DNA from: Microlunatus elymi
GTDB lineage: Bacteria > Actinomycetota > Actinomycetes > Propionibacteriales > Propionibacteriaceae
Assembly: GCF_007362775.1 (NCBI RefSeq)
Contig: NZ_CP041692.1
Coordinates: 2,232,001 to 2,296,000 of the forward strand
Length of the DNA: 64,000 bases
Direction: 5' to 3'
A program made the translations under genes and the position numbers. Shown piece by piece: positions 1 to 64,000 of the stretch. The notes under the pieces were generated by a model. That model saw nothing but the letters and a program-made list of their open reading frames with translations. It did not search any database and had not been told where the DNA came from. The number at the start of each line of letters is the position of its first letter. Position 1 is the first letter of the stretch.

Positions 1-3000
1 CGTGTTCGATGTAGAGGATCCGGTCGGCCCGGGCCGCCGTGGTCAGCCGGTGTGCGACCACGATCGTGGTCCGCTGTTCGGCCAGCCGCTCGGTCGCGTG
101 GGTCACCATCGCCTCGCTGCGCAGGTCCAGCGCCGCGGTCGCCTCGTCCAACAGCAGGATCGCCGGCTTCACCAACTCCGCCCGGGCCAGCGCGATCAAC
201 TGGCGTTGGCCCGCAGACAGGTTGCGGCCGCGTTCGGCGATCGGATGCAGATAGCCGCCCGGCAGCCGGGAGATCATCTCGTGCGCACCCACGGCCCGGG
301 CCGCCGCCTCCACCTCGGCATCGCTCGCGCTCGGTCGCCCGTACGCGACCTGGTCACGGATGTTGCCCGGGAAGAGGTAACTCTCCTGCGGCACCAACCC
401 CACGTGGCGCCGGTACGCGGGCAGATCCAGTGATCGAAGATCATGATCGTCGATCCGGATCGAGCCGTCGTTGATGTCGTAAAACCGCTCGATCAGCTTG
501 ACCACGGTGGACTTCCCGGCGCCGGTCTCACCGACCAGTGCGACCGTGTCACCGGCCGCGATCGAGACCGTCATGCCGTCCAGCGCCGGCCGGTTCGCGG
601 TCTCGTACTGGAACACGACGTCGTCGAAGTCGATCCGGCCGTCGACCCGGTCCAAGATCACCGGCCGTTCGGCCGACGGAGTCGAGGTCGGGGTACTGAG
701 CAACTCGCGGATCCGCATCAGACCGACCATCGCCTGCTGATAGCCGTCGAAGACCTGGGACAGGTTCTGAATCGGCGCGAACAGCAGATCGATGTAGAGC
801 AGGTACGCGATCAGTCCGCCCGCGGTGATCATGCTGTTGTGGAACTGGGTCGCGGCCAAGATCAACACCAGCGCCCCGGCCAACGCACTGAGGAACTGGA
901 CGAACGGGAAGTAGATCGAGATGTAGCGCTGCGCCCGGGTCCGGGTACGCCGATAGCCGTCGGACAGGTTGGCGAACCGGGCCGCGTTGTGCTCCTCGCG
1001 GCGGAAGGCCTGGGTGATCCGCAGCCCGGCCACGTTCTCCTGCAGATCGGCGTTCACAACCGACAGTTGTTCCCGGGCCTGGCGATAGGCCCGGCTGCTG
1101 ACCCGGCGGAAGACCAGCGTGGTGATCACCAGCACCGGCAACACCAGACCGACCACCAGCATCAGCCGGAGATTGAGGAAACACAGTGCGGTCAGGATGC
1201 CGAAGAACGACAGCAGGCTGACCAGTGCGGTGACCAGACCCGTCTGCATGAAGGAGGACAGCGCGTCCACGTCGGACGTCATCCGGGTCATGATCCGGCC
1301 GCCCATCTCGCGCTCGTAGTAGTCGAGCCCGAGCCGCTGCAGGTGGCTGAAGATCTTCACCCGCAGCGTGTAGAGGAAACGCTCGCCGGTCCGGCCGGTG
1401 ACCCGCATCGCGGCGATCTGCACGCCCCAGTCGATCAGTACGACGGCCAGCGCCAACGCCGATGCCACCCAGATCGCGGTCAGCAGACCCTTGTTGACGC
1501 CGTCGTCGATGCCGTCGCGGATCAACACCGGCAAAGCCAAACCACACAGGGCATCCGCGGCGACCAGCCCGAATCCGACCGCGAACGGCAGCCGGAACTT
1601 GCGCAGCAGCGAACCGAGCCGGAAGTGATCATCACTGGCCCGGGCGAACGCCGGATCGACTTCGGGCCGGCCGTCGGCCGGCGGCAACTTGTCCACCGCG
1701 TCCAGCAACTCCGGGGTCGGCGGCATCGACGCCATCCCGGAGCTCAGCCCGCGACCACCGCCACCGCCGCCGCGTCCACCGGCAGCACCCATCCGCGCCA
1801 GCCGGTCGGCGATCACCGGGTCGTCGACGCCGCCAGGCACCGCATCCGGATCCCACAGCCCGGCAGTGACCTCGCCGGTCCGCCAGCCGTCCGCGTCGTC
1901 GTCGAAGATCAAGTTCTCCGGCCCGGCCAGCAGTTCACGGAAGAGCTCGGAGCGTTGCTCCAATTCCTCGATGGTGCCGAAGTCGACGATCCGCCCATGA
2001 TCAAGTACGGCGATGCGGTCTGCCAGCTGCAGCGTCGAGCGACGATGCGCCATCACCAGCGTGGTCCGCCCGTGCAACACCCGATGCAGGTTGGCGTGGA
2101 TCTCCGCCTCGACCCGGGCGTCGATCGCCGAGGTGGCGTCGTCCAAGATCAGGATCCGCGGATCGGCCAGGATCGCGCGCGCCAGCGCCACCCGCTGCCG
2201 CTGGCCGCCGGACAGGGTGAGGCCCTGCTCGCCGACCACGGTGTCGTACCCCTTCGGCAGTTCGCTGATGAAGCCGTCGGCATGGGCAGCCTCGGCCGCG
2301 ACCTCGATCTCGGCCCGGCTCGCGTTCGGTCGTTCGTACGCGATGTTCGCCGCGATGCTCTCGCTGAAGAGGAAGCTGTCCTCGGGCGCGATCCCGATCG
2401 CTGCCCTGAGCGATTCCACCGTCAGCCCGCGTACGTCCTGGCCGTCGATCCGGACGACGCCCTGCGAACAGTCGTAGAAGCGGGGCACCAACTGCGCGAT
2501 CGTCGACTTGCCCGACCCGGACCCGCCGACGATGGCCAGCGTCTCGCCCGGCTCGACGGTCAGGTTGATGCCGTCCAGCACCGACCGGCCGGCCTCGTAG
2601 CAGAAGCTCACGTCGGTGAAGGTGAGCCGACCGGGTCCGGGCCGCAGCTGCTCGGCATCGGGAAGTTCCTTGACGGTCGGCCGGGTGTCGATGATCTCGA
2701 AGATCCGGATCACCGACGCCTTCGCCTGCTGGCCGGTGGTCAGCAGCAGGCTGAGCAGCCGGACCGGGTTGGCCATCTGGGTGACGTAGGTGGAGAAGGC
2801 GAGGAAGGTACCCAGTGTCAGCCCGCCGTGCACCGCGAGGTAGCCGCCCAGCGCCAGTACGCCGACCGTGCCCAGTTGCGGGATCGCCTGCATGGCAGGG
2901 TTGTAGATGCTGTTGAGCTTGATCGTCCGCAGCCGCGCGCCGAACAGCCGTTGGGAGACGTCGTCGACCCGGTCGAGTTCCTGCCGTTCCTGGCCGAAGC

Positions 3001-3697
3001 CCTTCACCACGCGGACTCCGGACGTCGCCGCTTCCACGGCGCCGGCCAATTCGCCGTCGGTCTGCTGGGCGAACCAACTGGACGGGAACAGCTTCGCTCG
3101 ACTGCGCAGGCCCAGGATCCACAGCGCCGGAATCGTGGCCAGCGCGATCAGCGCGAGCATCGGCGACAACGAAAACATCACCGTGATCGAGGCGACGAAC
3201 ATGACCAGGTTGCCGACCAGGTTGGGCAGCATCTGCAACAGCGCCTGGACCAGGGTGAGGTCCGAGGTCGTCCGGCCGACCACCTGGCCGGTGCTCAGCC
3301 CGTCCTGCTTGGCGCCGTCCAGCTTGGCCAGCGAGTTGAAGACGTCGGTACGCAGTGAGTGCTGGACGTCGACCGAGAGCCGGCCGCCGTTGAAGCGGCG
3401 CAGGTAGGTCAGGCCGAAGACGGCCGCGGCGACGATCACCAGCAGGGCCGCCCAGGGCAGCAGCGGCTGCACCGGCTTTAAGATCACGTGATCGATGATC
3501 TGGCGCTGGATCAGCGGCAGCGTGACGGCCAGGACCTGGCTGACCACGCCGGCCCCGAACGCGATCAGCACCCTGGGTTTGAACCGCCAGCAGTAGCCGG
3601 CGATCCGGCGGACCCAGCGGTCTTCCGGCCGGGCCGGCGCGCTGTCGGTGCTCGGTTGTTCGGTCGAGGTGCCGGAGGCGGTTGCGAGCTGGGTCAC
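1..3697 (-). CDS. Single-chain full-size ABC multidrug-type exporter (partial, runs off left edge)
   Basis: The frame stays open from a GTG at 3697 to base 1 (about 1,232 codons), so both half-transporters are one polypeptide: TMD1-NBD1-linker-TMD2-NBD2. NBD1 has Walker A GGSGSGKST (about residues 389-398), signature LSGGQRQR and Walker B ending ILILDDATSAID. NBD2 has Walker A GETGAGKST (about 1055-1064), signature LSAGQRQ and LLLDEATAALD. The NBD1 catalytic glutamate is Asp, so one ATP site is probably degenerate, as in heterodimeric exporters. A Gly/Pro-rich linker follows NBD1. The missing C-terminus should be short because the frame already includes the H-loop (VVAHRLTTAARADRILYIEH). The start overlaps the marR stop by GTGA, so the two are an operon and the MarR protein probably controls export. 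Family knowledge suggests efflux of hydrophobic compounds or lipids; the substrate is unknown. Confidence 0.93.
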   Translation of the reverse strand, partial: MTQLATASGTSTEQPSTDSAPARPEDRWVRRIAGYCWRFKPRVLIAFGAGVVSQVLAVTLPLIQRQIIDHVILKPVQPLLPWAALLVIVAAAVFGLTYLRRFNGGRLSVDVQHSLRTDVFNSLAKLDGAKQDGLSTGQVVGRTTSDLTLVQALLQMLPNLVGNLVMFVASITVMFSLSPMLALIALATIPALWILGLRSRAKLFPSSWFAQQTDGELAGAVEAATSGVRVVKGFGQERQELDRVDDVSQRLFGARLRTIKLNSIYNPAMQAIPQLGTVGVLALGGYLAVHGGLTLGTFLAFSTYVTQMANPVRLLSLLLTTGQQAKASVIRIFEIIDTRPTVKELPDAEQLRPGPGRLTFTDVSFCYEAGRSVLDGINLTVEPGETLAIVGGSGSGKSTIAQLVPRFYDCSQGVVRIDGQDVRGLTVESLRAAIGIAPEDSFLFSESIAANIAYERPNASRAEIEVAAEAAHADGFISELPKGYDTVVGEQGLTLSGGQRQRVALARAILADPRILILDDATSAIDARVEAEIHANLHRVLHGRTTLVMAHRRSTLQLADRIAVLDHGRIVDFGTIEELEQRSELFRELLAGPENLIFDDDADGWRTGEVTAGLWDPDAVPGGVDDPVIADRLARMGAAGGRGGGGGGRGLSSGMASMPPTPELLDAVDKLPPADGRPEVDPAFARASDDHFRLGSLLRKFRLPFAVGFGLVAADALCGLALPVLIRDGIDDGVNKGLLTAIWVASALALAVVLIDWGVQIAAMRVTGRTGERFLYTLRVKIFSHLQRLGLDYYEREMGGRIMTRMTSDVDALSSFMQTGLVTALVSLLSFFGILTALCFLNLRLMLVVGLVLPVLVITTLVFRRVSSRAYRQAREQLSVVNADLQENVAGLRITQAFRREEHNAARFANLSDGYRRTRTRAQRYISIYFPFVQFLSALAGALVLILAATQFHNSMITAGGLIAYLLYIDLLFAPIQNLSQVFDGYQQAMVGLMRIRELLSTPTSTPSAERPVILDRVDGRIDFDDVVFQYETANRPALDGMTVSIAAGDTVALVGETGAGKSTVVKLIERFYDINDGSIRIDDHDLRSLDLPAYRRHVGLVPQESYLFPGNIRDQVAYGRPSASDAEVEAAARAVGAHEMISRLPGGYLHPIAERGRNLSAGQRQLIALARAELVKPAILLLDEATAALDLRSEAMVTHATERLAEQRTTIVVAHRLTTAARADRILYIEH

Positions 3698-4179
3698 CGG
3701 GCGCCCTCCGATCCGGCGACGGTCGCCGGCTGCGGTGCGTTCAGCCGGGTCACCCGGTGGTCCTCCAACTCGGCCATCAACGCCAACAGCCGATCGGGTT
3801 CGGCCGAGTCGTCGAGCAGCTCGGTGAAGCGCTCGGCGTAGATCCGTTCGGTCTCGGCCAGCGCGGCTCGACCGGCTGGGGTGAGCTCGAGTCGGATCAC
3901 CCGCCGGTCGGCGGAGTCCGCCTCCCGGGTGAGCAGACCGGCCGCCACCAGCCCGTCGGCGATCGCGGTCAGCGTCGGCTTGCGGACCGCCAGCCGCTCG
4001 GCCAGCCGGGCCGCCCGTTCGCCGCCGGCCGCGGCCCGGCGCAGGATCCGGAACTGCGACGTGGTCAGCGGGGCACGGGTGCGTTCGATGTTGCGGGCGA
4101 GCCACAAGGTCGCATCGACCGCGGCCAGCAGGTCGTCTTCCGGCCGCGGCGATGCTGCCGGCATCTCTGCAGAGGACAT
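3694..4179 (-). CDS. MarR-family transcriptional regulator
   Basis: 161 residues with the MarR winged-helix layout: an N-terminal dimerisation helix, then LTTSQFRILRRAA, a recognition-helix region around LAERLAVRKPTLTAIADGLVAAGLL, and a wing with the DRR motif (DSADRRVIRLELT). It lies directly upstream of the ABC exporter with a 4-base GTGA overlap. Two TTAG-N5-CTAA-like sites lie within about 30 bases of its ATG and overlap the probable -10 box. The likely role is autorepression of the operon, relieved by an efflux substrate. Ligand unknown. Confidence 0.93.
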   Translation of the reverse strand: MSSAEMPAASPRPEDDLLAAVDATLWLARNIERTRAPLTTSQFRILRRAAAGGERAARLAERLAVRKPTLTAIADGLVAAGLLTREADSADRRVIRLELTPAGRAALAETERIYAERFTELLDDSAEPDRLLALMAELEDHRVTRLNAPQPATVAGSEGAR

Positions 4180-4181
4180 GG

Positions 4182-4210
4182 TTAGGCAGTCTAATAGTTA
4201 GGGCGTCTCA
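4182..4210 (-). promoter_or_regulatory. Probable MarR operator pair overlapping the marR promoter
   Basis: On the plus strand TTAGGCAGTCTAA (4182-4194) is a perfect TTAG-N5-CTAA inverted repeat. TTAGGGCGTCTCA (4198-4210) is a weaker copy 16 bases further out. Read on the minus strand, the first site contains TAGACT, a good -10 box 8 bases from the marR ATG. MarR proteins commonly bind spaced TTAG/CTAA-type palindromes, so autorepression is inferred. Confidence 0.6.
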
Positions 4211-4290
4211 TATCACCCCTGGCTCAGCTGTTGTTCCAGGTTTCGGACGGAGTGCGTCGGGCAGCCCGGAGGTCGCCGGCGGCCCCTCGT

Positions 4291-4296
4291 TACGCT
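4291..4296 (+). promoter_or_regulatory. -10 box of a leaderless promoter
   Basis: TACGCT followed by exactly six bases and the ATG at 4303. This arrangement implies transcription starting at or next to the start codon, and it supports the ATG at 4303 over the longer open frame. Confidence 0.55.
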
Positions 4297-4302
4297 GCCA
4301 CC

Positions 4303-4734
4303 ATGGCGTCATCGGATGAGCTGCTCGCGGCGTTCGGCAGTCGCGGCAACTGCGCACTGGCCACGATCAAGTCCGACGGCGGACCTCAGATCACCAACAT
4401 CTCGTACGCCTTCGACGCCGCGCACTCGACGTTCAAGATCTCGATCACCGACGGCCGGATCAAGACCCGCAACCTGCGCCGCGATCCGCGCGCGACCCTC
4501 TACACCACCTCCGCCGACGGCTGGTCCTACAGCGTCGCCGACGGCACCGCCGAGCTGAGCCCGGTCGCGGCCGATCCTCAGGATGCGACCGTGGAGGAGT
4601 TGATCAAGGTTTACCGGGACGTCTCCGGCACCGAGCATCCGGACTGGGACGACTACCGTCGGGCCATGGTCGAGGATCGTCGGCTGGTGCTGACCGTACG
4701 AGTTGATCATGTGTACGGAGCACCGGCCAGGTGA
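4303..4734 (+). CDS. PPOX-class F420-dependent oxidoreductase (Rv1155-like)
   Basis: 143 residues. A split-barrel flavin/F420-binding fold is indicated by ALATIKSDGGPQITNISY near the N-terminus and the KTRNLRRDPRATLY segment, typical of the Rv1155 group that uses F420 rather than FMN. The exact substrate of such proteins is usually unknown. The ATG at 4303 is chosen because a TACGCT box sits six bases upstream; the open frame extends further 5' but without homology. The stop overlaps the GTG of the dGTPase gene (4731), so the two are translationally coupled. Confidence 0.85.
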   Translation: MASSDELLAAFGSRGNCALATIKSDGGPQITNISYAFDAAHSTFKISITDGRIKTRNLRRDPRATLYTTSADGWSYSVADGTAELSPVAADPQDATVEELIKVYRDVSGTEHPDWDDYRRAMVEDRRLVLTVRVDHVYGAPAR

Positions 4735-5852
4735 GCGAGCAGAGCGACATCTCGCCCCGAGCCCGGGCCTGGGCGACGACGATGCGCGGCCACGAGGTGG
4801 ACAGTGTCGTCCGTGCCCACGCCGACTCCCGGGCCGCGGTCGGCCCGGGCTCGGTCGTCGGCCGTCAGGTGCGGGAGGAACGGGAAGCCGCGTTGCTGCG
4901 GCCCGGGGCGACTCTGGCACGCGGCGCCGGCAACCGGGAACGGGACGAACGGCCGGACGACGAGCGCACCTGCTTCGAACGCGACCGCGATCGGATCGTG
5001 CACTCGACCGCGTTCCGCCGGCTGGCCGGCAAGACCCAGGTGGTCGTCTATCCCAGTGATCATCAACGAACCCGGCTGACCCACGCGCTTGAGGTCGCCC
5101 AGGTGGCGACCTCGATCGCCCGCGGGATCGGCGTCAACATCGCTTTGACCGAAGCGATTGCGCTCGGTCACGACTGTGGTCACGGGCCCGGTGGGCACGC
5201 CAGCGAGGACGCCTTCGACGCCTACCTGCCGGGTGGTTACGACCACGGACCGTGGGGCGCCGACGTGGTGCTCACCGATCTCAATCTCTGCCGGGAAACG
5301 CAGGACGGCATCCGTAATCACTCCTGGTCCCGGCCGGCACCGGGCACCGTGGAAGGCGAGATCGTCAGCTGGGCGGACCGGATCGCCTACTGTGCGCATG
5401 ATCTTGAAGACGCCGCGCACGCCGGCATTGTTGATCTTGACGAGCTGCCTGCGGAGGTCACTGCCGTCTGCGGTCGCAGCCGGCGAGAGCAGCTGAGCGT
5501 GTTCATCCGGTCGATCATCGGCACCGTCGCCGAGCATGATCGGGTCGGGATGGCGGCCGAGCCGGCGGCCGCGCTGGCCGCATTGCGCGCCTTCAACTAC
5601 GAACGCATCTACACTCGGCCCGACTCGCTGGCGCAATCGCGTGCAGTGGTGGAGGTGTTGACCGCGTTGGTCGACTTCTACCTTGATCATCCCGATCGGC
5701 TGCCCGCCGGCTCGCTCGACAGCAACTGTGATCGGGTGCACGCTGCCGTCGGCTATGTCGCCGGCATGACCGACCGCTATGCCTTCGCCACCGCGGTCGA
5801 GCTGATCGGCTGGGATCGCGATCGGCTGCCGCAAGGAATCGACCGCCAGTAG
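4731..5852 (+). CDS. dgt: dGTPase-like HD-domain triphosphohydrolase
   Basis: 373 residues. The metal-binding HD signature is visible: H118 in RLTHALEVAQ, then H147-D148 in ALGHDCGHGPGGHASE, and a later Asp in SWADRIAYCAHDLEDA. The segment FERDRDRIVHSTAFRRLAGKTQV before the HD motif is characteristic of deoxyguanosinetriphosphate triphosphohydrolase-like proteins, which convert dGTP (or other dNTPs) to the deoxynucleoside plus triphosphate. The length fits the shorter actinobacterial/type 2 proteins. The GTG start overlaps the preceding stop (GTGA). Confidence 0.9.
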   Translation: MSEQSDISPRARAWATTMRGHEVDSVVRAHADSRAAVGPGSVVGRQVREEREAALLRPGATLARGAGNRERDERPDDERTCFERDRDRIVHSTAFRRLAGKTQVVVYPSDHQRTRLTHALEVAQVATSIARGIGVNIALTEAIALGHDCGHGPGGHASEDAFDAYLPGGYDHGPWGADVVLTDLNLCRETQDGIRNHSWSRPAPGTVEGEIVSWADRIAYCAHDLEDAAHAGIVDLDELPAEVTAVCGRSRREQLSVFIRSIIGTVAEHDRVGMAAEPAAALAALRAFNYERIYTRPDSLAQSRAVVEVLTALVDFYLDHPDRLPAGSLDSNCDRVHAAVGYVAGMTDRYAFATAVELIGWDRDRLPQGIDRQ

Positions 5853-5897
5853 ATCGACGGTCAGTCAAGAGAATCCGGACTCCCGGGAGGAGTGATC

Positions 5898-7550
5898 ATG
5901 ATCGAACAGAAGCTCATGGATCGCGTGTTCGGCCCGCTGCTGGATCGACTGCTGGGACTGGGCGAGGCCCGGACAGAGCACGTCGAGGTACGCCGCGATC
6001 TGGCGATGCCGCTGCCGGACGGTACGACGCTGGCGACCGATCACTACCGGCCGGCCGAGGTCGACCGCGGTCCGGTCGTCCTGGTGCGGACCCCGTACGA
6101 CAAGAGCAATCCGATGTCGAGAGCGTACGGACTCGGGCTTGCTCGGCGCGGGCTGCAGGTGGTGGTGCAAGACGTCCGCGGCTGCTTCGGATCGGCCGGT
6201 GACTTCGAGCCGTTCCGGCACGAGCGCGATGACGGCTTGGCCACCCTCGACTGGGTGCGTGATCAACAGTGGTGTGACGGCCGGATCGCGATGGCCGGGG
6301 CGAGCTACTTCGGCTACACGCAGTGGGCTGTGGCCCCGTACGCGGATCCGAAGCTGTCCGCGGTCGCGCTCGGCGTCACCGCCTCGGACTTCCGGCCGAC
6401 GTTCTATCCGGGCCGATCGGTCGGCTGGCAGCTCGCGCTGGCCTGGTCGTCGTCCATCGGCACCCAGGAGGATCGGATGCCGCCGTGGCAGCGATTCGCC
6501 TTGCGTCGCAAGGTTTCCGCCGCGATGCCGACGCTGCCCGCGTCCCGCGCCGATCTCGCCGCGATCGGCAAACGGGTGCAGTTCCTGCACGACGTCGTGG
6601 AGCATGCCGAGCCGGATGATCACCACTGGGACTTTCTTGATCATGGTCAGCAGCTGGCCGAGCTGGGCACGCCGGCCTCGATGGTGGCCGGCTGGTACGA
6701 CATCTTCCTGCCCCAGCAGCTGCGAGACTTCACCGCGCTGCAGGAGGCCGGAGTGCCGGCCCGGCTCACCGTCGGCCCGTGGTGGCACGGTCAGCCGTCG
6801 TCGCTGCGGGCTATCTATCGCGATCAGATCGACTGGCTGACCGGGCACCTGCTCGACGACAAGTTGATCTTGAGCCGGCCGCCGGCCCGGCTGTTCCTGC
6901 AGGGCGCCGACCGGTGGCTGGACTTCGATCGGTGGCCGGTCGAAGCGGAGACGCGCGAGCTCCACCTGCACGCCGACGGCTGGCTCCGGTCAGAATCCCC
7001 AACCAGCGAAGCGAATCGAGCCTTCCGCTACGACCCGGGCGACCCGACGCCGATCATCGGTGGCGCACCGCTCAACGCGGCCGGGGGACAGGCGGACAAC
7101 CGTGCCATCGAGGGCAGGGATGACGTGCTGACCTATCAGACCGAGCCGCTGGAACATGATCTTGACGTGATCGGCGAATCGACCGCCACGGTGTTCGTAC
7201 GGACCGATCATGCCGACACCGACGTCTTTGTTCGAGTCTGCGACGTCGGCGGCAACGGTCGATCCTTGAACGTGATCGAGGGCATCCGCCGACTGCGACC
7301 GGGCGATCCGGCCGAAGATGATCAAGGAGTGCGGAAGGTGGAGGTCGAGCTGCTGCCGACCGCGTACCGCTTCCTGCGCGGGCACCGGCTCCGGGTCCAG
7401 ATCAGCGGCGGAGGATTCCCGAACTACATCCGCAACCACCAGACCGGCGAACCGATCGCCACCGCCTCGCACACCCAGCCCGGGCGGACCCAGATCCTGC
7501 ACGGTCCGGAGCACCCGACCAAGATCACCCTGCCCGTCGTCCAGGCCTGA
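5898..7550 (+). CDS. CocE/NonD family alpha/beta hydrolase (X-Pro dipeptidyl-peptidase S15 family)
   Basis: 550 residues. The N-terminal alpha/beta hydrolase domain contains LVRTPYDKSN and the nucleophile motif GASYFGYTQW with Ser at about residue 136. A C-terminal jelly-roll domain (from about residue 330) ends in the family's PTAYRFLRGHRLRVQISGGGFP block. Members hydrolyse esters or acyl-proline peptides; the substrate here is not predictable. The ATG at 5898 has GGAGGA six bases upstream; an in-frame GTG at 5892 overlaps that site and is less likely. Confidence 0.9.
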   Translation: MIEQKLMDRVFGPLLDRLLGLGEARTEHVEVRRDLAMPLPDGTTLATDHYRPAEVDRGPVVLVRTPYDKSNPMSRAYGLGLARRGLQVVVQDVRGCFGSAGDFEPFRHERDDGLATLDWVRDQQWCDGRIAMAGASYFGYTQWAVAPYADPKLSAVALGVTASDFRPTFYPGRSVGWQLALAWSSSIGTQEDRMPPWQRFALRRKVSAAMPTLPASRADLAAIGKRVQFLHDVVEHAEPDDHHWDFLDHGQQLAELGTPASMVAGWYDIFLPQQLRDFTALQEAGVPARLTVGPWWHGQPSSLRAIYRDQIDWLTGHLLDDKLILSRPPARLFLQGADRWLDFDRWPVEAETRELHLHADGWLRSESPTSEANRAFRYDPGDPTPIIGGAPLNAAGGQADNRAIEGRDDVLTYQTEPLEHDLDVIGESTATVFVRTDHADTDVFVRVCDVGGNGRSLNVIEGIRRLRPGDPAEDDQGVRKVEVELLPTAYRFLRGHRLRVQISGGGFPNYIRNHQTGEPIATASHTQPGRTQILHGPEHPTKITLPVVQA

Positions 7551-7560
7551 CCCAGCGGTG

Positions 7561-7628
7561 CTTCCCGCGCACCGTCGGCACTCCCGCGCACGTCGGAACA
7601 TCCGCGGGAGCGCCGGGGGTTCGCGGGA
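7561..7628. repeat. Extragenic palindromic repeat cluster (TCCCGCGCAC family), copy 1
   Basis: Two forward units (TTCCCGCGCACCGTCGG and CTCCCGCGCACGTCGG) are followed by inverted ones (CGCGGGAGCGCC, TTCGCGGGA), able to fold as hairpins. The same core recurs at 51761-51844 and 52872-52943. It lies between two co-oriented genes, so it may also act as a transcript 3' end. Confidence 0.65.
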
Positions 7629-7643
7629 CTCGTTCTTCAGCGC

Positions 7644-7649
7644 TAGTTT
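7644..7649 (+). promoter_or_regulatory. -10 box of a leaderless promoter
   Basis: TAGTTT followed by six bases and the ATG at 7656. Confidence 0.5.
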
Positions 7650-7655
7650 CGGCAC

Positions 7656-8180
7656 ATGCCGCGGACCGTGATCATCATTCGTCATGCCGCGCCGGCGGTG
7701 CGCCCGGATCGTTCTCCGGAGTCGTGGCCCCTCAGCGCTGCCGGTCGGCGTGCGGCTGGCCGCCTTCGTGGACAGGTTCCGAGCGTTGCGTTGCTGGCGT
7801 CCAGTCGTGAGCTCAAGGCAGTTCAGACCGTGAGCTTGGTAGCCGGCGTGGCGCCCGCCGCGATCCATCAGGATGATCATTTCGGTGAGGTGCATCGTCC
7901 GGATGAGCCGTTCGACGATGATCATCGGGCCCGTCGTCGAGCTTGGGTGGAGGAGCGGCGGGACGAGCGCCACACTTCGTGGGAGACGCCGCAGGAGGCC
8001 GGTCGGAGATTCCAAGAGGGGTTGGACAATCTCGACGTGGAGACGATAGTCGTCGGCACCCACGGCATGGTCCTCACCGCTTGGCTGATGACGATCGGGT
8101 ACGTCGCCCGCGGGGCATCTGCAGGGGACTTCTGGGAACGGCTGCCCTTCCCCGACCTGCTGGTCGTCTCCCGGCCGTGA
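7656..8180 (+). CDS. Histidine phosphatase (phosphoglycerate-mutase-like) family protein
   Basis: 174 residues. The catalytic RHG-type motif is the variant IIIRHAAP with His at residue 10. The second family histidine is in VVGTHGMVLTAWL. Between them is an acidic segment (HFGEVHRPDEPF) matching the family's loop with the proton donor. The third motif residue Gly is replaced by Ala, seen in some small phosphatases. Substrate unknown. The start is supported by a TAGTTT box six bases upstream. Repeats flank the gene on both sides. Confidence 0.8.
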   Translation: MPRTVIIIRHAAPAVRPDRSPESWPLSAAGRRAAGRLRGQVPSVALLASSRELKAVQTVSLVAGVAPAAIHQDDHFGEVHRPDEPFDDDHRARRRAWVEERRDERHTSWETPQEAGRRFQEGLDNLDVETIVVGTHGMVLTAWLMTIGYVARGASAGDFWERLPFPDLLVVSRP

Positions 8181-8200
8181 GTGGCTGCGACGACTCGACC

Positions 8201-8261
8201 AACTTGCGTAACGAAGGTGCAGCTGAGGTGCGGGAAATCCTGCTCCTTCGTCATGCAAGTT
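8201..8261. repeat. Imperfect inverted repeat, 22-base arms
   Basis: Left arm 8201-8222 (begins AACTTGCGTAACGAAGG) and right arm 8240-8261 match at 19 of 22 positions as reverse complements. The inner part ACGAAGGTGC is shared with the reverse complement of the repeat near 51785. It sits 20 bases after the phosphatase stop and could be a terminator-like or dispersed palindromic element. Confidence 0.6.
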
Positions 8262-8665
8262 CGGTGGACCGGCTGGGCGCCGGGGCGATCGAAGTGCCCG
8301 GCGTTCGTTTTCCAACCATGGTTGGGTTGTGAGGTCCTGGGTCCTGCTGCTGGGCATTCTTTTCGAGCTCTCGGTGGAAAACGTGCGGGCGCAAAGTCCC
8401 GGGCTCAGCGCGCCGCGCTCCGTGTCTCGGATTTCAGGAGGTTTTTGGAAGCTCCGAGCGCGATATGGGTGCGAGAGCTCCTTCGATTCGGGGGAGAGTG
8501 GGGACCGAAAGCGCCCGGGCGTTCATCCACCGATGGTCGGTTCATGACGTTGTGGATCGTGCTGCCAGGCACTCTCTTCTCTTCGAGGCGCTACGGCTGC
8601 TCTTTCGTCGGGCACGTTCAGCGGACGGCGGGGGAGTATCCCGACAACAGTGAGCCGCCCGTCCG
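8262..8665. other. Gene-free stretch of about 400 bases
   Basis: No open frame here has the codon pattern of its neighbours, and base composition looks less GC-rich. It contains a 14-base perfect palindrome CCAACCATGGTTGG at 8312-8325. No recognisable RNA gene or protein homology. It could be decayed sequence or an unrecognised RNA. Confidence 0.5.
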
Positions 8666-9181
8666 TCAGGCGGGTCGCCAGGTCTGCCGGGGTTTGTAGC
8701 CGTCGCGGCGCAGCCAGTGCTCGGTGTAGACGATCCGATCCGGTGCGATGATCGTTAGCGGATCCTGCGGCGGCGAGTCCAGCGAGCGGCCGCGTTCGAC
8801 CTGCTCGGACTGCCACCGAAATGCTTCCCAGTAGCCGTCGGCATCGGGGTGATCACGCTCGATGGTGCGGGCGGTTCCGAAGAGCTGGGCGCCGCGGCTG
8901 CTGGCCTGGCCGACCAGAGGAGCGAACACGGCCGCCGAGACGCGTGGATCGCGCCGCAGGTTGCGTGATTTCGGCGAGGAATTCCAACTGGTGTAGAAGA
9001 TCTCGAAGCCCAGGCTGTAGAAGCGCACCGGCGTCGCTGCCGGCGAGCCGTCAGGGTTGACTGTGGCGACGACCGCCATGTTGTGGGTGGACAGCAGATT
9101 GAGGATGCGTTCCTCGAGTCGCTCGCGGGGGAGTTCGCGATCCGGAGCGGGCCCGGCCAACCACGGGTTCGTCAGCGGCAT
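8666..9181 (-). CDS. Pyridoxamine 5'-phosphate oxidase-family (PPOX, likely F420-type) protein
   Basis: 171 residues. Contains MAVVATVNPDGSPAATPVRF and SPKSRNLRRDPRVSAAVF, the same split-barrel motifs as the gene at 4303, to which it is a distant paralogue. The ATG at 9181 (MPLTNPWLAG) is preferred; upstream codons in the longer frame show no family similarity. It is divergent from the TrmB gene. Cofactor F420 is inferred from the RNLRRDPR motif; the substrate is unknown. Confidence 0.8.
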   Translation of the reverse strand: MPLTNPWLAGPAPDRELPRERLEERILNLLSTHNMAVVATVNPDGSPAATPVRFYSLGFEIFYTSWNSSPKSRNLRRDPRVSAAVFAPLVGQASSRGAQLFGTARTIERDHPDADGYWEAFRWQSEQVERGRSLDSPPQDPLTIIAPDRIVYTEHWLRRDGYKPRQTWRPA

Positions 9182-9317
9182 CGGCCCAGCATCGCAGAGC
9201 GCTCGCTGGGCCGGGTGAACTTGCTCAAGGAAGGTGCTGGAATCGTGCGCGGATTCGCGCAGTTTGGTCGAGCAAGTCCGCGCCGGTGCCGAGTAGGGCG
9301 ATTGGCCCCGGCTACTA

Positions 9318-9337
9318 GTAGTTGCAAAGACCACTAC
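9318..9337. promoter_or_regulatory. Inverted repeat in the trmB promoter region
   Basis: GTAGT at 9318-9322 and ACTAC at 9333-9337 form a 5-base inverted repeat with a 10-base spacer. It lies just upstream of a TAGCTT -10-like box (9346-9351) before the GTG at 9360. A TrmB-type autoregulatory site is possible but unproven. Confidence 0.3.
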
Positions 9338-9359
9338 GGATCGGGTAGCTTGGTCGCAC

Positions 9360-10211
9360 GTGATCGAACGACTCACGGCGCTGGGCTTCTCGACCCAGGA
9401 AGCGCGGGTTTATCTGGCCCTGCTGCAGCATCCGTCGGCGACCGGCTACGAAATCGCCAAGCAGGCCGGACTGCAGCGGGCGAACGTCTATCAGGTGTTG
9501 TCGGTGCTCACTGACCGGAACGTGGTCGAGCGCGCCAACGACACTGGACCGGCCCGCTACGTCGCCCATCCGCCGGCCGAGGTTCTCGGTCGGATCAAGC
9601 GCCAGACGGCCCAGCAGGCCGACGGACTGATCGCCGATCTCTCTGCCCTGACAGCGAATCAGGAGCCGACCGGCTTTTTCTCGCTGCGCGATCGCGAGGC
9701 GGTGATCGAGCGCACCGCATCCCTGGTCGCCGACGCCGAACGACGCGTCGCGGTCTGTCTGTGGGCCGATGATCTTGACTGGTTGGCCGGTCCGCTGCAG
9801 GCCGCCGCGTCCTCCGGATGCCAGGTCGTGGTGAACGTGTTCGGTGAAGCAGAGCTCGACTTCGGCGAGGTGTTCACCCACGAGGAACCATCCCGTACGG
9901 TCGGCGGCCACCTGCTGCTGGTCGCCGTTGATCAAGGTACGGCGCTGGTCGGCGCGCTGGACGAGCCGGTGGGCGCCGTGTTCACCCAACATCCTGCACT
10001 GGTAGGGATCGTGGAGAAGCTGATCCGCGACGAGACCTACCTGGCCGCCATCTATGCCCGGTTCGCCGATGATCTTGAAACCGAGTTCGGCAAGCATCTG
10101 GTCAAGCTCCGTTCCCGTTTCCTGCCCGCAGAGCAGGCCGAGCAGCTGATCTCGATCGTCGGCTTCGGTGCCGATGATCAGGTCAGCGACCTCCTCATCA
10201 ACCCCGCCTGA
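9360..10211 (+). CDS. TrmB-family transcriptional regulator
   Basis: 283 residues. The N-terminal winged helix (about 1-70) has the TrmB pattern LTALGFSTQEARVYLALLQHPSATGYEIAKQAG and ANVYQVLSVLTDRNVVE. The middle part (about 115-230) resembles the phospholipase-D-like effector-binding region of TrmB proteins (EAVIERTASLVADAERRVAVCLW). TrmB regulators usually sense sugars. The gene lies 58 bases before the PurA-like gene on the same strand, so it may control that gene or the galactoside locus downstream. Start GTG 9360 follows a TAGCTT box. Confidence 0.88.
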   Translation: MIERLTALGFSTQEARVYLALLQHPSATGYEIAKQAGLQRANVYQVLSVLTDRNVVERANDTGPARYVAHPPAEVLGRIKRQTAQQADGLIADLSALTANQEPTGFFSLRDREAVIERTASLVADAERRVAVCLWADDLDWLAGPLQAAASSGCQVVVNVFGEAELDFGEVFTHEEPSRTVGGHLLLVAVDQGTALVGALDEPVGAVFTQHPALVGIVEKLIRDETYLAAIYARFADDLETEFGKHLVKLRSRFLPAEQAEQLISIVGFGADDQVSDLLINPA

Positions 10212-10269
10212 ACCGCAGCTCGCTGCGAACGCCGTCCCTCATCTGCCTTAGCCACAAGGAGATTTCGTC

Positions 10270-11283
10270 ATGCCCGCATCCGTGATCGTGGACGCCCTCT
10301 GGGGTGATTCCGGCAAGGGAAAGGCCTGCGCCTACCTGTCCCGCAAGCACGACGCCGCGCTGGCCGTACGAGCCGGCATCGGCACCAACGCCGGCGCCAG
10401 TGTGACCCTCGAGTCCGGCGAGTTGATCAAGGCCCGGCAGCTGCCGACCGGTTGGCTCAATCCCGGCACCCGGGTCGCGGTCGGCTCCGGTGTGCTGGTC
10501 GATCCGCGGATCTTCGCCTCCGAGCTGGATCGCTTCGGCATCGCCGACCGGGCCATGGTCGACCTTCGCTGCGCGGTGATCACCGAGGACCACATCGCCG
10601 CCGAACAGGGTGATGATCATCTTCTGGAACGGGTCGGATCGACCTGTACCGGCAACGGTCACGCCCGGGCCGACTTCATCCTGCGGCGCGCCCGCCAGGC
10701 TCGTGACCTGCCCGAGCTGGAGCCCTATCTCGCCGACGTCGCGGCGGAGGCGAACCGGATCGCGGCGACCGATGATCAACTCGTGATCATCGAGAGCTCA
10801 CAGGGCACGATGCTGTCGCTGGCACTCAGCGACGACTACCCGTACACGACCTCGGGCAACTGCACCACCGCCGCCGCGCTGAACGACGTCGGCCTGAACT
10901 GGCGCCACCTGACCGACGTGATCATGGTCGTCAAGGCGATGCCGACCCGGGTCGGCCACGGCCCGCTGCCGTACGAGCTGAGCGCGGCCGAGGTCGAACG
11001 CCGCGGCATCGCCGAGTACGGCGTGAACACCGGCCGGCTGCGGCGCAAGGCTGCAGCACTTGATCATGATCTGCTCCGTTACGCCGCGATGCTGAACGGC
11101 CCGACCCAGATCGCGCTGACCTTCGGTGATCATCTCGACCCGCGGCTGCGCGGCGCCAGGACCACGGCCGCGATCGGACCCGAGGTGCGCACGGTGATCG
11201 CCGAGGTCGAGGCCAGCACCGGCGCGCCGGTGACGCTGCTGGACACCGGACCCCGGTTGGCCGACATGATCGAACTCGGCTGA
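10270..11283 (+). CDS. Adenylosuccinate synthetase-like protein with altered active site
   Basis: 337 residues, the length of the short archaeal-type PurA group, well below the roughly 430 of ordinary bacterial PurA. Family landmarks: WGDSGKGK (11-18; normally GDEGKGK), IGTNAGAS (37-44; normally NAGHS/T), SQGTMLSL, YPYTTSGN, MPTRVGHGPLP, and NTGRLRRK (normally TGRRRR). Asp13 is kept, but Glu14 is Ser, the catalytic His is Ala43, and the IMP-phosphate loop reads GSTCTGNG. A normal IMP-to-adenylosuccinate reaction is therefore doubtful. It may ligate a different purine or amino acid, or be regulatory. RBS AAGGAG precedes the ATG; trmB lies 58 bases upstream, with the galactosidase downstream. 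Confidence 0.8.
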   Translation: MPASVIVDALWGDSGKGKACAYLSRKHDAALAVRAGIGTNAGASVTLESGELIKARQLPTGWLNPGTRVAVGSGVLVDPRIFASELDRFGIADRAMVDLRCAVITEDHIAAEQGDDHLLERVGSTCTGNGHARADFILRRARQARDLPELEPYLADVAAEANRIAATDDQLVIIESSQGTMLSLALSDDYPYTTSGNCTTAAALNDVGLNWRHLTDVIMVVKAMPTRVGHGPLPYELSAAEVERRGIAEYGVNTGRLRRKAAALDHDLLRYAAMLNGPTQIALTFGDHLDPRLRGARTTAAIGPEVRTVIAEVEASTGAPVTLLDTGPRLADMIELG

Positions 11284-11353
11284 CTCCCGTCCCAGGCGGA
11301 GAGTGGGGGAGAAAGGCGATGAACCGGGGCTGACAGGGAGCAGCCGGAGCGGT

Positions 11354-11375
11354 AAGTTTCACGACAAAGAAAACC
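11354..11375 (-). promoter_or_regulatory. Shared cis motif upstream of the alpha-galactosidase gene
   Basis: On the minus strand this reads GTTTTCTTTGTCGTGAAA. The same 17-18 base motif, GTTTACTTTGGCATGAAA, lies before the transporter genes (13707-13724). The two match at 15 of 18 positions. A common operator for the ROK regulator of this locus, or an activator site, is inferred. Confidence 0.5.
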
Positions 11376-11393
11376 GATGTGTCCGATCATCGG
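11372..11393. promoter_or_regulatory. Inverted repeat before the galactosidase start
   Basis: ACCGATG and CATCGGT (7-base perfect arms, 8-base spacer) lie about 25 bases upstream of the TTG start. Possible operator or leader hairpin. Confidence 0.3.
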
Positions 11394-11417
11394 TGCGTCC
11401 CCGACAGAGGAGTCGAG

Positions 11418-13634
11418 TTGCCCGTCGAACCGTTGCCCGACCAGCGCATCCTGCTCCGGGCCGAAGACACATCGGTCCTGATCGACCTCACCGCCGGAAG
11501 GCTCCCGGCGATCGTCCACTGGGGAAGTGAACTCGGCGAACTGACCGCCGCCGACGCCGCCGGACTGGCGGCGGCGACCATGCCCAGCCCGCACGCCAAC
11601 GGCACCGATCAGGTCAGCCGGCTCGCGGTGCTGCCCGAACACCACACCGGCTGGACCGGCCGGCCGGGGTTGAGTGGTTCCCGCCGTGGCGTCGGCTGGT
11701 CGCCCAAGTTCACGACCACCGGGCTGACGATCTCCGGCGAGCGGCACGAGGGCCCTGAGTCTGTCGAAGGACCGGCAGCCGGCGGGGTGCCGTTGGCAAC
11801 GTACGGAGTCGCGTCGGTCGAGACTGCTGCGGTCGACGAGCTTTCTCAACTGGGGTTGACGATCCGGATCGAACTGTTGTCCGGTGGTGTGGTGAGGATG
11901 CAGGCGACGGTGATCAACAACGGTGCCGACGACTACCAGTTGGATGATCTTGTACTGGCGCTTCCGGTGCCCGCACAGGCCCGTGAGATCCTCGACTTCG
12001 CCGGCCGCTGGGGCAAGGAGCGTACGCCACAGCGGCAGCCGCTCGGTGTCGGTACCCACCTGCGCGAGGGTCGGCATGGACGCACCGGCGCGGACGCGGC
12101 GACCGTCCTGCACCTGGGCACGCCCGGCTTCGGGTTCGCCGACGGTGAGGTCTGGGCCGTGCACACGGGCTGGAGCGGCAACCACACCCACTACGCCGAA
12201 CGCGTCTACACCGGCGAGCAGGTGATCGGCGGCGGGGAGCTGCTGTTGCCCGGAGAGTTGATCTTGAAACCGGAGCAGAGCTACACCAGCCCGTGGATCT
12301 ACGCCGGCCACGGCATCGGGCTGGACGCCGTCGCGCGCCGTTTCCACCGCTACCTGCGATCCCGGCCGCAGCACGTCGATGCGGACCGTCCGGTCACCCT
12401 GAACGTCTGGGAGGCGGTCTACTTCGACCACTCGCTGCCCAAGCTGATCGAGCTGGCCGAACGCGCTGCCGAGGTCGGCGTCGAGCGGTACGTGCTGGAC
12501 GACGGCTGGTTCGGTGGGCGGCGCAATGATCAAGCCGGGCTGGGGGACTGGACTGTTTCCACCGACGTTTGGCCAAACGGTCTGCATCCCCTGGTGGACA
12601 AGGTGAAAGAGCTCGGCATGCAGTTCGGCCTGTGGTTCGAACCGGAGATGATCAACCTCGACTCCGAGGTCGCCCGGGCACATCCGGAATGGGTGATGGC
12701 CACCGGTGATCGGCTACCGGTCGAGGCCCGCCACCAGCAGGTGATCAATCTCGGCATTCCGGAGTGCTACGCCTACGTCAAGGACGCGATCTCCCGGCTG
12801 CTGGACACGTACGCGATCGACTACATCAAGTGGGACCACAACCGGGATCTGATCGATGCCGGCACCCAACCCGGTGGTGTGCCCGGCGTCCATGATCAAA
12901 CCCTGGCCACCTATCGGCTGATCGACGAGCTCAAGGCCGAGCATTCCGGCCTGGAGATCGAGTCCTGCTCCTCCGGCGGCGCTCGAGTTGATCTTGGCAT
13001 CCTGCAGCGGACGGACCGGGTCTGGGTCAGCGACTGCATCGACCCGCTGGATCGCCAGCAGATGAGCCGCTGGACCACCCAGCTCATTCCGCCGGAGCTG
13101 ATGGGCAGTCACATCGCCTCCGAACGCAGCCACACCACCGGCCGCCGGCACGACCTGTCCTTCCGAGCCGCGACCGCGCTCTGGGGACATCTCGGTATCG
13201 AGTGGGACATCACCGGCGCGAACGATGATCAACGTGCCGAACTCAAAGCCTGGTTGGACTTCTTCAAGGCCGAGCGTGGTCTGTTGCTGCGCGGTGACCT
13301 GGTACGAATCGACCATCCCGACCCTGCCCTGATGGGCCACGGCGTGGTGGCGGCCGATCGCAGCCGGGCGCTCTACTCGCTGGCGATGGTTGACCGCTCC
13401 GAGGTGAACGGGATCGGACTGGTCCGGCTGCCCGGCCTGGATCCGGATCGCCGCTACCGGGTCAGCCCGGTGATCATCGGCGGCTGGCCCCAGACCCGCT
13501 TCCTGCCCAGTTGGTGGAGCGCGGACCGGCCGTACGTCGACCTCACCGGCGCTGCGCTGGCTCGGGTCGGCATCCAGCCGCCGGACCTGCCGGTCGAGCA
13601 CGCGGTGATCCTGCGGGTGGATCCGCTCGACTGA
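11418..13634 (+). CDS. Alpha-galactosidase, GH36
   Basis: 738 residues, a typical GH36 length. An N-terminal beta-sandwich is followed by the (beta/alpha)8 barrel. The nucleophile is Asp473 in YIKWDHNRD; the acid/base is in WVSDCIDPLDR (Asp539 region). ESCSSGGARVDLG and LWFEPEMI are also family blocks. It hydrolyses terminal alpha-1,6-galactosides such as melibiose or raffinose; no signal peptide, so cytoplasmic. It precedes ABC sugar transporter genes and a ROK regulator. The TTG at 11418 has GAGGAG five bases upstream; the open frame extends 13 codons further. A short repeat motif is embedded in frame at 11753-11770. Confidence 0.92.
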   Translation: MPVEPLPDQRILLRAEDTSVLIDLTAGRLPAIVHWGSELGELTAADAAGLAAATMPSPHANGTDQVSRLAVLPEHHTGWTGRPGLSGSRRGVGWSPKFTTTGLTISGERHEGPESVEGPAAGGVPLATYGVASVETAAVDELSQLGLTIRIELLSGGVVRMQATVINNGADDYQLDDLVLALPVPAQAREILDFAGRWGKERTPQRQPLGVGTHLREGRHGRTGADAATVLHLGTPGFGFADGEVWAVHTGWSGNHTHYAERVYTGEQVIGGGELLLPGELILKPEQSYTSPWIYAGHGIGLDAVARRFHRYLRSRPQHVDADRPVTLNVWEAVYFDHSLPKLIELAERAAEVGVERYVLDDGWFGGRRNDQAGLGDWTVSTDVWPNGLHPLVDKVKELGMQFGLWFEPEMINLDSEVARAHPEWVMATGDRLPVEARHQQVINLGIPECYAYVKDAISRLLDTYAIDYIKWDHNRDLIDAGTQPGGVPGVHDQTLATYRLIDELKAEHSGLEIESCSSGGARVDLGILQRTDRVWVSDCIDPLDRQQMSRWTTQLIPPELMGSHIASERSHTTGRRHDLSFRAATALWGHLGIEWDITGANDDQRAELKAWLDFFKAERGLLLRGDLVRIDHPDPALMGHGVVAADRSRALYSLAMVDRSEVNGIGLVRLPGLDPDRRYRVSPVIIGGWPQTRFLPSWWSADRPYVDLTGAALARVGIQPPDLPVEHAVILRVDPLD
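11753..11770. repeat. CCCTGAGYCTGTCGAAGG-type motif inside the galactosidase gene
   Basis: CCCTGAGTCTGTCGAAGG, a semi-palindromic motif I recognise as widespread between genes in high-GC bacteria. Here it lies within the coding frame (residues PESVEG). Related copies: 13645-13663 and 20602-20617. Confidence 0.55.
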
Positions 13635-13644
13635 CGGCCCGGGC

Positions 13645-13663
13645 CCTTCGACGGGCTCCAGGG
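13645..13663. repeat. CCTTCGACRGGCTCAGGG-type motif after the galactosidase gene
   Basis: CCTTCGACGGGCTCCAGGG, 10 bases after the stop codon. Can form a short hairpin with the preceding GGGCCC. Possibly part of the transcript 3' end. Confidence 0.45.
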
Positions 13664-13701
13664 ACCTTCGGATCTTGGATCAGTCTGAAGGTTGACCAAG
13701 A

Positions 13702-13724
13702 GTTTCTTTCATGCCAAAGTAAAC
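13702..13724 (-). promoter_or_regulatory. Shared cis motif upstream of the sugar transporter operon
   Basis: Minus strand GTTTACTTTGGCATGAAA (from 13724), matching the motif at 11354-11375. It lies 50 bases before the first permease ATG. Probable operator of the galactoside locus. Confidence 0.5.
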
Positions 13725-13773
13725 GCGTCGCGGGGTGGCGTCGGCGCTCCTCGCCCGATGGACAGGACTGCCC

Positions 13774-14712
13774 ATGGCCTCTGAACTGGCTACCGGTGCG
13801 GTGCCCACCGCACGTTCCTCGACCGGTACGGCGCCCCGGCGGCGCCGACCCGACGACACCAAGCTGGCGTTGATCTTCATCGCGCCGGCCGCGATCGGCT
13901 TCATCGTCTTCCTGATCTGGCCGCTGATCCGGGGCATCTACCTCAGCTTCACCAAGTTCAACCTGCTCACCCCGGCCGAGTTCAACGGCCTGGACAACTA
14001 CCGGCGGATGCTGCTGGACCCGGTGTTCTGGAACGCGCTGAAGGTCACCGTCGAGTACGTGGTGATCAACATCGGCGTGCAGACCATCCTGGCGCTGGTG
14101 ATCGCGGTGCTGATGCAGCGGCTGACCCGATCGCTGGTGGCGCGCGGCATCATCCTCACCCCGTACCTGGTGTCCAACGTGGTCGCGGCCCTGGTGATGT
14201 TGTGGATCCTGGACACCGGCCTGGGCATCACCAACCAGCTGCTGGGCTTCATCGGCATCGATCCGATCGGCTTCTTCACCGACAGCAAGTGGGTGATCCC
14301 GACGATCGCGATGGTCAACGTGTGGCGCTACGTCGGCTACACCGCGTTGTTGATCTTCGCCGGTCTGCAGACCATCCCGCCCGGCCTGTACGAGGCCGCA
14401 CGGGTCGACGGGGCGAGCGAGCTCAGCATGTTTTTCCGGATCACCATGCCGTTGCTACGGCCGATCCTGGCGCTGGTGCTGATCATCTCCATCATCGGCT
14501 CCTTCCAGGTCTTCGACACCGTCTCGGTGACGACCCAGGGCGGACCGGTGAACGCGTCGCGGGTGCTGCAGTACTACATCTACGACATGGCGTTCGGCCG
14601 CTTCCAGTTCGGGTACGCCTCCACCCTGGCGGTCGCACTGCTGGTGGTGCTGATGGTGATCACCTTCATCCAGTACCGGATGACCCGCGCCGGCCAGACC
14701 GACCTCGACTGA
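13774..14712 (+). CDS. ABC sugar transporter permease (MalF/UgpA type)
   Basis: 312 residues with six membrane segments, the first at LIFIAPAAIGFIVFLIWPL. The cytoplasmic EAA loop reads EAARVDGASELSMFFRITMPLLRP, which docks an ATPase. ATG 13774 follows ACAGGA; upstream codons in the frame lack homology. The partner permease begins 12 bases after the stop. No ATPase gene is in this locus, as is common for CUT1 importers that share an MsmK/UgpC-type ATPase encoded elsewhere. Confidence 0.92.
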   Translation: MASELATGAVPTARSSTGTAPRRRRPDDTKLALIFIAPAAIGFIVFLIWPLIRGIYLSFTKFNLLTPAEFNGLDNYRRMLLDPVFWNALKVTVEYVVINIGVQTILALVIAVLMQRLTRSLVARGIILTPYLVSNVVAALVMLWILDTGLGITNQLLGFIGIDPIGFFTDSKWVIPTIAMVNVWRYVGYTALLIFAGLQTIPPGLYEAARVDGASELSMFFRITMPLLRPILALVLIISIIGSFQVFDTVSVTTQGGPVNASRVLQYYIYDMAFGRFQFGYASTLAVALLVVLMVITFIQYRMTRAGQTDLD

Positions 14713-14724
14713 AGGGCGATAGCG

Positions 14725-15672
14725 ATGTCAACTCTTGCCACCACCGAGATCGAGACCGATCAGCCGAAGACGGTGCCCGCCGGTGCCGACTCGACCCGAC
14801 GACGCAGCATCGGCCGGGTGATCGCCTGGATCGTGATGATCGCGATCATGATCTTCACGCTGGCACCGTTCTACTGGATCGTCCGGACCGCGTTGTCGTC
14901 CAACGCCGCGATCCTGGCCCACCCCGCCACACCGTGGCCGGTCGGCTTCTCGCTGGACTCCTTCAAACGGGTGTTCGGCTGGCAGACCGGCGACGCCGCG
15001 ATCGCCGCCGGCGGGTCCGGGCAGTCGATCAACTTCTGGCTCTACCTGCGTAATTCGATCATCGTGGCCTGCCTGGTGACGGTCGGTCAGGTGTTCTTCT
15101 CCGCGATGGCCGCCTACGCGTTCTCCCGGCTGCGCTGGCGGCTGCGCGGACCGGTGTTCGCGATCTTCCTGGCCGGGTTGATGGTCCCGTCGATCTTCAC
15201 CCTGCTGCCGAATTTCGTCCTGATCAAGCAGATCGGGCTAATCGACACCCTGCCCGGCATCGCGCTGCCGACCATGCTGATGTCGCCGTTCGCGATCTTC
15301 TTCCTCCGCCAGTTCTTCCTCACCGTCTCCCGCGAGGTGGAGGAAGCCGCCCTGATCGACGGCGCGAGCAAGGTGATGATCTTCTTCCGACTGATCATCC
15401 CGATGTCCGTGGCGCCGATCACCACGTTGGCGGTGCTGACCTACATCACCAGTTGGAACGACTACTTCTGGCCACTGATGGTCTCCTACACCGACAGCTC
15501 GCGGGTGCTCACCGTAGCCCTGGCGGTGTTCAAGTCGCAGACCCCGAACACCGGACCGGACTGGGCCGGCCTGATGGCCGCGACCCTGGTCGCAGCGCTG
15601 CCGATGTTGATCTTGTTCATGGTCTTCGCACGCAGGATCGTCAACTCCATCGGCTTCTCCGGGATCAAGTGA
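14725..15672 (+). CDS. ABC sugar transporter permease (MalG/UgpE type)
   Basis: 315 residues. Six membrane segments; EAA loop EEAALIDGASKVMIFFRLIIPMS. The insertion between the first two segments (GWQTGDAAIAAGGSGQS) is periplasm-facing and longer than average. It forms the channel with the preceding permease; substrate likely alpha-galactosides, inferred from the GH36 neighbour. Confidence 0.92.
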   Translation: MSTLATTEIETDQPKTVPAGADSTRRRSIGRVIAWIVMIAIMIFTLAPFYWIVRTALSSNAAILAHPATPWPVGFSLDSFKRVFGWQTGDAAIAAGGSGQSINFWLYLRNSIIVACLVTVGQVFFSAMAAYAFSRLRWRLRGPVFAIFLAGLMVPSIFTLLPNFVLIKQIGLIDTLPGIALPTMLMSPFAIFFLRQFFLTVSREVEEAALIDGASKVMIFFRLIIPMSVAPITTLAVLTYITSWNDYFWPLMVSYTDSSRVLTVALAVFKSQTPNTGPDWAGLMAATLVAALPMLILFMVFARRIVNSIGFSGIK

Positions 15673-15680
15673 GGACCGCC

Positions 15681-17075
15681 ATGTTCAAGATCAAGAAGCT
15701 CAACCCCACCGGCACCGTACGACGTCGGTTCCGGACTCGGTTCAAGACGCTGGCGGTCGGCGTCGCGGTGGCGATGACCGCCGCCGTGTCGGCCTGCAGC
15801 GGGAGCGGCAGCAGTCAGGCCGACAACGAGATCACCTACTGGCTCTGGGACGCATCCCAACAGCCCGGCTATCAGAAGTGTGCCGACGCCTTCCACCAGC
15901 AGAACCCGAAGCTGAACGTCAAGATCACCCAGTACGGCTGGGGTGACTACTGGACCAAGCTCACCGCCGGCTTCATCTCCGGCACCGCACCCGACGTGTT
16001 CACCAACCACCTGACGAAATACCCGCAGTTCGTCGACCTGAACGTGTTGCTGCCGCTGGATCAGCTGCAGGCCACCCGGGACATCTCGGACGACGAATTC
16101 CAGCCGGGGCTCGGAGAACTGTGGAGCAAGGACGGTCATCGCTACGGGTCGCCCAAGGACTGGGACACCGTCGGCCTGTTCTACAACACCCAGCTGCTGC
16201 AGAAGGCGGGCGTCGATCCGGCCGAGCTGGGCAAGCTGGACTGGAACACCAAGGACGGCGGCAGTTTCGAGAAGTTGATCGCCCATCTCACGGTGGACAA
16301 CAAGGGACGCCGCGGCGACGAGAAGGGCTTCGACAAGAACCACGTCGCGGTGTACGGTCTCGGCGGTCTGGGCGCCGGCGACAACATGGCGCAGACGACC
16401 TGGTCGTCGTTCGCGGTCAGCAACGGCTGGCAGTTCATGGACAAGAACCCGTGGGGCACCCACTACAACTACGGTGATCAGAAGCTGCAGGACACGCTGT
16501 CCTGGTATTTCGGCCTGGCCCGCAAGGGATATGCACCCAAGTACGGCACCTTCAGCGACAGCTTCGGCGCGTACAACCAGTTTGCCGCAGGCAAGGCCGC
16601 GATCGTCGAGGACGGCGCCTGGATGATCTCCAGCTACCAGACGATCAAGGACATCAAGTGGCAGATCGCGCCGATGCCGATCGGCCCCAGCGGCAAGCGG
16701 GCGGCCCCGTTCAACGGCCTGGCCGATTCGGTGACCAAGTTCGCCAAGAATCCGGAGAACGCCGCCAAGTGGGTCAAGTTCCTCAGCACCGAGCAGTGCC
16801 AGGATCTGATCGGCAAGGCCGGGGTGGTGTTCCCGGCGCGGCCGCAGGCGACCGGGATCTCCTTGCAGACAAGGAAAGCAGCCGGAGTGGACGCCAGCGC
16901 GTTCACCGACACGGTGGCCAACAAGGAGACCTTCTTCCTGCCGGTCAGTAGCTACGGCGCGGACATCGCGGCGATCATGACGCCCGGCCTGGAAGCCATC
17001 TTCATCGGCGAACAGCCGGTCTCCTCGCTGGTCGATCTCAACAACCAGGTCAACCGGCTGTTCGAGTTCGGATGA
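15681..17075 (+). CDS. Extracellular sugar-binding lipoprotein of the ABC importer
   Basis: 464 residues. A basic N-terminus and hydrophobic segment end in the lipobox VSAC, with the lipid-modified Cys at 39. The mature part is a family 1 solute-binding protein (ITYWLWDASQQPGYQKCADAFHQQNP; YGWGDYWTKLTAGFISGTAPDVFTNH). It starts 8 bases after the permease stop; the longer open frame upstream overlaps that permease and is not used. It delivers the sugar to the two permeases. Confidence 0.93.
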   Translation: MFKIKKLNPTGTVRRRFRTRFKTLAVGVAVAMTAAVSACSGSGSSQADNEITYWLWDASQQPGYQKCADAFHQQNPKLNVKITQYGWGDYWTKLTAGFISGTAPDVFTNHLTKYPQFVDLNVLLPLDQLQATRDISDDEFQPGLGELWSKDGHRYGSPKDWDTVGLFYNTQLLQKAGVDPAELGKLDWNTKDGGSFEKLIAHLTVDNKGRRGDEKGFDKNHVAVYGLGGLGAGDNMAQTTWSSFAVSNGWQFMDKNPWGTHYNYGDQKLQDTLSWYFGLARKGYAPKYGTFSDSFGAYNQFAAGKAAIVEDGAWMISSYQTIKDIKWQIAPMPIGPSGKRAAPFNGLADSVTKFAKNPENAAKWVKFLSTEQCQDLIGKAGVVFPARPQATGISLQTRKAAGVDASAFTDTVANKETFFLPVSSYGADIAAIMTPGLEAIFIGEQPVSSLVDLNNQVNRLFEFG

Positions 17076-17112
17076 TCAACATCGACCGGGATTGATCAAC
17101 GGGAATCAGACG

Positions 17113-18279
17113 ATGATGTCGAAGCCGGCCCCGGACCGCGGCACGCCACCTGCCGACGCGAGCGCTCGCTCGGTCGCCCTGGCGGTGCTGCGATCGGGGC
17201 CGGTGTCGCGTGCCGAGTTGTCCCGCCAACTGGGCTTGTCGACCGCGAGCCTGACCCGGCTGACCCGGCCGATGCTGACGAGCGGGCTGCTGATCGAACG
17301 CCGAGCGGAGTTGATCAGTCGGACCGGACGACCGTCCCGTCCGCTGGACGTCGATGCCGGGCATGCCAACTTCCTGGGCATCAAACTCACCGGGTCGGTC
17401 GCCTACGCTGTGGTCTGCGACCTCAAGGGTGTCGAACTGGCCCGCGACGAACGCCCGATCGCCGATCCTTCCCCGGCGGCTGTGGTCGCGCTGGTGAACT
17501 CGATCACCGAGTCTCAGCGGATCGACTGGCCCAGGTTGGCCGGCATCGGCATCTCCCTGGGAGGCACGGTCGAAGGCCGGCGGATGGTCCGGCGGGCGCC
17601 GTTCCTGGGTTGGCGGGACGTCGCGCTGACCGATGCGCTGTCGACCGAGGTCGACCTGCCGGTCAGCCTGGACAACGATCTGCGGGCGCTGGCCCAGGCC
17701 GAGCACTGGTTCGGCGCCGGCCGTGGCTGCCGTTCGCTGCTGGTGATCACGGTCGGTGTCGGTGTCGGTGCCGCGGCCGTCGTACATGATCAACTTCTCG
17801 AGGGCAGGGGAGGCCTGGCCACCCTGGTCGGGCACTGGATTCTCGATCCCGACGGGCCACCGTGCCGCGATGTTGATCATCGCGGTTGCGCCAGCGCGAT
17901 CCTCACCTCGGGCGCGATCGCCGAGCAGGCGACCAGCGGACTGCATCGGCCGGTGAGCTTCGAGCAATGCGTCGGGTTGGCCGTGGCCGGCGATCCGGTG
18001 GCCGGCCGGGTGATCAGCTATGCCGCCGATCGCCTGGGGTTCCTGACGGCTCGGTTGGCCGACGTGTTCGCGCCGGAGCGGATCGTGATCACTGGCGACG
18101 GGCTGGACTACGTCGTCGCTGCGGAGGACGACTTTCGTCAAGCCCTGCAGGAGAACCGTTCGACCGAGGCCGATCCCGATGACGTACGGATCGCGCCGGG
18201 CGACTTCTTCAACTGGGCCCGCGGAGCCGCCTCGATCGCGATCCGGGACTACGTGCTGACCGACCTGCCGGTGACCTGA
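17113..18279 (+). CDS. ROK-family transcriptional regulator
   Basis: About 388 residues. N-terminal winged helix (SRAELSRQLGLSTASLTRLTRPMLTSGLLIE) and C-terminal ROK sugar-kinase-like domain (GIGISLGGTVEGR; DNDLRALAQAEHWFG; ITVGVGVGAAAV). The zinc-site motif CxCGxxGCxE is degenerate: PPCRDVDHRGCAS keeps two of the three cysteines. It probably senses the transported sugar and controls the locus through the repeated motif at 11354 and 13702 (inferred). Start uncertain: ATG 17113 or 17116, with a longer TTG at 17092. Confidence 0.88.
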   Translation: MMSKPAPDRGTPPADASARSVALAVLRSGPVSRAELSRQLGLSTASLTRLTRPMLTSGLLIERRAELISRTGRPSRPLDVDAGHANFLGIKLTGSVAYAVVCDLKGVELARDERPIADPSPAAVVALVNSITESQRIDWPRLAGIGISLGGTVEGRRMVRRAPFLGWRDVALTDALSTEVDLPVSLDNDLRALAQAEHWFGAGRGCRSLLVITVGVGVGAAAVVHDQLLEGRGGLATLVGHWILDPDGPPCRDVDHRGCASAILTSGAIAEQATSGLHRPVSFEQCVGLAVAGDPVAGRVISYAADRLGFLTARLADVFAPERIVITGDGLDYVVAAEDDFRQALQENRSTEADPDDVRIAPGDFFNWARGAASIAIRDYVLTDLPVT

Positions 18280-18315
18280 TCGTCCGACCGGGTGCACTCA
18301 GCAGCCTTGCTCGCC

Positions 18316-19074
18316 TCACGGCTGCAGGGATCCGGCCAGATCCTTCGGCAGCAGGCGGGCAGCCCGCATGAACCGGTGGCCGACCACGATGGTGATCGTC
18401 TGAGTACACAACAAGCCGACCAACACGATCACCTGTGCGGTGCCCGCCTGGATCGGCGAGCCGCCGCCCAGCAGCACCCCGATGAAGGCGCCGGGCAGGG
18501 TGACCAGGCCGACCGTACGGGTCTGGTCCATGCCCGGCACCAACGCCTCGGGCAGTCGCCGGCCGATCACCTCGGTGATCGACTCGGCCCGGGTCAGCCC
18601 GATGCTCAGGGCCGCCTCGTAGACGCCCTTCTCCTCCCGCAGCGCGGCGAAGGATCTACGGCCGGCCAGCGAATTCGCGTTCATCGTGCCGCCGATGATG
18701 ATGCCGGCCACCGGCACCAGCGACGGCCCGTTGAACGGGATCGCGCCGGAGGCGAAGATCACCGCCAAGGTCGGCACCAAGCCGCACAACATTGCCAGTG
18801 CGACCCAGGGCCAGGCCCGGCCTGCGCCGATCCGCCGCGACGAGGTGAACACAGCCACCGAGAACATGAACAACGCGAACACCGCCGACCAGATCAGCTG
18901 GCTGAGCGCGGCGGTGATGATCAAGGAGACGGCAGCCAGTTGGATCACCGCCCGGCCGGCGGCGACCGCGATCGCCTTCTCCTGCCGCAGTTGGCCGATC
19001 AACGATGCGCCGATGGCCAGCGCGACCAAGATCACCAGGGCGACGATCAGGCCGGGGCCGGGAGTTGCGAGCAC
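18316..19074 (-). CDS. fetB: FetB/UPF0014-family ABC permease (iron-export type)
   Basis: 252 residues, about seven membrane segments. Diagnostic blocks: GRAVIQLAAVSLIITAAL, GTMNANSLAGRR, EEKGVYEAALSIGLTRAES and LVTLPGAFIGVLLGG. In E. coli, FetB pairs with the ATPase FetA in iron export and oxidative-stress resistance. No ATPase gene is adjacent here, so it must pair with a distant subunit. It is convergent with the ROK gene. Confidence 0.88.
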   Translation of the reverse strand: MLATPGPGLIVALVILVALAIGASLIGQLRQEKAIAVAAGRAVIQLAAVSLIITAALSQLIWSAVFALFMFSVAVFTSSRRIGAGRAWPWVALAMLCGLVPTLAVIFASGAIPFNGPSLVPVAGIIIGGTMNANSLAGRRSFAALREEKGVYEAALSIGLTRAESITEVIGRRLPEALVPGMDQTRTVGLVTLPGAFIGVLLGGGSPIQAGTAQVIVLVGLLCTQTITIVVGHRFMRAARLLPKDLAGSLQP

Positions 19075-19150
19075 ATGCCTATCCTGCAGCCTCCGACCCG
19101 GATCGGGCGCAGCGCGGTGCCGACGCCAACCCGAGCCGCTCGGCGGCGCC

Positions 19151-20623
19151 TCACGCTTCCAGCGTCAACTCCTGCCGGCGTACGGCCGACCGGCCGAAGA
19201 TCAGGTAGCCGAAGAAGCCGATCACCAGTGCCGCCAGCACGCCGAGATTCGCATACGCCCAGCTGCCGGTGCGGCCGCCGATCGGGCCGAGCAGATAACC
19301 CTGCCAACTCAGCCAGTGCGCGTAGGTGTTGGTGACCAGGCCCCAGCCGACCGCGGTGCCGATGATCATCAACGCGATGCCGAGCCAGTTGATGTCGCCG
19401 TAACGACCGGTGCGGTCCTGCAGCCCGGCGGCGTCGTAATCCCTGTGTCGCAGGACGATGTCGGCCATCATCACCCCGGCCCAGGCCGCGATCGGCACGC
19501 CGAGAGTGATCAGGAAGCCCTGGAACGGGCCGAGAAAGTCGCTGGCGAAGAAGACGATGTAGATCGATCCGATGATCATGATGCAGCCGTCCACCGCGGC
19601 CGCGGCCCAGCGGGGCACCGGCAGACCGGCGCTGAGCAACGCCAGCCCGGAGGAGTAGATGTCCAGCACCGCGCCGCCGACCAGACCGAGCACGGCGACG
19701 ATCGCGAACGGCACCAGGAACCAGGTCGGCAACAGCGTGGTCAGCGCACCGATCGGATCGGCCGCCACCTTGTCGTTCAGCTCCTTGGACGATCCGGCCA
19801 GCAGCACCCCGAAGACCAGCAACAGCACCGGCGCCAGCGCGGCACCGAAGGTGGTCCAGCCGACCACGGCGCCGCTGCTGACGTTGCGTGGCAGGTAACG
19901 GGAATAGTCGGCCGCCATGTTGGCCCAGCTCAGGCCGAACGCGGTCATCATGAAGATCAACGCGCCGATCATGGCGGCCAGGCCGCCGGACGGCAGCGCG
20001 GCCAGCGCGGTCGGGTTGATGTGGCCGAGGACCAAGATCGCGTAGACCACCGTGAGTACGCCGGTGACGATGGTGATGATCACCTGCAGCCGCATGATCA
20101 AACTGAAGCCCATGATCCCGCTGCCGACGATCAGCACCGCCACCACGATCAGCGAAACGATCTTGGTCGGGGTGCCGGCGTTCCAGCCCAGCTCGCCGAA
20201 GACGGTCGTGGTGGCCAGCACCGCCAGCGAGACCAGCGCGGTCTCCCAGCCGACCGTGATCATCCACGACACCACCGCCGGCAACCGGCTGCCGCGCACC
20301 CCGAACGCCGGCCGGGCCAGCACCATCGTCGGCGCCGAACCCCGTTTGCCGATCAACGAGATCACTCCGCAGAGCGCGAACGACAACACGGTGCCGATCA
20401 CGCCGACCACGATCGCCTGCATCGCCGACAGCCCGAAGCCGAGCACGAACGATCCGTAGCTGATCCCGAGCACCGACACGTTGGCCGCGAACCACGGCCA
20501 GAACAGGCTCCTGGCGGTGCCGTGCCGCTCCGCCTCGGCGATCGTGTTCAGCCCGTTCTGTTCGATCGTCAGCGCCCGCGTCGCCTCCGCAGCCGTAGTC
20601 TCCGAGCTTGTCGAAGGTTCCAT
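19151..20623 (-). CDS. NCS1-family purine/cytosine permease
   Basis: 490 residues, about 12 membrane segments. Matches the cytosine/purine/uracil/allantoin permease family: NTIAEAERHGTARSLFWPWFAANVSV near the N-terminus, GWET in segment 3, SWANMAADYSRYLP, and the conserved Tyr/Pro block. Substrate could be cytosine, purine or a related base; not resolved from sequence. ATG 20623 is used; an extragenic-type repeat (20602-20617) overlaps codons 3-8. Confidence 0.9.
   Translation of the reverse strand: MEPSTSSETTAAEATRALTIEQNGLNTIAEAERHGTARSLFWPWFAANVSVLGISYGSFVLGFGLSAMQAIVVGVIGTVLSFALCGVISLIGKRGSAPTMVLARPAFGVRGSRLPAVVSWMITVGWETALVSLAVLATTTVFGELGWNAGTPTKIVSLIVVAVLIVGSGIMGFSLIMRLQVIITIVTGVLTVVYAILVLGHINPTALAALPSGGLAAMIGALIFMMTAFGLSWANMAADYSRYLPRNVSSGAVVGWTTFGAALAPVLLLVFGVLLAGSSKELNDKVAADPIGALTTLLPTWFLVPFAIVAVLGLVGGAVLDIYSSGLALLSAGLPVPRWAAAAVDGCIMIIGSIYIVFFASDFLGPFQGFLITLGVPIAAWAGVMMADIVLRHRDYDAAGLQDRTGRYGDINWLGIALMIIGTAVGWGLVTNTYAHWLSWQGYLLGPIGGRTGSWAYANLGVLAALVIGFFGYLIFGRSAVRRQELTLEA
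20602..20617. repeat. CCGAGCTTGTCGAAGG motif overlapping the permease start
   Basis: Variant of the CCCTGAGCCTGTCGAAGG motif family. It codes for residues PSTSSE of the NCS1 permease N-terminus. Confidence 0.45.
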
Positions 20624-20666
20624 GGCCCTCACCCTAATCCGGGCGCACCCGCTCGACCGGAGGTTT

Positions 20667-21107
20667 TCACTCCTGCGCCGGCGGCATCGCGCAGGCCGGG
20701 GTGCCGCCCGGCAGCCGCTGCCGATTCGCCGCAACCAGCCGATAGACGAACCAGGCGAGCGAGTTGATCACCGGCAAGGTGATCAGCCGGCCGAGCATCG
20801 CGTACGGCCTGCCGGCATAGGAAAGCCAAGCAGCAAAGGCATCCGCGCCGCCCGGCACCTGTGGCGGCACGCCATCGCCGGCCGGTAGCCAGATCAGCTC
20901 TCGCCGGGTCCGCTCGACACTCAGCCCGAAGGTCTCCAGCTCCAGGAACTGATAGGGCACGCGTTGGACGTCGGGCCGATCCGTGCGATGCAGCCGATCG
21001 GCGAGCCAACTCGTACTCGAACTGCAGAAGGCGCAGTCGCCGTCGATGATCACCCAGGGGCGATCCCGGTGCCCGGCCCGGATCGATGGTGTGGGAGCCG
21101 GCGTCAT
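20667..21107 (-). CDS. DCC-family thiol-disulfide oxidoreductase-like protein (DUF393)
   Basis: 146 residues. The motif IIDGDCAFCSSS gives the DCC signature (DxxCxxC) near residue 23. A hydrophobic segment follows (LGRLITLPVINSLAWFVYRLVA). DUF393 proteins are thioredoxin-like and mostly uncharacterised. The gene lies 4 bases after the membrane-protein gene upstream, suggesting one transcript. Confidence 0.85.
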   Translation of the reverse strand: MTPAPTPSIRAGHRDRPWVIIDGDCAFCSSSTSWLADRLHRTDRPDVQRVPYQFLELETFGLSVERTRRELIWLPAGDGVPPQVPGGADAFAAWLSYAGRPYAMLGRLITLPVINSLAWFVYRLVAANRQRLPGGTPACAMPPAQE

Positions 21108-21111
21108 GGGT

Positions 21112-22068
21112 TCATCCTGACACGATGCGCGGTGCGAGCCGGCGGACGGTGATCACTGCCCCGGCGACGACACCGGCGTACCCGGTCAGGATCGCAACCA
21201 GCCAGGCGGTCGAGACCGAACGACACGACGTGCCCCAGAATCCGCTGCCGTACGGGTCCGCGCCGCCCAGCGCGGAATCGCCGATGGTCAACGCGCACAA
21301 GTCCCGACCGGTCGTCTCCGCGCTGACCACAGTGGCGGACGTCATCACGAACGCGGTCGCCAGCAGACCGGCCAGGATCGCCCCGACGGCAACGCCGGCG
21401 ACGGCCGCGCGTCGAGTGCCCCGGGCCCGGCCGACCGCAGCGCAGCCGAACGCGACCGCGATCACGCACAACACTCCGAGCAACACATACGGCAGCAGCC
21501 TCACGGTGGGCGACGGTGGATCCGGCGTCTCGGGAGGATCCGGCAGGATCAGGTCCCTGACCACGTACATCGCGTCGCCGTCGTCGGACAGCCGGACCAC
21601 CAGCGAGTGATCGAATTCTGATCCACTCTGCTCGCCGTCGGACCGCACCCAGGCGTCGGTTCGGACCCGGAAGATCACCGATCCGTCCGGTGTCGGCCGC
21701 AGGTCGAGCACCTCGACGTCGATCCTCGGATCGCTCAGCGCCTGCCCCATGGAGGCCGCCTGCTCACCGTCGAAGAAGATGCGGAAGATCTTGTCGCCGA
21801 CGTCGGGCTCGGCCAGCGTGATCGAGGAAGGCAACGGTGAGCTGCGGTGCGCCGGCGTGCCCAGACCGGTCTTGGCGCCGTAGAAGTCGCCGATCAGCCG
21901 GCGTTCGGTGTCGGTGATCCGGTCCGCCTGCGACCACGGATTGCGATGGCTCAGGTACAGCGCGATCCCGGCCGAGGTCAGCGCGATCAGCAGCAGCACG
22001 GCAGCCAGCCCGGCCGCGAAGATCGGTGGGGTGGCGCGGCGTTGCGTCACAGCCGTCGGTTGGCTCAC
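21112..22068 (-). CDS. Hypothetical membrane protein
   Basis: 318 residues. One membrane segment near residues 15-40, an extracytoplasmic region of about 150 residues without recognised domain (contains IFRIFFDGEQAASMGQALSD and FRVRTDAWVRSDGEQSG), then three C-terminal segments. Two cysteines (DLCALTIGD, GTSCRSV) lie in the last outside loop and could pair. No family recognised. GTG 22068 is supported by a TAGGCT box six bases upstream; divergent from dnaG. Confidence 0.7.
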   Translation of the reverse strand: MSQPTAVTQRRATPPIFAAGLAAVLLLIALTSAGIALYLSHRNPWSQADRITDTERRLIGDFYGAKTGLGTPAHRSSPLPSSITLAEPDVGDKIFRIFFDGEQAASMGQALSDPRIDVEVLDLRPTPDGSVIFRVRTDAWVRSDGEQSGSEFDHSLVVRLSDDGDAMYVVRDLILPDPPETPDPPSPTVRLLPYVLLGVLCVIAVAFGCAAVGRARGTRRAAVAGVAVGAILAGLLATAFVMTSATVVSAETTGRDLCALTIGDSALGGADPYGSGFWGTSCRSVSTAWLVAILTGYAGVVAGAVITVRRLAPRIVSG

Positions 22069-22074
22069 GCCGCG

Positions 22075-22080
22075 AGCCTA
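22075..22080 (-). promoter_or_regulatory. -10 box of a leaderless promoter
   Basis: TAGGCT on the minus strand, six bases before the GTG at 22068. Confidence 0.5.
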
Positions 22081-22098
22081 TCCGTGGACGGCCGACTC

Positions 22099-22214
22099 CA
22101 GCCGCACCCGAAACACTCCCGCACCCGATGTCGCCCGGGCCATACACAGCCGCACCCAAAATCTTCCCCCGCACCCGATGTTTCGCGTGCGCGGGTCGGT
22201 TTTGGGTGCGGCTG
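22099..22214. repeat. Extragenic direct and inverted repeat before dnaG
   Basis: A unit beginning CAGCCGCACCC and ending CCCGCACCCGATGT occurs at 22099-22131 and 22147-22181. The second copy also forms an inverted repeat: CAGCCGCACCCAAAA (22147-22161) pairs perfectly over 15 bases with 22200-22214, with extra inner pairing. It lies between divergent genes. Confidence 0.7.
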
Positions 22215-22291
22215 TTGGCGGACCGCCGGGACGGTGCGTTGGCCGTCGCGGCTGCCCGAGTTCCGGCGTACGGATCGTCGGCGCCGACCAT

Positions 22292-22297
22292 TACACT
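22292..22297 (+). promoter_or_regulatory. -10 box of the dnaG promoter (leaderless)
   Basis: TACACT followed by six bases and GTG at 22304. Confidence 0.5.
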
Positions 22298-22303
22298 CGG
22301 CCC

Positions 22304-24265
22304 GTGGCCGGCCGGATTAACGAGGAAGACATCGCGGCCGTGCGCGAGCGCGCGAAGATCGAGGACGTCGTCGGATCGTACGTGATGCTCCGCAACGCCG
22401 GCGGTGGCTCGATGAAGGGACTGTGTCCCTTCCACGACGAGTCCACCCCCAGCTTCAACGTCACCCCCGCCCGCGGGCTCTGGTATTGCTTCGGCGCCTG
22501 CAGCGAGGGCGGCGACGTGATCAGCTTCCTGCAGAAGATCGAGAACCTCACCTTCGCCGAAGCGGTGCAGAAGCTGGCCGACCGGGTCGGGATCCAACTG
22601 CGGATCAGTGACGACGGTGGACCGCGGATGCCGGCCGGGCTGCGGGTCCGGCTGATGGAGGCGCACAAGGCCGCCGCCGAGTTCTTCGCCGAGCAGCTGA
22701 GTACTCCGGACGCGCTGACCGCGCGACGCTTCCTGGCCGAGCGTGGTTTCGACCGCGCCGCAGCCGAGGAGTTCGGTGTCGGTTACGCGCCGCGCGGCGG
22801 ACGGCAGCTCGGCCAGCATCTGAAGGGACGCGGCTTCGCGGAGGAGGAGTTGATCACCGGCGGCCTGCTGCGGCAGCGCGGCTACGACTTCTTCTCCGGC
22901 CGGCTGCTGTGGCCGATCCGCGACGCCGGCAAGTCGGTCGTCGGCTTCGGCGCCCGCCGCATCTTCGACGAGGACCGGCTGCCGGCCAAGTACATCAACA
23001 CCCCGGAAACCCCGCTGTACAAGAAATCTCACGTGCTGTACGGGCTGGACCTGGCCCGGCCGGAGATCGGCAAACGGGCCCAGGCGGTGGTGGTCGAGGG
23101 CTACACCGACGTGATGGCCGCCCACCTGTCCGGGGTGAAGACGGCGGTCGCCTCCTGCGGCACCGCGTTCGGAAACGATCATGCGCGGATCCTGCAGCGG
23201 CTGATGGGGGACCAGGGCAACGGCGAGGTGATCTTCACCTTCGACGGCGACGCCGCCGGGCAGAACGCCGCGCTCAAGGTGTTCTCGCTGGACTCGGCCT
23301 TCATCACCCAGACCTACGTGGCGATCGAACCGACCGGGTTGGATCCGTGTGATCTGCGACTGCAGCACGGCGACGCGGCGGTGCGTGAACTGGTCGGCCG
23401 GCGGATGCCGCTGTACCGGTTCGTGATGGACAACGTGCTGAGTAAATACGATCTTGATCGGGCCGACGCCCGGGTGGACGCGCTGCGCGAGGCGGCGCCG
23501 CTGGTAGCCAGCGTCCGAGACCGCGGCAAGGTCAGCGAATACATTCGGGAGCTGGCCAAATGGCTGGGAATGGATCCCGAAGAGGTACGCCATGAGGTCA
23601 ATCGGGTCGCCTCCCGGGCGTCCCGGCGACCGGCCCAACCCGAGCAGGGCGGTCATCGTGATCAACGCGGGCACCGTGATCAAGCCCAGTCCCAGCGGCC
23701 CGAGGCACCGACGGCCGCGGCGTCCTCGCCCAGCACACCGGGGACAGCGGCGGCGGCCGACATCCTGCCCGACCCGCACGATCGCAGCCTTGGTACCGAA
23801 CGGGAGACCGCGAAGCTGATCATCCAGGTGCCGCAACTGTTCGGTGACGAGCTGTCCCGGCTCACCTCCGACGACTTCACCCACCCGGCCTACGCCGCGG
23901 TGCTGCGGCACGCGCACAAGGCGGCAGCCAACCCGCCGGCATCGAACCCGTCGGCGCCCGATCCGTTCTCCGATTGGCCGCGCCGGGTCGCCACCGCCGA
24001 GGACAACCCGTGGGTCAACTCGCTGGTGATCGCGCTCGCGGTCGAACCGCTGCTCACCGCGGCGCCGACCCACGGTTACGTGATCGCGTACACCTCCAAG
24101 CTGCGGGTGAACACGGTGAGCCGGCAGATCGGCCGGATCAAGTCCCGGCTGCAACGCACCAATCCGGTCCAGGACCCGACCACGTACAACAAGACCTTCT
24201 CCGAGCTGGTGATGCTGGAGGCGCAGCGCAAGCAGCTGCAGATCCGGAGTTTGTCCGGCGGCTGA
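22304..24265 (+). CDS. dnaG: DNA primase DnaG
   Basis: 653 residues. The N-terminal CHC2 zinc domain has Cys41, His44, Cys62 and Cys66 (GLCPFHDESTPSF, WYCFGACSEGGD). The catalytic core and TOPRIM follow (VVEGYTDVMAAHLSG; TFDGDAAGQNAALK). A low-complexity linker (about 450-490, with GGHRDQRGHRDQ) joins the C-terminal helicase-interaction region. It makes RNA primers at the fork. GTG start chosen for the TACACT box six bases upstream and because the core begins at AGRINEEDI. A sigma factor gene follows. Confidence 0.96.
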   Translation: MAGRINEEDIAAVRERAKIEDVVGSYVMLRNAGGGSMKGLCPFHDESTPSFNVTPARGLWYCFGACSEGGDVISFLQKIENLTFAEAVQKLADRVGIQLRISDDGGPRMPAGLRVRLMEAHKAAAEFFAEQLSTPDALTARRFLAERGFDRAAAEEFGVGYAPRGGRQLGQHLKGRGFAEEELITGGLLRQRGYDFFSGRLLWPIRDAGKSVVGFGARRIFDEDRLPAKYINTPETPLYKKSHVLYGLDLARPEIGKRAQAVVVEGYTDVMAAHLSGVKTAVASCGTAFGNDHARILQRLMGDQGNGEVIFTFDGDAAGQNAALKVFSLDSAFITQTYVAIEPTGLDPCDLRLQHGDAAVRELVGRRMPLYRFVMDNVLSKYDLDRADARVDALREAAPLVASVRDRGKVSEYIRELAKWLGMDPEEVRHEVNRVASRASRRPAQPEQGGHRDQRGHRDQAQSQRPEAPTAAASSPSTPGTAAAADILPDPHDRSLGTERETAKLIIQVPQLFGDELSRLTSDDFTHPAYAAVLRHAHKAAANPPASNPSAPDPFSDWPRRVATAEDNPWVNSLVIALAVEPLLTAAPTHGYVIAYTSKLRVNTVSRQIGRIKSRLQRTNPVQDPTTYNKTFSELVMLEAQRKQLQIRSLSGG

Positions 24266-24303
24266 ACCTCGGTGGCTGAGCCTCGGCGGGGCCCGCCGGG
24301 ACC

Positions 24304-24339
24304 GATACGGGCAACACCTGCCCGGATGCGGGCAACACC
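24304..24339. repeat. Direct repeat with 21-base period before the sigma gene
   Basis: GATACGGGCAACACC (24304-24318) and GATGCGGGCAACACC (24325-24339) differ at one base. The spacing is two helical turns and the second copy ends 6 bases before the GTG start. Possible activator or repressor site. Confidence 0.4.
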
Positions 24340-24345
24340 GGCACC

Positions 24346-25245
24346 GTGTCGGACGACACCCGTTCGGCCACGCTGTCGATCATGGACGAGATCGGACTCG
24401 CGTTGCCGCCGGCATCGCTCACCGCGGCGGACGAATCCCAACTGGCCCAGGAGATCGAGGCCGGACTGCTGGCCGGCGAGGCTCGCGCGTCCGGCGGGCG
24501 TTCGGATGCCACCGAGGCGGAGTTGATCATGCTCGAGCGGCTCGGCCAGCAATCGGTGCGGCGTCTGATCGAGTCCAACCTGCGGCTGGTCGCCCTGGTC
24601 ATCAGGCGGGACGCCGGGCGCAGCCGGGTGGGCAACAACGAGCTGTTCCAGGAGGGCTGTCTGGGGTTGATCGAGGCGGTCCGTCGGTTCGACCATCGGC
24701 GCGGACTGCGCTTCGCCACCTACGCGCTGCATTGGATCCGCGCCTATGTCGGCGCGCTGTCGGCGACGCGCGGCGGCGGACTGAATCTGCCGTACAGCCA
24801 GGCCGAACGGGCCCGCGAGCTACGCGGGCTGCAGACTCACCTCTCCCAGCAACTCGGCCGGCTGGCGTCGACGACCGAGGTGGCGACCGCCGTCGGCCGT
24901 GACGTCGAGTGGGTGGAGTGGATGCTGTCGCACACTCCGATCACCTTGCTGGCCGAGCAGGATCTCAGCGTGCTGGAGTTGCCGGACGACCGGGCGGCCG
25001 AGGAGTTCGAGTCGGTGCTGCGGACCGACCTGCCCGGCCGCGAACTGCTGGTCGGGCTGAACGAGCTGGAGCGTCGGGTGATCGAGCTGCGGTACGGGTT
25101 CACCGACGGCTCCGAACACAACACCAGTGAGGTGGCTCGCCGGCTCGGTGTCAGCCGCGCCCGCGCCCGCCGCTGCGAACTGCGAGCGCTGGAGAGACTG
25201 CGCGCTGTCTATCCCCAGCAGGCCAGCGCCCACCTGTACTCCTGA
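24346..25245 (+). CDS. Sigma-70 family RNA polymerase sigma factor (group 2-like)
   Basis: 299 residues. Region 2 is clear (ESNLRLVALVIRRDAG ... ELFQEGCLGLIEAVRRFDHRRGLRFATYALHWIR), then region 3 and region 4 (LNELERRVIELRYGF ... SEVARRLGVSRARARRCELRALERL). There is no region 1.1. Region 2.4 is less conserved than in the housekeeping sigma, suggesting a stress or stationary-phase regulon (inference). It follows dnaG by 80 bases, recalling the dnaG-rpoD order of macromolecular synthesis operons. Confidence 0.88.
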   Translation: MSDDTRSATLSIMDEIGLALPPASLTAADESQLAQEIEAGLLAGEARASGGRSDATEAELIMLERLGQQSVRRLIESNLRLVALVIRRDAGRSRVGNNELFQEGCLGLIEAVRRFDHRRGLRFATYALHWIRAYVGALSATRGGGLNLPYSQAERARELRGLQTHLSQQLGRLASTTEVATAVGRDVEWVEWMLSHTPITLLAEQDLSVLELPDDRAAEEFESVLRTDLPGRELLVGLNELERRVIELRYGFTDGSEHNTSEVARRLGVSRARARRCELRALERLRAVYPQQASAHLYS

Positions 25246-25254
25246 TCTCCCAGC

Positions 25255-25581
25255 TCATTGGCCCAGCCCTAGGAACAGGGTGATCATCGGCGTCAGCTGA
25301 CGGAGCAGATCTTCATCGAGTTCGCCCAGGCGGCTGCGCAGGTTCACCCGCTTGACCGGGCCGAGCTTGTCAATCTGCAGCCAGGACCGCTTGTCCAGAC
25401 CGTTGGTGGCGTCGGGTTCGACCTGGAGCCTGGCCAGGGGCGCATCGGCGTCGGCGCTGGTGAACGGAACGACCAGGACTGAATCGGTTGCGTCGAAACG
25501 GTCATTCTGAATGACCAGAACCGGGCGGGGTTTGCTGGCGTAGCCCGTCCCAGCGCCGATCCAGATGTCGCCGCGCTTCAC
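25255..25581 (-). CDS. mazF: MazF/PemK-family endoribonuclease toxin
   Basis: 108 residues. VKRGDIWIGAGTGYASKPRPVLVIQND is the standard MazF opening, with TSADADAPLARLQVEPDATNGLDKRSWLQIDKL and a C-terminal LRQLTPMITLFLGLG. MazF toxins cleave mRNA at short motifs. GTG 25581 overlaps the antitoxin stop (GTGA); an upstream in-frame TTG at 25593 is less likely. A truncated relative lies at 32175-32354. Confidence 0.9.
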   Translation of the reverse strand: MKRGDIWIGAGTGYASKPRPVLVIQNDRFDATDSVLVVPFTSADADAPLARLQVEPDATNGLDKRSWLQIDKLGPVKRVNLRSRLGELDEDLLRQLTPMITLFLGLGQ

Positions 25582-25790
25582 TCGCCATCCCAAACCTCGG
25601 CGACCATCGCCTCCATCCAGGCTTGGTCCTCCGCCTCGGCGGGGGAGTTGCGGATGTTCATGGCCTGGCGGTGGGCTTCCTCGGCGAAGCCGGGGGCGTT
25701 GACGTCGGGGATCCAGATCTGCACCGGGCGCATGCCACGGTGGCGGAGGCGCTCGCGGTGTTGGCGTACGCGTTCGGTGGATGTACCCAT
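25578..25790 (-). CDS. mazE: MazE-type antitoxin (DUF3018 family)
   Basis: 70 residues: STERVRQHRERLRHRGMRPVQIWIPDVNAPGF opens as in DUF3018 antitoxins that pair with MazF/PemK toxins, and an acidic C-terminus (WMEAMVAEVWDGE) would contact the toxin. ATG 25790. A near-palindrome GTTACATGCAAC (25800-25811) lies 9 bases upstream and may be the autorepression site. A longer open frame 5' of the ATG runs through the tRNA genes and is not coding. Confidence 0.88.
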   Translation of the reverse strand: MGTSTERVRQHRERLRHRGMRPVQIWIPDVNAPGFAEEAHRQAMNIRNSPAEAEDQAWMEAMVAEVWDGE

Positions 25791-25799
25791 GCAGCCATT

Positions 25800-25811
25800 G
25801 TTACATGCAAC
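25800..25811. promoter_or_regulatory. Possible MazE operator
   Basis: GTTACATGCAAC, a 12-base near-palindrome (GTTnCATGnAAC) immediately before mazE. The identical 12-mer also occurs at 32338-32349 beside the mazF remnant. Confidence 0.35.
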
Positions 25812-25886
25812 GTCGGACCGGTAGTCCACCTGCTCGGATGCACGAATGCCCAGCCAGAATCGATTCTGACTGGGCATCCACCTAGG

Positions 25887-25959
25887 TGACCCCAGCGGGA
25901 TTTGAACCCGCGTTACCGCCGTGAGAGGGCGATGTCCTAGGCCGCTAGACGATGGGGCC
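25887..25959 (-). tRNA. tRNA-Glu (anticodon CTC)
   Basis: 73 bases on the minus strand beginning GGCCCCATCGTCTAGCGG. Acceptor stem GGCCCCA pairs with TGGGGTC; T-loop GGTTCAAATCC; anticodon loop CCTCTCA gives CTC. CCA is not encoded. Downstream of tRNA-Asn on the same strand. Confidence 0.95.
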
Positions 25960-26017
25960 AAACGTGCACCTTCGTTGACTTGATCCCGAGCTCGGGACTC
26001 CGTCGTGGAGAGCTGCG

Positions 26018-26090
26018 CTCCCCGGACTGGACTCGAACCAGTAACCCTGCGGTTAACAGCCGCATGCTCTGCCAATTGAGCTACCGAGGA
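26018..26090 (-). tRNA. tRNA-Asn (anticodon GTT)
   Basis: 73 bases on the minus strand beginning TCCTCGGTAGCTCAATTGG. Acceptor TCCTCGG pairs with CCGGGGA; anticodon loop CTGTTAA gives GTT; T-loop GGTTCGAGTCC. CCA not encoded. Probably cotranscribed with tRNA-Glu. Confidence 0.95.
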
Positions 26091-26170
26091 TCGTGCCGTT
26101 CAGGCGCGGAAAGGAACATTAGCAGGACTCCCGGCCGATGCGAAATCCGGTCCGAGCGACCTGATCGAGG

Positions 26171-26824
26171 CTACCCGTCGGGGTCGTACGCGGCCCGTAG
26201 ACCGGTTGCCGCCTCGGCTGCCAGCTCGCTGATTCCCGGGGTGTCCCAGCCGACTCCGGCGGGCAGCGAAACCCGCCATTCGATCGCGGCCGCGGTGGCC
26301 GACAGGTCGCGTCGGCCGGAGATGATCACGCCGCGCCGGCGGTCGGTCTTCCGGGTGATCGGCTCGATCATCCGCGGCCGGATCTGGCTGCCGTCCAGCT
26401 CCAGCGGGATGAAACGCTGGATCGCGATCGAGGCGGAGACCCGATCGCGGAACACCACCGGCAGCCGGCCGGGCTCGAGCAGGCTCAGCGCCCCGTCCTC
26501 GGTGGCCGACCAGCTCGGGTCGGGCCGGCTGCCGGCCGGCGACTCGAGGTAGGCCTTCCAGCGCAGCGTGTTGCTGTCCGCGTCGAAGCTGCCGCGCTCG
26601 ATCCGATGCCAGGCGACGTGCCGCCAGTCGAGTTGATCATCGTCGCCGGCCGCGATCGACAACAGCCCGGTGGAGGCGATGGCGTACTGCCGGTCGGTGC
26701 CGAGCTGCCAGGCCAGTACGGATCCGGGGTTGCGTCCGACGGCCTCCACCGCGGACTGCCAGGACCCGTACACGGCACGCTTCAGCCCGCGCCGGACACC
26801 GGTCCGGAACTTCTCTGCGGCCAT
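26171..26824 (-). CDS. Conserved hypothetical protein
   Basis: 217 residues, soluble, no signal peptide. Contains WQLGTDRQYAIASTGLLSI, WRHVAWHRIERGSFD and FIPLELDGSQIRPRMIEPITRKTDRRRGVIISGRRD. No catalytic motif that I recognise. Codon pattern is typical of neighbours, so it is a real gene. It ends 80 bases from the tRNA-Asn gene and follows otsA on the same strand (40-base gap). Start ATG 26824. Confidence 0.75.
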   Translation of the reverse strand: MAAEKFRTGVRRGLKRAVYGSWQSAVEAVGRNPGSVLAWQLGTDRQYAIASTGLLSIAAGDDDQLDWRHVAWHRIERGSFDADSNTLRWKAYLESPAGSRPDPSWSATEDGALSLLEPGRLPVVFRDRVSASIAIQRFIPLELDGSQIRPRMIEPITRKTDRRRGVIISGRRDLSATAAAIEWRVSLPAGVGWDTPGISELAAEAATGLRAAYDPDG

Positions 26825-26864
26825 GATCAACGTTCCTGCGCACCGGTCATGATCAACGTCTCGA

Positions 26865-28331
26865 TCATCGCGACCGGGTGCAGGAGCCGAGATCGTCCAG
26901 GAAGTTCGTGGCCCAGCGATCGATGTCGTGCTCGAACACCTGCCGGCGCAGGATCCGCATCCGCCGGGCCTTGTTCCGGGGAGCGTCGGTGGCGGCTTCC
27001 AGCATCCGTTCCTTCATCTGGTTGATGTCGTACGGGTTGATCATGTACGCCTGCCGCAGCTCTCGAGCGGCGCCGGCGAACTCGCTCAGCACCAGTGCGC
27101 CGTCATCTGCTTGCCGGCAAGCGATGTACTCCTTGGCGACCAGGTTCATCCCGTCCCGCAACGGCGTCACCACCATCACGTCCGCGGCCCGATACAGTGC
27201 GGCCATCTCGTCGCGCGGGTAGAAGGAGTGCATGTAGTTGATCGGCGGCCGGCCGAGCTGTCCGAGCTCGCCGTTGAGCCGGCCGACCAGCCGCTCGATG
27301 TCGTCCCGCAGCCGCTTGTACTCCTCGACGCGTTCCCGCGAGGGGTTCGCGACCTGGACGAAAACCGCGTCCTCGGCGTCCAGCAGGCCGTCGCTGATCA
27401 ACTCGCCGAACGCGCGCAGCCGTTGGTAGATGCCTTTGGTGTAGTCGAGTCGATCCACACCCAGGAACAGGTATTTCGGGTCGCCCAGCTCGTGCCGGAT
27501 CTCCTCGGCCCGCTTGGCGGTCTCCGGCAGCCGGGCGTTGTCGTAGAACTCCTGGGTCTGGATCGAGATCGGATACGCCCGGGCCAGCACCCGGCGACCG
27601 TCCGGCAACTCGATGCTGCCGCGTTGGGTCGGATAGTGCGCCAGTTGGCGGACCAGCCGGGTGAAGTTCTGTGCGCCGCCGTTGATCTGGAAACCGACCA
27701 GATCGGCCCCGAGCAGACCTTCCAGGATCTCTCGGCGCCACGGCAACTGCTGGAAAAGTTCAGTGGGTGGGAAGGGAATGTGCAGGAAGAAGCCGATCTT
27801 GAGATCGGGTCTGCGCTCCCGCAACATCTGGGGTACAAGCTGGAGTTGATAGTCCTGGATCCACACCACCGCGCCGTCGTCGGCGATCTCGGCGGCGCGA
27901 TCGGCGAATCGCCGATTCACCTTGAGGTAGCTGTCCCACCACTCACGGTGGAACTCGGGGTGGGCGACCACGTCGTGGTAGAGCGGCCACAGGGTGCCGT
28001 TGGAGAAGCCCTCGTAGTAGTCCCGTACCTCGACCCCGCTGAGCGGCACCGGGATGATCTCCATGCCGTCGTGGGTGAACGGCTCCAGATCCTCGTCCGG
28101 GGCACCGACCCAGCCGACCCAGGCGCCGGCCCGCGACTTCAGCACCGGCTCGAGTGCGGTGACCAGCCCGCCCGGCGACGTACGCCAGTCGGAGTTGCCG
28201 TCCTCGTCGATGTCTCGGTCCACCGGTAATCGATTGGCCACCACCACGAACGAGGCGGGGGACAGGCCACCGTTCGGGGTCCCCGATCTGTCGGACGGTT
28301 CGGATCGCTCGCTGCTAGCGGCGGCGGTCAT
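26865..28331 (-). CDS. otsA: Alpha,alpha-trehalose-phosphate synthase (GT20)
   Basis: 488 residues. GT20 landmarks: VVVANRLPVDRD, SPGGLVTALEPVL, WIQDYQLQLVPQMLR, FFLHIPFPPTELF, GVDRLDYTKGI and TPLRDGMNLVAKEYIA. It transfers glucose from a nucleotide sugar to glucose-6-phosphate, giving trehalose-6-phosphate. ATG 28331 has GGAGGC upstream; 15 further in-frame codons are not needed. It is divergent from otsB, the next enzyme in the pathway. Confidence 0.97.
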   Translation of the reverse strand: MTAAASSERSEPSDRSGTPNGGLSPASFVVVANRLPVDRDIDEDGNSDWRTSPGGLVTALEPVLKSRAGAWVGWVGAPDEDLEPFTHDGMEIIPVPLSGVEVRDYYEGFSNGTLWPLYHDVVAHPEFHREWWDSYLKVNRRFADRAAEIADDGAVVWIQDYQLQLVPQMLRERRPDLKIGFFLHIPFPPTELFQQLPWRREILEGLLGADLVGFQINGGAQNFTRLVRQLAHYPTQRGSIELPDGRRVLARAYPISIQTQEFYDNARLPETAKRAEEIRHELGDPKYLFLGVDRLDYTKGIYQRLRAFGELISDGLLDAEDAVFVQVANPSRERVEEYKRLRDDIERLVGRLNGELGQLGRPPINYMHSFYPRDEMAALYRAADVMVVTPLRDGMNLVAKEYIACRQADDGALVLSEFAGAARELRQAYMINPYDINQMKERMLEAATDAPRNKARRMRILRRQVFEHDIDRWATNFLDDLGSCTRSR

Positions 28332-28456
28332 CTCGTGCCTCCCCAGTTGTCTGCTTTTCGACCCTACATTGGGCATTTCCTGCGGCCGGTCCCAGGTTCT
28401 TCTGCTGCCGGCGACCGGTTACTTACCCACAGGAACGGCCCGGCAGACTAGGGGCC

Positions 28457-29320
28457 GTGAGTGAGCAGCATGAGGGAGAAGTTCTGGCCGTCCCGAAGGT
28501 CCGTACCGATCCGGGCCGGGAGGCGATCAAGGCGATCCTGGCGGATCCCGAAGGCACCGTGATCGGACTGGATTTCGACGGCACCATCGCGCCGATCGTG
28601 CCCGATCCGGAACGCGCCCATGTCGATCCGGCCGCGGTCGCGGCGCTGTCCAGGCTGGGTGCCCTGGTCAAGGCCGTCGTGGTGATCACCGGGCGGCCGG
28701 TGCGGACCGCGGTCCGATTGGGCGGCTTTCGTGATCATGACGGACTGCGGCAGATGACCGTGCTCGGCCAGTACGGAGTGGAGCGCTGGGACGCGGCCGA
28801 CGATCGGTTCAGCGGGCAGCCCGAGCCGCCCGAGATCGCCGAGGTGGAGGCCGCGTTGCCCGACCTGTTGGCTCAGCTCGGGCTCAGCGGGGCGCGGACC
28901 GAACACAAGGGCCGCGCGATCGGCGTGCACACCCGCGAACTGCCGGACCCGGGCGGTGCCTTCACCGAGCTGCTGCCGGCGTTGAGCGAACTGGCGACCG
29001 CGCACGGCCTGCGGCTGGAACCGGGCAAGTACGTGCTGGAGATCCGTGCGGCCGGCAGTGACAAGGGCGACGCCCTGCGCGACTTCGCGTCCGAGGTCAA
29101 GGCTCGGCAGATCATCTTCATCGGAGATGATCTTGGTGATCTGCCGGCCTTCGACGCCGTACGGGATCTGCGGGATCAGGGCACGCCGGGCTTGTTGATC
29201 TGCTCCGCCTCCGACGAGCAGGACGCGTTGGCCGATCATGCCGACCTGATCGCGACCGGCCCGTCCGGGGTGGCTGCCTGGCTGACCGAGCTGGCCGATG
29301 CCCTTGATCAACAAGGTTGA
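28457..29320 (+). CDS. otsB: Trehalose-6-phosphate phosphatase
   Basis: 287 residues, HAD superfamily. Motif I is GLDFDGTIAP (Asp39, Asp41), motif II VVITGRPV, later Lys in EHKGRAIGVH, and motif IV FIGDDLGDLPAFD. It dephosphorylates trehalose-6-phosphate to trehalose and completes the OtsAB osmoprotectant pathway with the divergent otsA. GTG 28457 follows an AGACTA-type -10 region. Confidence 0.95.
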   Translation: MSEQHEGEVLAVPKVRTDPGREAIKAILADPEGTVIGLDFDGTIAPIVPDPERAHVDPAAVAALSRLGALVKAVVVITGRPVRTAVRLGGFRDHDGLRQMTVLGQYGVERWDAADDRFSGQPEPPEIAEVEAALPDLLAQLGLSGARTEHKGRAIGVHTRELPDPGGAFTELLPALSELATAHGLRLEPGKYVLEIRAAGSDKGDALRDFASEVKARQIIFIGDDLGDLPAFDAVRDLRDQGTPGLLICSASDEQDALADHADLIATGPSGVAAWLTELADALDQQG

Positions 29321-29348
29321 TCCGGTTTGATCAACGACGCCGGTCGGA

Positions 29349-30563
29349 TCAGCGGTTGATCACCCAGGCGCCGGGTTCGTCGTCGAGGCGGCCGCGGGCC
29401 GGCACCGACGTCTCGCCGTCCACCGGATAGCCGCACCGCCGCAAGGCCTCGGCGCCGCTCAGCTCACCGCCGCCGCTGTATCGACTGAGCAGCAGCCGGC
29501 CACCGGGTGCGACCACCTGGTCCAGCAGATGCTTGATCAACTCCGGGTAGCGGTGCGGACGGATCACGTCGATGATCATCGCCACCACATCGAACCGCAG
29601 ACCGTCCGGGTGACGCCAGGTCAGCGCATCACCGACCCAGATCCGATCGGCCCACTGCGGCAGCCGCTGCCGCGCCCGGTCGACCAACGCCGGCGAGTGA
29701 TCGATTCCGTACGGCTCCATCCGATGCCCGCGCTCCGCGGACCAGGCGACCACACTCTCCATCAGCAGCCCGTTCGCGCAGCCGATGTCGAGGAAACTTC
29801 CGTCGCTCTCGATCGCATCACAGAGCTGCTCGCGGGCCGCACGCCACTCCTGCGGCGTACCACCGAAGCCTGATCCACCCTCGGCGGTCTCGGCCCGCAG
29901 GTAGGACGGGTCCAGCAGCCGGCGCAGATCCTCGACCGCCTGCTCGTCGGTCAGTTCGCGGCGTGCCCGATCGGCCAGCTCGACCGACGCCGCCAGCGTG
30001 CCGTCGCCTTGGCTCCGCAGGAGTTCGGTCGCCTCGGACGACGGCCCGGTCCACCACCGCGCGTCTTCGCGATGAGGTCGGTTGCCGTAGTAGCGAGCTC
30101 CGTCGACCCAGAGCAGGAGGTGCCGGCCGTCGGTGGAGACACCGGCCACATGGGTGCCTTGTCGCCGGAATCCCGCGTCCTGCAACGGAATTCTCAATGC
30201 GCTGTCCAAGATCGGATCCTCGCCCGGCTCGACGGCACCAGTCGGGATCCGGAAGCCGTCGAGTGTGTCGACCATGATCAACTCGCCGTCGGGCAAGAAG
30301 CAGCAGACGGTCAGCCGTTGGACCCGGCGCAGCTCGAGGTCGCGATAGCTCGCCGGCCGCAGTCGATCAAGATCACGAACCAGGCGCGGCCAGGATCGAA
30401 AGCCGTGTTCGCGCGCCACGACGCGTTGTGCAGCGGCCAGTTGAGCCGTCTGCGGATCGGTGTCGAGCCGCCGGGCGGCGTCGAGATCGCCGGCTCGGGC
30501 GTTGTTCAACAGCCGTTTGGCGTCGCGCCGCAGTTGATCAAGAGTGGGTCGGGTGTCGGACAT
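29349..30563 (-). CDS. Three-part fusion: helical domain, degenerate Nudix-like domain and SAM methyltransferase
   Basis: 404 residues. Residues 1-70 are helical (LRRDAKRLLNNARAGDLDAARRL), as seen before ankyrin-type modules. Residues about 80-175 look like a Nudix fold (VCCFLPDGELIMVDT, IPTGAVEPGED), but the Nudix box ends RIPLQDAGF where REuxEExGu is expected, so hydrolysis is unlikely. Residues about 235-400 are a class I methyltransferase: motif I FLDIGCANG (257-265), GIDHS with Asp288 and GDALTW. Substrate unknown; the Nudix-like part may recognise a nucleotide. Convergent with otsB. Confidence 0.7.
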   Translation of the reverse strand: MSDTRPTLDQLRRDAKRLLNNARAGDLDAARRLDTDPQTAQLAAAQRVVAREHGFRSWPRLVRDLDRLRPASYRDLELRRVQRLTVCCFLPDGELIMVDTLDGFRIPTGAVEPGEDPILDSALRIPLQDAGFRRQGTHVAGVSTDGRHLLLWVDGARYYGNRPHREDARWWTGPSSEATELLRSQGDGTLAASVELADRARRELTDEQAVEDLRRLLDPSYLRAETAEGGSGFGGTPQEWRAAREQLCDAIESDGSFLDIGCANGLLMESVVAWSAERGHRMEPYGIDHSPALVDRARQRLPQWADRIWVGDALTWRHPDGLRFDVVAMIIDVIRPHRYPELIKHLLDQVVAPGGRLLLSRYSGGGELSGAEALRRCGYPVDGETSVPARGRLDDEPGAWVINR

Positions 30564-30717
30564 GATCTCCTCCGTCGATGCCCGGTGTCCGCATCACGGG
30601 CAGGAAGTGATCTGTTGTCGACCGAGAGACTGCTGCTGAGGTGGACTGACATCCTTCCCGCGGACCGGTGGCGCCCTCGACGCACCGGTCCGACTCTACC
30701 GGACAGTTCGGTACGAC

Positions 30718-31770
30718 TCAGTTGGGTCGCTTCGGACCGTGCAACACCTGATCGGCGGCGTTGAAACGCTCGCGCGAGGCGGCGCGCTGGTGCCAATGCG
30801 GATAGATGATGTCGGGAGCACTGGCCACGTCCAGGGCGTCGATCTCGTCGGCGGACAGGACAAGATCAGCAGCACCGAGGTTGTCGACCAACTGCTCCTC
30901 GCGGCGGGCGCCGATCACCAGCGTGGTGACACCGGTCTTGGCCATCAGATAGGCGAGCGCGGTCTGCGCCGGCGAGGCGCCGTGACCGTCGGCGACCTTG
31001 ATCAACAGGTCGACGGTGTCCCAGAGCTTCTCCGGGTTGCGGACCGGCGGCTCGCTCCAGTCGGTGATCTGCCGGCCCTCGGACGGTTGCTGATCACGGC
31101 GGTACTTGCCGGTGAGCAGGCCGCCGGCCAGCGGGGCCCAGGCCATCACGCCGAGACCTTGATCAACAGAGACCGGGATCAACTCGTACTCGGCGTCCCG
31201 GGCCTCGAGCGAGTAGTAGATCTGGTTGCTGACGAAGCGCTGCCAGTTGTGGGCGTCCGAGGTGGCCAGCGCCTTCATCACCTGCCAGCCGGCGAAGTTG
31301 GAGACGCCGAGGTAGCGCACCTTGCCGGACTCGACCAGCACGTTGAGCGTCTGGAGGTATTCCTCCGTCGGCGTCAGCCCGTCCCACTCGTGGACGTGGT
31401 AGATGTCGACGTGGTCGGTGCCCAGCCGGGACAGGCTGCTTTCGATCTGCTCCAGGATGTGCTGCCGCGACAGTCCTTGATCATTGGGCCCGTCGGCCAT
31501 CGGGAAACGTACCTTGGTGGAGATCAGCACCTGATCCCGGCGACCCTTGATCGCCTTGCCCACAAGGGTTTCCGACGCGCCGAGGCTGTACATGTTGGCG
31601 GTGTCGATCAGATTGACGCCGGCATCCAGGGCAATGTCGACCTGTCGTCGTACGCCGGCCTCGTCGACGTGCCCCAGCATCGAAGCCGTCGCCTCCGTAC
31701 CGAAGGTCATGGTGCCCAGCGTCAAGGTCGAGACCCGCAGTCCGGACCGTCCGAGTTGTCGGTATTCCAT
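30718..31770 (-). CDS. Aldo/keto reductase
   Basis: 350 residues, (beta/alpha)8. NADPH-dependent AKR signature: MEYRQLGRSGLRVSTLTLGTMTFG, catalytic Asp/Tyr in LIDTANMYS, Lys in LISTKVRFP and His in IYHVHEWDG; the C-terminal IGARREEQLVDNL binds the cofactor. Physiological carbonyl substrate unknown. ATG 31770 has GGAGGA six bases upstream. Confidence 0.93.
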   Translation of the reverse strand: MEYRQLGRSGLRVSTLTLGTMTFGTEATASMLGHVDEAGVRRQVDIALDAGVNLIDTANMYSLGASETLVGKAIKGRRDQVLISTKVRFPMADGPNDQGLSRQHILEQIESSLSRLGTDHVDIYHVHEWDGLTPTEEYLQTLNVLVESGKVRYLGVSNFAGWQVMKALATSDAHNWQRFVSNQIYYSLEARDAEYELIPVSVDQGLGVMAWAPLAGGLLTGKYRRDQQPSEGRQITDWSEPPVRNPEKLWDTVDLLIKVADGHGASPAQTALAYLMAKTGVTTLVIGARREEQLVDNLGAADLVLSADEIDALDVASAPDIIYPHWHQRAASRERFNAADQVLHGPKRPN

Positions 31771-31869
31771 CAAGATCCTCCGTTGTGATCATTGCGGTTC
31801 GCTGGATGCCAACCTAGGACACCGTGACTCAGGGGACACGACGACCTGCGCTGATCGGTGCTCAGACCG

Positions 31870-31953
31870 TCGCGAACAGAATCGCCCGCTGATGGATCGG
31901 GATCGCGGAAATCCGGGGGTTTCGAGGAAATCAGCGGGCGATCGTGTTCGCGA
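31870..31953. repeat. 84-base extragenic palindrome near tRNA-Met
   Basis: Arms 31870-31893 and 31930-31953 (outer core TCGCGAACA, inner ATCGCCCGCTGAT) match at 22 of 24 positions as reverse complements. Inner sequence CGGAAATCC/GGGTTTCG extends the stem. It ends about 50 bases before the tRNA promoter. Confidence 0.7.
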
Positions 31954-32005
31954 GCCCTCCGCGACCTCGGCCGCGGCCAGGTGTCGGGTTCGTGGCGTCG
32001 GCCAT

Positions 32006-32011
32006 TAGACT
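32006..32011 (+). promoter_or_regulatory. -10 box of the tRNA-Met promoter
   Basis: TAGACT 20 bases before the mature tRNA 5' end. Confidence 0.5.
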
Positions 32012-32030
32012 CGGCCGGTCCAGGCACGTC

Positions 32031-32104
32031 GGGGCGGTAGCTCAGCCGGTCAGAGCAGGGGACTCATAATCCCTGGGTCGTGGGTTCGAGCCCCACCCGC
32101 CCCA
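32031..32104 (+). tRNA. tRNA-Met (anticodon CAT)
   Basis: 74 bases beginning GGGGCGGTAGCTCAGCCGG. Acceptor GGGGCGG pairs with CCGCCCC; anticodon loop CTCATAA; T-loop GGTTCGAGCCC. The first acceptor base is paired, so it is an elongator tRNA-Met rather than initiator; a lysidine-modified tRNA-Ile2 cannot be excluded from sequence alone. CCA not encoded. Confidence 0.93.
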
Positions 32105-32174
32105 CATATCGCTGCGCGCACCACGCCGCTGCGGATGCCGGCGATCATGCTTCAGACCCGCGGACGAGCACGCG

Positions 32175-32354
32175 TTAGGTGCCTAGTCCCATCATCAGCG
32201 TGATCATCGGGGTGAGTTGGCGTAGCAGATCGGGAGCGAGGTCGCCGACGTGCTGGCGCAGGCCAGTCCGTTTGAGTGCAGTGATGTTGTCAACTTGTAG
32301 CCACCACGTTTTGTGCAGGCCATTGGCCGAGCCGAAAGTTACATGCAACTTGGA
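32175..32354 (-). pseudogene. MazF toxin remnant (C-terminal half only)
   Basis: The last 59 codons (SKLHVTFGSANGLHKTWWLQVD ... LRQLTPMITLMMGLG) align with the C-terminal part of the intact toxin at 25255. The RGDIW opening is missing, and no antitoxin is adjacent. The upstream codons in this frame show no similarity, so the gene is 5'-truncated and presumably inactive. It lies 70 bases from a tRNA gene. Confidence 0.7.
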
Positions 32355-32404
32355 AGCGGTCGGGTTGAACGCTGTCGGGATCCGGCCGAGCCCGTCGGAC
32401 CCGG

Positions 32405-32985
32405 TCACACCAGTGGATAGACGAGTTCGCCGTCCTGATCGGTGACTGGCTCGGCGCCCCAGCGGCCGAGTTCGTGCCGGCGCGGCGGATCGTCGCCGAA
32501 CAGGTGCCAGACGGTCCAACCTCGCGCTGTGAGGGTGTTGGCGATCAGCAAGCGGTGGCAGCGCCAGGGCATCGGCTCACCGCACAACAGCACGTACGGC
32601 GGTCGGTGGCGAGTTCGGTCAGCCGATCGATTCCGTTCCGATAGTCGTCGGTCAGCGTGTAGTCGGCGTAGTTCTTGAAGCTGGGCTGCTGCCATCCGGC
32701 ATTGCGTACGGGATCAACCTCCGGCTGACGCCGCCGTCGGCCGCCGAGCTCCGGCAGATGGACGTAATCGATGCCCGCGTCCGGCAGCCACCGGCGCATT
32801 TCGTCCTGGCCGAACTGCGGATTGCGCCGTGAAGCCGGATGAGCTCGTACGTCGGCGAGCAGTTCGATGTCGTGCCGACGCAAGGGCGCCAGAAACACCT
32901 CCTGGGCGCAGGTCCAGTGCCCGATCGTCCAGATCTCACCCGGCGGGACGTGCGGCGTTGATTCGGTGGATTTCGGCGCTGACAT
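32405..32985 (-). pseudogene. DUF488-family protein, frameshifted
   Basis: The N-terminal part (EIWTIGHWTCAQEVFLAPLRRHDIELLADVRAHPASRRNPQF) reads in one frame from ATG 32985. The C-terminal part with the DUF488 motif LCGEPMPWRCHRLLIA continues in another frame to the stop at 32405. The switch falls near 32597, where RLTELATDRRT should run into YVLLCGEPMPW. It is either a decayed gene or a sequencing indel. Function of DUF488 proteins is unknown. Confidence 0.8.
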
Positions 32986-33175
32986 CCGGGCCGAGCCTAC
33001 GGGCCGATCCGCCGACGTCGGTAACGATTGGGCGCTCAATCTGCGGTCGACAGGGTTCCACCCTGTCTGTGTTCGACGCTAAGGTCCCGTTCAGTGTCGT
33101 CGAAGCTGCGGCGGCACACCGAGGGGATACCGGCGGACAACTGTGCCGGGCGTCCCGCGAGAGTCGAGGTGGACG

Positions 33176-36100
33176 TTGAGCTGGAGCGTCGGGCATAGGA
33201 GAAGACATCGGCTACGCGGTGTGCTCGCGCTGGCCCTCTCCTTCTTCCTGATGGTCGGGCTGACACTCGCAGGCGGTTTCGTCCGGCCGACATCGGCCCA
33301 GGCCGCCACCAACACCACGTGCAACTTCGCCGATCCGGGCACCGGCACCTACGCCTCGACGCTGTGCTGGTTCGACCTGGGCGGTTACAACCAGGCCCAG
33401 GCCGCCAGCGGGCAGGACATGTCGGTCAGCATCCCGGGCGGCTACACGATGAACTTCAGGCTCACGTCCGTTGACGGCGGAGCAAATCTGTACGCGACCA
33501 AATTTCCAACGTATCCGGACGCATTTCTTGGCAACAACGGCTTCTACAGCGGGGTAGCGGGAAATCCCGCCCTTTACCAGCGCACGAACGGCCGCACCTC
33601 GACCATCACGCTGAACAACTTCTCGCTGACCAACTCCGCCGGCCAGCCCGTCAACGGCTACGCCCTGGTCGGCGCCGACGCCGAGTCCACCGACTCGAGC
33701 GAGTCGATCACCTGGCAGTCTTCCGATCCGATCACCTCGCTGGTCGCAAACGAGCGCGACAACGGTCTCGGCAACGCCTGCGGCGGCGGTTTCACCGGCA
33801 TTGGGTCGACCACGGTGAAATGCACCGGCAGCGGGTCGAGCCAGAAGACCGGCACTGCGATCGTGGCGTCGCAGCAGCCCACGAGGTTCTCCCAGACCAT
33901 GGTCGGCGGCGGCCTCCAGGCAGTCGCCTTCGGCGTACTCGTCTCCAGCGTCCAGCTGAACAAGAAGCTCGTAAACCGCTTCGACAACGACTCCTTCGAC
34001 ATCAGCATCACTCGTGGCGAGGAGACGATCGCCGGCGACAGCACCGGGGGCACGGGCACCACGGCCAGCACCGGTCAGCGGACCATCGTGGTCGGCGCGA
34101 ACGGCACCGACCTGACGCTGGCCGAGGCGGCGAACCCCGGAAATCTCGATCTCTACGACGTCGACTGGTCCTGCACCAGAAACGGTCAGGAGGACTCTGC
34201 CCTGCCGACCGGGGACGTGGGCACCAGTGCCGGCGTGCACCTCGATGTCGGCGACGCCGTCGACTGCACGATCACCAACACCGGTCATGCGCGAAGTATC
34301 AGCCTGCTCAAGCGGGCCGGCACTCCGGTCGACGTCAACGACAACGGCATCACGGACGCCGGCGACACCATCGACTACACATTCGTGGTCACCAACACCG
34401 GTGACACCGACATCGCAGGTGTCACCGTCGATGACAACAAGGTCGGCTCGGTCACCTGCCCGCCGGGCACCCTGCAACCCGGCGATCGGGTCACCTGCAC
34501 GCTCGACACTCCGTACACGATCACCGACGCGGACCAGGACGCCGGGCAGGTGCACAACACCGCGACCGCCACGGGCACCGTGCCGGGCACCAACACCGAC
34601 GTCACCTCCAACGACTCGGAGACGAACACCCCGGTCGTCGTTCCGGACCCGGACTTGACGCTGGTGAAGTCGTTGGATCCGGACACCGCCTTCCGGGCCG
34701 GCGAGCAGGTCACGTACACCTTCACCGCGACCAACACCGGCAACGTGCCGCTCAGCGGCGTGGACATCACCGACACCGAGTTCAGCGGCAGCGGTCAGAT
34801 GTCCGCGCTGGACTGCGGAACTGATCGTGATCTTGACCCGGGCGACCAGTTGACCTGCACGGCGACGTACGAGTTGACCCAGGACGACATCGACGCAGGC
34901 CAGGTGACCAACACCGCAGTAGCCAACGGCTCCGCTCCGGATGGTACGGAGGTGAGTGACACCGACGATGCCCGTATCCCGGTGCAGCCGGATCCGAGCC
35001 TCCTACTGCTCAAGACCGTTGATCCTCACCGGGTCGACGGGCCGGGGGCGACGGTGACCTACACCTTCCGGGTGCTGAACACCGGCAATGTCACGCTGAA
35101 CGACCCGACCATCGACGAGACGAACTTCACCGGTTCCGGCCCGGTGCCGAAGGCCGATTGTCCGACCGGTCCGTTCGCCCCCGGCAAGTTGATCACCTGC
35201 AGAGTGACCTACACCATCACCGATGCGGATGCCGATCAGCACGAGGTGGTCAACGCCGCCACCGCGACCGCCACCACGTCCGGTGGCGAGGACGTCACCT
35301 CCAACACCTCTCGGGCGATCGTGGTGATTCCTCCGCGGCCGGAGATCACGATCGACAAGACGGCCGATCCGACCACCGTCGATCAGGCCGGCGACACCGT
35401 CGAGTACAGCTTCGTGGTCACCAACACCGGCAACGTCACCCTGCACGACGTGACCGTCAACGACGTCACCTTCAGCGGCACCGGCAACCTGGGGACCATC
35501 AACTGTCCCGACGACAGCCTGGCTGCCGGCGACACGACGACCTGCACCGCGACCTATCAGGTGACCCAGGACGACATCGACGCCGGCGAGATCACCAACA
35601 GCGCCAGCGCAACCGGGACGCCGCCGGGTGAGGATGCTGAGCCGGTCACCTCGCCGCTCGACGACGCCCGGGTGACGGCGGACCGGAATCCGGCGATCGA
35701 ACTGGACAAGACGGCCTCGCCGAAAACGTACAGCCAGCCCGGCGACATGATCCGCTACACGTTCACCGTTACCAACACCGGCAACGTGTCGCTGTCCAAC
35801 GCCGAGGTCACCGAAACCCAGTTCACCGGCAGCGATGAGGGCCCGGCGGTGTCCTGCCCGGTCGGCGTGTTCGCGCCGGGGGAGTCGGTCGAATGCGTGG
35901 CCGACTACACCGTGACCCAGTCCGACATCGATCGCGGCAGCATCCACAACACCGCGACCGCGACCGCCGATCCGCCGTACGACACCGATCCGCCGACCTC
36001 CGACCCGGACTCCGCGGTCGTCACGGCCGACCGGAACCCCGCGATCACGCTGACCAAGACGGCCGACCCGACCACCGTCGACCGGGCCGGCGACCAGGTC

Positions 36101-39100
36101 ACGTACAGCTTCGTGATCACCAATACCGGCAACGTGACGTTGCGCAACGTCGGGATCGAGGAAACGAAGTTCAGCGGCTCGGGCAGCATTTCCCAGGCGG
36201 ACTGCCCGGTCCGCACGCTGGCGCCCGACGACAAGGTCACCTGCACGGCGACCTATGTCGTCACCCAGGACGACATCGATGCCGGCAAGATCACAAACAC
36301 CGCAACCGCGGACGGCACCCCGGCCGGTGGGGGAGACAAGGTCACTTCGGACCCCGACTCGGCTCGGGTCGATGTTGATCAAGCTCCGAAGCTGCGGCTG
36401 GCCAAGAACGCCGACCCACATGATCAGCTGACCGCCGGTCAGCAGATCAACTACACGTTCACCGTCACCAACACCGGCAACGTGACCATGTCCGACGTGA
36501 ACGTGACCGAGGACAGCTTCAACGGCTCCGAACCGATGTCGGACATCAGCTGCCCGGACGCCGCAAGCTCGCTGGCGCCGGGTGATCAAGTCACCTGCAC
36601 TGCGACCTACATCGTCACCCAGGACGACGTCGACCGCGGCACCCTGGACAACACCGCGACCGCGCACGGCACCCCGCCGGGCACCAACGCGCCGACGGAT
36701 TCGAACGACGACAGCGTGAGGATTCCGCAGCCGGCCGAGCCCGGGATCAGCCTGACCAAGTCCGCCGACGTGACGACCTACCAGGCCGGCCACCAGGTCA
36801 CCTACTCGTTCACCGTGACCAACACCGGCAACGTCTCGCTGCGGGACGTCGCCGTCGACGAGGGCGACTTCAACGGGTCCGGGTCGCTGTCGGCGATCGA
36901 CTGCCCTTCTGACCAGACCGACTATCTGGCCCCCGGGGAGCAGGTCGTCTGTACGGCGACCTACACCCCGTCGCAGGCCGATGTCGATCAAGGAAATCTG
37001 ACCAACACGGCGACCGCGCACGGCACCTCGCCGGACGACGAACAGATCAATTCGGATCCGGACACGGTCAGGATCACCAGCAACCGGACCCCGGGACTGA
37101 GCATCGACAAGGTTGCCGACCAGACCGAACTGACCCCCGGCGAGACCGTCACCTACAGCTTCCTGGTCACCAATACCGGCAACGTCACCCTGACCGACGT
37201 CAACGTCACCGACGACGAGTTTAACGGGGCCGGCGACCTTCCCACGCCGAGCTGCCCGCCCGAGGCGGCGTCGTTGGCGCCCGGTGATCAGGTCGTCTGC
37301 AGCAGCACCTACCCGGTGACCCAGGACGACGTGGACCGCGGCACGTTGGACAACACCGCCACCGCGCACGGCACCGACCCCAGCAACGACCCGGTCGACT
37401 CCGATCCGGATTCGGCCACGGTGCCCGCCGAGCAGCAGCCGGCGCTCACGCTGGCCAAGCACGCCGACCCGGTGCAGGTCGCCGCGGCCGGTGACACGGT
37501 GCAGTACACGTTCGTGGTCACCAACACCGGCAACGTCAGCCTGCACGACGTGGACGTGTCCGACGACGCGTTCTCCGGCAGCGGAGATCTCTCCGCGATC
37601 AGCTGCCCGCCAGCCGCTGCGACCATGGCACCAGGTGACCAGATCACCTGCACCGCCGACTACACCGTGACCCAGAAGGACCTCGACGCCGGCCGGATCA
37701 CCAACACCGCAACCGCGCACGGCACCCCGCCCGGCGGCGGCCAGACGGACTCCGACCAGGACTTCGCCGTGGTGGACGCCGTCCAGGATCCGCAGCTGCG
37801 GTTGGACAAGTCGGCCGATCCGGACGATCGGCTGGTGGCCGGCGAGACCATCACGTACACGTTCACGGTGACCAACACCGGCAACGTGACGATGCACGAC
37901 ATCAAGATCAGCGAGGACGAGTTCAATGGCTCCGGGTCGATGTCTGAGGCCAGTTGCCCGGACGCGGCCACGACGCTGGCGCCGGGTGATCAGGTCGACT
38001 GCACCGCGACCTACACCGTCACCCAGGCCGATGTTGATCATCAGGTGCTGCACAACACCGCGCACGCCACCGGGCTGCCGCCGGACAGCGACGATCGGGT
38101 GTCGTCCAACGACGACAGTGTGGTGGTGCCGCAGGAGTCCGAGCCGTCGATCACGCTGACCAAGACCAACGACGTCGAAGGCTCGTACGAGGTCGGCAAG
38201 CCGATCACGTACAGCTTCGTGATCACCAACAACGGCAACGTGACCCTGACCGACACCGGCATCACCGAAGGCGACTTCAACGGCACGGCCGACCTCACCG
38301 ACGTCACCTGCCCGGACCGGGCGCAGTCGCTGGCACCGACCGATCAGGTCACCTGCACCGCGACCTATCTCCCGACCCAGGCTGATGTTGATCAAGGAAC
38401 GCTGACCAACGTCGCCACCTCGCATGGCACCCCGCCGGGCACCGACGAGCCGATCAGTTCGGATCCGGCGAGCAGTACCGCCAAGGCCGCGGCGAAGCCG
38501 GCGTTGACCGTCGTCAAGTCCGCCGATCCGGACACCGTCAGCTCGGTCGGCCAACAGGTCGACTACTCGTTCGTCGTCACCAACACCGGCAACGTGACGC
38601 TGACTGACGTCGGCGTCATCGACACCGACTTCTCCGGCACGGGATCGGCGCCGACAGTGTCCTGCCCGGACACGTCGAAGGGGCTGGCTCCCGGCAAGAG
38701 CATCACCTGCACCGCGACGTACAGCACCACCCAGGACGACCTCGACGCGGGCAAGATCACCAACACCGCGACCGCGCACGGCACGCCGCCGGGCACCGAC
38801 CAGCCGGTGACCTCCGATCCGAGCAACGCCCGGGTGGACGTGCAGCAGAATCCTCAACTCGCGTTGGACAAACAGGCCGATCCGCTGACCTACAACGGAG
38901 CCGCCGACAAGATCACCTACAGTTTCGTGATCACCAACGTCGGCAACGTGACGCTGACCAAGATCACCGTGGACGAGCGCGACTTCAGCGGCACCGGAAA
39001 GCTGTCCAAGCCGGACTGCCCGGACACCGAGCTCGCGCCCGGGGCGAGCACGACCTGCACCGCGCAGTACGAGGTCACCGAGGACGACGTCGATGCGGGC

Positions 39101-39700
39101 AAGATCACCAACTCCGCGGTCGCCACCGGACTCCCACCGTCCTCGTCGCAGCGCGTCACCTCCAACGAGGACTCGGTGATGGTGACCCAGGCCGCGCAGC
39201 CGGCCGTCGCCCTGCAGAAGACGGCCGACGTGCAGACGGTCAACGACGCCGGCCAGGTGATCACGTACACCTTCACCGCGACGAACATCGGCAACACGGC
39301 GCTGCGCAACGTCGAGATCAGCGAGGGCGACTTCACCGGCCACGGTGACCTCGGGCCGATCCAGTGCCCGCCGACCGACATCCTGCCGATCGGTCAGACA
39401 CTGACCTGCACGGCGACCTACCAGGTCGATCGGGCCGATCTGACCGGCAGTCCGTTGCAGAACAGCGCCTCGGTGACCGGGACCGATCCGAACGGCAACC
39501 CGGTGTCCGCCGAGGCCTCGGCCACCGTCGGCACCGAACCGCCGGCACCGACTCCCACGCCGTCGCCGAGTCCGGCACCGCCGGCAACCGGCGGTTTGCC
39601 GAACACCGGCACGTCGTTCGGTCCCGGTGTGCTGGTCGCCGGACTGGCCGCCATCGCCGCGGGACTGACCCTGCTGATCGCTCGCCGTCGGCGCGACTGA
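33176..39700 (+). CDS. Giant LPxTG-anchored surface protein with 15 tandem DUF11/DUF7507-type repeats
   Basis: About 2,174 residues. Signal peptide ending TSAQA (cleavage about residue 43). Residues about 45-270 resemble the non-repetitive ligand domain of CshA-type adhesins (NTTCNFADPGTGTYASTLCWFDLGGYN). A small domain follows. Then come about 15 repeats of roughly 116 residues (about 370-2120), each with LxKxADP, YTFxVTNTGNVTL, two conserved Cys (xxxCP, xxCTATY) and TNTATA. The end is a Pro/Thr stalk, LPNTG, a hydrophobic segment and RRRRD: a sortase signal. Extracellular, wall-anchored; adhesion is inferred. TTG 33176 follows GAGGTG; an in-frame GTG lies at 33143. Confidence 0.88.
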   Translation: MSWSVGHRRRHRLRGVLALALSFFLMVGLTLAGGFVRPTSAQAATNTTCNFADPGTGTYASTLCWFDLGGYNQAQAASGQDMSVSIPGGYTMNFRLTSVDGGANLYATKFPTYPDAFLGNNGFYSGVAGNPALYQRTNGRTSTITLNNFSLTNSAGQPVNGYALVGADAESTDSSESITWQSSDPITSLVANERDNGLGNACGGGFTGIGSTTVKCTGSGSSQKTGTAIVASQQPTRFSQTMVGGGLQAVAFGVLVSSVQLNKKLVNRFDNDSFDISITRGEETIAGDSTGGTGTTASTGQRTIVVGANGTDLTLAEAANPGNLDLYDVDWSCTRNGQEDSALPTGDVGTSAGVHLDVGDAVDCTITNTGHARSISLLKRAGTPVDVNDNGITDAGDTIDYTFVVTNTGDTDIAGVTVDDNKVGSVTCPPGTLQPGDRVTCTLDTPYTITDADQDAGQVHNTATATGTVPGTNTDVTSNDSETNTPVVVPDPDLTLVKSLDPDTAFRAGEQVTYTFTATNTGNVPLSGVDITDTEFSGSGQMSALDCGTDRDLDPGDQLTCTATYELTQDDIDAGQVTNTAVANGSAPDGTEVSDTDDARIPVQPDPSLLLLKTVDPHRVDGPGATVTYTFRVLNTGNVTLNDPTIDETNFTGSGPVPKADCPTGPFAPGKLITCRVTYTITDADADQHEVVNAATATATTSGGEDVTSNTSRAIVVIPPRPEITIDKTADPTTVDQAGDTVEYSFVVTNTGNVTLHDVTVNDVTFSGTGNLGTINCPDDSLAAGDTTTCTATYQVTQDDIDAGEITNSASATGTPPGEDAEPVTSPLDDARVTADRNPAIELDKTASPKTYSQPGDMIRYTFTVTNTGNVSLSNAEVTETQFTGSDEGPAVSCPVGVFAPGESVECVADYTVTQSDIDRGSIHNTATATADPPYDTDPPTSDPDSAVVTADRNPAITLTKTADPTTVDRAGDQVTYSFVITNTGNVTLRNVGIEETKFSGSGSISQADCPVRTLAPDDKVTCTATYVVTQDDIDAGKITNTATADGTPAGGGDKVTSDPDSARVDVDQAPKLRLAKNADPHDQLTAGQQINYTFTVTNTGNVTMSDVNVTEDSFNGSEPMSDISCPDAASSLAPGDQVTCTATYIVTQDDVDRGTLDNTATAHGTPPGTNAPTDSNDDSVRIPQPAEPGISLTKSADVTTYQAGHQVTYSFTVTNTGNVSLRDVAVDEGDFNGSGSLSAIDCPSDQTDYLAPGEQVVCTATYTPSQADVDQGNLTNTATAHGTSPDDEQINSDPDTVRITSNRTPGLSIDKVADQTELTPGETVTYSFLVTNTGNVTLTDVNVTDDEFNGAGDLPTPSCPPEAASLAPGDQVVCSSTYPVTQDDVDRGTLDNTATAHGTDPSNDPVDSDPDSATVPAEQQPALTLAKHADPVQVAAAGDTVQYTFVVTNTGNVSLHDVDVSDDAFSGSGDLSAISCPPAAATMAPGDQITCTADYTVTQKDLDAGRITNTATAHGTPPGGGQTDSDQDFAVVDAVQDPQLRLDKSADPDDRLVAGETITYTFTVTNTGNVTMHDIKISEDEFNGSGSMSEASCPDAATTLAPGDQVDCTATYTVTQADVDHQVLHNTAHATGLPPDSDDRVSSNDDSVVVPQESEPSITLTKTNDVEGSYEVGKPITYSFVITNNGNVTLTDTGITEGDFNGTADLTDVTCPDRAQSLAPTDQVTCTATYLPTQADVDQGTLTNVATSHGTPPGTDEPISSDPASSTAKAAAKPALTVVKSADPDTVSSVGQQVDYSFVVTNTGNVTLTDVGVIDTDFSGTGSAPTVSCPDTSKGLAPGKSITCTATYSTTQDDLDAGKITNTATAHGTPPGTDQPVTSDPSNARVDVQQNPQLALDKQADPLTYNGAADKITYSFVITNVGNVTLTKITVDERDFSGTGKLSKPDCPDTELAPGASTTCTAQYEVTEDDVDAGKITNSAVATGLPPSSSQRVTSNEDSVMVTQAAQPAVALQKTADVQTVNDAGQVITYTFTATNIGNTALRNVEISEGDFTGHGDLGPIQCPPTDILPIGQTLTCTATYQVDRADLTGSPLQNSASVTGTDPNGNPVSAEASATVGTEPPAPTPTPSPSPAPPATGGLPNTGTSFGPGVLVAGLAAIAAGLTLLIARRRRD

Positions 39701-39727
39701 CAGCCCACTGCGGCTACGGTGGTGCGG

Positions 39728-40594
39728 GTGAGAATCGCCACCTGGAATGTGAATTCGATCAAGCAGCGGATGCCGCGGTTCCTGCCCTGGCTGGACGAGC
39801 GGAAGCCCGATGTCGTGTGCCTGCAGGAATTGAAGCTGGATGATCTTGGTTTCGCCGGGCTGCTCGGCGGCGAGCTGGAACGGCGCGGCTACCGGTCGGC
39901 GGTCTACGGCGAGGCGCAGTGGAACGGGGTGGCGGTGCTGTCCCGGGTCGGGCTGGACGACGTCGAGCTCGGCATCCCCGGCGCGCCGGGGTTTCCGCAC
40001 CCGGAGGCCCGCGCGGTGTCCGCGACCTGCGACGGCGTACGGGTGCACTCGCTGTACGTGCCGAACGGCCGGGTGCCGGACTCCGATCACTACCAGTACA
40101 AGCTGGCCTGGCTGTCGGCGCTTCATGATCACATCGCGGCCGGGCCCGAGGAGGTCGTGGTCTGCGGTGACATGAACATCGCTCCCGCCGACGCCGACGT
40201 CTATGATCCGCAGGCCTACATCGGACAGACCCACGTCACCGCCCCGGAACGCGCGGCGCTGGACCGGCTGCTCTCGGTCGGGCTGCACGACGTGGTCCGG
40301 GAGCGCTGGCCGATCGAGCGGGTGTTCAGTTACTGGGACTATCGCGCCGGCATGTTCCACCGCGACCTCGGGATGCGGATCGACCTGATCCTGGCCGGTT
40401 CGCCGGTGGCGTCGCGGGTCGCGGCGGCCTGGGTGGATCGTCAAGCCCGTAAGGGAAAGGGGCCCAGTGATCATGCTCCGGTGATCGTCGATCTGGACAC
40501 TGCGCCGGACGGCGACATCGGACCGGTGGTGCCGCCGCCGTCCGCGCCGGTCACCACCCAGGGTGCGGTCCGGTTGCCGCAGGACCGGCGCTGA
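39728..40594 (+). CDS. xth: Exodeoxyribonuclease III
   Basis: 288 residues. Endonuclease/exonuclease/phosphatase fold with RIATWNVNSIKQR, CLQELKLDD (metal Glu), YVPNGR, CGDMNIAP and a final SDHAPVIVDL His. ExoIII cleaves at abasic sites in base-excision repair. GTG 39728 is seven bases after TACGGT; a GTG at 39719 is also in frame. The next gene starts one base after the stop. Confidence 0.94.
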   Translation: MRIATWNVNSIKQRMPRFLPWLDERKPDVVCLQELKLDDLGFAGLLGGELERRGYRSAVYGEAQWNGVAVLSRVGLDDVELGIPGAPGFPHPEARAVSATCDGVRVHSLYVPNGRVPDSDHYQYKLAWLSALHDHIAAGPEEVVVCGDMNIAPADADVYDPQAYIGQTHVTAPERAALDRLLSVGLHDVVRERWPIERVFSYWDYRAGMFHRDLGMRIDLILAGSPVASRVAAAWVDRQARKGKGPSDHAPVIVDLDTAPDGDIGPVVPPPSAPVTTQGAVRLPQDRR

Positions 40595-40595
40595 G

Positions 40596-41792
40596 GTGGC
40601 CCGGTCCGCTGACGCGCCCCGGATCGGCATCATCGGCGCCGGCGTGGTCGGACTGGCGCTGGCTCGGCGGCTGGCGGCCGAGGCCGAGATCGTCGTTGTG
40701 GACAAGGAGAATCAGGTCGCGGCTCACCAGTCCGGGCACAACTCCGGGGTGGTGCACTCCGGCGTGTACTACGCGCCGGGATCGTTGAAGGCGCGGCTGT
40801 GCCGCCGCGGTGCCGTGCTGCTGCGTGACTACTGCCGGGACCGCAACCTGCCCCATCGCGAACTGGGCAAGGTGATCGTCGCCCGGGACGACCGTGAAGT
40901 CGTACGGCTGCGCGAACTGCAACGCCGCTCCGAGGCCAATCAGGTGCCCGGCATCCGCTGGCTGTCGGCGGGGGAGCTGACCGAGCTGGAGCCCGCGGTA
41001 CGCGGTAGGGCGGGTCTGCACTCGCCGTCGGCGGCAATCGTCGACTTCCGTCGGGTGGCCCGGGCCTACGCCGCCGATGTCGAGGCGGCCGGCGGCCGGC
41101 TGCTGCTCGGACAGGCCGTCACGTCGATTCGTCGCCAGGGCGATCGGGTGGAGCTGATCGCCGGCGAGCAGCGGATGATCTTGGACCGGTTGATCATCTG
41201 CGCCGGTCTGCACAGCGACCGACTGGCGCGGATGGCAGGTGATGAACGAGGACCCATGATCATCGCCTTCCGAGGCGAGTACTACCGGCTCGTGGCCGAA
41301 CGGTCCGGGCTCGTCAACGGCCTGGTCTACCCGGTGCCGGACCCGGCCTATCCGTTCCTCGGGGTGCACTTCACACCCGGTGTCGACGGTACGGTCCACA
41401 TCGGCCCGAACGCGGTGATGGCACTGGCTCGGGAGGGCTACCGGCGCCGCGACGTTGATCTTGCCGATCTTGTTCGCGAGCTGAGCTGGCCGGGCACCTG
41501 GCGGCTGGCTCGGCGGCATTGGCGGGCCGGCGCACGTGAGCTGTACGGCTCGATGATCAAGCGGGCCTACCTGAACGAGGCCCGAAGCTACCTGCCGGCG
41601 TTGTGTTCACAGGACGTGGTCCGCGCCCCGGCCGGGGTCCGTGCCCAGGCGTTGGACGCCGACGGCCAGTTGGTGGACGACTTCAGGATCAGCACCATCG
41701 GCCCGATCACCGCCGTACGCAACGCCCCGTCGCCCGCGGCAACCTCGTCACTGGCCATCGCCGAGCACATAGCCGACCTGCTGCACCGCTGA
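40596..41792 (+). CDS. lhgO: L-2-hydroxyglutarate oxidase-like FAD enzyme
   Basis: 398 residues. FAD-binding Rossmann motif IGIIGAGVVGLALARRL, then HNSGVVHSGVYYAPGSLKARLC, a block specific to the LhgO group, and a C-terminal VRAQALDADGQLVDDF. It oxidises L-2-hydroxyglutarate to 2-oxoglutarate and passes electrons to the respiratory chain (family knowledge). GTG 40596 lies directly after the xth stop, so the two are cotranscribed. Confidence 0.9.
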   Translation: MARSADAPRIGIIGAGVVGLALARRLAAEAEIVVVDKENQVAAHQSGHNSGVVHSGVYYAPGSLKARLCRRGAVLLRDYCRDRNLPHRELGKVIVARDDREVVRLRELQRRSEANQVPGIRWLSAGELTELEPAVRGRAGLHSPSAAIVDFRRVARAYAADVEAAGGRLLLGQAVTSIRRQGDRVELIAGEQRMILDRLIICAGLHSDRLARMAGDERGPMIIAFRGEYYRLVAERSGLVNGLVYPVPDPAYPFLGVHFTPGVDGTVHIGPNAVMALAREGYRRRDVDLADLVRELSWPGTWRLARRHWRAGARELYGSMIKRAYLNEARSYLPALCSQDVVRAPAGVRAQALDADGQLVDDFRISTIGPITAVRNAPSPAATSSLAIAEHIADLLHR

Positions 41793-41799
41793 CCTGAGC

Positions 41800-42549
41800 T
41801 CAGGCCAGCTCGGCCGCCGCGAGCTCCCGGTAGTCGAAGCCGAGCTTGCGGTAGGTGCGGACCGCGGCCGGGTTCGGTTCGTCGACCATCAGCCCCACCG
41901 CACCGCGCTCCCGCAACGATTCGCCGGCGATCAGCCGGCAGACCCGTTCGGACAGACCGTTGCCGCGTACGTCGGGATGGACCGTCACCCCGGCGATGAA
42001 GCCGATGTCGGGTGCCGACCAGGCAAGCGCGGCAACGGCGATCAGCCGATCATGATCATCGCGGATGCCCGCCCACCGTTCGACCGCCGAGTCGCCCGGC
42101 TTCGCGTACGAGTCGGGGTTGCCGGCGGCGATCAGCTCGTCGATCGCCGCATCGTCCTCCGGGTGCAGCCAATGGGCGTCGCTGACCTCGTCGTCGAGCG
42201 GGTCCGCCCGGTCCATCCAGCCGAATTCCCCGGCCACCCGCAACCCGCGAGCATCGTCCAACTCGACCATGTCGCTCAGCCCGCGGATGAGACGGCGTTC
42301 TCCGAACGGGCGAAAGCTGTCGCCGACCTCGGCCATCACCAGCGGAAGCAGTGACGCCGCGCCCGCCAACGAACCATGCACCGCGATCCGATCCTTGGTG
42401 GCCAGTGCCGGCGTGGCGATCGCAATCCCGGCCCCGTCGTCGGTGGCCCAGCCGCGGCTGCGCCCGTCCAACCCCTGCGCCGCCCACCGGCAGAGCAGAT
42501 CGTCACCGGACAGCTCCACCAGTTCCTCGAGATCAGCGATTTCCCGCAC
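41800..42549 (-). CDS. GNAT-family N-acetyltransferase
   Basis: 249 residues from GTG 42549. The C-terminal half is a GNAT domain: VTVHPDVRGNGLSERVCRLIAGESL is the acetyl-CoA pyrophosphate loop (Q/RxxGxG/A variant) and NPAAVRTYRKLGFDYRE the C-terminal motif. The N-terminal half is a degenerate GNAT-like region. Acceptor substrate unknown. In-frame alternatives at 42615 (ATG) and 42630 exist; the GTG is favoured because similarity begins at REIADLEELVEL. Confidence 0.85.
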   Translation of the reverse strand: MREIADLEELVELSGDDLLCRWAAQGLDGRSRGWATDDGAGIAIATPALATKDRIAVHGSLAGAASLLPLVMAEVGDSFRPFGERRLIRGLSDMVELDDARGLRVAGEFGWMDRADPLDDEVSDAHWLHPEDDAAIDELIAAGNPDSYAKPGDSAVERWAGIRDDHDRLIAVAALAWSAPDIGFIAGVTVHPDVRGNGLSERVCRLIAGESLRERGAVGLMVDEPNPAAVRTYRKLGFDYRELAAAELA

Positions 42550-42685
42550 CCGACCATCTTGTCCCACCTGCCCATCCGGCCGGACAGCAGGATCGGGTGA
42601 GATACGCACCGTCATCGGTGCGAATCCCACCCGATCAGGCTGGGCTGATCCGATCAGAGACTGGGCGCAGCTGCGTGGTCTCCGG

Positions 42686-43288
42686 TCAGCGGCGGTTGAT
42701 CAACCTCCAGGCTGCCGGCAGCAGCCCGGCAACGGCGAGCGTCTTGACCAGGTCACCGGGCAGGAACGGCAGCACACCCTGGACCAGTGCGGTCTGCAGA
42801 TCGGCACCGGTCCAGGCCATCAGCCACGGAACACCGGCGGCGTAGATCATCAAGGACGCCAGGGCGACCCCGCCGAACAGCTTGATCGGCGAACGATCAC
42901 GGCCACGGCGAGCCAGGTAGCCCACGAAGACGGCGGCCGGGATGTAGGCCAGGATGTAGCCGAAGGACGCGAACGCGTAGCCCGAACCGTGATCGGAGAA
43001 GATCGGCGCGCCGGCCATCCCGGCGGCCAGGTAGAGCGCCATGCTGAGCCCGGCCCGCTGCGGACCGAGCGCGGCCCCGGTCATCAGTACCGCGAAGGAG
43101 CCCAGCGTCAGCGGCACCGGGGTGAACGGCAACGGCAGCGCGAGTTGGGCGAAGATCGACATGAATACCGCGCCGCCGACCACCAGGGCGATGTTGCGCG
43201 CGGTCACCTTGGCACGCGAGCCGGGGATGAGATCGGCGAGGACCCGATGGGACAACGCGGGGGATACGGCCTGGACGCTCACAGGCAT
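42686..43288 (-). CDS. bioY: Biotin transporter BioY
   Basis: 200 residues, six membrane segments. BioY blocks: LALPLPFTPVPLTLGSFAVLMTGAALGP, LYLAAGMAGAPIFS, GYAFASFGYILAYI and a final GVLPFLPGDLVKTL. It is the substrate-binding (S) component of an ECF biotin importer, or a solitary transporter; no ECF ATPase genes are adjacent. The 21-base palindrome at 43303 lies just upstream, and a TetR gene is divergent. Confidence 0.95.
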   Translation of the reverse strand: MPVSVQAVSPALSHRVLADLIPGSRAKVTARNIALVVGGAVFMSIFAQLALPLPFTPVPLTLGSFAVLMTGAALGPQRAGLSMALYLAAGMAGAPIFSDHGSGYAFASFGYILAYIPAAVFVGYLARRGRDRSPIKLFGGVALASLMIYAAGVPWLMAWTGADLQTALVQGVLPFLPGDLVKTLAVAGLLPAAWRLINRR

Positions 43289-43302
43289 GCCTTCCGAACG
43301 GA

Positions 43303-43323
43303 AACTTGAACGGCGTTCAAGTT
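43303..43323. promoter_or_regulatory. BioQ-type operator between bioY and the TetR gene
   Basis: A 21-base palindrome, perfect except for the central base, with core TTGAACGGCGTTCAA. It is centred 25 bases from the bioY ATG. Actinobacterial BioQ (TetR family) is known to bind GAAC-N3-GTTC-type palindromes before biotin genes, so this is very probably its operator. Confidence 0.8.
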
Positions 43324-43384
43324 AGCCGGTCGTCGGGACGTTGGTCAAGACCGGATCCGGGGCGCCTGCGCTAGGTTCTTGGCC

Positions 43385-43954
43385 ATGCGCCTGACTCGCG
43401 AGTCCGTCCTGGATGGTGCGTTCGCCATCCTGGATCGTTACGGACTGGCGGATCTGACCATGCGCCGGCTGGCCACCGAGCTCGGCGTGCAACCCGGCGG
43501 CCTGTACTGGCACTTCGCCAACAAGCAGACCTTGTTGGCCGCCATGGCCACGGCGATCTCGGAGTCGGCTGCCGAACCCGAACCGACAACCGACACCGGC
43601 TGGCGCTTACGGTTGGAACGGATCAGCAGTCGATTTCGTACGGCGTTGCTGCAGCATCGCGACGGCGCTGAGTTGGTGGCCGCCGGGTACGCCCTGCATC
43701 CGGGGGCCGGCGAACCGCTGGAATCCATGATCAAGATCCTGCAGCGCGCGGGCCTGGATCCCGATCCCGCCTATGCCGCTGCCGGCGCGCTGACGCACTT
43801 CGTTCTCGGGCACGCGGCCGAGGTGCAGTCCCATGATCAACTTCGGCAGGCCGGCGCGTTACCCCCGGATCAGGAGCGGATCCCTGATCCGGAGGTGGCG
43901 TTCAGGACCGGACTGTCGATCTTTCTGGACGGGCTGGCTGTCCGGCTCGATTGA
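43385..43954 (+). CDS. bioQ: TetR-family regulator of biotin transport (BioQ-like)
   Basis: 189 residues. N-terminal TetR HTH: LTRESVLDGAFAILDRYGLADLTMRRLATELGVQPGGLYWHFANKQTLL. Divergent from bioY, with the palindromic operator between them, which matches the BioQ arrangement of actinobacteria. It likely represses bioY. ATG 43385 follows TAGGTT by seven bases. Its last 53 bases overlap the end of the convergent membrane-protein gene. Confidence 0.85.
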   Translation: MRLTRESVLDGAFAILDRYGLADLTMRRLATELGVQPGGLYWHFANKQTLLAAMATAISESAAEPEPTTDTGWRLRLERISSRFRTALLQHRDGAELVAAGYALHPGAGEPLESMIKILQRAGLDPDPAYAAAGALTHFVLGHAAEVQSHDQLRQAGALPPDQERIPDPEVAFRTGLSIFLDGLAVRLD

Positions 43955-44918
43955 GCAGCCGACGATACGACCAGGCCAACCCGGCGAGGAAGAGCAAGAT
44001 CAACAACGACTGCTCCACCAGTCCGGGCAGGCCTGCCTCACCCAGGGCCGACCGCATCCCGACCCAGGCATAGGTGAGGACGGCGCCGACGGCCAGCCCG
44101 AACGGGTCCGGGCGACGGCTGACCATGATCAACAGGGCCACCGCCCAGACGGCGAGCATGCCGGCAAAGCTCAACCAGGCAAGGCGATCCGGCAATCCGT
44201 TGATCAGCTGGAATGCCGTGGTGGCGAGGAATCCGAGCAGCGCGGACCAGCCGATCCTTGCCGGGGTCGCCGGCAGCGAGGCGGTGACGTCGGAGCCTCG
44301 ACCACGCAGCCGGACCGCGGCCAGCACCACCAGGAGCACCAAGACTGCGACGATGATCAACTGGGCGGGATGGGCCAGGAACGGCGGCGAGGCGAAGACC
44401 GTGCTGACGGTGAGGATCGCGGCCGCGCCGATCGCGAAGATGATCAAGCAGACGACGGTCGCCGCTCGGCCGAGCCAGGGCCGGGTGTCGGCCGTGCCGT
44501 CGGATCCGTGCCAGGCTTCGACGATCGCGATCGGGGTGCAGATGCTCCAGATCACGTGCAGGCTGATCACGAAGACGGTCCACGGCGCCCCGATGCCGAG
44601 CAAGCCGATGTGGCCCGGCGCCAGCAGGTTCAGGCCGAGATAGTGCGGGTTGAAGAGCGTCTGGGTGATCAATCCCTCTTCGAAGATGCCGTAGCCGAGT
44701 GCGAGCAGCAGCAGCCCGGCCCAACCCAGTCGCAATCGGCGCGCCAGTTCGCGGATCAGCACCGCGCCCATCCCGTACAGCGCGATGAAGCTGATCAACA
44801 TGCCGATCTGCTGCCCGGCCGGTGCCATCCCGGACAGGTACTGGTCACCGAGCAGGAACTCCGCGGTCAGCGGCGACAACACCGCGAGCATGATCATCGG
44901 ACGAAAGGAAGTTTTCAC
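43902..44918 (-). CDS. Hypothetical multi-pass membrane protein
   Basis: 338 residues, about nine to ten hydrophobic segments. The motif GYGIFEEGLITQTLFNP has a Glu-Glu pair like CPBP (CAAX protease-like) proteins, but the other CPBP histidine motifs are not obvious, so function is open. GTG 44918 is used. The 3' end overlaps bioQ by 53 bases on the opposite strand. Confidence 0.75.
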   Translation of the reverse strand: MKTSFRPMIMLAVLSPLTAEFLLGDQYLSGMAPAGQQIGMLISFIALYGMGAVLIRELARRLRLGWAGLLLLALGYGIFEEGLITQTLFNPHYLGLNLLAPGHIGLLGIGAPWTVFVISLHVIWSICTPIAIVEAWHGSDGTADTRPWLGRAATVVCLIIFAIGAAAILTVSTVFASPPFLAHPAQLIIVAVLVLLVVLAAVRLRGRGSDVTASLPATPARIGWSALLGFLATTAFQLINGLPDRLAWLSFAGMLAVWAVALLIMVSRRPDPFGLAVGAVLTYAWVGMRSALGEAGLPGLVEQSLLILLFLAGLAWSYRRLLNRAGQPARPERSTVRS

Positions 44919-45049
44919 CCGACAACTCTCACGCGAGACGGCCCGGCTTGATCATGACAACGCTCCACAACCTGGACTGACGTTCGTCATGCTGATGACG
45001 TCCGCGCGGTTGCCGCTGCCGCCGTCGGGTGCTGTAGGTCGCGTTCGGG

Positions 45050-45904
45050 CTACAGCCAGGTTTCGATGGTGGCGCCGACCGCGGAATCTGCGTTGCTGCC
45101 GATCACCTCGGCGTCGAGGTCGAGCAGGTCCGGGTGGCCATGGGCCATCACGTGCGGCATGCCGACCCAGCGCAGCATCTCCAGATCGTTCGGCATGTCC
45201 CCGAACGCGGCGACGTCCGCGGCCGGCACACCGAGTTGATCACACAGCCGCGCCAGCGTCGCCGCCTTGCTCACACCCGCCGCCGACACCTCGACCAACG
45301 GCCGGGTGGGGGACGAGTGCGTCGCGGTCAGCCGGTCGCCGAGCACCCGGGCGACCTCGGCCGTGAACCGGTCCACGTCCCCGGACTCCTGCAGTACCAG
45401 CAGCTTGACGAAGTCACCGTCGGCGACCAACTCGGGCAGTTCGCCGACGTAGCGATGCGGATCGTCGGGTGCGATGAACAGCTCCTCGCAACCGTGGAAG
45501 TCGACGTAGCGCTGCTCGTAGCCGGCCCTGGCGCCGGAGTCGACGCCGAAAGCGATGCCGTCGAGCTCGCCGCGGAGTGCGGAGAACGCCTCGGCGGCGA
45601 GCCGGTGGTCGATGGCCGTGACCGACAGCACCAGATCCCGGCCGACGTCGTACGTCATCGCGCCGTTGCTGGCGATCACGATCGCGTGCGTACGCCGCAG
45701 CCCACGGATCGGCTCCAGGAAGCGGATCGGCCGGCCGGTAGCGAAGACGACCGGGATCCCGGCGTCCTCGGCAGCTCGTACGGCGGCGACGTTGCGTTCG
45801 CTGACCGTCCCGTCCGGTGACAGGAACGTGCCGTCCAGGTCGGACACGATCAGCCGGGGCGGCTTGGTCCGGACGGGGCGGGGTGTGGTCAGTTCGGAGG
45901 TCAC
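45050..45904 (-). CDS. HAD-superfamily Cof-type sugar-phosphatase-like hydrolase
   Basis: 284 residues. Motif I IVSDLDGTFLS, motif II VVFATGRPI, C-terminal VSKAATLARLCDQLGVPAADVAAFGDMPNDLEML with the metal Asp pair: the Cof (IIB cap) subfamily. Substrate is a small phosphorylated compound, not predictable. GTG 45904 lies two bases after the stop of the proline-rich protein gene, so translation is probably coupled. A 7-base inverted repeat (GCTGTAG/CTACAGC) overlaps its stop and may aid termination. Confidence 0.88.
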   Translation of the reverse strand: MTSELTTPRPVRTKPPRLIVSDLDGTFLSPDGTVSERNVAAVRAAEDAGIPVVFATGRPIRFLEPIRGLRRTHAIVIASNGAMTYDVGRDLVLSVTAIDHRLAAEAFSALRGELDGIAFGVDSGARAGYEQRYVDFHGCEELFIAPDDPHRYVGELPELVADGDFVKLLVLQESGDVDRFTAEVARVLGDRLTATHSSPTRPLVEVSAAGVSKAATLARLCDQLGVPAADVAAFGDMPNDLEMLRWVGMPHVMAHGHPDLLDLDAEVIGSNADSAVGATIETWL

Positions 45905-45906
45905 GG

Positions 45907-46977
45907 CTACAGCTTCGATCTCGGCGATTGACTGGCGTTCGCGCTGCCGGTTGCGGTCGGCTCTCCACCACCACCGGATTGGGTGCCACTCGGGCTCGGC
46001 GAGGCCGACGCCGATCCGCTCTGTGACGGTGACGCGGACCCCGGCGACGGCGAGCCCGACTGCGGAGAGGGCGACCCGGACTGCGGCGACGGCGAACCGG
46101 ACTGCGGCGACGGCGAACCGGACTGCGGCGACGGCGAACCGGACTGCGGCGACGCCGAACTGGACTGCGGCGGCGGGCTGCCCGATCCGCCGGTCGGCGG
46201 CGGCGGCGACTGCGGCGGCTGGTTGTGAAAGATCAAGATCGCGATCAGTACGGCGAGCGCGGCCAGCAGCAACATCAGGAACCAGGACACCAGGATCGTC
46301 CGCCAACCGGCCCGGTCGAACCGGCCCGGCCAGGGCAGCGGCCACAGCCGGGAAAGTCCCGGCTTCACCTTGTCGATCCAGTACAGCTGATAGTCCGGTC
46401 CGGAGGGCGCGCCCTGCTGGGGCAACCAGCTGAGCTGGACCTCGTTCAGGATCCGTTCCGCCTCGCCGGCCGCAGCCGGGGTCCCGTCGTAGGCGAGTGC
46501 CGCCCACGGAGCGACCGGGCGATCGTCCGGAGCAATCGGATCGTCGTCCTCGGGGCGGAACTTCCGGCCGAGCCGGCCGGTGTTCTGTCCCTGCCCACCG
46601 CGGGCTACCACGGTGTCGATGTGCAGCTCGTTGATCAGTCCGGCGAACCGGTCCCGAGCCGCGGGATCGGCAGCGGCCCCCTCGGACAGCAGCAGCACCA
46701 TCACTGGCGTGTTGTCATCCGCGTGTCCGGTGTACGCGACGCCGGCCGGCACCGCGCCGAGTCGTCCGTCGATCCAGAAGTCGCCGATCTTCGGCGGGTC
46801 GTCCGGCAGCAGCGGGCTGATGTAGACGGCGTCGTCCGGACCGGGTAGGTCGCCGGGCACGTCGCCTCCCGGAAGGTCGGACCCGAGCCCGCCGCCATCC
46901 GATGAACTGGGCGTGGAGGCGTCGGGGTCGTCCGGGTCGGGCCGGGGGCCCGGGCTCTCGGGCGGCAGGTTCGACAT
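45907..46977 (-). CDS. Single-span membrane protein with a Ser/Pro/Gln repeat tail
   Basis: 356 residues. A cytoplasmic N-terminal part (1-225, acidic and Pro-rich start, then GDFWIDGRLGAVPAGVAYTGHADDNTPVMVLLL), one membrane segment (228-250), and an outside tail rich in SGSPSPQ heptads coded by 21-base DNA repeats. No enzyme motif. ATG 46977 has GGGAG upstream; an in-frame ATG lies at 46992. Divergent from the MoxR operon. Function unknown; the region around residues 60-125 looks like a conserved domain. Confidence 0.75.
   Translation of the reverse strand: MSNLPPESPGPRPDPDDPDASTPSSSDGGGLGSDLPGGDVPGDLPGPDDAVYISPLLPDDPPKIGDFWIDGRLGAVPAGVAYTGHADDNTPVMVLLLSEGAAADPAARDRFAGLINELHIDTVVARGGQGQNTGRLGRKFRPEDDDPIAPDDRPVAPWAALAYDGTPAAAGEAERILNEVQLSWLPQQGAPSGPDYQLYWIDKVKPGLSRLWPLPWPGRFDRAGWRTILVSWFLMLLLAALAVLIAILIFHNQPPQSPPPPTGGSGSPPPQSSSASPQSGSPSPQSGSPSPQSGSPSPQSGSPSPQSGSPSPGSASPSQSGSASASPSPSGTQSGGGGEPTATGSANASQSPRSKL
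46058..46162. repeat. 21-base coding tandem repeat (five units)
   Basis: Units of GACTGCGGCGACGGCGAACC plus G: three exact copies (46079-46141) with a diverged copy on each side. It encodes the SPSPQSG heptads of the tail protein. Confidence 0.85.
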
Positions 46978-47151
46978 CGGCTCCCATCTCATCACAGTCG
47001 GGTCCGTCGGCTGCGCTCGGACCGGGTTCGGGCACCCATTCTGCCCGCTCCGAGGACCGCGCCGTCGCAGCCGGATCCGATCGGCCGGCGCTGCCGCCGC
47101 AACCTGCGCCTTGGAGCAGAACTTTGGTCGACGACCGAGGCGGCTAGCCTG
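46978..47151. other. Intergenic region between the tail-protein and MoxR operons
   Basis: No gene seen on either strand. A TAGCCT box near 47145 faces right and precedes a small open frame at 47152. Confidence 0.4.
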
Positions 47152-47376
47152 GTGACCGGCGGGGCACCGGGCACTCCGCAGACGACGTACGGCGGCCGAA
47201 GTGCGCAGCATCACTCACCCGGAAGTCCGGCGGACGGCAGCGGCAGCTGGACGGACGTAATGCAAGAATGTTGCGCGGCGGGCGTCCTGCCGTCCACCGA
47301 CCCACAGCCGATGCACAGCATGGTCAGGTACTACCTGAGGTGCACGACCGAGTTCCGATCCAGGAGTAGCGCGTGA
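47152..47376 (+). CDS. Possible small leader ORF upstream of moxR
   Basis: 74 codons from GTG 47152, one base after a TAGCCT -10-like box. It ends with a GTGA overlap on the moxR start. Contains three cysteines (MQECCAAG, YYLRC) and no known domain. Such open frames arise by chance at this GC content; the overlap is the only positive argument. Confidence 0.25.
   Translation: MTGGAPGTPQTTYGGRSAQHHSPGSPADGSGSWTDVMQECCAAGVLPSTDPQPMHSMVRYYLRCTTEFRSRSSA
47324..47338. promoter_or_regulatory. Palindrome before the MoxR operon
   Basis: TCAGGTACTACCTGA is a 15-base palindrome with a central odd base. It ends 34 bases before the moxR GTG. Possible operator. Confidence 0.4.
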
Positions 47377-48608
47377 GCAGTCCGCAATATCCGCCGCCCG
47401 GCCAGTCAGCGCCGGCGCCGTACCCGCAGGCACAGCCGGGCGCGACGCAGCCGGGATCCGACGGAATGGCGACCGGTCATGCACAGCAACCGGGGCACGC
47501 AGAGCAACACGGCTACTCCCAGCACCAGGGACAGTCGCGTCCGGGCCAGACGCCGGCACCGGGCCAGCCCCGTCAGCCGGTGCCGACCGGTGCCAACGCG
47601 GAGTCGGCGAAGCTGCTCCGGGAGGCGATGGGTCAGGTCCAGCGGGTCATCGTCGGCCAGGAACACATGGTCGAACAGCTGATGGTCGGCCTGCTGGCGA
47701 AGGGGCACATCCTGCTCGAGGGTGTCCCCGGTGTGGCCAAGACCCTGGCGGTACGAAGCTTCTCCACCGTGGTCGGCGGTGCGTTCTCGCGGATCCAGTT
47801 CACCCCGGACCTGGTGCCGTCCGACATCGTCGGTACCCGGATCTACCGGGCCAGCCAGGAGAAGTTCGACATCGAGCTCGGTCCGGTGTTCGTCAACTTC
47901 GTACTGGCCGACGAGATCAACCGGGCACCCGCCAAGGTGCAGTCGGCGATGCTGGAGCTGATGGCCGAGGGCCAGGTCTCGATCGGCGGCGAGACGCACA
48001 TCCTGCCGAAGCCGTTCATCGTGATCGCGACCCAGAACCCGGTCGAGTCCGAGGGCGTCTACCCGCTGCCGGAAGCCCAGCGTGACCGGTTCCTGCTCAA
48101 GGTCGACGTGCCCTACCCGCGTGGCAACGAGGAGTTCGAGATCCTGCGGCGGATGAGCGTCGAGCCGCCGACGGCGACGCCGGTACTCGACCCGGAGAAG
48201 ATCCGCGAACTGCAGAAGAAGGCCTCCGACGTCTTCGTGCACAACTTGGTCGCCGAATACATCGTCCGGCTGGTGATGGCCACCCGTACCCCGGCCGAGT
48301 TCAATCTGCCCGACCTGACCTCGGTGATCCAGATCGGCTGCTCGCCGCGAGCCACCCTCGGTCTGGTCGCCGCGGCCCGGGCGCTGGCGCTGATCCACGG
48401 CCGCGACTACGTGCTGCCGACCGACGTCCAGGCCGTGGCCAGGGACGTGATGGCGCACCGGATCGTGCTCGGCTTCGACGCCGTCGCCGACAACGTGTCC
48501 ACCACCCAGGTGGTGGAGCGGATCGTCGCCATGGTGCCGCCGCCCACCCCGGTCTGGAATTCGGATCGCGGCAGCCAGCAGCATCAGCCGCAGCCGAACT
48601 ACCGCTGA
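47373..48608 (+). CDS. MoxR-family AAA+ ATPase (module 1)
   Basis: 411 residues. A Gln/Pro/His-rich N-terminal tail (1-75) precedes the AAA+ core: Walker A GVPGVAKT (117-124), Walker B FVLADEIN (Asp180-Glu181), sensor ATQNPVESEG. MoxR ATPases act as chaperones with vWA-domain partners, which follow here: DUF58 then two vWA proteins. GTG 47373 has AGGAGT upstream. Confidence 0.93.
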   Translation: MSSPQYPPPGQSAPAPYPQAQPGATQPGSDGMATGHAQQPGHAEQHGYSQHQGQSRPGQTPAPGQPRQPVPTGANAESAKLLREAMGQVQRVIVGQEHMVEQLMVGLLAKGHILLEGVPGVAKTLAVRSFSTVVGGAFSRIQFTPDLVPSDIVGTRIYRASQEKFDIELGPVFVNFVLADEINRAPAKVQSAMLELMAEGQVSIGGETHILPKPFIVIATQNPVESEGVYPLPEAQRDRFLLKVDVPYPRGNEEFEILRRMSVEPPTATPVLDPEKIRELQKKASDVFVHNLVAEYIVRLVMATRTPAEFNLPDLTSVIQIGCSPRATLGLVAAARALALIHGRDYVLPTDVQAVARDVMAHRIVLGFDAVADNVSTTQVVERIVAMVPPPTPVWNSDRGSQQHQPQPNYR

Positions 48609-48625
48609 CACCTTCTCGGAGACCC

Positions 48626-49726
48626 GTGTCGTATCCAGCTCATCCGGACTTCCCGCCGCCGACCGGCGCACCGGCTGCGCCACCGCAGCCGGCGTTCGTC
48701 GCGCCCGATCAGGCTCCGGGCGCGGTCGGCTCGGTCGTCGGGATGCCGTCCAAGCCGACCATTCCGCTGAACAAGCTCGCCCCGGAGGCGGCGCTGCGCC
48801 GGCTCGAGCTGACCATCGTACGGAGGCTGGAGGGCTTCCTGCAGGGCGATCATCTCGGACTGCTGCCCGGCCCCGGCACCGACGCCCACGACGCCCGGAT
48901 CTACCAGCCCGGCGAGGACGACGTCCGCAAGATCGACTGGAACGTCACCGCCCGGACCACCGTTCCGCACGTCCGCGACACCATCGCCGACCGCGAATTG
49001 GAAGTGTGGGCGCTGCTGGACGTCACCCCGTCGATGAACTGGGGCACCGAGGGCGTCACCAAACGCGATCTCGGCATCGCCGCGATCGCCACCATCGGCT
49101 TCCTCAGCCAGAAGCAGGGCGACCGGTTCGGCGGCTACATCATGCGGCCGGACAGCATGCGTCGGCTGCCGGCCCTGTCCGGCCGGTCCGCACTGTACGG
49201 CCTGCTGCGCAAGATGTTGACAGAACCGTTCGTGCCCGATCACGCCCGTGGCTCGTTCAGCCTGGCGCGGGGGATCGAGCAGTTGGCGCGCACCCAGCGC
49301 CGCCGCGGTCTGCGGGTGGTCGTCTCCGACTTCCTCACCCCCGGTGATCATGAGCTGGATCCCAACGTCGAACCCGAGTGGGAACGGTCGATGCGCCGGC
49401 TCGCCGTACGCAATCAGGTGCTGGCGATCGAGGTGGTGGACAAGCGGGAGATCGAGTTCCCCGATGTCGGCGAGATGCTGATCCGGGACCCCGAGACCGA
49501 CTTCGAGCGTTATGTGAACACCGGTGACGATGCTGCCCGAGCCCGGATGGACGCGGCCAGCGCGGCACAACGGGAACGGATCCGGATCTCCTTGCGGCGG
49601 GCCGGCGTCGGGCACATCCAACTGCGCACCGACCGGGACTGGGTGCAGGACATCGCCCGTTTCGTGCTGGCCTATCGCCGCGTCGCCAGCATGTTGCACG
49701 CACCGCCTCAGGGAGTCGCCAAATGA
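48626..49726 (+). CDS. DUF58 domain protein (module 1)
   Basis: 366 residues. The DUF58 core motif is DDVRKIDWNVTARTTVPHVRD, followed by a vWA-like strand VWALLDVTPSMNWG. Soluble; no membrane segment. In MoxR modules the DUF58 protein is thought to be a partner or substrate of the ATPase. GTG 48626 after GGAGACC; the stop overlaps the next start (ATGA). Confidence 0.9.
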   Translation: MSYPAHPDFPPPTGAPAAPPQPAFVAPDQAPGAVGSVVGMPSKPTIPLNKLAPEAALRRLELTIVRRLEGFLQGDHLGLLPGPGTDAHDARIYQPGEDDVRKIDWNVTARTTVPHVRDTIADRELEVWALLDVTPSMNWGTEGVTKRDLGIAAIATIGFLSQKQGDRFGGYIMRPDSMRRLPALSGRSALYGLLRKMLTEPFVPDHARGSFSLARGIEQLARTQRRRGLRVVVSDFLTPGDHELDPNVEPEWERSMRRLAVRNQVLAIEVVDKREIEFPDVGEMLIRDPETDFERYVNTGDDAARARMDAASAAQRERIRISLRRAGVGHIQLRTDRDWVQDIARFVLAYRRVASMLHAPPQGVAK

Positions 49727-50763
49727 TCATCGCAGCGCAGCTGAGCTCGCTGCCGCAATTGATCATGAGCCCGTTGACGACCGGCGGCTCGCTGATCATG
49801 GCGCCGATGTTCTCCTTCGAGAACCCCAACCGATTGCTGCTGTGGTTGGTGATTCCGCTGCTGGTGGTCGGCTACATCCTGGCCATGCGGTTCCGCAACC
49901 GGCGCGGCATGCGCTTCACCAACACCTCGATGTTGGACGTGGTGATGCCGAAGCAGTCGCAGTGGCGCCGGCATCTTGCGGTGGCGTTGTCGATCTTGAG
50001 TCTGATCACCCTGACGGCGGCCTTCGCCAAGCCGCAGGCCGAGGTGATGGTGCCGCGGGAGCGGGCCACCGTCGTCCTGGTGATCGACTCGTCCCGGTCG
50101 ATGACCGCCACCGACGTGAAGCCGAATCGGCTGGACGCGGCGAAGACCGCGGCCAAGGAGTTCGTCGACAAGCTGCCGGCCAAGTACAACGTGTCGGTGG
50201 TGTCGATGGCCGGTGCGGTGTCGATCCTGGTGCCGCCGACTCTTGATCATCAGAACGTCAATCGGGCGATCGACACGATTCAGCCGCAGGACTCGACAGC
50301 GATCGGCGAGGGCATCGACACCGCGTTGCGGGCGATCGACCAGGCACCGAAGGATCCGAAGAATCCCAAGCAGACCGCGCCCGGAGCGATCGTGATGCTC
50401 AGTGACGGCGAGAACACCGCGGGTCGGGCGCCGTTGCAGGCCGCGGCCGAGGCCAAGCAGCGCAAGGTGCCGATCTACACCATCGCGTACGGCACCGAGA
50501 ACGGCTACGTCGATCTGGACGGCAAGCGCTACACGGTCCCACCGGACACCGAACTGATGAAGCAGATCGCCGAGACCACCGGCGGCCGGACCTTCTCCGC
50601 CGACAGTCTGGGCGAGCTGAAGAAGGTGTACGAGAACATCGGCTCGGCGGTCGGCTATGTCAAGGCGAATCGGGAGATCACCTCCCGGTTCGCGGGTTAC
50701 GGACTGGCTCTGGCCGTGCTGGCAGCACTCGGGGCGATTTCCCTCGGAGCGAGGTGGCCGTGA
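49723..50763 (+). CDS. vWA-domain membrane protein, BatA-like (module 1)
   Basis: 346 residues. Two membrane segments (about 39-55 and 86-102), a vWA domain with MIDAS VIDSSRSMTATD (Asp122, Ser124, Ser126), and a C-terminal segment before GARWP. The vWA domain faces outside by prediction. It is a close paralogue of the next gene. The start overlaps the DUF58 stop. Confidence 0.9.
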   Translation: MIIAAQLSSLPQLIMSPLTTGGSLIMAPMFSFENPNRLLLWLVIPLLVVGYILAMRFRNRRGMRFTNTSMLDVVMPKQSQWRRHLAVALSILSLITLTAAFAKPQAEVMVPRERATVVLVIDSSRSMTATDVKPNRLDAAKTAAKEFVDKLPAKYNVSVVSMAGAVSILVPPTLDHQNVNRAIDTIQPQDSTAIGEGIDTALRAIDQAPKDPKNPKQTAPGAIVMLSDGENTAGRAPLQAAAEAKQRKVPIYTIAYGTENGYVDLDGKRYTVPPDTELMKQIAETTGGRTFSADSLGELKKVYENIGSAVGYVKANREITSRFAGYGLALAVLAALGAISLGARWP

Positions 50764-51755
50764 TGTTGATCATGAATCCGCAGTTGATCATGACGCCGAT
50801 GCTGTCGTTCCTGGCGCCGAGCAGGTTGTGGCTGTTGCTGCTGATCCCGGCGCTGGTGGTGCTCTACCTGGCGATCTACCGGCGCAAGGCGCAGAAGAAG
50901 AAGCGTCAGGTCGGGCAGACCATGCTGGACTTCGTCATCCCGAAGGAGCTGCCGTGGAAGCGGCACGTCGCCGTCGGGTTGTCGATCTTGAGCCTGCTCA
51001 CCCTGACCGTCGCCTTCGCCAAGCCGAAGGACACCGTCGAGGTGCCGCGAGAGCGGGCGACGGTGGTGGTCACCATCGACGTGTCGAATTCGATGATGGC
51101 CCAGGACGTGAAGCCGGACCGGCTGACCGCCGCCAAGCGGGGCGCGATTCAGTTCGTGGAGAATCTGCCGGACAAGTTCAACGTCGCGGTGGTCGAGTTC
51201 GCCGGGACCGCGACCACCCTGGTGACGCCGACCACCGATCACGGTGCGGCGATCGCGGCCATCAACAGCATGCAACTGCAGCCGTCGACGGCGATCGGTG
51301 AGGGCATCTACACCTCGCTGGCCGCGCTGGCGCAGGCGCCGCCCGATCCGGACAACCCGAAGAGCAAGCCGCCGGCCCGGATCGTGCTGCTGTCCGACGG
51401 CAAAACCCAGGTCGGCCGGCCCGCCTCACAGGCAGCCAAGGCGGCTCGTGATCAGAACGTGCCGATCTACACCATCGCGTACGGGACCCCGGACGGCTAC
51501 ATCGACGTCAACGGCACCCGGCAGCCGGTCCCGGTGGACCGTGCCGAGCTGGCTCAGGTGGCCCGGATCTCCGGTGGCGAGGCGTATCGGGCCGAGTCGG
51601 CCGGTGAGCTGCGGCAGGTCTACAAGGACATCGGATCCTCGGTCGGCAAGGTGAAGGTGGACAAGGAGGTCACCGCCCGCTGGGCCGGCTTCGGTCTCGC
51701 CTTCGCCATCCTCGCCGCCGTCGGCATGATCTCCCTCGGCGCCCGCTGGCCCTGA
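50763..51755 (+). CDS. vWA-domain membrane protein, BatB-like (module 1)
   Basis: 330 residues. Same layout as its upstream paralogue: two N-terminal membrane segments, MIDAS TIDVSNSMMAQD (Asp106, Ser108, Ser110), C-terminal segment ending SLGARWP. It arose by tandem duplication. ATG 50763 overlaps the previous stop (TGATG); in-frame GTGs lie at 50754 and 50760. No TPR protein (BatC/D) follows. Confidence 0.9.
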   Translation: MLIMNPQLIMTPMLSFLAPSRLWLLLLIPALVVLYLAIYRRKAQKKKRQVGQTMLDFVIPKELPWKRHVAVGLSILSLLTLTVAFAKPKDTVEVPRERATVVVTIDVSNSMMAQDVKPDRLTAAKRGAIQFVENLPDKFNVAVVEFAGTATTLVTPTTDHGAAIAAINSMQLQPSTAIGEGIYTSLAALAQAPPDPDNPKSKPPARIVLLSDGKTQVGRPASQAAKAARDQNVPIYTIAYGTPDGYIDVNGTRQPVPVDRAELAQVARISGGEAYRAESAGELRQVYKDIGSSVGKVKVDKEVTARWAGFGLAFAILAAVGMISLGARWP

Positions 51756-51760
51756 TCCCT

Positions 51761-51844
51761 CGCGCACCTGCAGCGCTCCCGCGCACCTTCGTACCACCGA
51801 ATTCCTTCCCGCGCACCCGCGGCGCTCCCGCGCACCTTCGTACC
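51761..51844. repeat. Extragenic repeat (TCCCGCGCAC family), copy 2
   Basis: Two 35-base units, 51761-51795 and 51810-51844, match at 33 of 35 positions. Each contains GCGCTCCCGCGCACCTTCG. It lies between the vWA operon and the predicted nuclease gene. Confidence 0.8.
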
Positions 51845-51907
51845 CGGCGGGAACGGGCCTGTGGATAGCCGGAGCTCATTCGCCGGGATTTCTGGTGGGC
51901 TGGGCAC

Positions 51908-52837
51908 ATGGCAGAACTCGGGACGACGGCGTCGACGAGAGACCTGAGATTGCGCGGCTACACCCCGCGCGACCTGGGGCGGTTGGTACGCCGTGGAGAG
52001 ATTGATCGCATTCGTCGCGGCGTGTACGCAGAACCGCAGCGACAGTTCGCGCGCGAGGACGAGCGGCAGCGGGATGTACACCGGCGACAGGTGCTCGCGG
52101 CCGTCCAGCAATTGGCCCTGGACGCGTGTGTCAGCCACCTGTCGGCAGCCGTGATCCATGACCTTCCGGTGCCGCCGGGTCTGGGAGCGGTTCATGTGAC
52201 GCGTTCGCGGCAGAGCGGCCAGGGCCGGGTCAGCGAGAACGTACACGTTCACGGGGCGCCACTGGCCGACAGCGATCTTGCAGTTGTCGACGGCATCCTG
52301 GTCACGTCGATCGCCCGTACCGTGATCGACAGCGCACGGATGCTGCCAGTCGGCCGAGGGGTCGCGATGGCCGACGCGGCGCTGCACCTGGAGTTGACGA
52401 ACAAGGATGAGCTCGCCACGGTCTCCAGCGCACTCGGCAGGCGGGTCGGGATGCCCCGTGCGCGGAGGGTGATCGAGTTGGCCGACGAGCGGAGCGAAAG
52501 TCCGGGAGAATCGCTGAGTCGAATCGGGTTTCTGGAGAACCACATCCCCGCGCCCGATCTCCAACGCGAGCTGTTCGACGACGACGGTTCCCTGGTCGCG
52601 CGCGTGGACTTCGACTGGGATCGCTACCGCCTGGTCGGTGAGTTCGACGGCAAGATCAAGTACGGCCGTGCGCTGCGTCCGGGCGTGCCGATCGAGGAGA
52701 TCGTGTACGAGGAGAAGCTTCGCGAGGATGCAATCCGGGAGCTGGATCGTGGCGTCCTCAGATGGACCTGGGCCGACATCTTCAGTGGTCGCATGCTGGA
52801 GAAGGTCCGCCGCGCCATCGATCGCGCCGCCAGTTGA
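51908..52837 (+). CDS. AbiEi-type HTH protein fused to a predicted PD-(D/E)xK nuclease-like domain
   Basis: 309 residues. The N-terminal part (1-60: LRLRGYTPRDLGRLVRRGEIDRIRRGVYAEP) resembles the AbiEi antitoxin helix-turn-helix of type IV toxin-antitoxin systems. The C-terminal part has the pattern ESLSR (Glu201), VDFDW (Asp234), GEFDGKIKY (Glu245, Lys249), fitting a Vsr/DUF559-like nuclease fold. No AbiEii toxin gene is adjacent. Such proteins are common in actinobacteria and not characterised. Flanked on both sides by the same extragenic repeat. ATG 51908. Confidence 0.8.
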   Translation: MAELGTTASTRDLRLRGYTPRDLGRLVRRGEIDRIRRGVYAEPQRQFAREDERQRDVHRRQVLAAVQQLALDACVSHLSAAVIHDLPVPPGLGAVHVTRSRQSGQGRVSENVHVHGAPLADSDLAVVDGILVTSIARTVIDSARMLPVGRGVAMADAALHLELTNKDELATVSSALGRRVGMPRARRVIELADERSESPGESLSRIGFLENHIPAPDLQRELFDDDGSLVARVDFDWDRYRLVGEFDGKIKYGRALRPGVPIEEIVYEEKLREDAIRELDRGVLRWTWADIFSGRMLEKVRRAIDRAAS

Positions 52838-52871
52838 TCCGATCAGCTGCGCGTCGCGTACGAGCTCGTTG

Positions 52872-52943
52872 CGCTCCCGCGCACCCGCGGCGCTCCCGCG
52901 CACGTACCAACTTGCGCGAGAGCGCCGCCGGTGCGCGGGAGCG
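52872..52943. repeat. 72-base extragenic palindrome (TCCCGCGCAC family), copy 3
   Basis: Arms 52872-52895 and 52920-52943 match at 23 of 24 positions as reverse complements; the loop itself pairs by CGCGCA/TGCGCG. A further inverted unit GGTGCGCGGGAG lies at 52961-52972. It sits between convergent genes. Confidence 0.85.
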
Positions 52944-52973
52944 GATGGGAGTGTTTCGTAGGTGCGCGGGAGG

Positions 52974-53996
52974 TCAGGTCGGCTGGACCCCTTTGCCGGC
53001 GGTCCGTCGCCAGAGTCCGATCGCCGCCAGTCCGGCCAGCATGGGCACGCCGAGGGTGAAGACCCGCCAGACGACCAGGCCGGCGAAGGCCGGCGCCTCG
53101 ACGGCGGGACCGCCGGACTGGACCAGTGCGGCGATGATGATCGAGTCGACGATGCCGATCCCGCTGAAGGGCAGGATCGTCAGCGGAAAGGCGAACAGGT
53201 AGGCGATGGCGATGTCGGCGATTCCTGCCTCGGAGGTGGAGACACCGACGAATCGCAGGCACAGCACCAGGAGGGACAGGTCGACGGCGAGCATGGCGAC
53301 GATTCCTGCCAGCGACCGGGGAAAGCCGTACCGGAAGCGCTCCGAGATGCGGCTGCGGAAGTCGACGCAGCTCTGCGCCCAGGCATCCGGGTCGACGCTG
53401 CGCCGAAACCTGGCGGCGATCCGGCCGGCCCGGCTGCCCACTCCACGCGCCAGCGCGTCGCTGTGCAGCACCAACGACATGGCCGCCACGATCGCGGCAG
53501 CCACCAGCAAACTGAGGAGGTCGATCCACCGGTAGGACAGGTCGCCGCCGACCACGGCGAGCAGTACGAAGCCGACCAGCGGCACGGAGAAGCGCGCGAT
53601 CATCAGGGTCAGCGTGTTCATCGTGGATCCGGCCAGACCGCGGGCGGCCGCGACGCCCCAGGAGGTGAACATCGCCACTCTCAGGGCATAGTTCGCCGGT
53701 GCCGGCGCGACCGTCGACATCAGGATCGCGCCCAGGTCGTTCTGCGTCGCCCGTCGGATCGAGACACCTTCGATGTAGAAATGCAGCGGGATCGCGTTGA
53801 GCACCTGGCGGCCGGCCACCACGACGAGCAGCACCAGGGGCTGCCACCAGAGCAGATGGCTGAGCGCATCCCGGACCGAGCTCCAGTCGACCGCGCCGAC
53901 CCGGTCGATGATCACGATCGCGACCACGACGGCCAACGCGACCAGCAGCAGCCGCCAGATCCAGCGACGTCGCGGCCGGGTACGCCTCTTCGGCAT
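52974..53996 (-). CDS. Lysylphosphatidylglycerol synthase TM-region/YbhN-like flippase family protein
   Basis: 340 residues. About eight membrane segments after an Arg/Lys-rich start (KRRTRPRRRWIWR). The segments SSVRDALSHLLWWQPLVLLVV, STVAPAPANYALRVAMFTSWG and FAFPLTILPFSGIGIVDSI match the family of integral membrane proteins related to the MprF flippase domain. No synthase domain. Substrate unknown, possibly a lipid. ATG 53996; a GTG at 54005 is also possible. Confidence 0.8.
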   Translation of the reverse strand: MPKRRTRPRRRWIWRLLLVALAVVVAIVIIDRVGAVDWSSVRDALSHLLWWQPLVLLVVVAGRQVLNAIPLHFYIEGVSIRRATQNDLGAILMSTVAPAPANYALRVAMFTSWGVAAARGLAGSTMNTLTLMIARFSVPLVGFVLLAVVGGDLSYRWIDLLSLLVAAAIVAAMSLVLHSDALARGVGSRAGRIAARFRRSVDPDAWAQSCVDFRSRISERFRYGFPRSLAGIVAMLAVDLSLLVLCLRFVGVSTSEAGIADIAIAYLFAFPLTILPFSGIGIVDSIIIAALVQSGGPAVEAPAFAGLVVWRVFTLGVPMLAGLAAIGLWRRTAGKGVQPT

Positions 53997-54063
53997 GCTC
54001 GTCACCTTACGCAACCGAACGGCGTTGCCTGGTTGCCGGAGCGCTGCGGCCGCGCCCGAGCGG

Positions 54064-54681
54064 TCAGTACGGGTCGTCGGGCGCGGCGATCCGGGGGAGG
54101 ATCAGCCAGGCGGCGACGGCGAGCAGGACGGCACAACCGAGCACGACGGCAGCGGCCAGCAAGCTGCCCCCGGTCGTGGTGTGCTCACGCAACAGCTGTG
54201 CGCCCAGCAACAGCAGCTGGGCGATCAGGTCGATGATCACGAACCGGATCAGCGGACGGCGCAGCGCCGCGAATTCGATCTTGGTCCGCAGCGGCAGATC
54301 GGCCAGGGTGCCGGCGAGCACCCAGAGCGCGGGACCCAAAGCCAGCAAGGCGAACTGGGCCGGGGCGTGCGCCGGGCTGGGCGCGAACATCCAGAACAGT
54401 CCGAGTGCGGCACAGAAGATCGCCCCGGTCACCGCGGACGGGCGGATCGCCACCAGCAGCAGGGTCAGGCTCATGATCACGACGGCGACCACGCCGGGGT
54501 CGATGATGATGATCGCCAGCACCCCGAACGCGAGACAGAGCAGCCGCAACGACCAGGCCGGCACGCTCCGCCCGGTCACGATCGCCACCGGCGGCTTCGG
54601 CCGGGTGACGGCGGCGCGGGTCCGTCGGCCGGAGTCCTGCAGCCGTCGGAGCCGGCCGCCGATCATGGTGGCGGTCCTCAT
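54064..54681 (-). CDS. Small membrane protein at the end of MoxR module 2
   Basis: 205 residues, about six hydrophobic segments after a basic N-terminus (GGRLRRLQDSGRRTRAAVTRPK). No family recognised. ATG 54681 overlaps the DUF58 stop (ATGA), so it is the last gene of the module 2 operon. Confidence 0.75.
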   Translation of the reverse strand: MRTATMIGGRLRRLQDSGRRTRAAVTRPKPPVAIVTGRSVPAWSLRLLCLAFGVLAIIIIDPGVVAVVIMSLTLLLVAIRPSAVTGAIFCAALGLFWMFAPSPAHAPAQFALLALGPALWVLAGTLADLPLRTKIEFAALRRPLIRFVIIDLIAQLLLLGAQLLREHTTTGGSLLAAAVVLGCAVLLAVAAWLILPRIAAPDDPY

Positions 54682-56069
54682 CGCCCGCTCCTGGATCGAG
54701 ATGATCTTGATCGGGACAGTGTCGCCAGCGCCACCTGGATCGGCTGGCCGGACAACCCGACCGTCGTACGTGTCCGGTGCCGTCGGCTGCCCCGCAACGG
54801 ATGATCGGCGGTCTGCTGCCAGCCGATCACCTCGACGCCGGAGCGGGACAAGTTGATCAAGCGATCCTCCCGTTCCATCGCGATGATCCGGTACGCGGTC
54901 AGCAGCCGGTCCGGCGCGTGCTTCAGCTCCGGCTCCGGCAGCACGTCGACGGCGAGCACCCGATGCCCGGCGCCGTGCCACAGCTGCGCCAGATGGGCGG
55001 TCTCGTCGTCCAGGAAGGTGGAGCAGATGATGATCAACGCGCCGGACGGCAGCCGCGGCGCGCGGTGTCGTGCCCTGGGCTCACCCTCGGGTTCGGCCAG
55101 CGCGATCCGCATCGTCAACCGCTGCAACTGCCGTTGACCGCCGGCAGGCGGCATCGGTCGGCGCATCCGGCCCAGGTCCTCCAGGCCGACCCGGTCACCG
55201 GCGGCGAGGTAGCGCCGGGCCAGGGTCAGCGCGGCCGCCCGAGCATGATCAAGAGAGGTCGGATCGTCCTCGGCGATGCTGCTGGAATCGTTCCAGGTGG
55301 TCAGATCCGGGCCGACCTCGTCCCGCGAGTCCAGCACCAGCATCACCGCGGCGTCGGCGGTGGCGTAGCTGCGCCGGACGTACAGGTCGCTGATCGCCCC
55401 GGCCTCGCTGTTGCGCCGTGCGGTGACCCGCCAGTCGATCCGGCGCAGCCGATCGCCGGGGGTGAAGAGGTTGATGTCGCGAAGATCATTTCCGTCGCCG
55501 GCTCGGCGGGAGTCGTGCGGGCCGGTCAGCCCCTGCAGCCGGTACGGCAGCGGAACCTCCCGCAGCAGCTCCGCCTTCGGCAGCACGGTGATCGCCATCG
55601 GCCCCTCGGTGTCGCCGAGGGCGCCGACCAACTGCTGGCCGTAGCGTTCACCATGATCAACAGTGAAGATCGGCCGCCGACCGGTCCGGGCAGTACGAAT
55701 GCTGATCTCGGCCCGGCGCGGCGCAGACCCGTCCTCGGGCGCCGCCAGCACAGCGTTGATCGAACGATGCCCGGGCGCGGAAACCCTTACCCGCAAGGAA
55801 TCCGTCCCAGCCGCGGGCTGCCACTCGATCGATCCGCCGACCCTGGACGCGCTGCTGGTCTCGGCCCGCGCGGACAGCCGCACGCTGCCGCGCTGCCGCG
55901 GTCGGCGCAACCACAGCCAGCTGCTGCCGAGCAGGATCGCCGCCGCCATGCCGGCCGCCTGCAACCGGCCGGTCAGGATGCCGAGCAGCAGCAAGCCGAC
56001 GCCGACCACGATCGACGTCGCCAGCCCACTGGTCGGCAGCCAGTCCGGCTCCCGCTGATCACTGCTCAT
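54678..56069 (-). CDS. DUF58 domain membrane protein (module 2)
   Basis: 463 residues. Two N-terminal membrane segments (about 15-50), a beta-rich region, then the DUF58 core LRDINLFTPGDRLRRIDWRVTARRNSEAGAISDLYVR and a vWA-like strand AAVMLVLDSRDEVG. Unlike the module 1 DUF58 protein it is membrane-anchored. It lies 34 bases downstream of the moxR gene. Confidence 0.88.
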   Translation of the reverse strand: MSSDQREPDWLPTSGLATSIVVGVGLLLLGILTGRLQAAGMAAAILLGSSWLWLRRPRQRGSVRLSARAETSSASRVGGSIEWQPAAGTDSLRVRVSAPGHRSINAVLAAPEDGSAPRRAEISIRTARTGRRPIFTVDHGERYGQQLVGALGDTEGPMAITVLPKAELLREVPLPYRLQGLTGPHDSRRAGDGNDLRDINLFTPGDRLRRIDWRVTARRNSEAGAISDLYVRRSYATADAAVMLVLDSRDEVGPDLTTWNDSSSIAEDDPTSLDHARAAALTLARRYLAAGDRVGLEDLGRMRRPMPPAGGQRQLQRLTMRIALAEPEGEPRARHRAPRLPSGALIIICSTFLDDETAHLAQLWHGAGHRVLAVDVLPEPELKHAPDRLLTAYRIIAMEREDRLINLSRSGVEVIGWQQTADHPLRGSRRHRTRTTVGLSGQPIQVALATLSRSRSSRSRSGR

Positions 56070-56103
56070 GCCGAGTGATTCCTGATCATGCCGAAGAAGT
56101 TGA

Positions 56104-57120
56104 TCATGCCGAACGGGTCACCGCCGGCCCGGCCACCTGGCTGAGCAGGTTCAAGATCACATCGGTGGCGGGCAGGCCGGACGCCCAACTCTGCGGCGTC
56201 AGCGAGATCCGGTGTGCCAGCACGCTGGGCGCGATCGCCTTCACGTCCTCCGGGGTGACGTAGTCCCGTCCGTCGATCACCGCACGGGCCCGAGCCACCA
56301 ACATCAACGCCAGGGAGCCACGGGGTGAGGCGCCGACCTCCACGGCCGGATGATCACGGGTGGCGCCGGTCAGATCCACGCAGTAGCCGAGCACGTCGGG
56401 GTCGACCTGGACCTGTTCCACTCCTGCCTGCATCGCGAGCACGGTCGGCGCGTCCACCACCCGGTTGACCGGCGCGTCCTCACGGTGCCGGTCCAACCTC
56501 CGGGTCAGCACGTCGCGTTCGGCCGCACGGCTGGGGTAGCCGACTGCCAGCCGCACCATGAACCGGTCCAACTGCGCCTCCGGCAGCGGGTAGGTGCCCT
56601 CGTACTCGATCGGGTTCGAGGTCGCCATCACGTGGAACGGCGGCGACAGCGGGAAGCTGTGTCCCTCGACCGTGACCTGCCGTTCGGCCATCGCCTCCAG
56701 CAGGGCGGACTGGGTCTTCGGCGTGGTCCGGTTGATCTCGTCGGCCAGGAACAGGCCGGTGAAGATCGGGCCGGGGCGGAACTCGAACTTCGCCTGGGCC
56801 GGGTCGAACACGTACGAGCCGGTGATGTCGGCCGGCAACAGGTCCGGTGTGCACTGCAGCCGGGCGAAGTCGAGCCCGAGCGCCGCGGACAGGCTGCGGG
56901 CGGCCAGCGTCTTGCCCAGCCCGGGCACGTCCTCGAAGAGCACGTGCCCGCCGGCCAGGATCGCAGCCAGGGCAGTGTTCAGCGCCTGTTCCATGCCGAC
57001 CACGACGGTGCCGACCTCGTCCAGCACGCTGCGGCAGAGTCGGGAGATCTCCGCGACCGCGAGGCCGGCCTCACCGTCGGTGGGAAGAGTTTGCGTTGCG
57101 TCGGTCTGGGCCACGATCAT
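56104..57120 (-). CDS. MoxR-family AAA+ ATPase (module 2)
   Basis: 338 residues. Walker A DVPGLGKT (64-71), Walker B LFLADEIN (Asp127-Glu128), sensor MATSNPIEYEGTYPLPEAQLDRF, C-terminal VEVGASPRGSLALMLVARARA. It lacks the long N-terminal tail of the module 1 paralogue. ATG 57120 overlaps the upstream stop (ATGA). Confidence 0.93.
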   Translation of the reverse strand: MIVAQTDATQTLPTDGEAGLAVAEISRLCRSVLDEVGTVVVGMEQALNTALAAILAGGHVLFEDVPGLGKTLAARSLSAALGLDFARLQCTPDLLPADITGSYVFDPAQAKFEFRPGPIFTGLFLADEINRTTPKTQSALLEAMAERQVTVEGHSFPLSPPFHVMATSNPIEYEGTYPLPEAQLDRFMVRLAVGYPSRAAERDVLTRRLDRHREDAPVNRVVDAPTVLAMQAGVEQVQVDPDVLGYCVDLTGATRDHPAVEVGASPRGSLALMLVARARAVIDGRDYVTPEDVKAIAPSVLAHRISLTPQSWASGLPATDVILNLLSQVAGPAVTRSA

Positions 57121-57671
57121 CCGATCTCCTTGTCTGCCGGCTGTACGGAAGCCTGCGATGGTGCGGCTGGATTGCGGTGTACGGGTTCATGATCGGCGAG
57201 CCGCTCGATCGCCGTCAGGGCATTCAGGAAGCTCCGGGTCGGCGCGTCCGAGCCGGGAGGCTGCGTGAGCAACCTGTACGGCGGTGCACCGATCAGGGCG
57301 ATCAGTTGATCTTGGTCGGCCGGATCGTCCAGCCGCAGACCATGATCGGCAAGCCGTCGCTCGGCGATCTGCCGGAGCCGGGTGATCAAGGTGCTGCCCA
57401 CCCGATCCTGGCGGCCGGCCACGTTCCAGGACAACCGGAACGCCTCCCGCCGGGCGCCCCGATCTCGTACCGGTTCCGGTGGCTCGGGATAGCCTGGATC
57501 GACGCCGTCAGGGGGAAATCGGACCACCGCGGCGACGATCACCGCGACCGCCGCGAGCAGCATCGCCTGCAGCGGCGGCATTCCGAGGATCAGCCAGCAG
57601 AACGCGGGAATCACCAGCACGGCGATGATCAACACGGCCACCGTGCGGCCGTGACGGCGGTGCCGATTCAT
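57117..57671 (-). CDS. Membrane protein of MoxR module 2
   Basis: 184 residues. Two adjacent membrane segments (about 10-50: VAVLIIAVLVIPAFCWLIL, MLLAAVAVIVAAVV) and a soluble helical C-terminal region (LITRLRQIAERRLADHGLRLDDPADQDQLIALIG). No named domain. Both ends overlap neighbours by four bases, so it belongs to the module and is probably a partner of the ATPase. Confidence 0.8.
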   Translation of the reverse strand: MNRHRRHGRTVAVLIIAVLVIPAFCWLILGMPPLQAMLLAAVAVIVAAVVRFPPDGVDPGYPEPPEPVRDRGARREAFRLSWNVAGRQDRVGSTLITRLRQIAERRLADHGLRLDDPADQDQLIALIGAPPYRLLTQPPGSDAPTRSFLNALTAIERLADHEPVHRNPAAPSQASVQPADKEIG

Positions 57672-58477
57672 GATCGACTTCCCGGCTGATCGCTGCCGGA
57701 GTTCGGCGTCGATGGAGTGGCTTCGGCGAAGCTCTGCCAACTGTCGGCAAGATCGCGAATGCACTGCCGGGCGCGGTCGAGATCGGTCGCCGACGACGGC
57801 GTGGCCGCGAACCGGGCTCGCAGGTAGAGGCCGAGCAGAACGCGTACGGGTTCGGCCGCGACGCCGGTACGTTCCAGCACGTCGGCGGTGAATTCGGTCG
57901 GCGTCTCGGATGCCTGCCGATGCACCCCGGACGCGTCGGCGGCTTCCTCCAGGGCGAGCCAGGCAGCGATGATCGCGTCGGTCGGATTGCCGATCGCCAG
58001 CAGCCGTTCCTCAGCGCGGATGGCTCCTTGCTGCAACGTGGGCAGGTCAGGGGTCACCTCACCGGCGATCTCCAGCTCCTCATCCGGTTGCGTCTCGTAC
58101 ATCCGCCGGACGGCGAGCAGCCGGGCCACGATCAGCGCCAACGCGACCGCGACGGCGGCGATCAGCAGCCCAAGAGCCACCCACTTGATCCAGCTGAGGT
58201 CGGGGCCGGGGCCCAGCGGCGGATTGATCGGCAGGTGGCTGGGGGCACCCGCGGTCTGCGACGGCGCCGCACGGGTCGGCATCGGTCGCGGTTTCGGTGT
58301 CGGCAGGGTGAAATCGATCGGATCGACATGCCACGGCGGCCGGATCGCCGCGATCAGCAACGCCACCGCGAGCAGGATCGCGACCATCGCCCCCGCGACC
58401 CATCCCGAACCGGGCGGGGACGAGCGACGCAGCGGAGAACTGCGCTGAGCCGGGTCGGCGCGACGGTGGGCGGCCAT
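57668..58477 (-). CDS. DUF4129 domain protein (module 2)
   Basis: 269 residues. One membrane segment near 30-46, a Pro-rich outside stretch, a second segment near 97-122, then the DUF4129 region: AIIAAWLALEEAADASGVHRQASETPTEFTADVLERTG. DUF4129 proteins occur with MoxR/DUF58/transglutaminase genes; role unknown. First gene of the operon; ATG 58477. Confidence 0.85.
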   Translation of the reverse strand: MAAHRRADPAQRSSPLRRSSPPGSGWVAGAMVAILLAVALLIAAIRPPWHVDPIDFTLPTPKPRPMPTRAAPSQTAGAPSHLPINPPLGPGPDLSWIKWVALGLLIAAVAVALALIVARLLAVRRMYETQPDEELEIAGEVTPDLPTLQQGAIRAEERLLAIGNPTDAIIAAWLALEEAADASGVHRQASETPTEFTADVLERTGVAAEPVRVLLGLYLRARFAATPSSATDLDRARQCIRDLADSWQSFAEATPSTPNSGSDQPGSRS

Positions 58478-58565
58478 GCCGGAACGCTACCGGAGTGGAT
58501 TGTCCGTCGTGCTGCCGCATCCGCATTCGGCAGCACGGAGCGCGATCGGTCGCGCCGGTGCCACG

Positions 58566-58966
58566 ATGTCGCTCATGGTCCTGCCGAACTCCGGCCCCGC
58601 TGGGCTGTTGCGGATGGTCGACGCCGTCATGATCGCCGTACCGGATCTGAACGCGGGGCTGGCGTTCTACCGCGACCGGCTCGGCCACCAACTGTTGTGG
58701 CGGAACGATTCCATCGGTCAGGCCGGGCTGCGATGTCCCGACTCGGCCACCGAGATCGTGCTGTCGACCCGGCTGCCCGCCGAGCCGAACTGGCTGGTCG
58801 AGTCCGCGGACGACGCGGCGAAGTTGATCATCATGGCGGTCGGTCGATCAGTCCGCCGGTGGACATTCCGGTCGGCCGAGTCGCCGTGGTGGCCGATCCG
58901 TTCGGGAATCGCCTGGTGCTGCCGAGCAAGGGCCGGTACGACCCCGGCGGCGAGGTCCGCGGATGA
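58566..58966 (+). pseudogene. VOC/glyoxalase-family protein, frameshifted
   Basis: The first part (MVDAVMIAVPDLNAGLAFYRDRLGH ... SADDAAKLI) reads in one frame. The ending (GGRSISPPVDIPVGRVAVVADPFGNRLVLPSKGRY) continues in another frame to the stop at 58966. The break lies near 58825-58838, exactly at TTGATCATCATGG. Start ATG 58566 or 58614. Either a real indel or a sequencing error. Confidence 0.75.
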
Positions 58967-58996
58967 CCACGCCAGGTCGAGAGTCCGGGCTGCCGA

Positions 58997-60520
58997 TCAG
59001 CCGAGGAAGATCGGGTTGGTCATTGCGGCCATCGGGCCGAAGGGGAGCGGGACGCCCGCCGGCAGCGGATGCCGGACCTCCAGGCGTACGTAGGCCGACA
59101 GCGACGCGGTGGTCTGCCAGGTGACTTCGGCGGAGCCGGCGTCGTCGATCGGTACGGCCTGCAGCTCGCCCTGGTCGGTGACCAGCCGGATCCGCCCGTT
59201 CGGTACGCCGCTGACCCGGGCGCTGACGGTGATCACGGCCTGACGATCGGTCGGCAGCCGCTCGCCGATGCCGGCCGGCGCGCCGTCGGCTCGAGCAATG
59301 AAGTCAAGATCAACATCGCCGGACTCGGCGATCCAGCTCCGGCCGGCCGTGATCGCCTCGGTGATCGCCGACGAACTCAACTCGGCTGCCTGGACAACGG
59401 TTCGCGGCAGTCCGATCACGTCGGGATCGGCATGCGCATCGCTGTTGCCCATGGCCGGCAGCCAGCGATCACGATCGCCGGCAACCAGCAGGTTGTCCCA
59501 GGTCGCGACCGCGCACTCGTTGTGGATGCCCCAGGGACCGTTCCACACCTCGACCGCATCCACCGCGGCGTACCCGAATTTCCAGAAGCAGCCGATGCAA
59601 CCACCGTACGGATGCGCCGCGACCGCGATCCCGCCAAGATCATGAATCCGGTCGGCGATCTGTCCGAGTTGATCATCGATCGCGCGGAACCGCCAGTCCA
59701 CCCAGCTGCCGGGTTCGATGCCGAGCGCCAGCAGATGTCCGTTGCGGGTGGTCACCTCCTCGCCGGTGATGATCAACAGGTCGTCGCCGGCCAGCGCGCC
59801 CCAGACGGGATGTGCCGCCGGCGTGTTGTGTTCGGTGCTGATCATGAAGTCCAGTCCGCCGGCTCGGGCGAGCTCGGCGACCCGCTCCGGCGTACGACGC
59901 CCGTCGGAGTAGATGCTGTGCACGTGCGAATCGCCGCGATACCAGCCGGGACCGCGGCCGCCGATGCGTTGTGGCGGCGGAGCGCTGCGCCGGGGCAGCA
60001 CCGCCGGCTCGCCGTCGGTGCCGACGGCCGCAACAACCTCGTCGGTCGAGTCAGAACCGAAGCCGATCGCCACTCGTACGGTGAATCCCAGCCCTTCGCT
60101 GCTCACCGTGTACGGCGCCAGCGCGACGTGCCAGGTGCCCCCGGGTACGGGCCCGGGCAGGTAGCCGGGAGTGGCGGAGTTCTCGCTGATCATGAACCCG
60201 GTCCGGGCACCACCCGACCAGCCGCGGAATCCCTCGCCGCCGAACTCGATCCCGCGTGGATCGAACACCCCGAGATCGCAGGCATTACCCACTGCACCGT
60301 CGACGACCTCGGGTCGGTGATAGCTGTAGGAAGCGGCGATCGCGCTGACCCCGTCCGGGACGACGACCGGCAGGTAGACCCAGTCCGGTGCACCCGGCTG
60401 GAGGCGTCCGGTGATGATCTGGGTCAGCGTGCGGCGCGGAGCGCCGCCGTCGAATCGGATGGTGCCCGGCGCACCGCCGTCGAATCGGATCGTGTGCGGC
60501 CAGATCCCGTCCTGCTGCAT
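58997..60520 (-). CDS. PHP-domain metallohydrolase, CehA/McbA family
   Basis: 507 residues. An N-terminal beta-sandwich is followed by the PHP core: GDSHVHSIYSDG (His199, His201), STEHN (230-231), AAHPYGG (His303) and GNSDAH (361-363), together a trinuclear metal site. CehA/McbA-family proteins include carbaryl hydrolase; most are uncharacterised phosphoesterase-like enzymes. No signal peptide. ATG 60520 lies downstream of a TACGCT box; the open frame extends to 60679 across a palindrome. A 30-base tandem duplication encodes TIRFDGGAP twice near the start. Confidence 0.85.
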   Translation of the reverse strand: MQQDGIWPHTIRFDGGAPGTIRFDGGAPRRTLTQIITGRLQPGAPDWVYLPVVVPDGVSAIAASYSYHRPEVVDGAVGNACDLGVFDPRGIEFGGEGFRGWSGGARTGFMISENSATPGYLPGPVPGGTWHVALAPYTVSSEGLGFTVRVAIGFGSDSTDEVVAAVGTDGEPAVLPRRSAPPPQRIGGRGPGWYRGDSHVHSIYSDGRRTPERVAELARAGGLDFMISTEHNTPAAHPVWGALAGDDLLIITGEEVTTRNGHLLALGIEPGSWVDWRFRAIDDQLGQIADRIHDLGGIAVAAHPYGGCIGCFWKFGYAAVDAVEVWNGPWGIHNECAVATWDNLLVAGDRDRWLPAMGNSDAHADPDVIGLPRTVVQAAELSSSAITEAITAGRSWIAESGDVDLDFIARADGAPAGIGERLPTDRQAVITVSARVSGVPNGRIRLVTDQGELQAVPIDDAGSAEVTWQTTASLSAYVRLEVRHPLPAGVPLPFGPMAAMTNPIFLG

Positions 60521-60569
60521 CGTCACGACCGCCGAGCGTAGAGGACGGTCGCCATCCAGACGGACGGAC

Positions 60570-60644
60570 CCTGAGATCGAGGCGCCGGACGGCGGATCCG
60601 CGTCCACGGACGCCGTTTCGGCCGACCTGGGCCTCGATCTCAGG
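60570..60644. repeat. Inverted repeat between MFS and PHP genes
   Basis: CCTGAGATCGAGGC (60570-60583) pairs perfectly with 60631-60644. It starts 13 bases after the MFS stop (minus strand) and may be a terminator-like hairpin; no T-run follows. Confidence 0.55.
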
Positions 60645-60656
60645 ATCGGCGTCGGG

Positions 60657-61922
60657 TCAGCGATCGTTGCGGACGGCAAGTCCCGGCGGTTGCGGGTGGA
60701 TCGCCAGCCGCCAGGCGGCGGGCAACGCGGCCAGCATCAGCAGCCCGAGCACGATCACCCCGGGCACAAAGCCGGCTTGGGTGGCGATGAAGCCGAGCAG
60801 AGTGGAGCCGATCGCGGTGCCCGAGTCGAAGCCGATGTTCCAGACGGCGCTGGCGGTGTCGGTTCGCGACCGGTCGACCTGCTGGAAGGCCGACAGCAGG
60901 GTCAGATTCTGCAGGGCACCGTAGGCGCAGCCGACCAGTCCGAGACCGATCAGCAGGACGGCGACGTTCGACCGGTGCAGCGACACCGCCAGCAGAACCA
61001 TCCCGATCGCGCCGAGGACGAGCAGGGGGATCATCAGCCGTCCGGCGCCCCGGCGGTCGGCGACCCCGCCGATCAACCACCGGGTGAGCGCACCGATCCC
61101 GTTCAGCACGAGCAGCCCGATCGAGGCCAAAAAGCCCGAACGCGGCCAGCCGGCGCCGGAGACCAGCTGCGGCAGAAACGTGATCAGTGCGCCGCCGGCG
61201 AGAGTCACGGACAACAGCACCCCGGCCGGCAGCATCAGCCGCAGCACGTCCTGGCGGCGTCGGCCGTTCGACGGGCGAGTCGTCGGCTGTCGTGGGGCGG
61301 CGCGGTGGCTGCGGACGATCCGGCCGAGGACGACGGCCGCGGGGATGCCGAGCAGCGGCATCGCCCCGGCCACGAAGACGGGTGTGAAGCCGACCGCGTC
61401 GACCACCAGCACACTCAACGGCAGAAAGATCAGGTTGGGCACCGCGATGCCCAGCCCGTACGCGCCGATCGCGGCACCACGCCGGGCCGGCGGCGCAAGG
61501 TCGGCGACCACCGCACTCCCGGTCACGGTCAGGATGCCGAAGCCGATCCCGCGTACCGCGGACAGCGCCAACACCGGCGCCAGATCCGAGGACAGTGCGA
61601 AGCCGAACGACGGCAGGCCGAGCGCGATCAAGCCGGCCGACAACACCACGGCGTGACCGAAGCGGCGGAGCAGCCGGGGCACGAAGGTCTGCGTGATCAC
61701 CGTGGTGATCAACAGTGAGCTGGTGACCAGGCCCGAGCCGGTTTCGGTCGCACCGCCGCGGACCACCCACAGCGGTACCACCGACATCAGGGTGGCGAAG
61801 CCGCCGAATCCCATCACCGTCATGCCGACCAGCGGCAACAGCCCGGGCAGTCGCCAGACCGACTCCGCCGGTTGAGCCGACTGCTCCGGTTGAGGGTGCT
61901 GGGCCGGCGACGGGTGACTCAT
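60657..61922 (-). CDS. Major facilitator superfamily transporter
   Basis: 421 residues, 12 membrane segments. MFS motif A-like loop RLLRRFGHAVVLSAG, motif C-like GFGILTVTGSAVVADLAPPARRGAAIGAYG, and a central loop (SHRAAPRQPTTRPSNGRRRQD). Substrate unknown; drug/sugar efflux type is likely. ATG 61922; the upstream frame overlaps the divergent yggS gene and is not used. Confidence 0.9.
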   Translation of the reverse strand: MSHPSPAQHPQPEQSAQPAESVWRLPGLLPLVGMTVMGFGGFATLMSVVPLWVVRGGATETGSGLVTSSLLITTVITQTFVPRLLRRFGHAVVLSAGLIALGLPSFGFALSSDLAPVLALSAVRGIGFGILTVTGSAVVADLAPPARRGAAIGAYGLGIAVPNLIFLPLSVLVVDAVGFTPVFVAGAMPLLGIPAAVVLGRIVRSHRAAPRQPTTRPSNGRRRQDVLRLMLPAGVLLSVTLAGGALITFLPQLVSGAGWPRSGFLASIGLLVLNGIGALTRWLIGGVADRRGAGRLMIPLLVLGAIGMVLLAVSLHRSNVAVLLIGLGLVGCAYGALQNLTLLSAFQQVDRSRTDTASAVWNIGFDSGTAIGSTLLGFIATQAGFVPGVIVLGLLMLAALPAAWRLAIHPQPPGLAVRNDR

Positions 61923-61961
61923 GACCGGGCCAGCATAGGGACTCCTCCGGAACCACTCGTC

Positions 61962-61967
61962 TAGGCT
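61962..61967 (+). promoter_or_regulatory. -10 box of a leaderless promoter
   Basis: TAGGCT, six bases before GTG 61974. Confidence 0.5.
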
Positions 61968-61973
61968 GCCGGC

Positions 61974-62681
61974 GTGGTGACGGCGGCTGAACAAATGGCG
62001 GAGAATCTCTCCCGAGTACGGGCTGCGATCGACCGGGCCTGCGATCGGGCCAACCGGGATCCCTCCGAGGTCCGGCTGCTGCCGGTTTCCAAGACCCAGC
62101 CGACCGAGAAGATCCTGGCCGCGTACGAGGCCGGGGTGCGGATCTTCGGCGAGAACCGGGTGCAGGAGGCGGCCGGCAAGGCCGCCGAGCTCGCTGCTCA
62201 CGCCGACCTGCGCTGGGCGATGATCGGACATCTGCAGACCAACAAGGCCAAGGACGTGGCGGCCTTCGCCGACGAATTCCAAGCCTTGGACAGCTTCCGG
62301 CTGGCCGAGACCCTGGACCACCGGTTGCAGCAGGCGGACCGCAGCCTGGACGTCTTCATCGAGGTCAACACCAGCGGCGAGACCAGCAAGAACGGCTTGC
62401 CGCCGGGAGAGGTGGCCGAGCTGGCGATCGCCCTGCAGCAGTTCGATCGGCTGCGGCCGCGCGGGCTGATGACGATCGCGGCCAACACCGATGATCAAGA
62501 TCAGGTCGCGGCCTGCTTCCGTACCATGATCGAGGTGCGCCGGCAACTTCAGGACGACGACCGGATCGACGCTGACTACGGCGAACTGTCGATGGGCATG
62601 TCCGGGGACTTCGAGCTGGCTGTCGAACACGGCGCCACCACCGTGCGGGTCGGCACCGCGATCTTCGGGACCCGCCGATAA
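61974..62681 (+). CDS. YggS-family pyridoxal phosphate homeostasis protein
   Basis: 235 residues. PLP-binding Lys40 in LLPVSKTQP, then GENRVQEAAGKAAEL, WAMIGHLQTNKAKD, LMTIAAN and the C-terminal LSMGMSGDFELAVEHGATTVRVGTAIFG. Binds PLP without known catalysis and buffers its free level. Two in-frame GTGs (61974, 61977); the first is exactly six bases from TAGGCT. Confidence 0.95.
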   Translation: MVTAAEQMAENLSRVRAAIDRACDRANRDPSEVRLLPVSKTQPTEKILAAYEAGVRIFGENRVQEAAGKAAELAAHADLRWAMIGHLQTNKAKDVAAFADEFQALDSFRLAETLDHRLQQADRSLDVFIEVNTSGETSKNGLPPGEVAELAIALQQFDRLRPRGLMTIAANTDDQDQVAACFRTMIEVRRQLQDDDRIDADYGELSMGMSGDFELAVEHGATTVRVGTAIFGTRR

Positions 62682-62728
62682 CCCCTTTTCTGCAAGGGAT
62701 TACCGGCGGGTCCGAATGACTCCGGCGG

Positions 62729-63493
62729 TCAGCTGATCTTGCGACGGTAGAGCATGATCGAGATCGCGTAGGCGAAGATCAGAATCCCGACCAGCCAGGC
62801 CAGTGCGATCCAGATGTCGTTGCCGATCGGCTGCTGCGCGAACAGGGCTCGGATCGTGTTCACGATCGAGGTCACCGGCTGGTGCTCGGCGAACCAGGCG
62901 ACCGGGCCCGGCATCGACGTGGTCGGCACGAACGCGGAGCTGATGAACGGCAGGAAGATCAACGGATAGCTGAACGCGCTCGCTCCGTCGACGGTCTTGG
63001 CCGACAAGCCGGCGATCACCGCGATCCAGGTCAGCGCCAGGGTGAACAAGATCAAGATCCCGGCCACCGCCAACCAGGCGCCGATCGAGGCACCGGTGCG
63101 GAATCCCATGATGAACGCGACACCGATCACGATCGCCAGCGAGACGAGGTTGGACACCAGCGAGGTGAGCACATGGGCCCACAGCACACTCGACCTGGCG
63201 ATCGGCATCGACTGGAAGCGTTCGAAGATGCCGCCCTGCAGATCGAGAAAGAGCCGATAGGCGGTGTACGCGATGCCCGAGGCGATGGTGATCAACAGGA
63301 TGCCGGGCAGCATGTAGTCGATGTAGGCGGTCTTGCTGCCGGTGGTGATCGCACCGCCGAGCACGTACACGAAGAGCAGCATCAACGCGATCGGGGTGAT
63401 CGCGGTGGTGATGATGGTGTCCGGGCTGCGCAGGATGTGACGCAGCGACCGACCGGTGAGGACACCGGTGTCGGCGACGACTTGGGTGGTCAT
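62729..63493 (-). CDS. ABC-2 type permease (DrrB-like)
   Basis: 254 residues, six membrane segments. Typical of daunorubicin-resistance-type permeases: TDTGVLTGRSLRHILRSPDTI-like start, GIFERFQSMPIARSS loop, and FLPFISSAFVPTTSMPGPVAWFAEHQPVTSIVNTIRAL near the end. It exports a hydrophobic compound with the ATPase upstream. ATG overlaps the ATPase stop (ATGA). Confidence 0.92.
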   Translation of the reverse strand: MTTQVVADTGVLTGRSLRHILRSPDTIITTAITPIALMLLFVYVLGGAITTGSKTAYIDYMLPGILLITIASGIAYTAYRLFLDLQGGIFERFQSMPIARSSVLWAHVLTSLVSNLVSLAIVIGVAFIMGFRTGASIGAWLAVAGILILFTLALTWIAVIAGLSAKTVDGASAFSYPLIFLPFISSAFVPTTSMPGPVAWFAEHQPVTSIVNTIRALFAQQPIGNDIWIALAWLVGILIFAYAISIMLYRRKIS

Positions 63494-64000
63494 CAGGACT
63501 CCTTTCCGGTGGTCGCGACCTCTGAGGCGTTTTCGGCGGACGGTGTCGAGTCGCCGTCCGTGTCGGATCGGTCACCGATCAGGGCCAGGAAGACTTCCTC
63601 CAACGTCGGCTGCTTCTCCACGTATTCGATCTTGGTCGGCGGCAGCAGTTGCTTGAGCTCGGCCAGAGTGCCGTTCTGGATGATCGTGCCCTGGTGCAGG
63701 ATCGCGATCCGGTCGGCGAGTTGTTCGGCCTCGTCCAGATACTGCGTGGTCAGCAGCACGGTGGTGCCACCGTCGGCGAGCTGGCGAATCGTCTGCCAGA
63801 CTTCCTTGCGGGCTTGGGGATCCAGCCCGGTGGTCGGTTCGTCGAGGAAGATCACCGGCGGATTTCCGATCAGGCTCATCGCGATGTCGAGCCGACGCCG
63901 CATGCCGCCGGAGTAGGTCGACGCCTTCCGGTTGGCCGCGTCGGTGAGCGAGAAGCGGGTGAGCAGGTCGTCGGCGATCGCGTCGGGCTGCTTGAGGTGC
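63493..64000 (-). CDS. ABC transporter ATP-binding protein (DrrA-like), partial at right edge
   Basis: 169 codons visible, C-terminal half. Signature [17 protein letters not shown], Walker [22 protein letters not shown]-loop [16 protein letters not shown], and a DrrA-type C-terminal tail ([17 protein letters not shown]). Walker A lies outside the window. It powers the permease encoded next. Confidence 0.93.

Follow-up and report, generated by a model that had tools for sequence, protein, structure and literature searches.

The window analyzed here is a stretch of 64,000 nucleotides from Microlunatus elymi (contig NZ_CP041692.1, positions 2,232,001 to 2,296,000) in which the palindrome TGATCA recurs throughout. 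An earlier note had reported massive over-representation of this word, and exact counting bears this out: 152 copies are present where base composition predicts 4.94, and no other hexamer with 10 or more copies is over-represented as strongly. The first 10 kb contain 18 copies, precisely the number estimated by eye, and the sites listed at that time were placed correctly to within 2 bases (actual positions 826, 1123, 1626, 5057, 5684, 6638 and 7669). The sites are distributed as follows:

1 to 64000, no strand: dispersed TGATCA sites, 133 within called genes and 19 outside, 2.38 per kb.
10175 to 11132, no strand: cluster of nine sites, at 10175, 10424, 10577, 10614, 10773, 10784, 10919, 11061 and 11127.
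32201 to 35195, no strand: longest gap free of internal TGATCA, 2,989 bases from start to start, taking in the start of a repeat-protein gene.
43728 to 45242, no strand: stretch of highest density, 12 sites, nine within the 1 kb that starts at 44001.
49723 to 51755, plus strand: two neighbouring genes encoding proteins that begin with repeated Leu-Ile-Met, the reading of TGATCATG in the frame xTG ATC ATG.

Eight of the nine sites in the 10175 to 11132 cluster fall within an adenylosuccinate-synthetase-like gene (Pfam).

The density persists beyond the window. The complete genome (G000) contains 8,681 copies in 5,121,194 bases, corresponding to 1.70 per kb, 1,695 per Mb or about one site per 600 bases, the highest density among 296 genomes drawn from the phylum, a draw without other members of the family. 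Twenty samples of 20 kb range from 1.05 to 2.75 sites per kb and reveal no trend between origin and terminus by eye. The excess is not general to W-rich palindromes: of the 24 palindromes made up of four A/T and two G/C bases, TGATCA reaches 21.7 times the base-composition expectation and the runner-up, TCATGA, 4.2 times. Spacing between sites is no more even than in a shuffled null in G000, G006 and G011, and regular spacing was rejected with variance-to-mean ratios at or above the null in G000 and G006 and close to it in G011; at a scale of 5 kb sites are clumped in G000 (1.96 vs 1.35 ± 0.16). No distance between GATC cores is clearly preferred beyond the reading frame.

The preferred context of the word is S-W-TGATCA-W-S. 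Extended forms described earlier are found in the window as TTGATCAA (14 copies), ATGATCAT (10) and TGATCTTGA (9, with 7 of its reverse complement). The leading 8-mer of the window by over-representation, among those with at least six copies, is ATGATCAA with 26 copies and 19 of its reverse complement, and the 8-mers with the highest z include ATGATCAA, GTTGATCA, CAAGATCA and TTGATCAA. Two-sided WW flanks exceed independence (TTGATCAT 190 vs 68.8; its reverse complement ATGATCAA 177 vs 70.5). Since G+C-rich halves also pair above independence (CAGATCCT 50 vs 18.0; CCGATCCG 220 vs 145.9), local composition makes part of the flank effect.

The choice of null model strongly affects the apparent size of the excess. 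Maximal-order Markov models, under which 103 copies are expected in the window, were given no weight because the sub-words of the motif are themselves inside such models. The base-composition null was also dropped as misleading: synonymous shuffling with proteins and codon counts held fixed leaves a 2-fold excess in 392 called genes (753 vs 380, O/E 1.98), so the original expectation of fewer than one copy per 10 kb gives way to about one per kb of coding sequence (380 in 392 kb). The ratio is thus not near 1, yet far under 30, and the "30-fold" excess owes much to codon usage and protein content. By frame, shuffling predicts 352 of the 523 copies read as xTG ATC A and 28 of the 230 read as xxT GAT CAx. 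For the window genes alone, 133 copies compare with 60.5 expected and a maximum of 71 over 200 shuffles. Fixing the trinucleotides at codon junctions lowers the excess to 1.54 for TGATCA and 1.01 for GATC, and under this model TGATCA ranks 11th by ratio and third by z among 327 W-rich words.

The motif forces otherwise rare codons, as had been proposed. The share of GAT among Asp codons is 55% where the next base is C, 2% where it is A and 17-18% where it is G or T; TTG accounts for 39% of Leu codons before ATC vs 15% overall; and following GAT, CAT rises to 62% of His codons (30% overall) and CAA to 45% of Gln codons (15.5% overall). A preference for T before C is seen in His, Asn and Tyr codons as well, and A/T-ending codons cluster weakly with GATC masked (lag-1 0.032). 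For genes in the G000 stretch that lack an orthologue in the sampled G006 and G011 stretches, O/E is only slightly lower (1.84 vs 2.24), and the divide between core and accessory genes is therefore not sharp.

Four observations demonstrate a DNA-level signal at TGATCA: an excess in short intergenic gaps, a contrast within the genus, an excess of certain tripeptides and conservation between orthologues. In 297 short gaps from five genomes with high TGATCA density (high genomes), delimited by home-made gene calls, 58 copies are found in 38.7 kb vs 3.8 expected by base composition, an approximately 15-fold excess, while the same gaps hold 21 copies of TCATGA, six of ACTAGT, five of AGATCT and three of TGTACA. 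The excess is lineage-specific: G019, a member of the same genus with the same G+C content as G000 (0.665), has 0.55 sites per kb vs 1.70. The high genomes include G000, G004, G006, G008, G011, G012, G021 and G023, and the low ones G003, G009, G010, G017, G018 and G019. In a DnaG tree the high lineages do not form a single clade.

At the protein level, the [LVM]I[TNKIM] tripeptides that TGATCA encodes occur at O/E 1.91-2.69 in six high genomes, at 0.98 in G019 and at 0.74 in G009. Widening the third position to TNKSRIM yields 1.58-2.22 in the six, and the combinations [LVM]V, [LVM]L and I[LVM] lie at 0.57-1.25. LIM alone reaches 2.96 times its permutation expectation in G000. Small samples from low genomes likewise contain an excess (G003 20 vs 10.4, G016 14 vs 7.1, G017 8 vs 4.1, G020 4 vs 1.8). 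In the other frame, Asp-His/Gln is not clearly raised over Glu-His/Gln (1.38-1.87 vs 1.29-1.64), and the gain of Ile from Val at TG.GTC.A is not elevated against an unequally conditioned control (0.08 vs 0.09).

In four species pairs, the sites at which TGATCA is conserved outnumber those at which the overlapping residues are, and it takes first place among 288-758 hexamer classes. Between G000 and G011, 49 of 94 sites are DNA-identical vs 43 residue-identical (first of 388 classes); between G000 and G006 the counts are 76 vs 71 of 172 sites (first of 742) or, seen from G006, 76 vs 65 of 129 (first of 758); and between G006 and G011 they are 38 vs 33 of 65 (first of 352), with class medians of 0.50-0.54 in these comparisons. 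G004 and G008, a pair independent of the clade of the window, yield 44 vs 34 of 65 sites with both directions pooled (first of 288 classes, median 0.62).

Silent losses inside TGATCA are reduced to about a quarter of expectation (16 vs 67.0) under a codon-matched control counting each species pair once, the lowest z among 1,015 classes. Protection is preferential at three silent positions (12 vs 32.3, 2 vs 15.2 and 2 vs 18.5), the fourth being without power (0 vs 1.1), and suppressed changes include a transition (T>C at position 4, 2 vs 21.6) and a transversion (G>C at position 2, 3 vs 23.1). These figures replace an earlier tally of 13 vs 121.7, in which position 5 (ATC to ATG) mixed silent with residue-changing losses and pairs were counted in both directions. 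At residue-changing positions losses are few and protection is uneven, with ratios of 0, 0, 0.35, 0.39, 0.53, 0.79, 0.94 and 1.79 that still mix both kinds of change at position 5 and count each pair in both directions. The unrelated words GCCGAC and CAGCCG also show silent losses below expectation (0.55-0.59), and context-dependent mutation or codon-pair effects therefore exist.

We tentatively favour, as a plausible reading of these data, that TGATCA is kept by weak selection as the recognition site of a putative abundant dimeric DNA-binding protein. The word, best as S-W-TGATCA-W-S, would be a DNA-level element maintained at thousands of chromosomal places, with weak selection rather than biased repair as the presumed maintaining force. 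Its reader would bind it as a symmetric recognition site and may be an abundant homodimeric nucleoid-organising protein present in several lineages of this Propionibacteriaceae group. Weighing against this reading are the irregular and, in G000, clumped spacing, the tripeptide excess in small low-genome samples, the Asp-His/Gln and Val-to-Ile results, the uneven protection of residue-changing positions, the reduced silent losses of unrelated words, the pairing of G+C-rich flanks, the rank of TGATCA under the junction model and the scatter of high lineages in the tree. A nucleoid or segregation protein, proposed in the earlier note, is compatible with the data as a putative binder; the overall interpretation given there is partly supported.

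Motif-directed modification or repair could instead bias mutation or gene conversion toward TGATCA in the manner of a HIP ratchet, with no benefit to the cell. The dispersed and irregularly spaced sites, the patchy occurrence of the excess in the tree and the GATC core shared with HIP1 are consistent with such a process, which we consider unlikely: its known parts are missing. G000 has no match at E <= 0.001 to PF02086, PF01555 or PF00145 (no Dam/D12, N6_N4 or C5 methylase), and MutS_I is found in none of the 20 genus genomes, although the same search matches 11 of 14 control genomes, leading us to reject a ratchet based on MutS and methyl-directed mismatch repair. Moreover, because all three protected silent positions are spanned and both a transition and a transversion are suppressed, a single mutation class is insufficient.

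That TGATCA is a by-product of codon usage, codon-pair context or local clustering of A/T-ending codons appears improbable. Synonymous shuffling and fixed junctions do remove most of the excess, and the weak clustering and the T-before-C preference in other codons point the same way; against this stand the short-gap excess, tripeptides beyond the reach of codon choice, first rank in conservation and the equal-G+C sister genome G019 without excess, and the motif is already part of the junction null.

A methyltransferase outside the four searched families (PF02086, PF01555, PF00145 and PF02384) might mark TGATCA or GATC, the mark being the selected trait; this is more doubtful still. The methylation mark and solitary Dam-like enzyme suggested earlier find no support in the empty searches of G000, and among 20 genus genomes G008 alone has a D12-class adenine methylase. 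Three proteins of G000 match PF02384, the one inspected carrying HsdM_N and thus of the type I kind; type I methylases recognize bipartite targets. G004 lacks a counterpart of these three, and the matches in other high genomes are weaker; PF02384 is also matched weakly in G006 and G008, and more strongly in G012 (1.4e-18). Weak PF01555 and PF02384 matches common to G011 and G012 were discarded as a lead, the inspected PF02384 ones being UPF0020-type. Some other high genomes do carry methylases of differing families (PF00145 in G006, G011, G008 and weakly G004; PF01555 in G012; PF02086 in G008), but the high genomes share none of those searched, and low genomes carry them too (PF00145 in G005, G014, G017 and G019; PF01555 in G003, G018 and G019). 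In favour of a mark, one study places a GATC methylase gene in nearly all cyanobacteria outside group C1 (PMC4390886).

A role in DNA uptake is highly improbable: like the uptake sequences of Neisseria and Pasteurellaceae, TGATCA is a short word over-represented genome-wide, at high and lineage-specific copy number, but it has only six bases and is palindromic, and the known uptake sequences are longer and non-palindromic. A gyrase site was also considered and is unsupported. PMC12324340 describes a symmetric cleavage preference, G being favoured at +1 and C at +4, which fits T|GATC|A, but the G reported there at -4 is not enriched around TGATCA (0.18), A at -2 does not exceed T (0.31 vs 0.30), and TGGCCA is not raised over G019.

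The closest known system is HIP1 (GCGATCGC) of cyanobacteria, and the earlier likening of TGATCA to a HIP1-like palindrome with another core is backed by the intergenic excess, lineage contrast, protein-level effect and orthologue conservation. Both are GATC-centred, lineage-specific palindromes with some positions that resist deviation, in large excess in coding and non-coding DNA and conserved beyond coding needs. Copies per Mb are similar, 300-2700 being given for most HIP1 genomes in PMC4390886. Unlike HIP1, the core is TGATCA with A/T flanks in a 67% G+C actinobacterium; GCGATCGC is not the dominant 8-mer (111 copies in 464 kb of G000 vs 191 for ATGATCAA/TTGATCAT), and neither an orphan GATC/CGATCG methyltransferase family nor MutS was found in G000. 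Group C1 of the cyanobacteria, which comprises marine Synechococcus and high-G+C Prochlorococcus, has a TGATCA excess too; in the actinobacterial pairs the word tops conservation relative to residues. No report of a TGATCA excess in actinobacteria was found among the titles and abstract openings listed, a search with most subscription journals outside its scope.

What HIP1 does is still debated, and the model put forward in PMC4390886 relies on a methylase as partner together with mismatch repair. In G000 and its high relatives a comparable palindrome occurs in an unrelated phylum without the usual partners of HIP1 in G000. Conceivably, though with less assurance than weak selection itself, it is a highly iterated palindrome independent of methylase and MutS that serves as the chromosome-wide anchoring code of a putative abundant dimeric protein, about every 600 bases, under a pressure strong enough to shift codon use and, locally, protein sequence. 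With the partners missing and both high and low genomes present in one genus, the cause is testable by comparison and pull-down. The word is better preserved than its translation, as though read as DNA, which calls for caution in interpreting codon usage, and certain tripeptide counts, in these genomes.

The palindromic hexamer TGATCA is over-represented in the window, as the earlier note had claimed, and the genome of the window (G000; complete, 5,121,194 bases, with the window at 2232001-2296000 on C1) has 8,681 copies. The best matches of the DnaG protein of G000 are in Propionibacteriales, among them a MAG named Microlunatus at 61%. The reversed word ACTAGT occurs 25 times in the whole genome; CTAG lies inside it and it is a poor control, so other control words were used. 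With the protein and codon counts of each gene fixed (392 genes, 464 kb), 753 copies are observed versus 380 expected, comprising 523 versus 352 in frame xTG ATC A and 230 versus 28 in frame xxT GAT CAx. Under a junction model, which in addition fixes the trinucleotides spanning neighbouring codons (338 genes), the count of TGATCA is 687 versus 447 (1.54) and GATC has a ratio of 1.01. Junction preferences therefore account for the GATC core alone and not for the longer palindrome, and may themselves have been shaped by the motif. TGATCA ranks 11th by ratio and third by z among 327 A/T-rich words in this model, in which longer words are more prominent (ATGATCAA, 149 versus 33; TTGATCAA, 64 versus 12; GTTGATCA, 246 versus 80).

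The sampled genes show further junction and word biases. Only 2% of the Asp codons that precede a codon starting with A are GAT, so the word GATA is strongly avoided where it would span two codons. CGTACG is 2.2-fold over the junction model (464 kb), and its density is similar in G019, a low-TGATCA genome of the same genus with similar G+C. GGTACC and CCGGTACC stand at 0.29 and 0.22 of the model, as if the GGTACC site were avoided in G000. Other genes of the window are:

10270-11283, + strand: short adenylosuccinate-synthetase-like protein (337 aa, partial match to a 416-position profile), possibly a paralogue
33221-39700, + strand: surface protein of 2,159 residues, containing numerous DUF7507/DUF11 repeats plus an LPXTG anchor

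The excess extends to gaps between genes. Five high-density genomes hold 58 copies versus 3.8 by base composition in 297 gaps of 40-350 bases (38.7 kb), bounded by gene calls made in this analysis so that some are possibly coding; four other palindromes of equal composition have 3-21 copies each. Gaps of G019 contain 2 copies in 4.6 kb versus 0.5 expected, and those of the related genome G009 contain 3 in 2.2 kb versus 0.2, which is not low but too small a count to weigh. Half-sites most raised relative to G019 (six high genomes pooled) are GATC followed by AAC, ATT, ATG, AAG or ATC. A/T-rich flanks occur on both sides beyond independence (TTGATCAT, 190 versus 69), G+C-rich halves pair too, and C preceding the T is disfavoured (GCTGATCA, 63 versus 118).

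An excess is seen at the protein level as well. Against within-protein permutation, the tripeptide set [LVM]I[TNKIM], the product of frame xTG ATC A, has observed/expected ratios of 2.14 in G000, 2.69 in G004, 2.64 in G008, 2.37 in G012, 2.19 in G011, 1.91 in G006 and 2.07 in G002, versus 0.98 in G019, 0.74 in G009 and 1.35 in G010. A repeat run on different gene sets gave 2.24 (G000), 3.03 (G004), 1.75 (G006) and 1.56 (G023). Small samples from the low genomes G003, G016, G017, G020 and G018 are also near 2, so the high/low contrast is carried by the larger samples. In the other frame, xxT GAT CAx, the product Asp-His/Gln is not clearly higher than the Glu control.

TGATCA is conserved between orthologues of 78-80% median identity. 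The hexamer is identical at 49/94 sites (overlapped residues, 43/94) in G000-G011 (42 pairs), 76/172 (71/172) in G000-G006 (83 pairs) and 38/65 (33/65) in G006-G011 (40 pairs). In each pair it outranks all other hexamer classes (388, 742 and 352 in total, respectively), the class medians being 0.50-0.54. It can be kept at more sites than the residues because outer codons are only partly covered; the rank is taken among words that are treated alike. In the independent pair G004-G008, with both directions pooled over 13 orthologues, the counts are 44/65 for DNA versus 34/65 for residues, first of 288; four low-genome pairs have 1-7 sites each, too few for this test. Where residues are identical in G000-G006, xxT GAT CAx, the rarer of the two frames, survives at 19/28 sites versus 3.4 expected.

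Silent changes were counted where the other five bases and the residue were unchanged, and each control shared the codon and the following base. At third positions TGATCA was lost 16 times versus 67.0 expected (three pairs, each counted once); among 1,015 classes this is the lowest z and the fourth-lowest ratio (0.24). Counting both directions gives 27 versus 129.0, first of 1,171 classes by both measures. Position by position, losses are 12/46 versus 32.3, 2/106 versus 15.2, 2/43 versus 18.5 and 0/122 versus 1.1. Both the transition T>C at position 4 (2 versus 21.6) and the transversion G>C at position 2 (3 versus 23.1) are suppressed. Residue-changing positions have uneven loss ratios (0, 0, 0.35, 0.39, 0.53, 0.79, 0.94 and 1.79). 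The T ahead of TTGATCA is kept too, TTG being unchanged in 45/90 cases before ATCA, 25/99 before ATC with a different next base and 199/1,078 elsewhere. Silent losses are also fewer than expected (0.55-0.59) in words unrelated to TGATCA, for example GCCGAC and CAGCCG, so part of the protection may reflect general context.

Across the genus (G000 and 19 further genomes in the kinship tables), density ranges from 0.19 to 1.88 per kb, with G004 and G008 exceeding G000. The G+C-normalised ratio is 13.9-30.3 in nine genomes (G000, G002, G004, G006, G008, G011, G012, G021 and G023) and 3.6-9.3 in the remaining 19 of 28; G001 and G015 fall in between, with a low value of this ratio but a raised codon-aware observed/expected (2.16 and 2.40). 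G000 is highest in a draw of 296 genomes from its phylum that held no other member of its family, the runner-up having ca. 0.58 per kb as computed from rounded genome sizes. High genomes fall in at least four places of a DnaG tree (G000/G006/G011/G012 with sister G002; G004/G008; G021; G023) in which support is 0.64-0.85 at several deep nodes. Given this scatter, the trait either dates far back and has been eroded, often where G+C is higher, or was gained several times.

Three PF02384 (type I HsdM-like) proteins are encoded in G000 at C1:500940, 1025632 and 4198547; the first carries HsdM_N and adjoins an ORF resembling, by eye, a specificity subunit. The sole D12-class adenine methylase among the 20 genus genomes lies in the high genome G008 (C1:248503-249213), beside an ORF resembling ParB by eye.

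Highly iterated palindromes have been described in 97 cyanobacteria (Elhai, 2015; PMC4390886). According to that paper, TGATCA leads all hexamers in many cyanobacterial genomes of group C1, where there is no bias against deviation from its centre. No report of a TGATCA excess in actinobacteria was found in the literature searched. TGATCA spacing in our data has no regularity, and neither a partner methylase nor MutS was found in the genome of the window. The main rival explanation is that a bias of repair or modification produces TGATCA. Methylases of differing families are present in other high genomes, and also in low ones, so some further enzyme may act on the word. Taken together, the palindromic form, the silent-site conservation, the irregular spacing and the absence of both partners from this genome fit best with weak selection for a widespread, putative site that a dimeric protein recognises. 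Such a protein would recognise TGATCA at many places on the chromosome, and weak selection would keep the copies.
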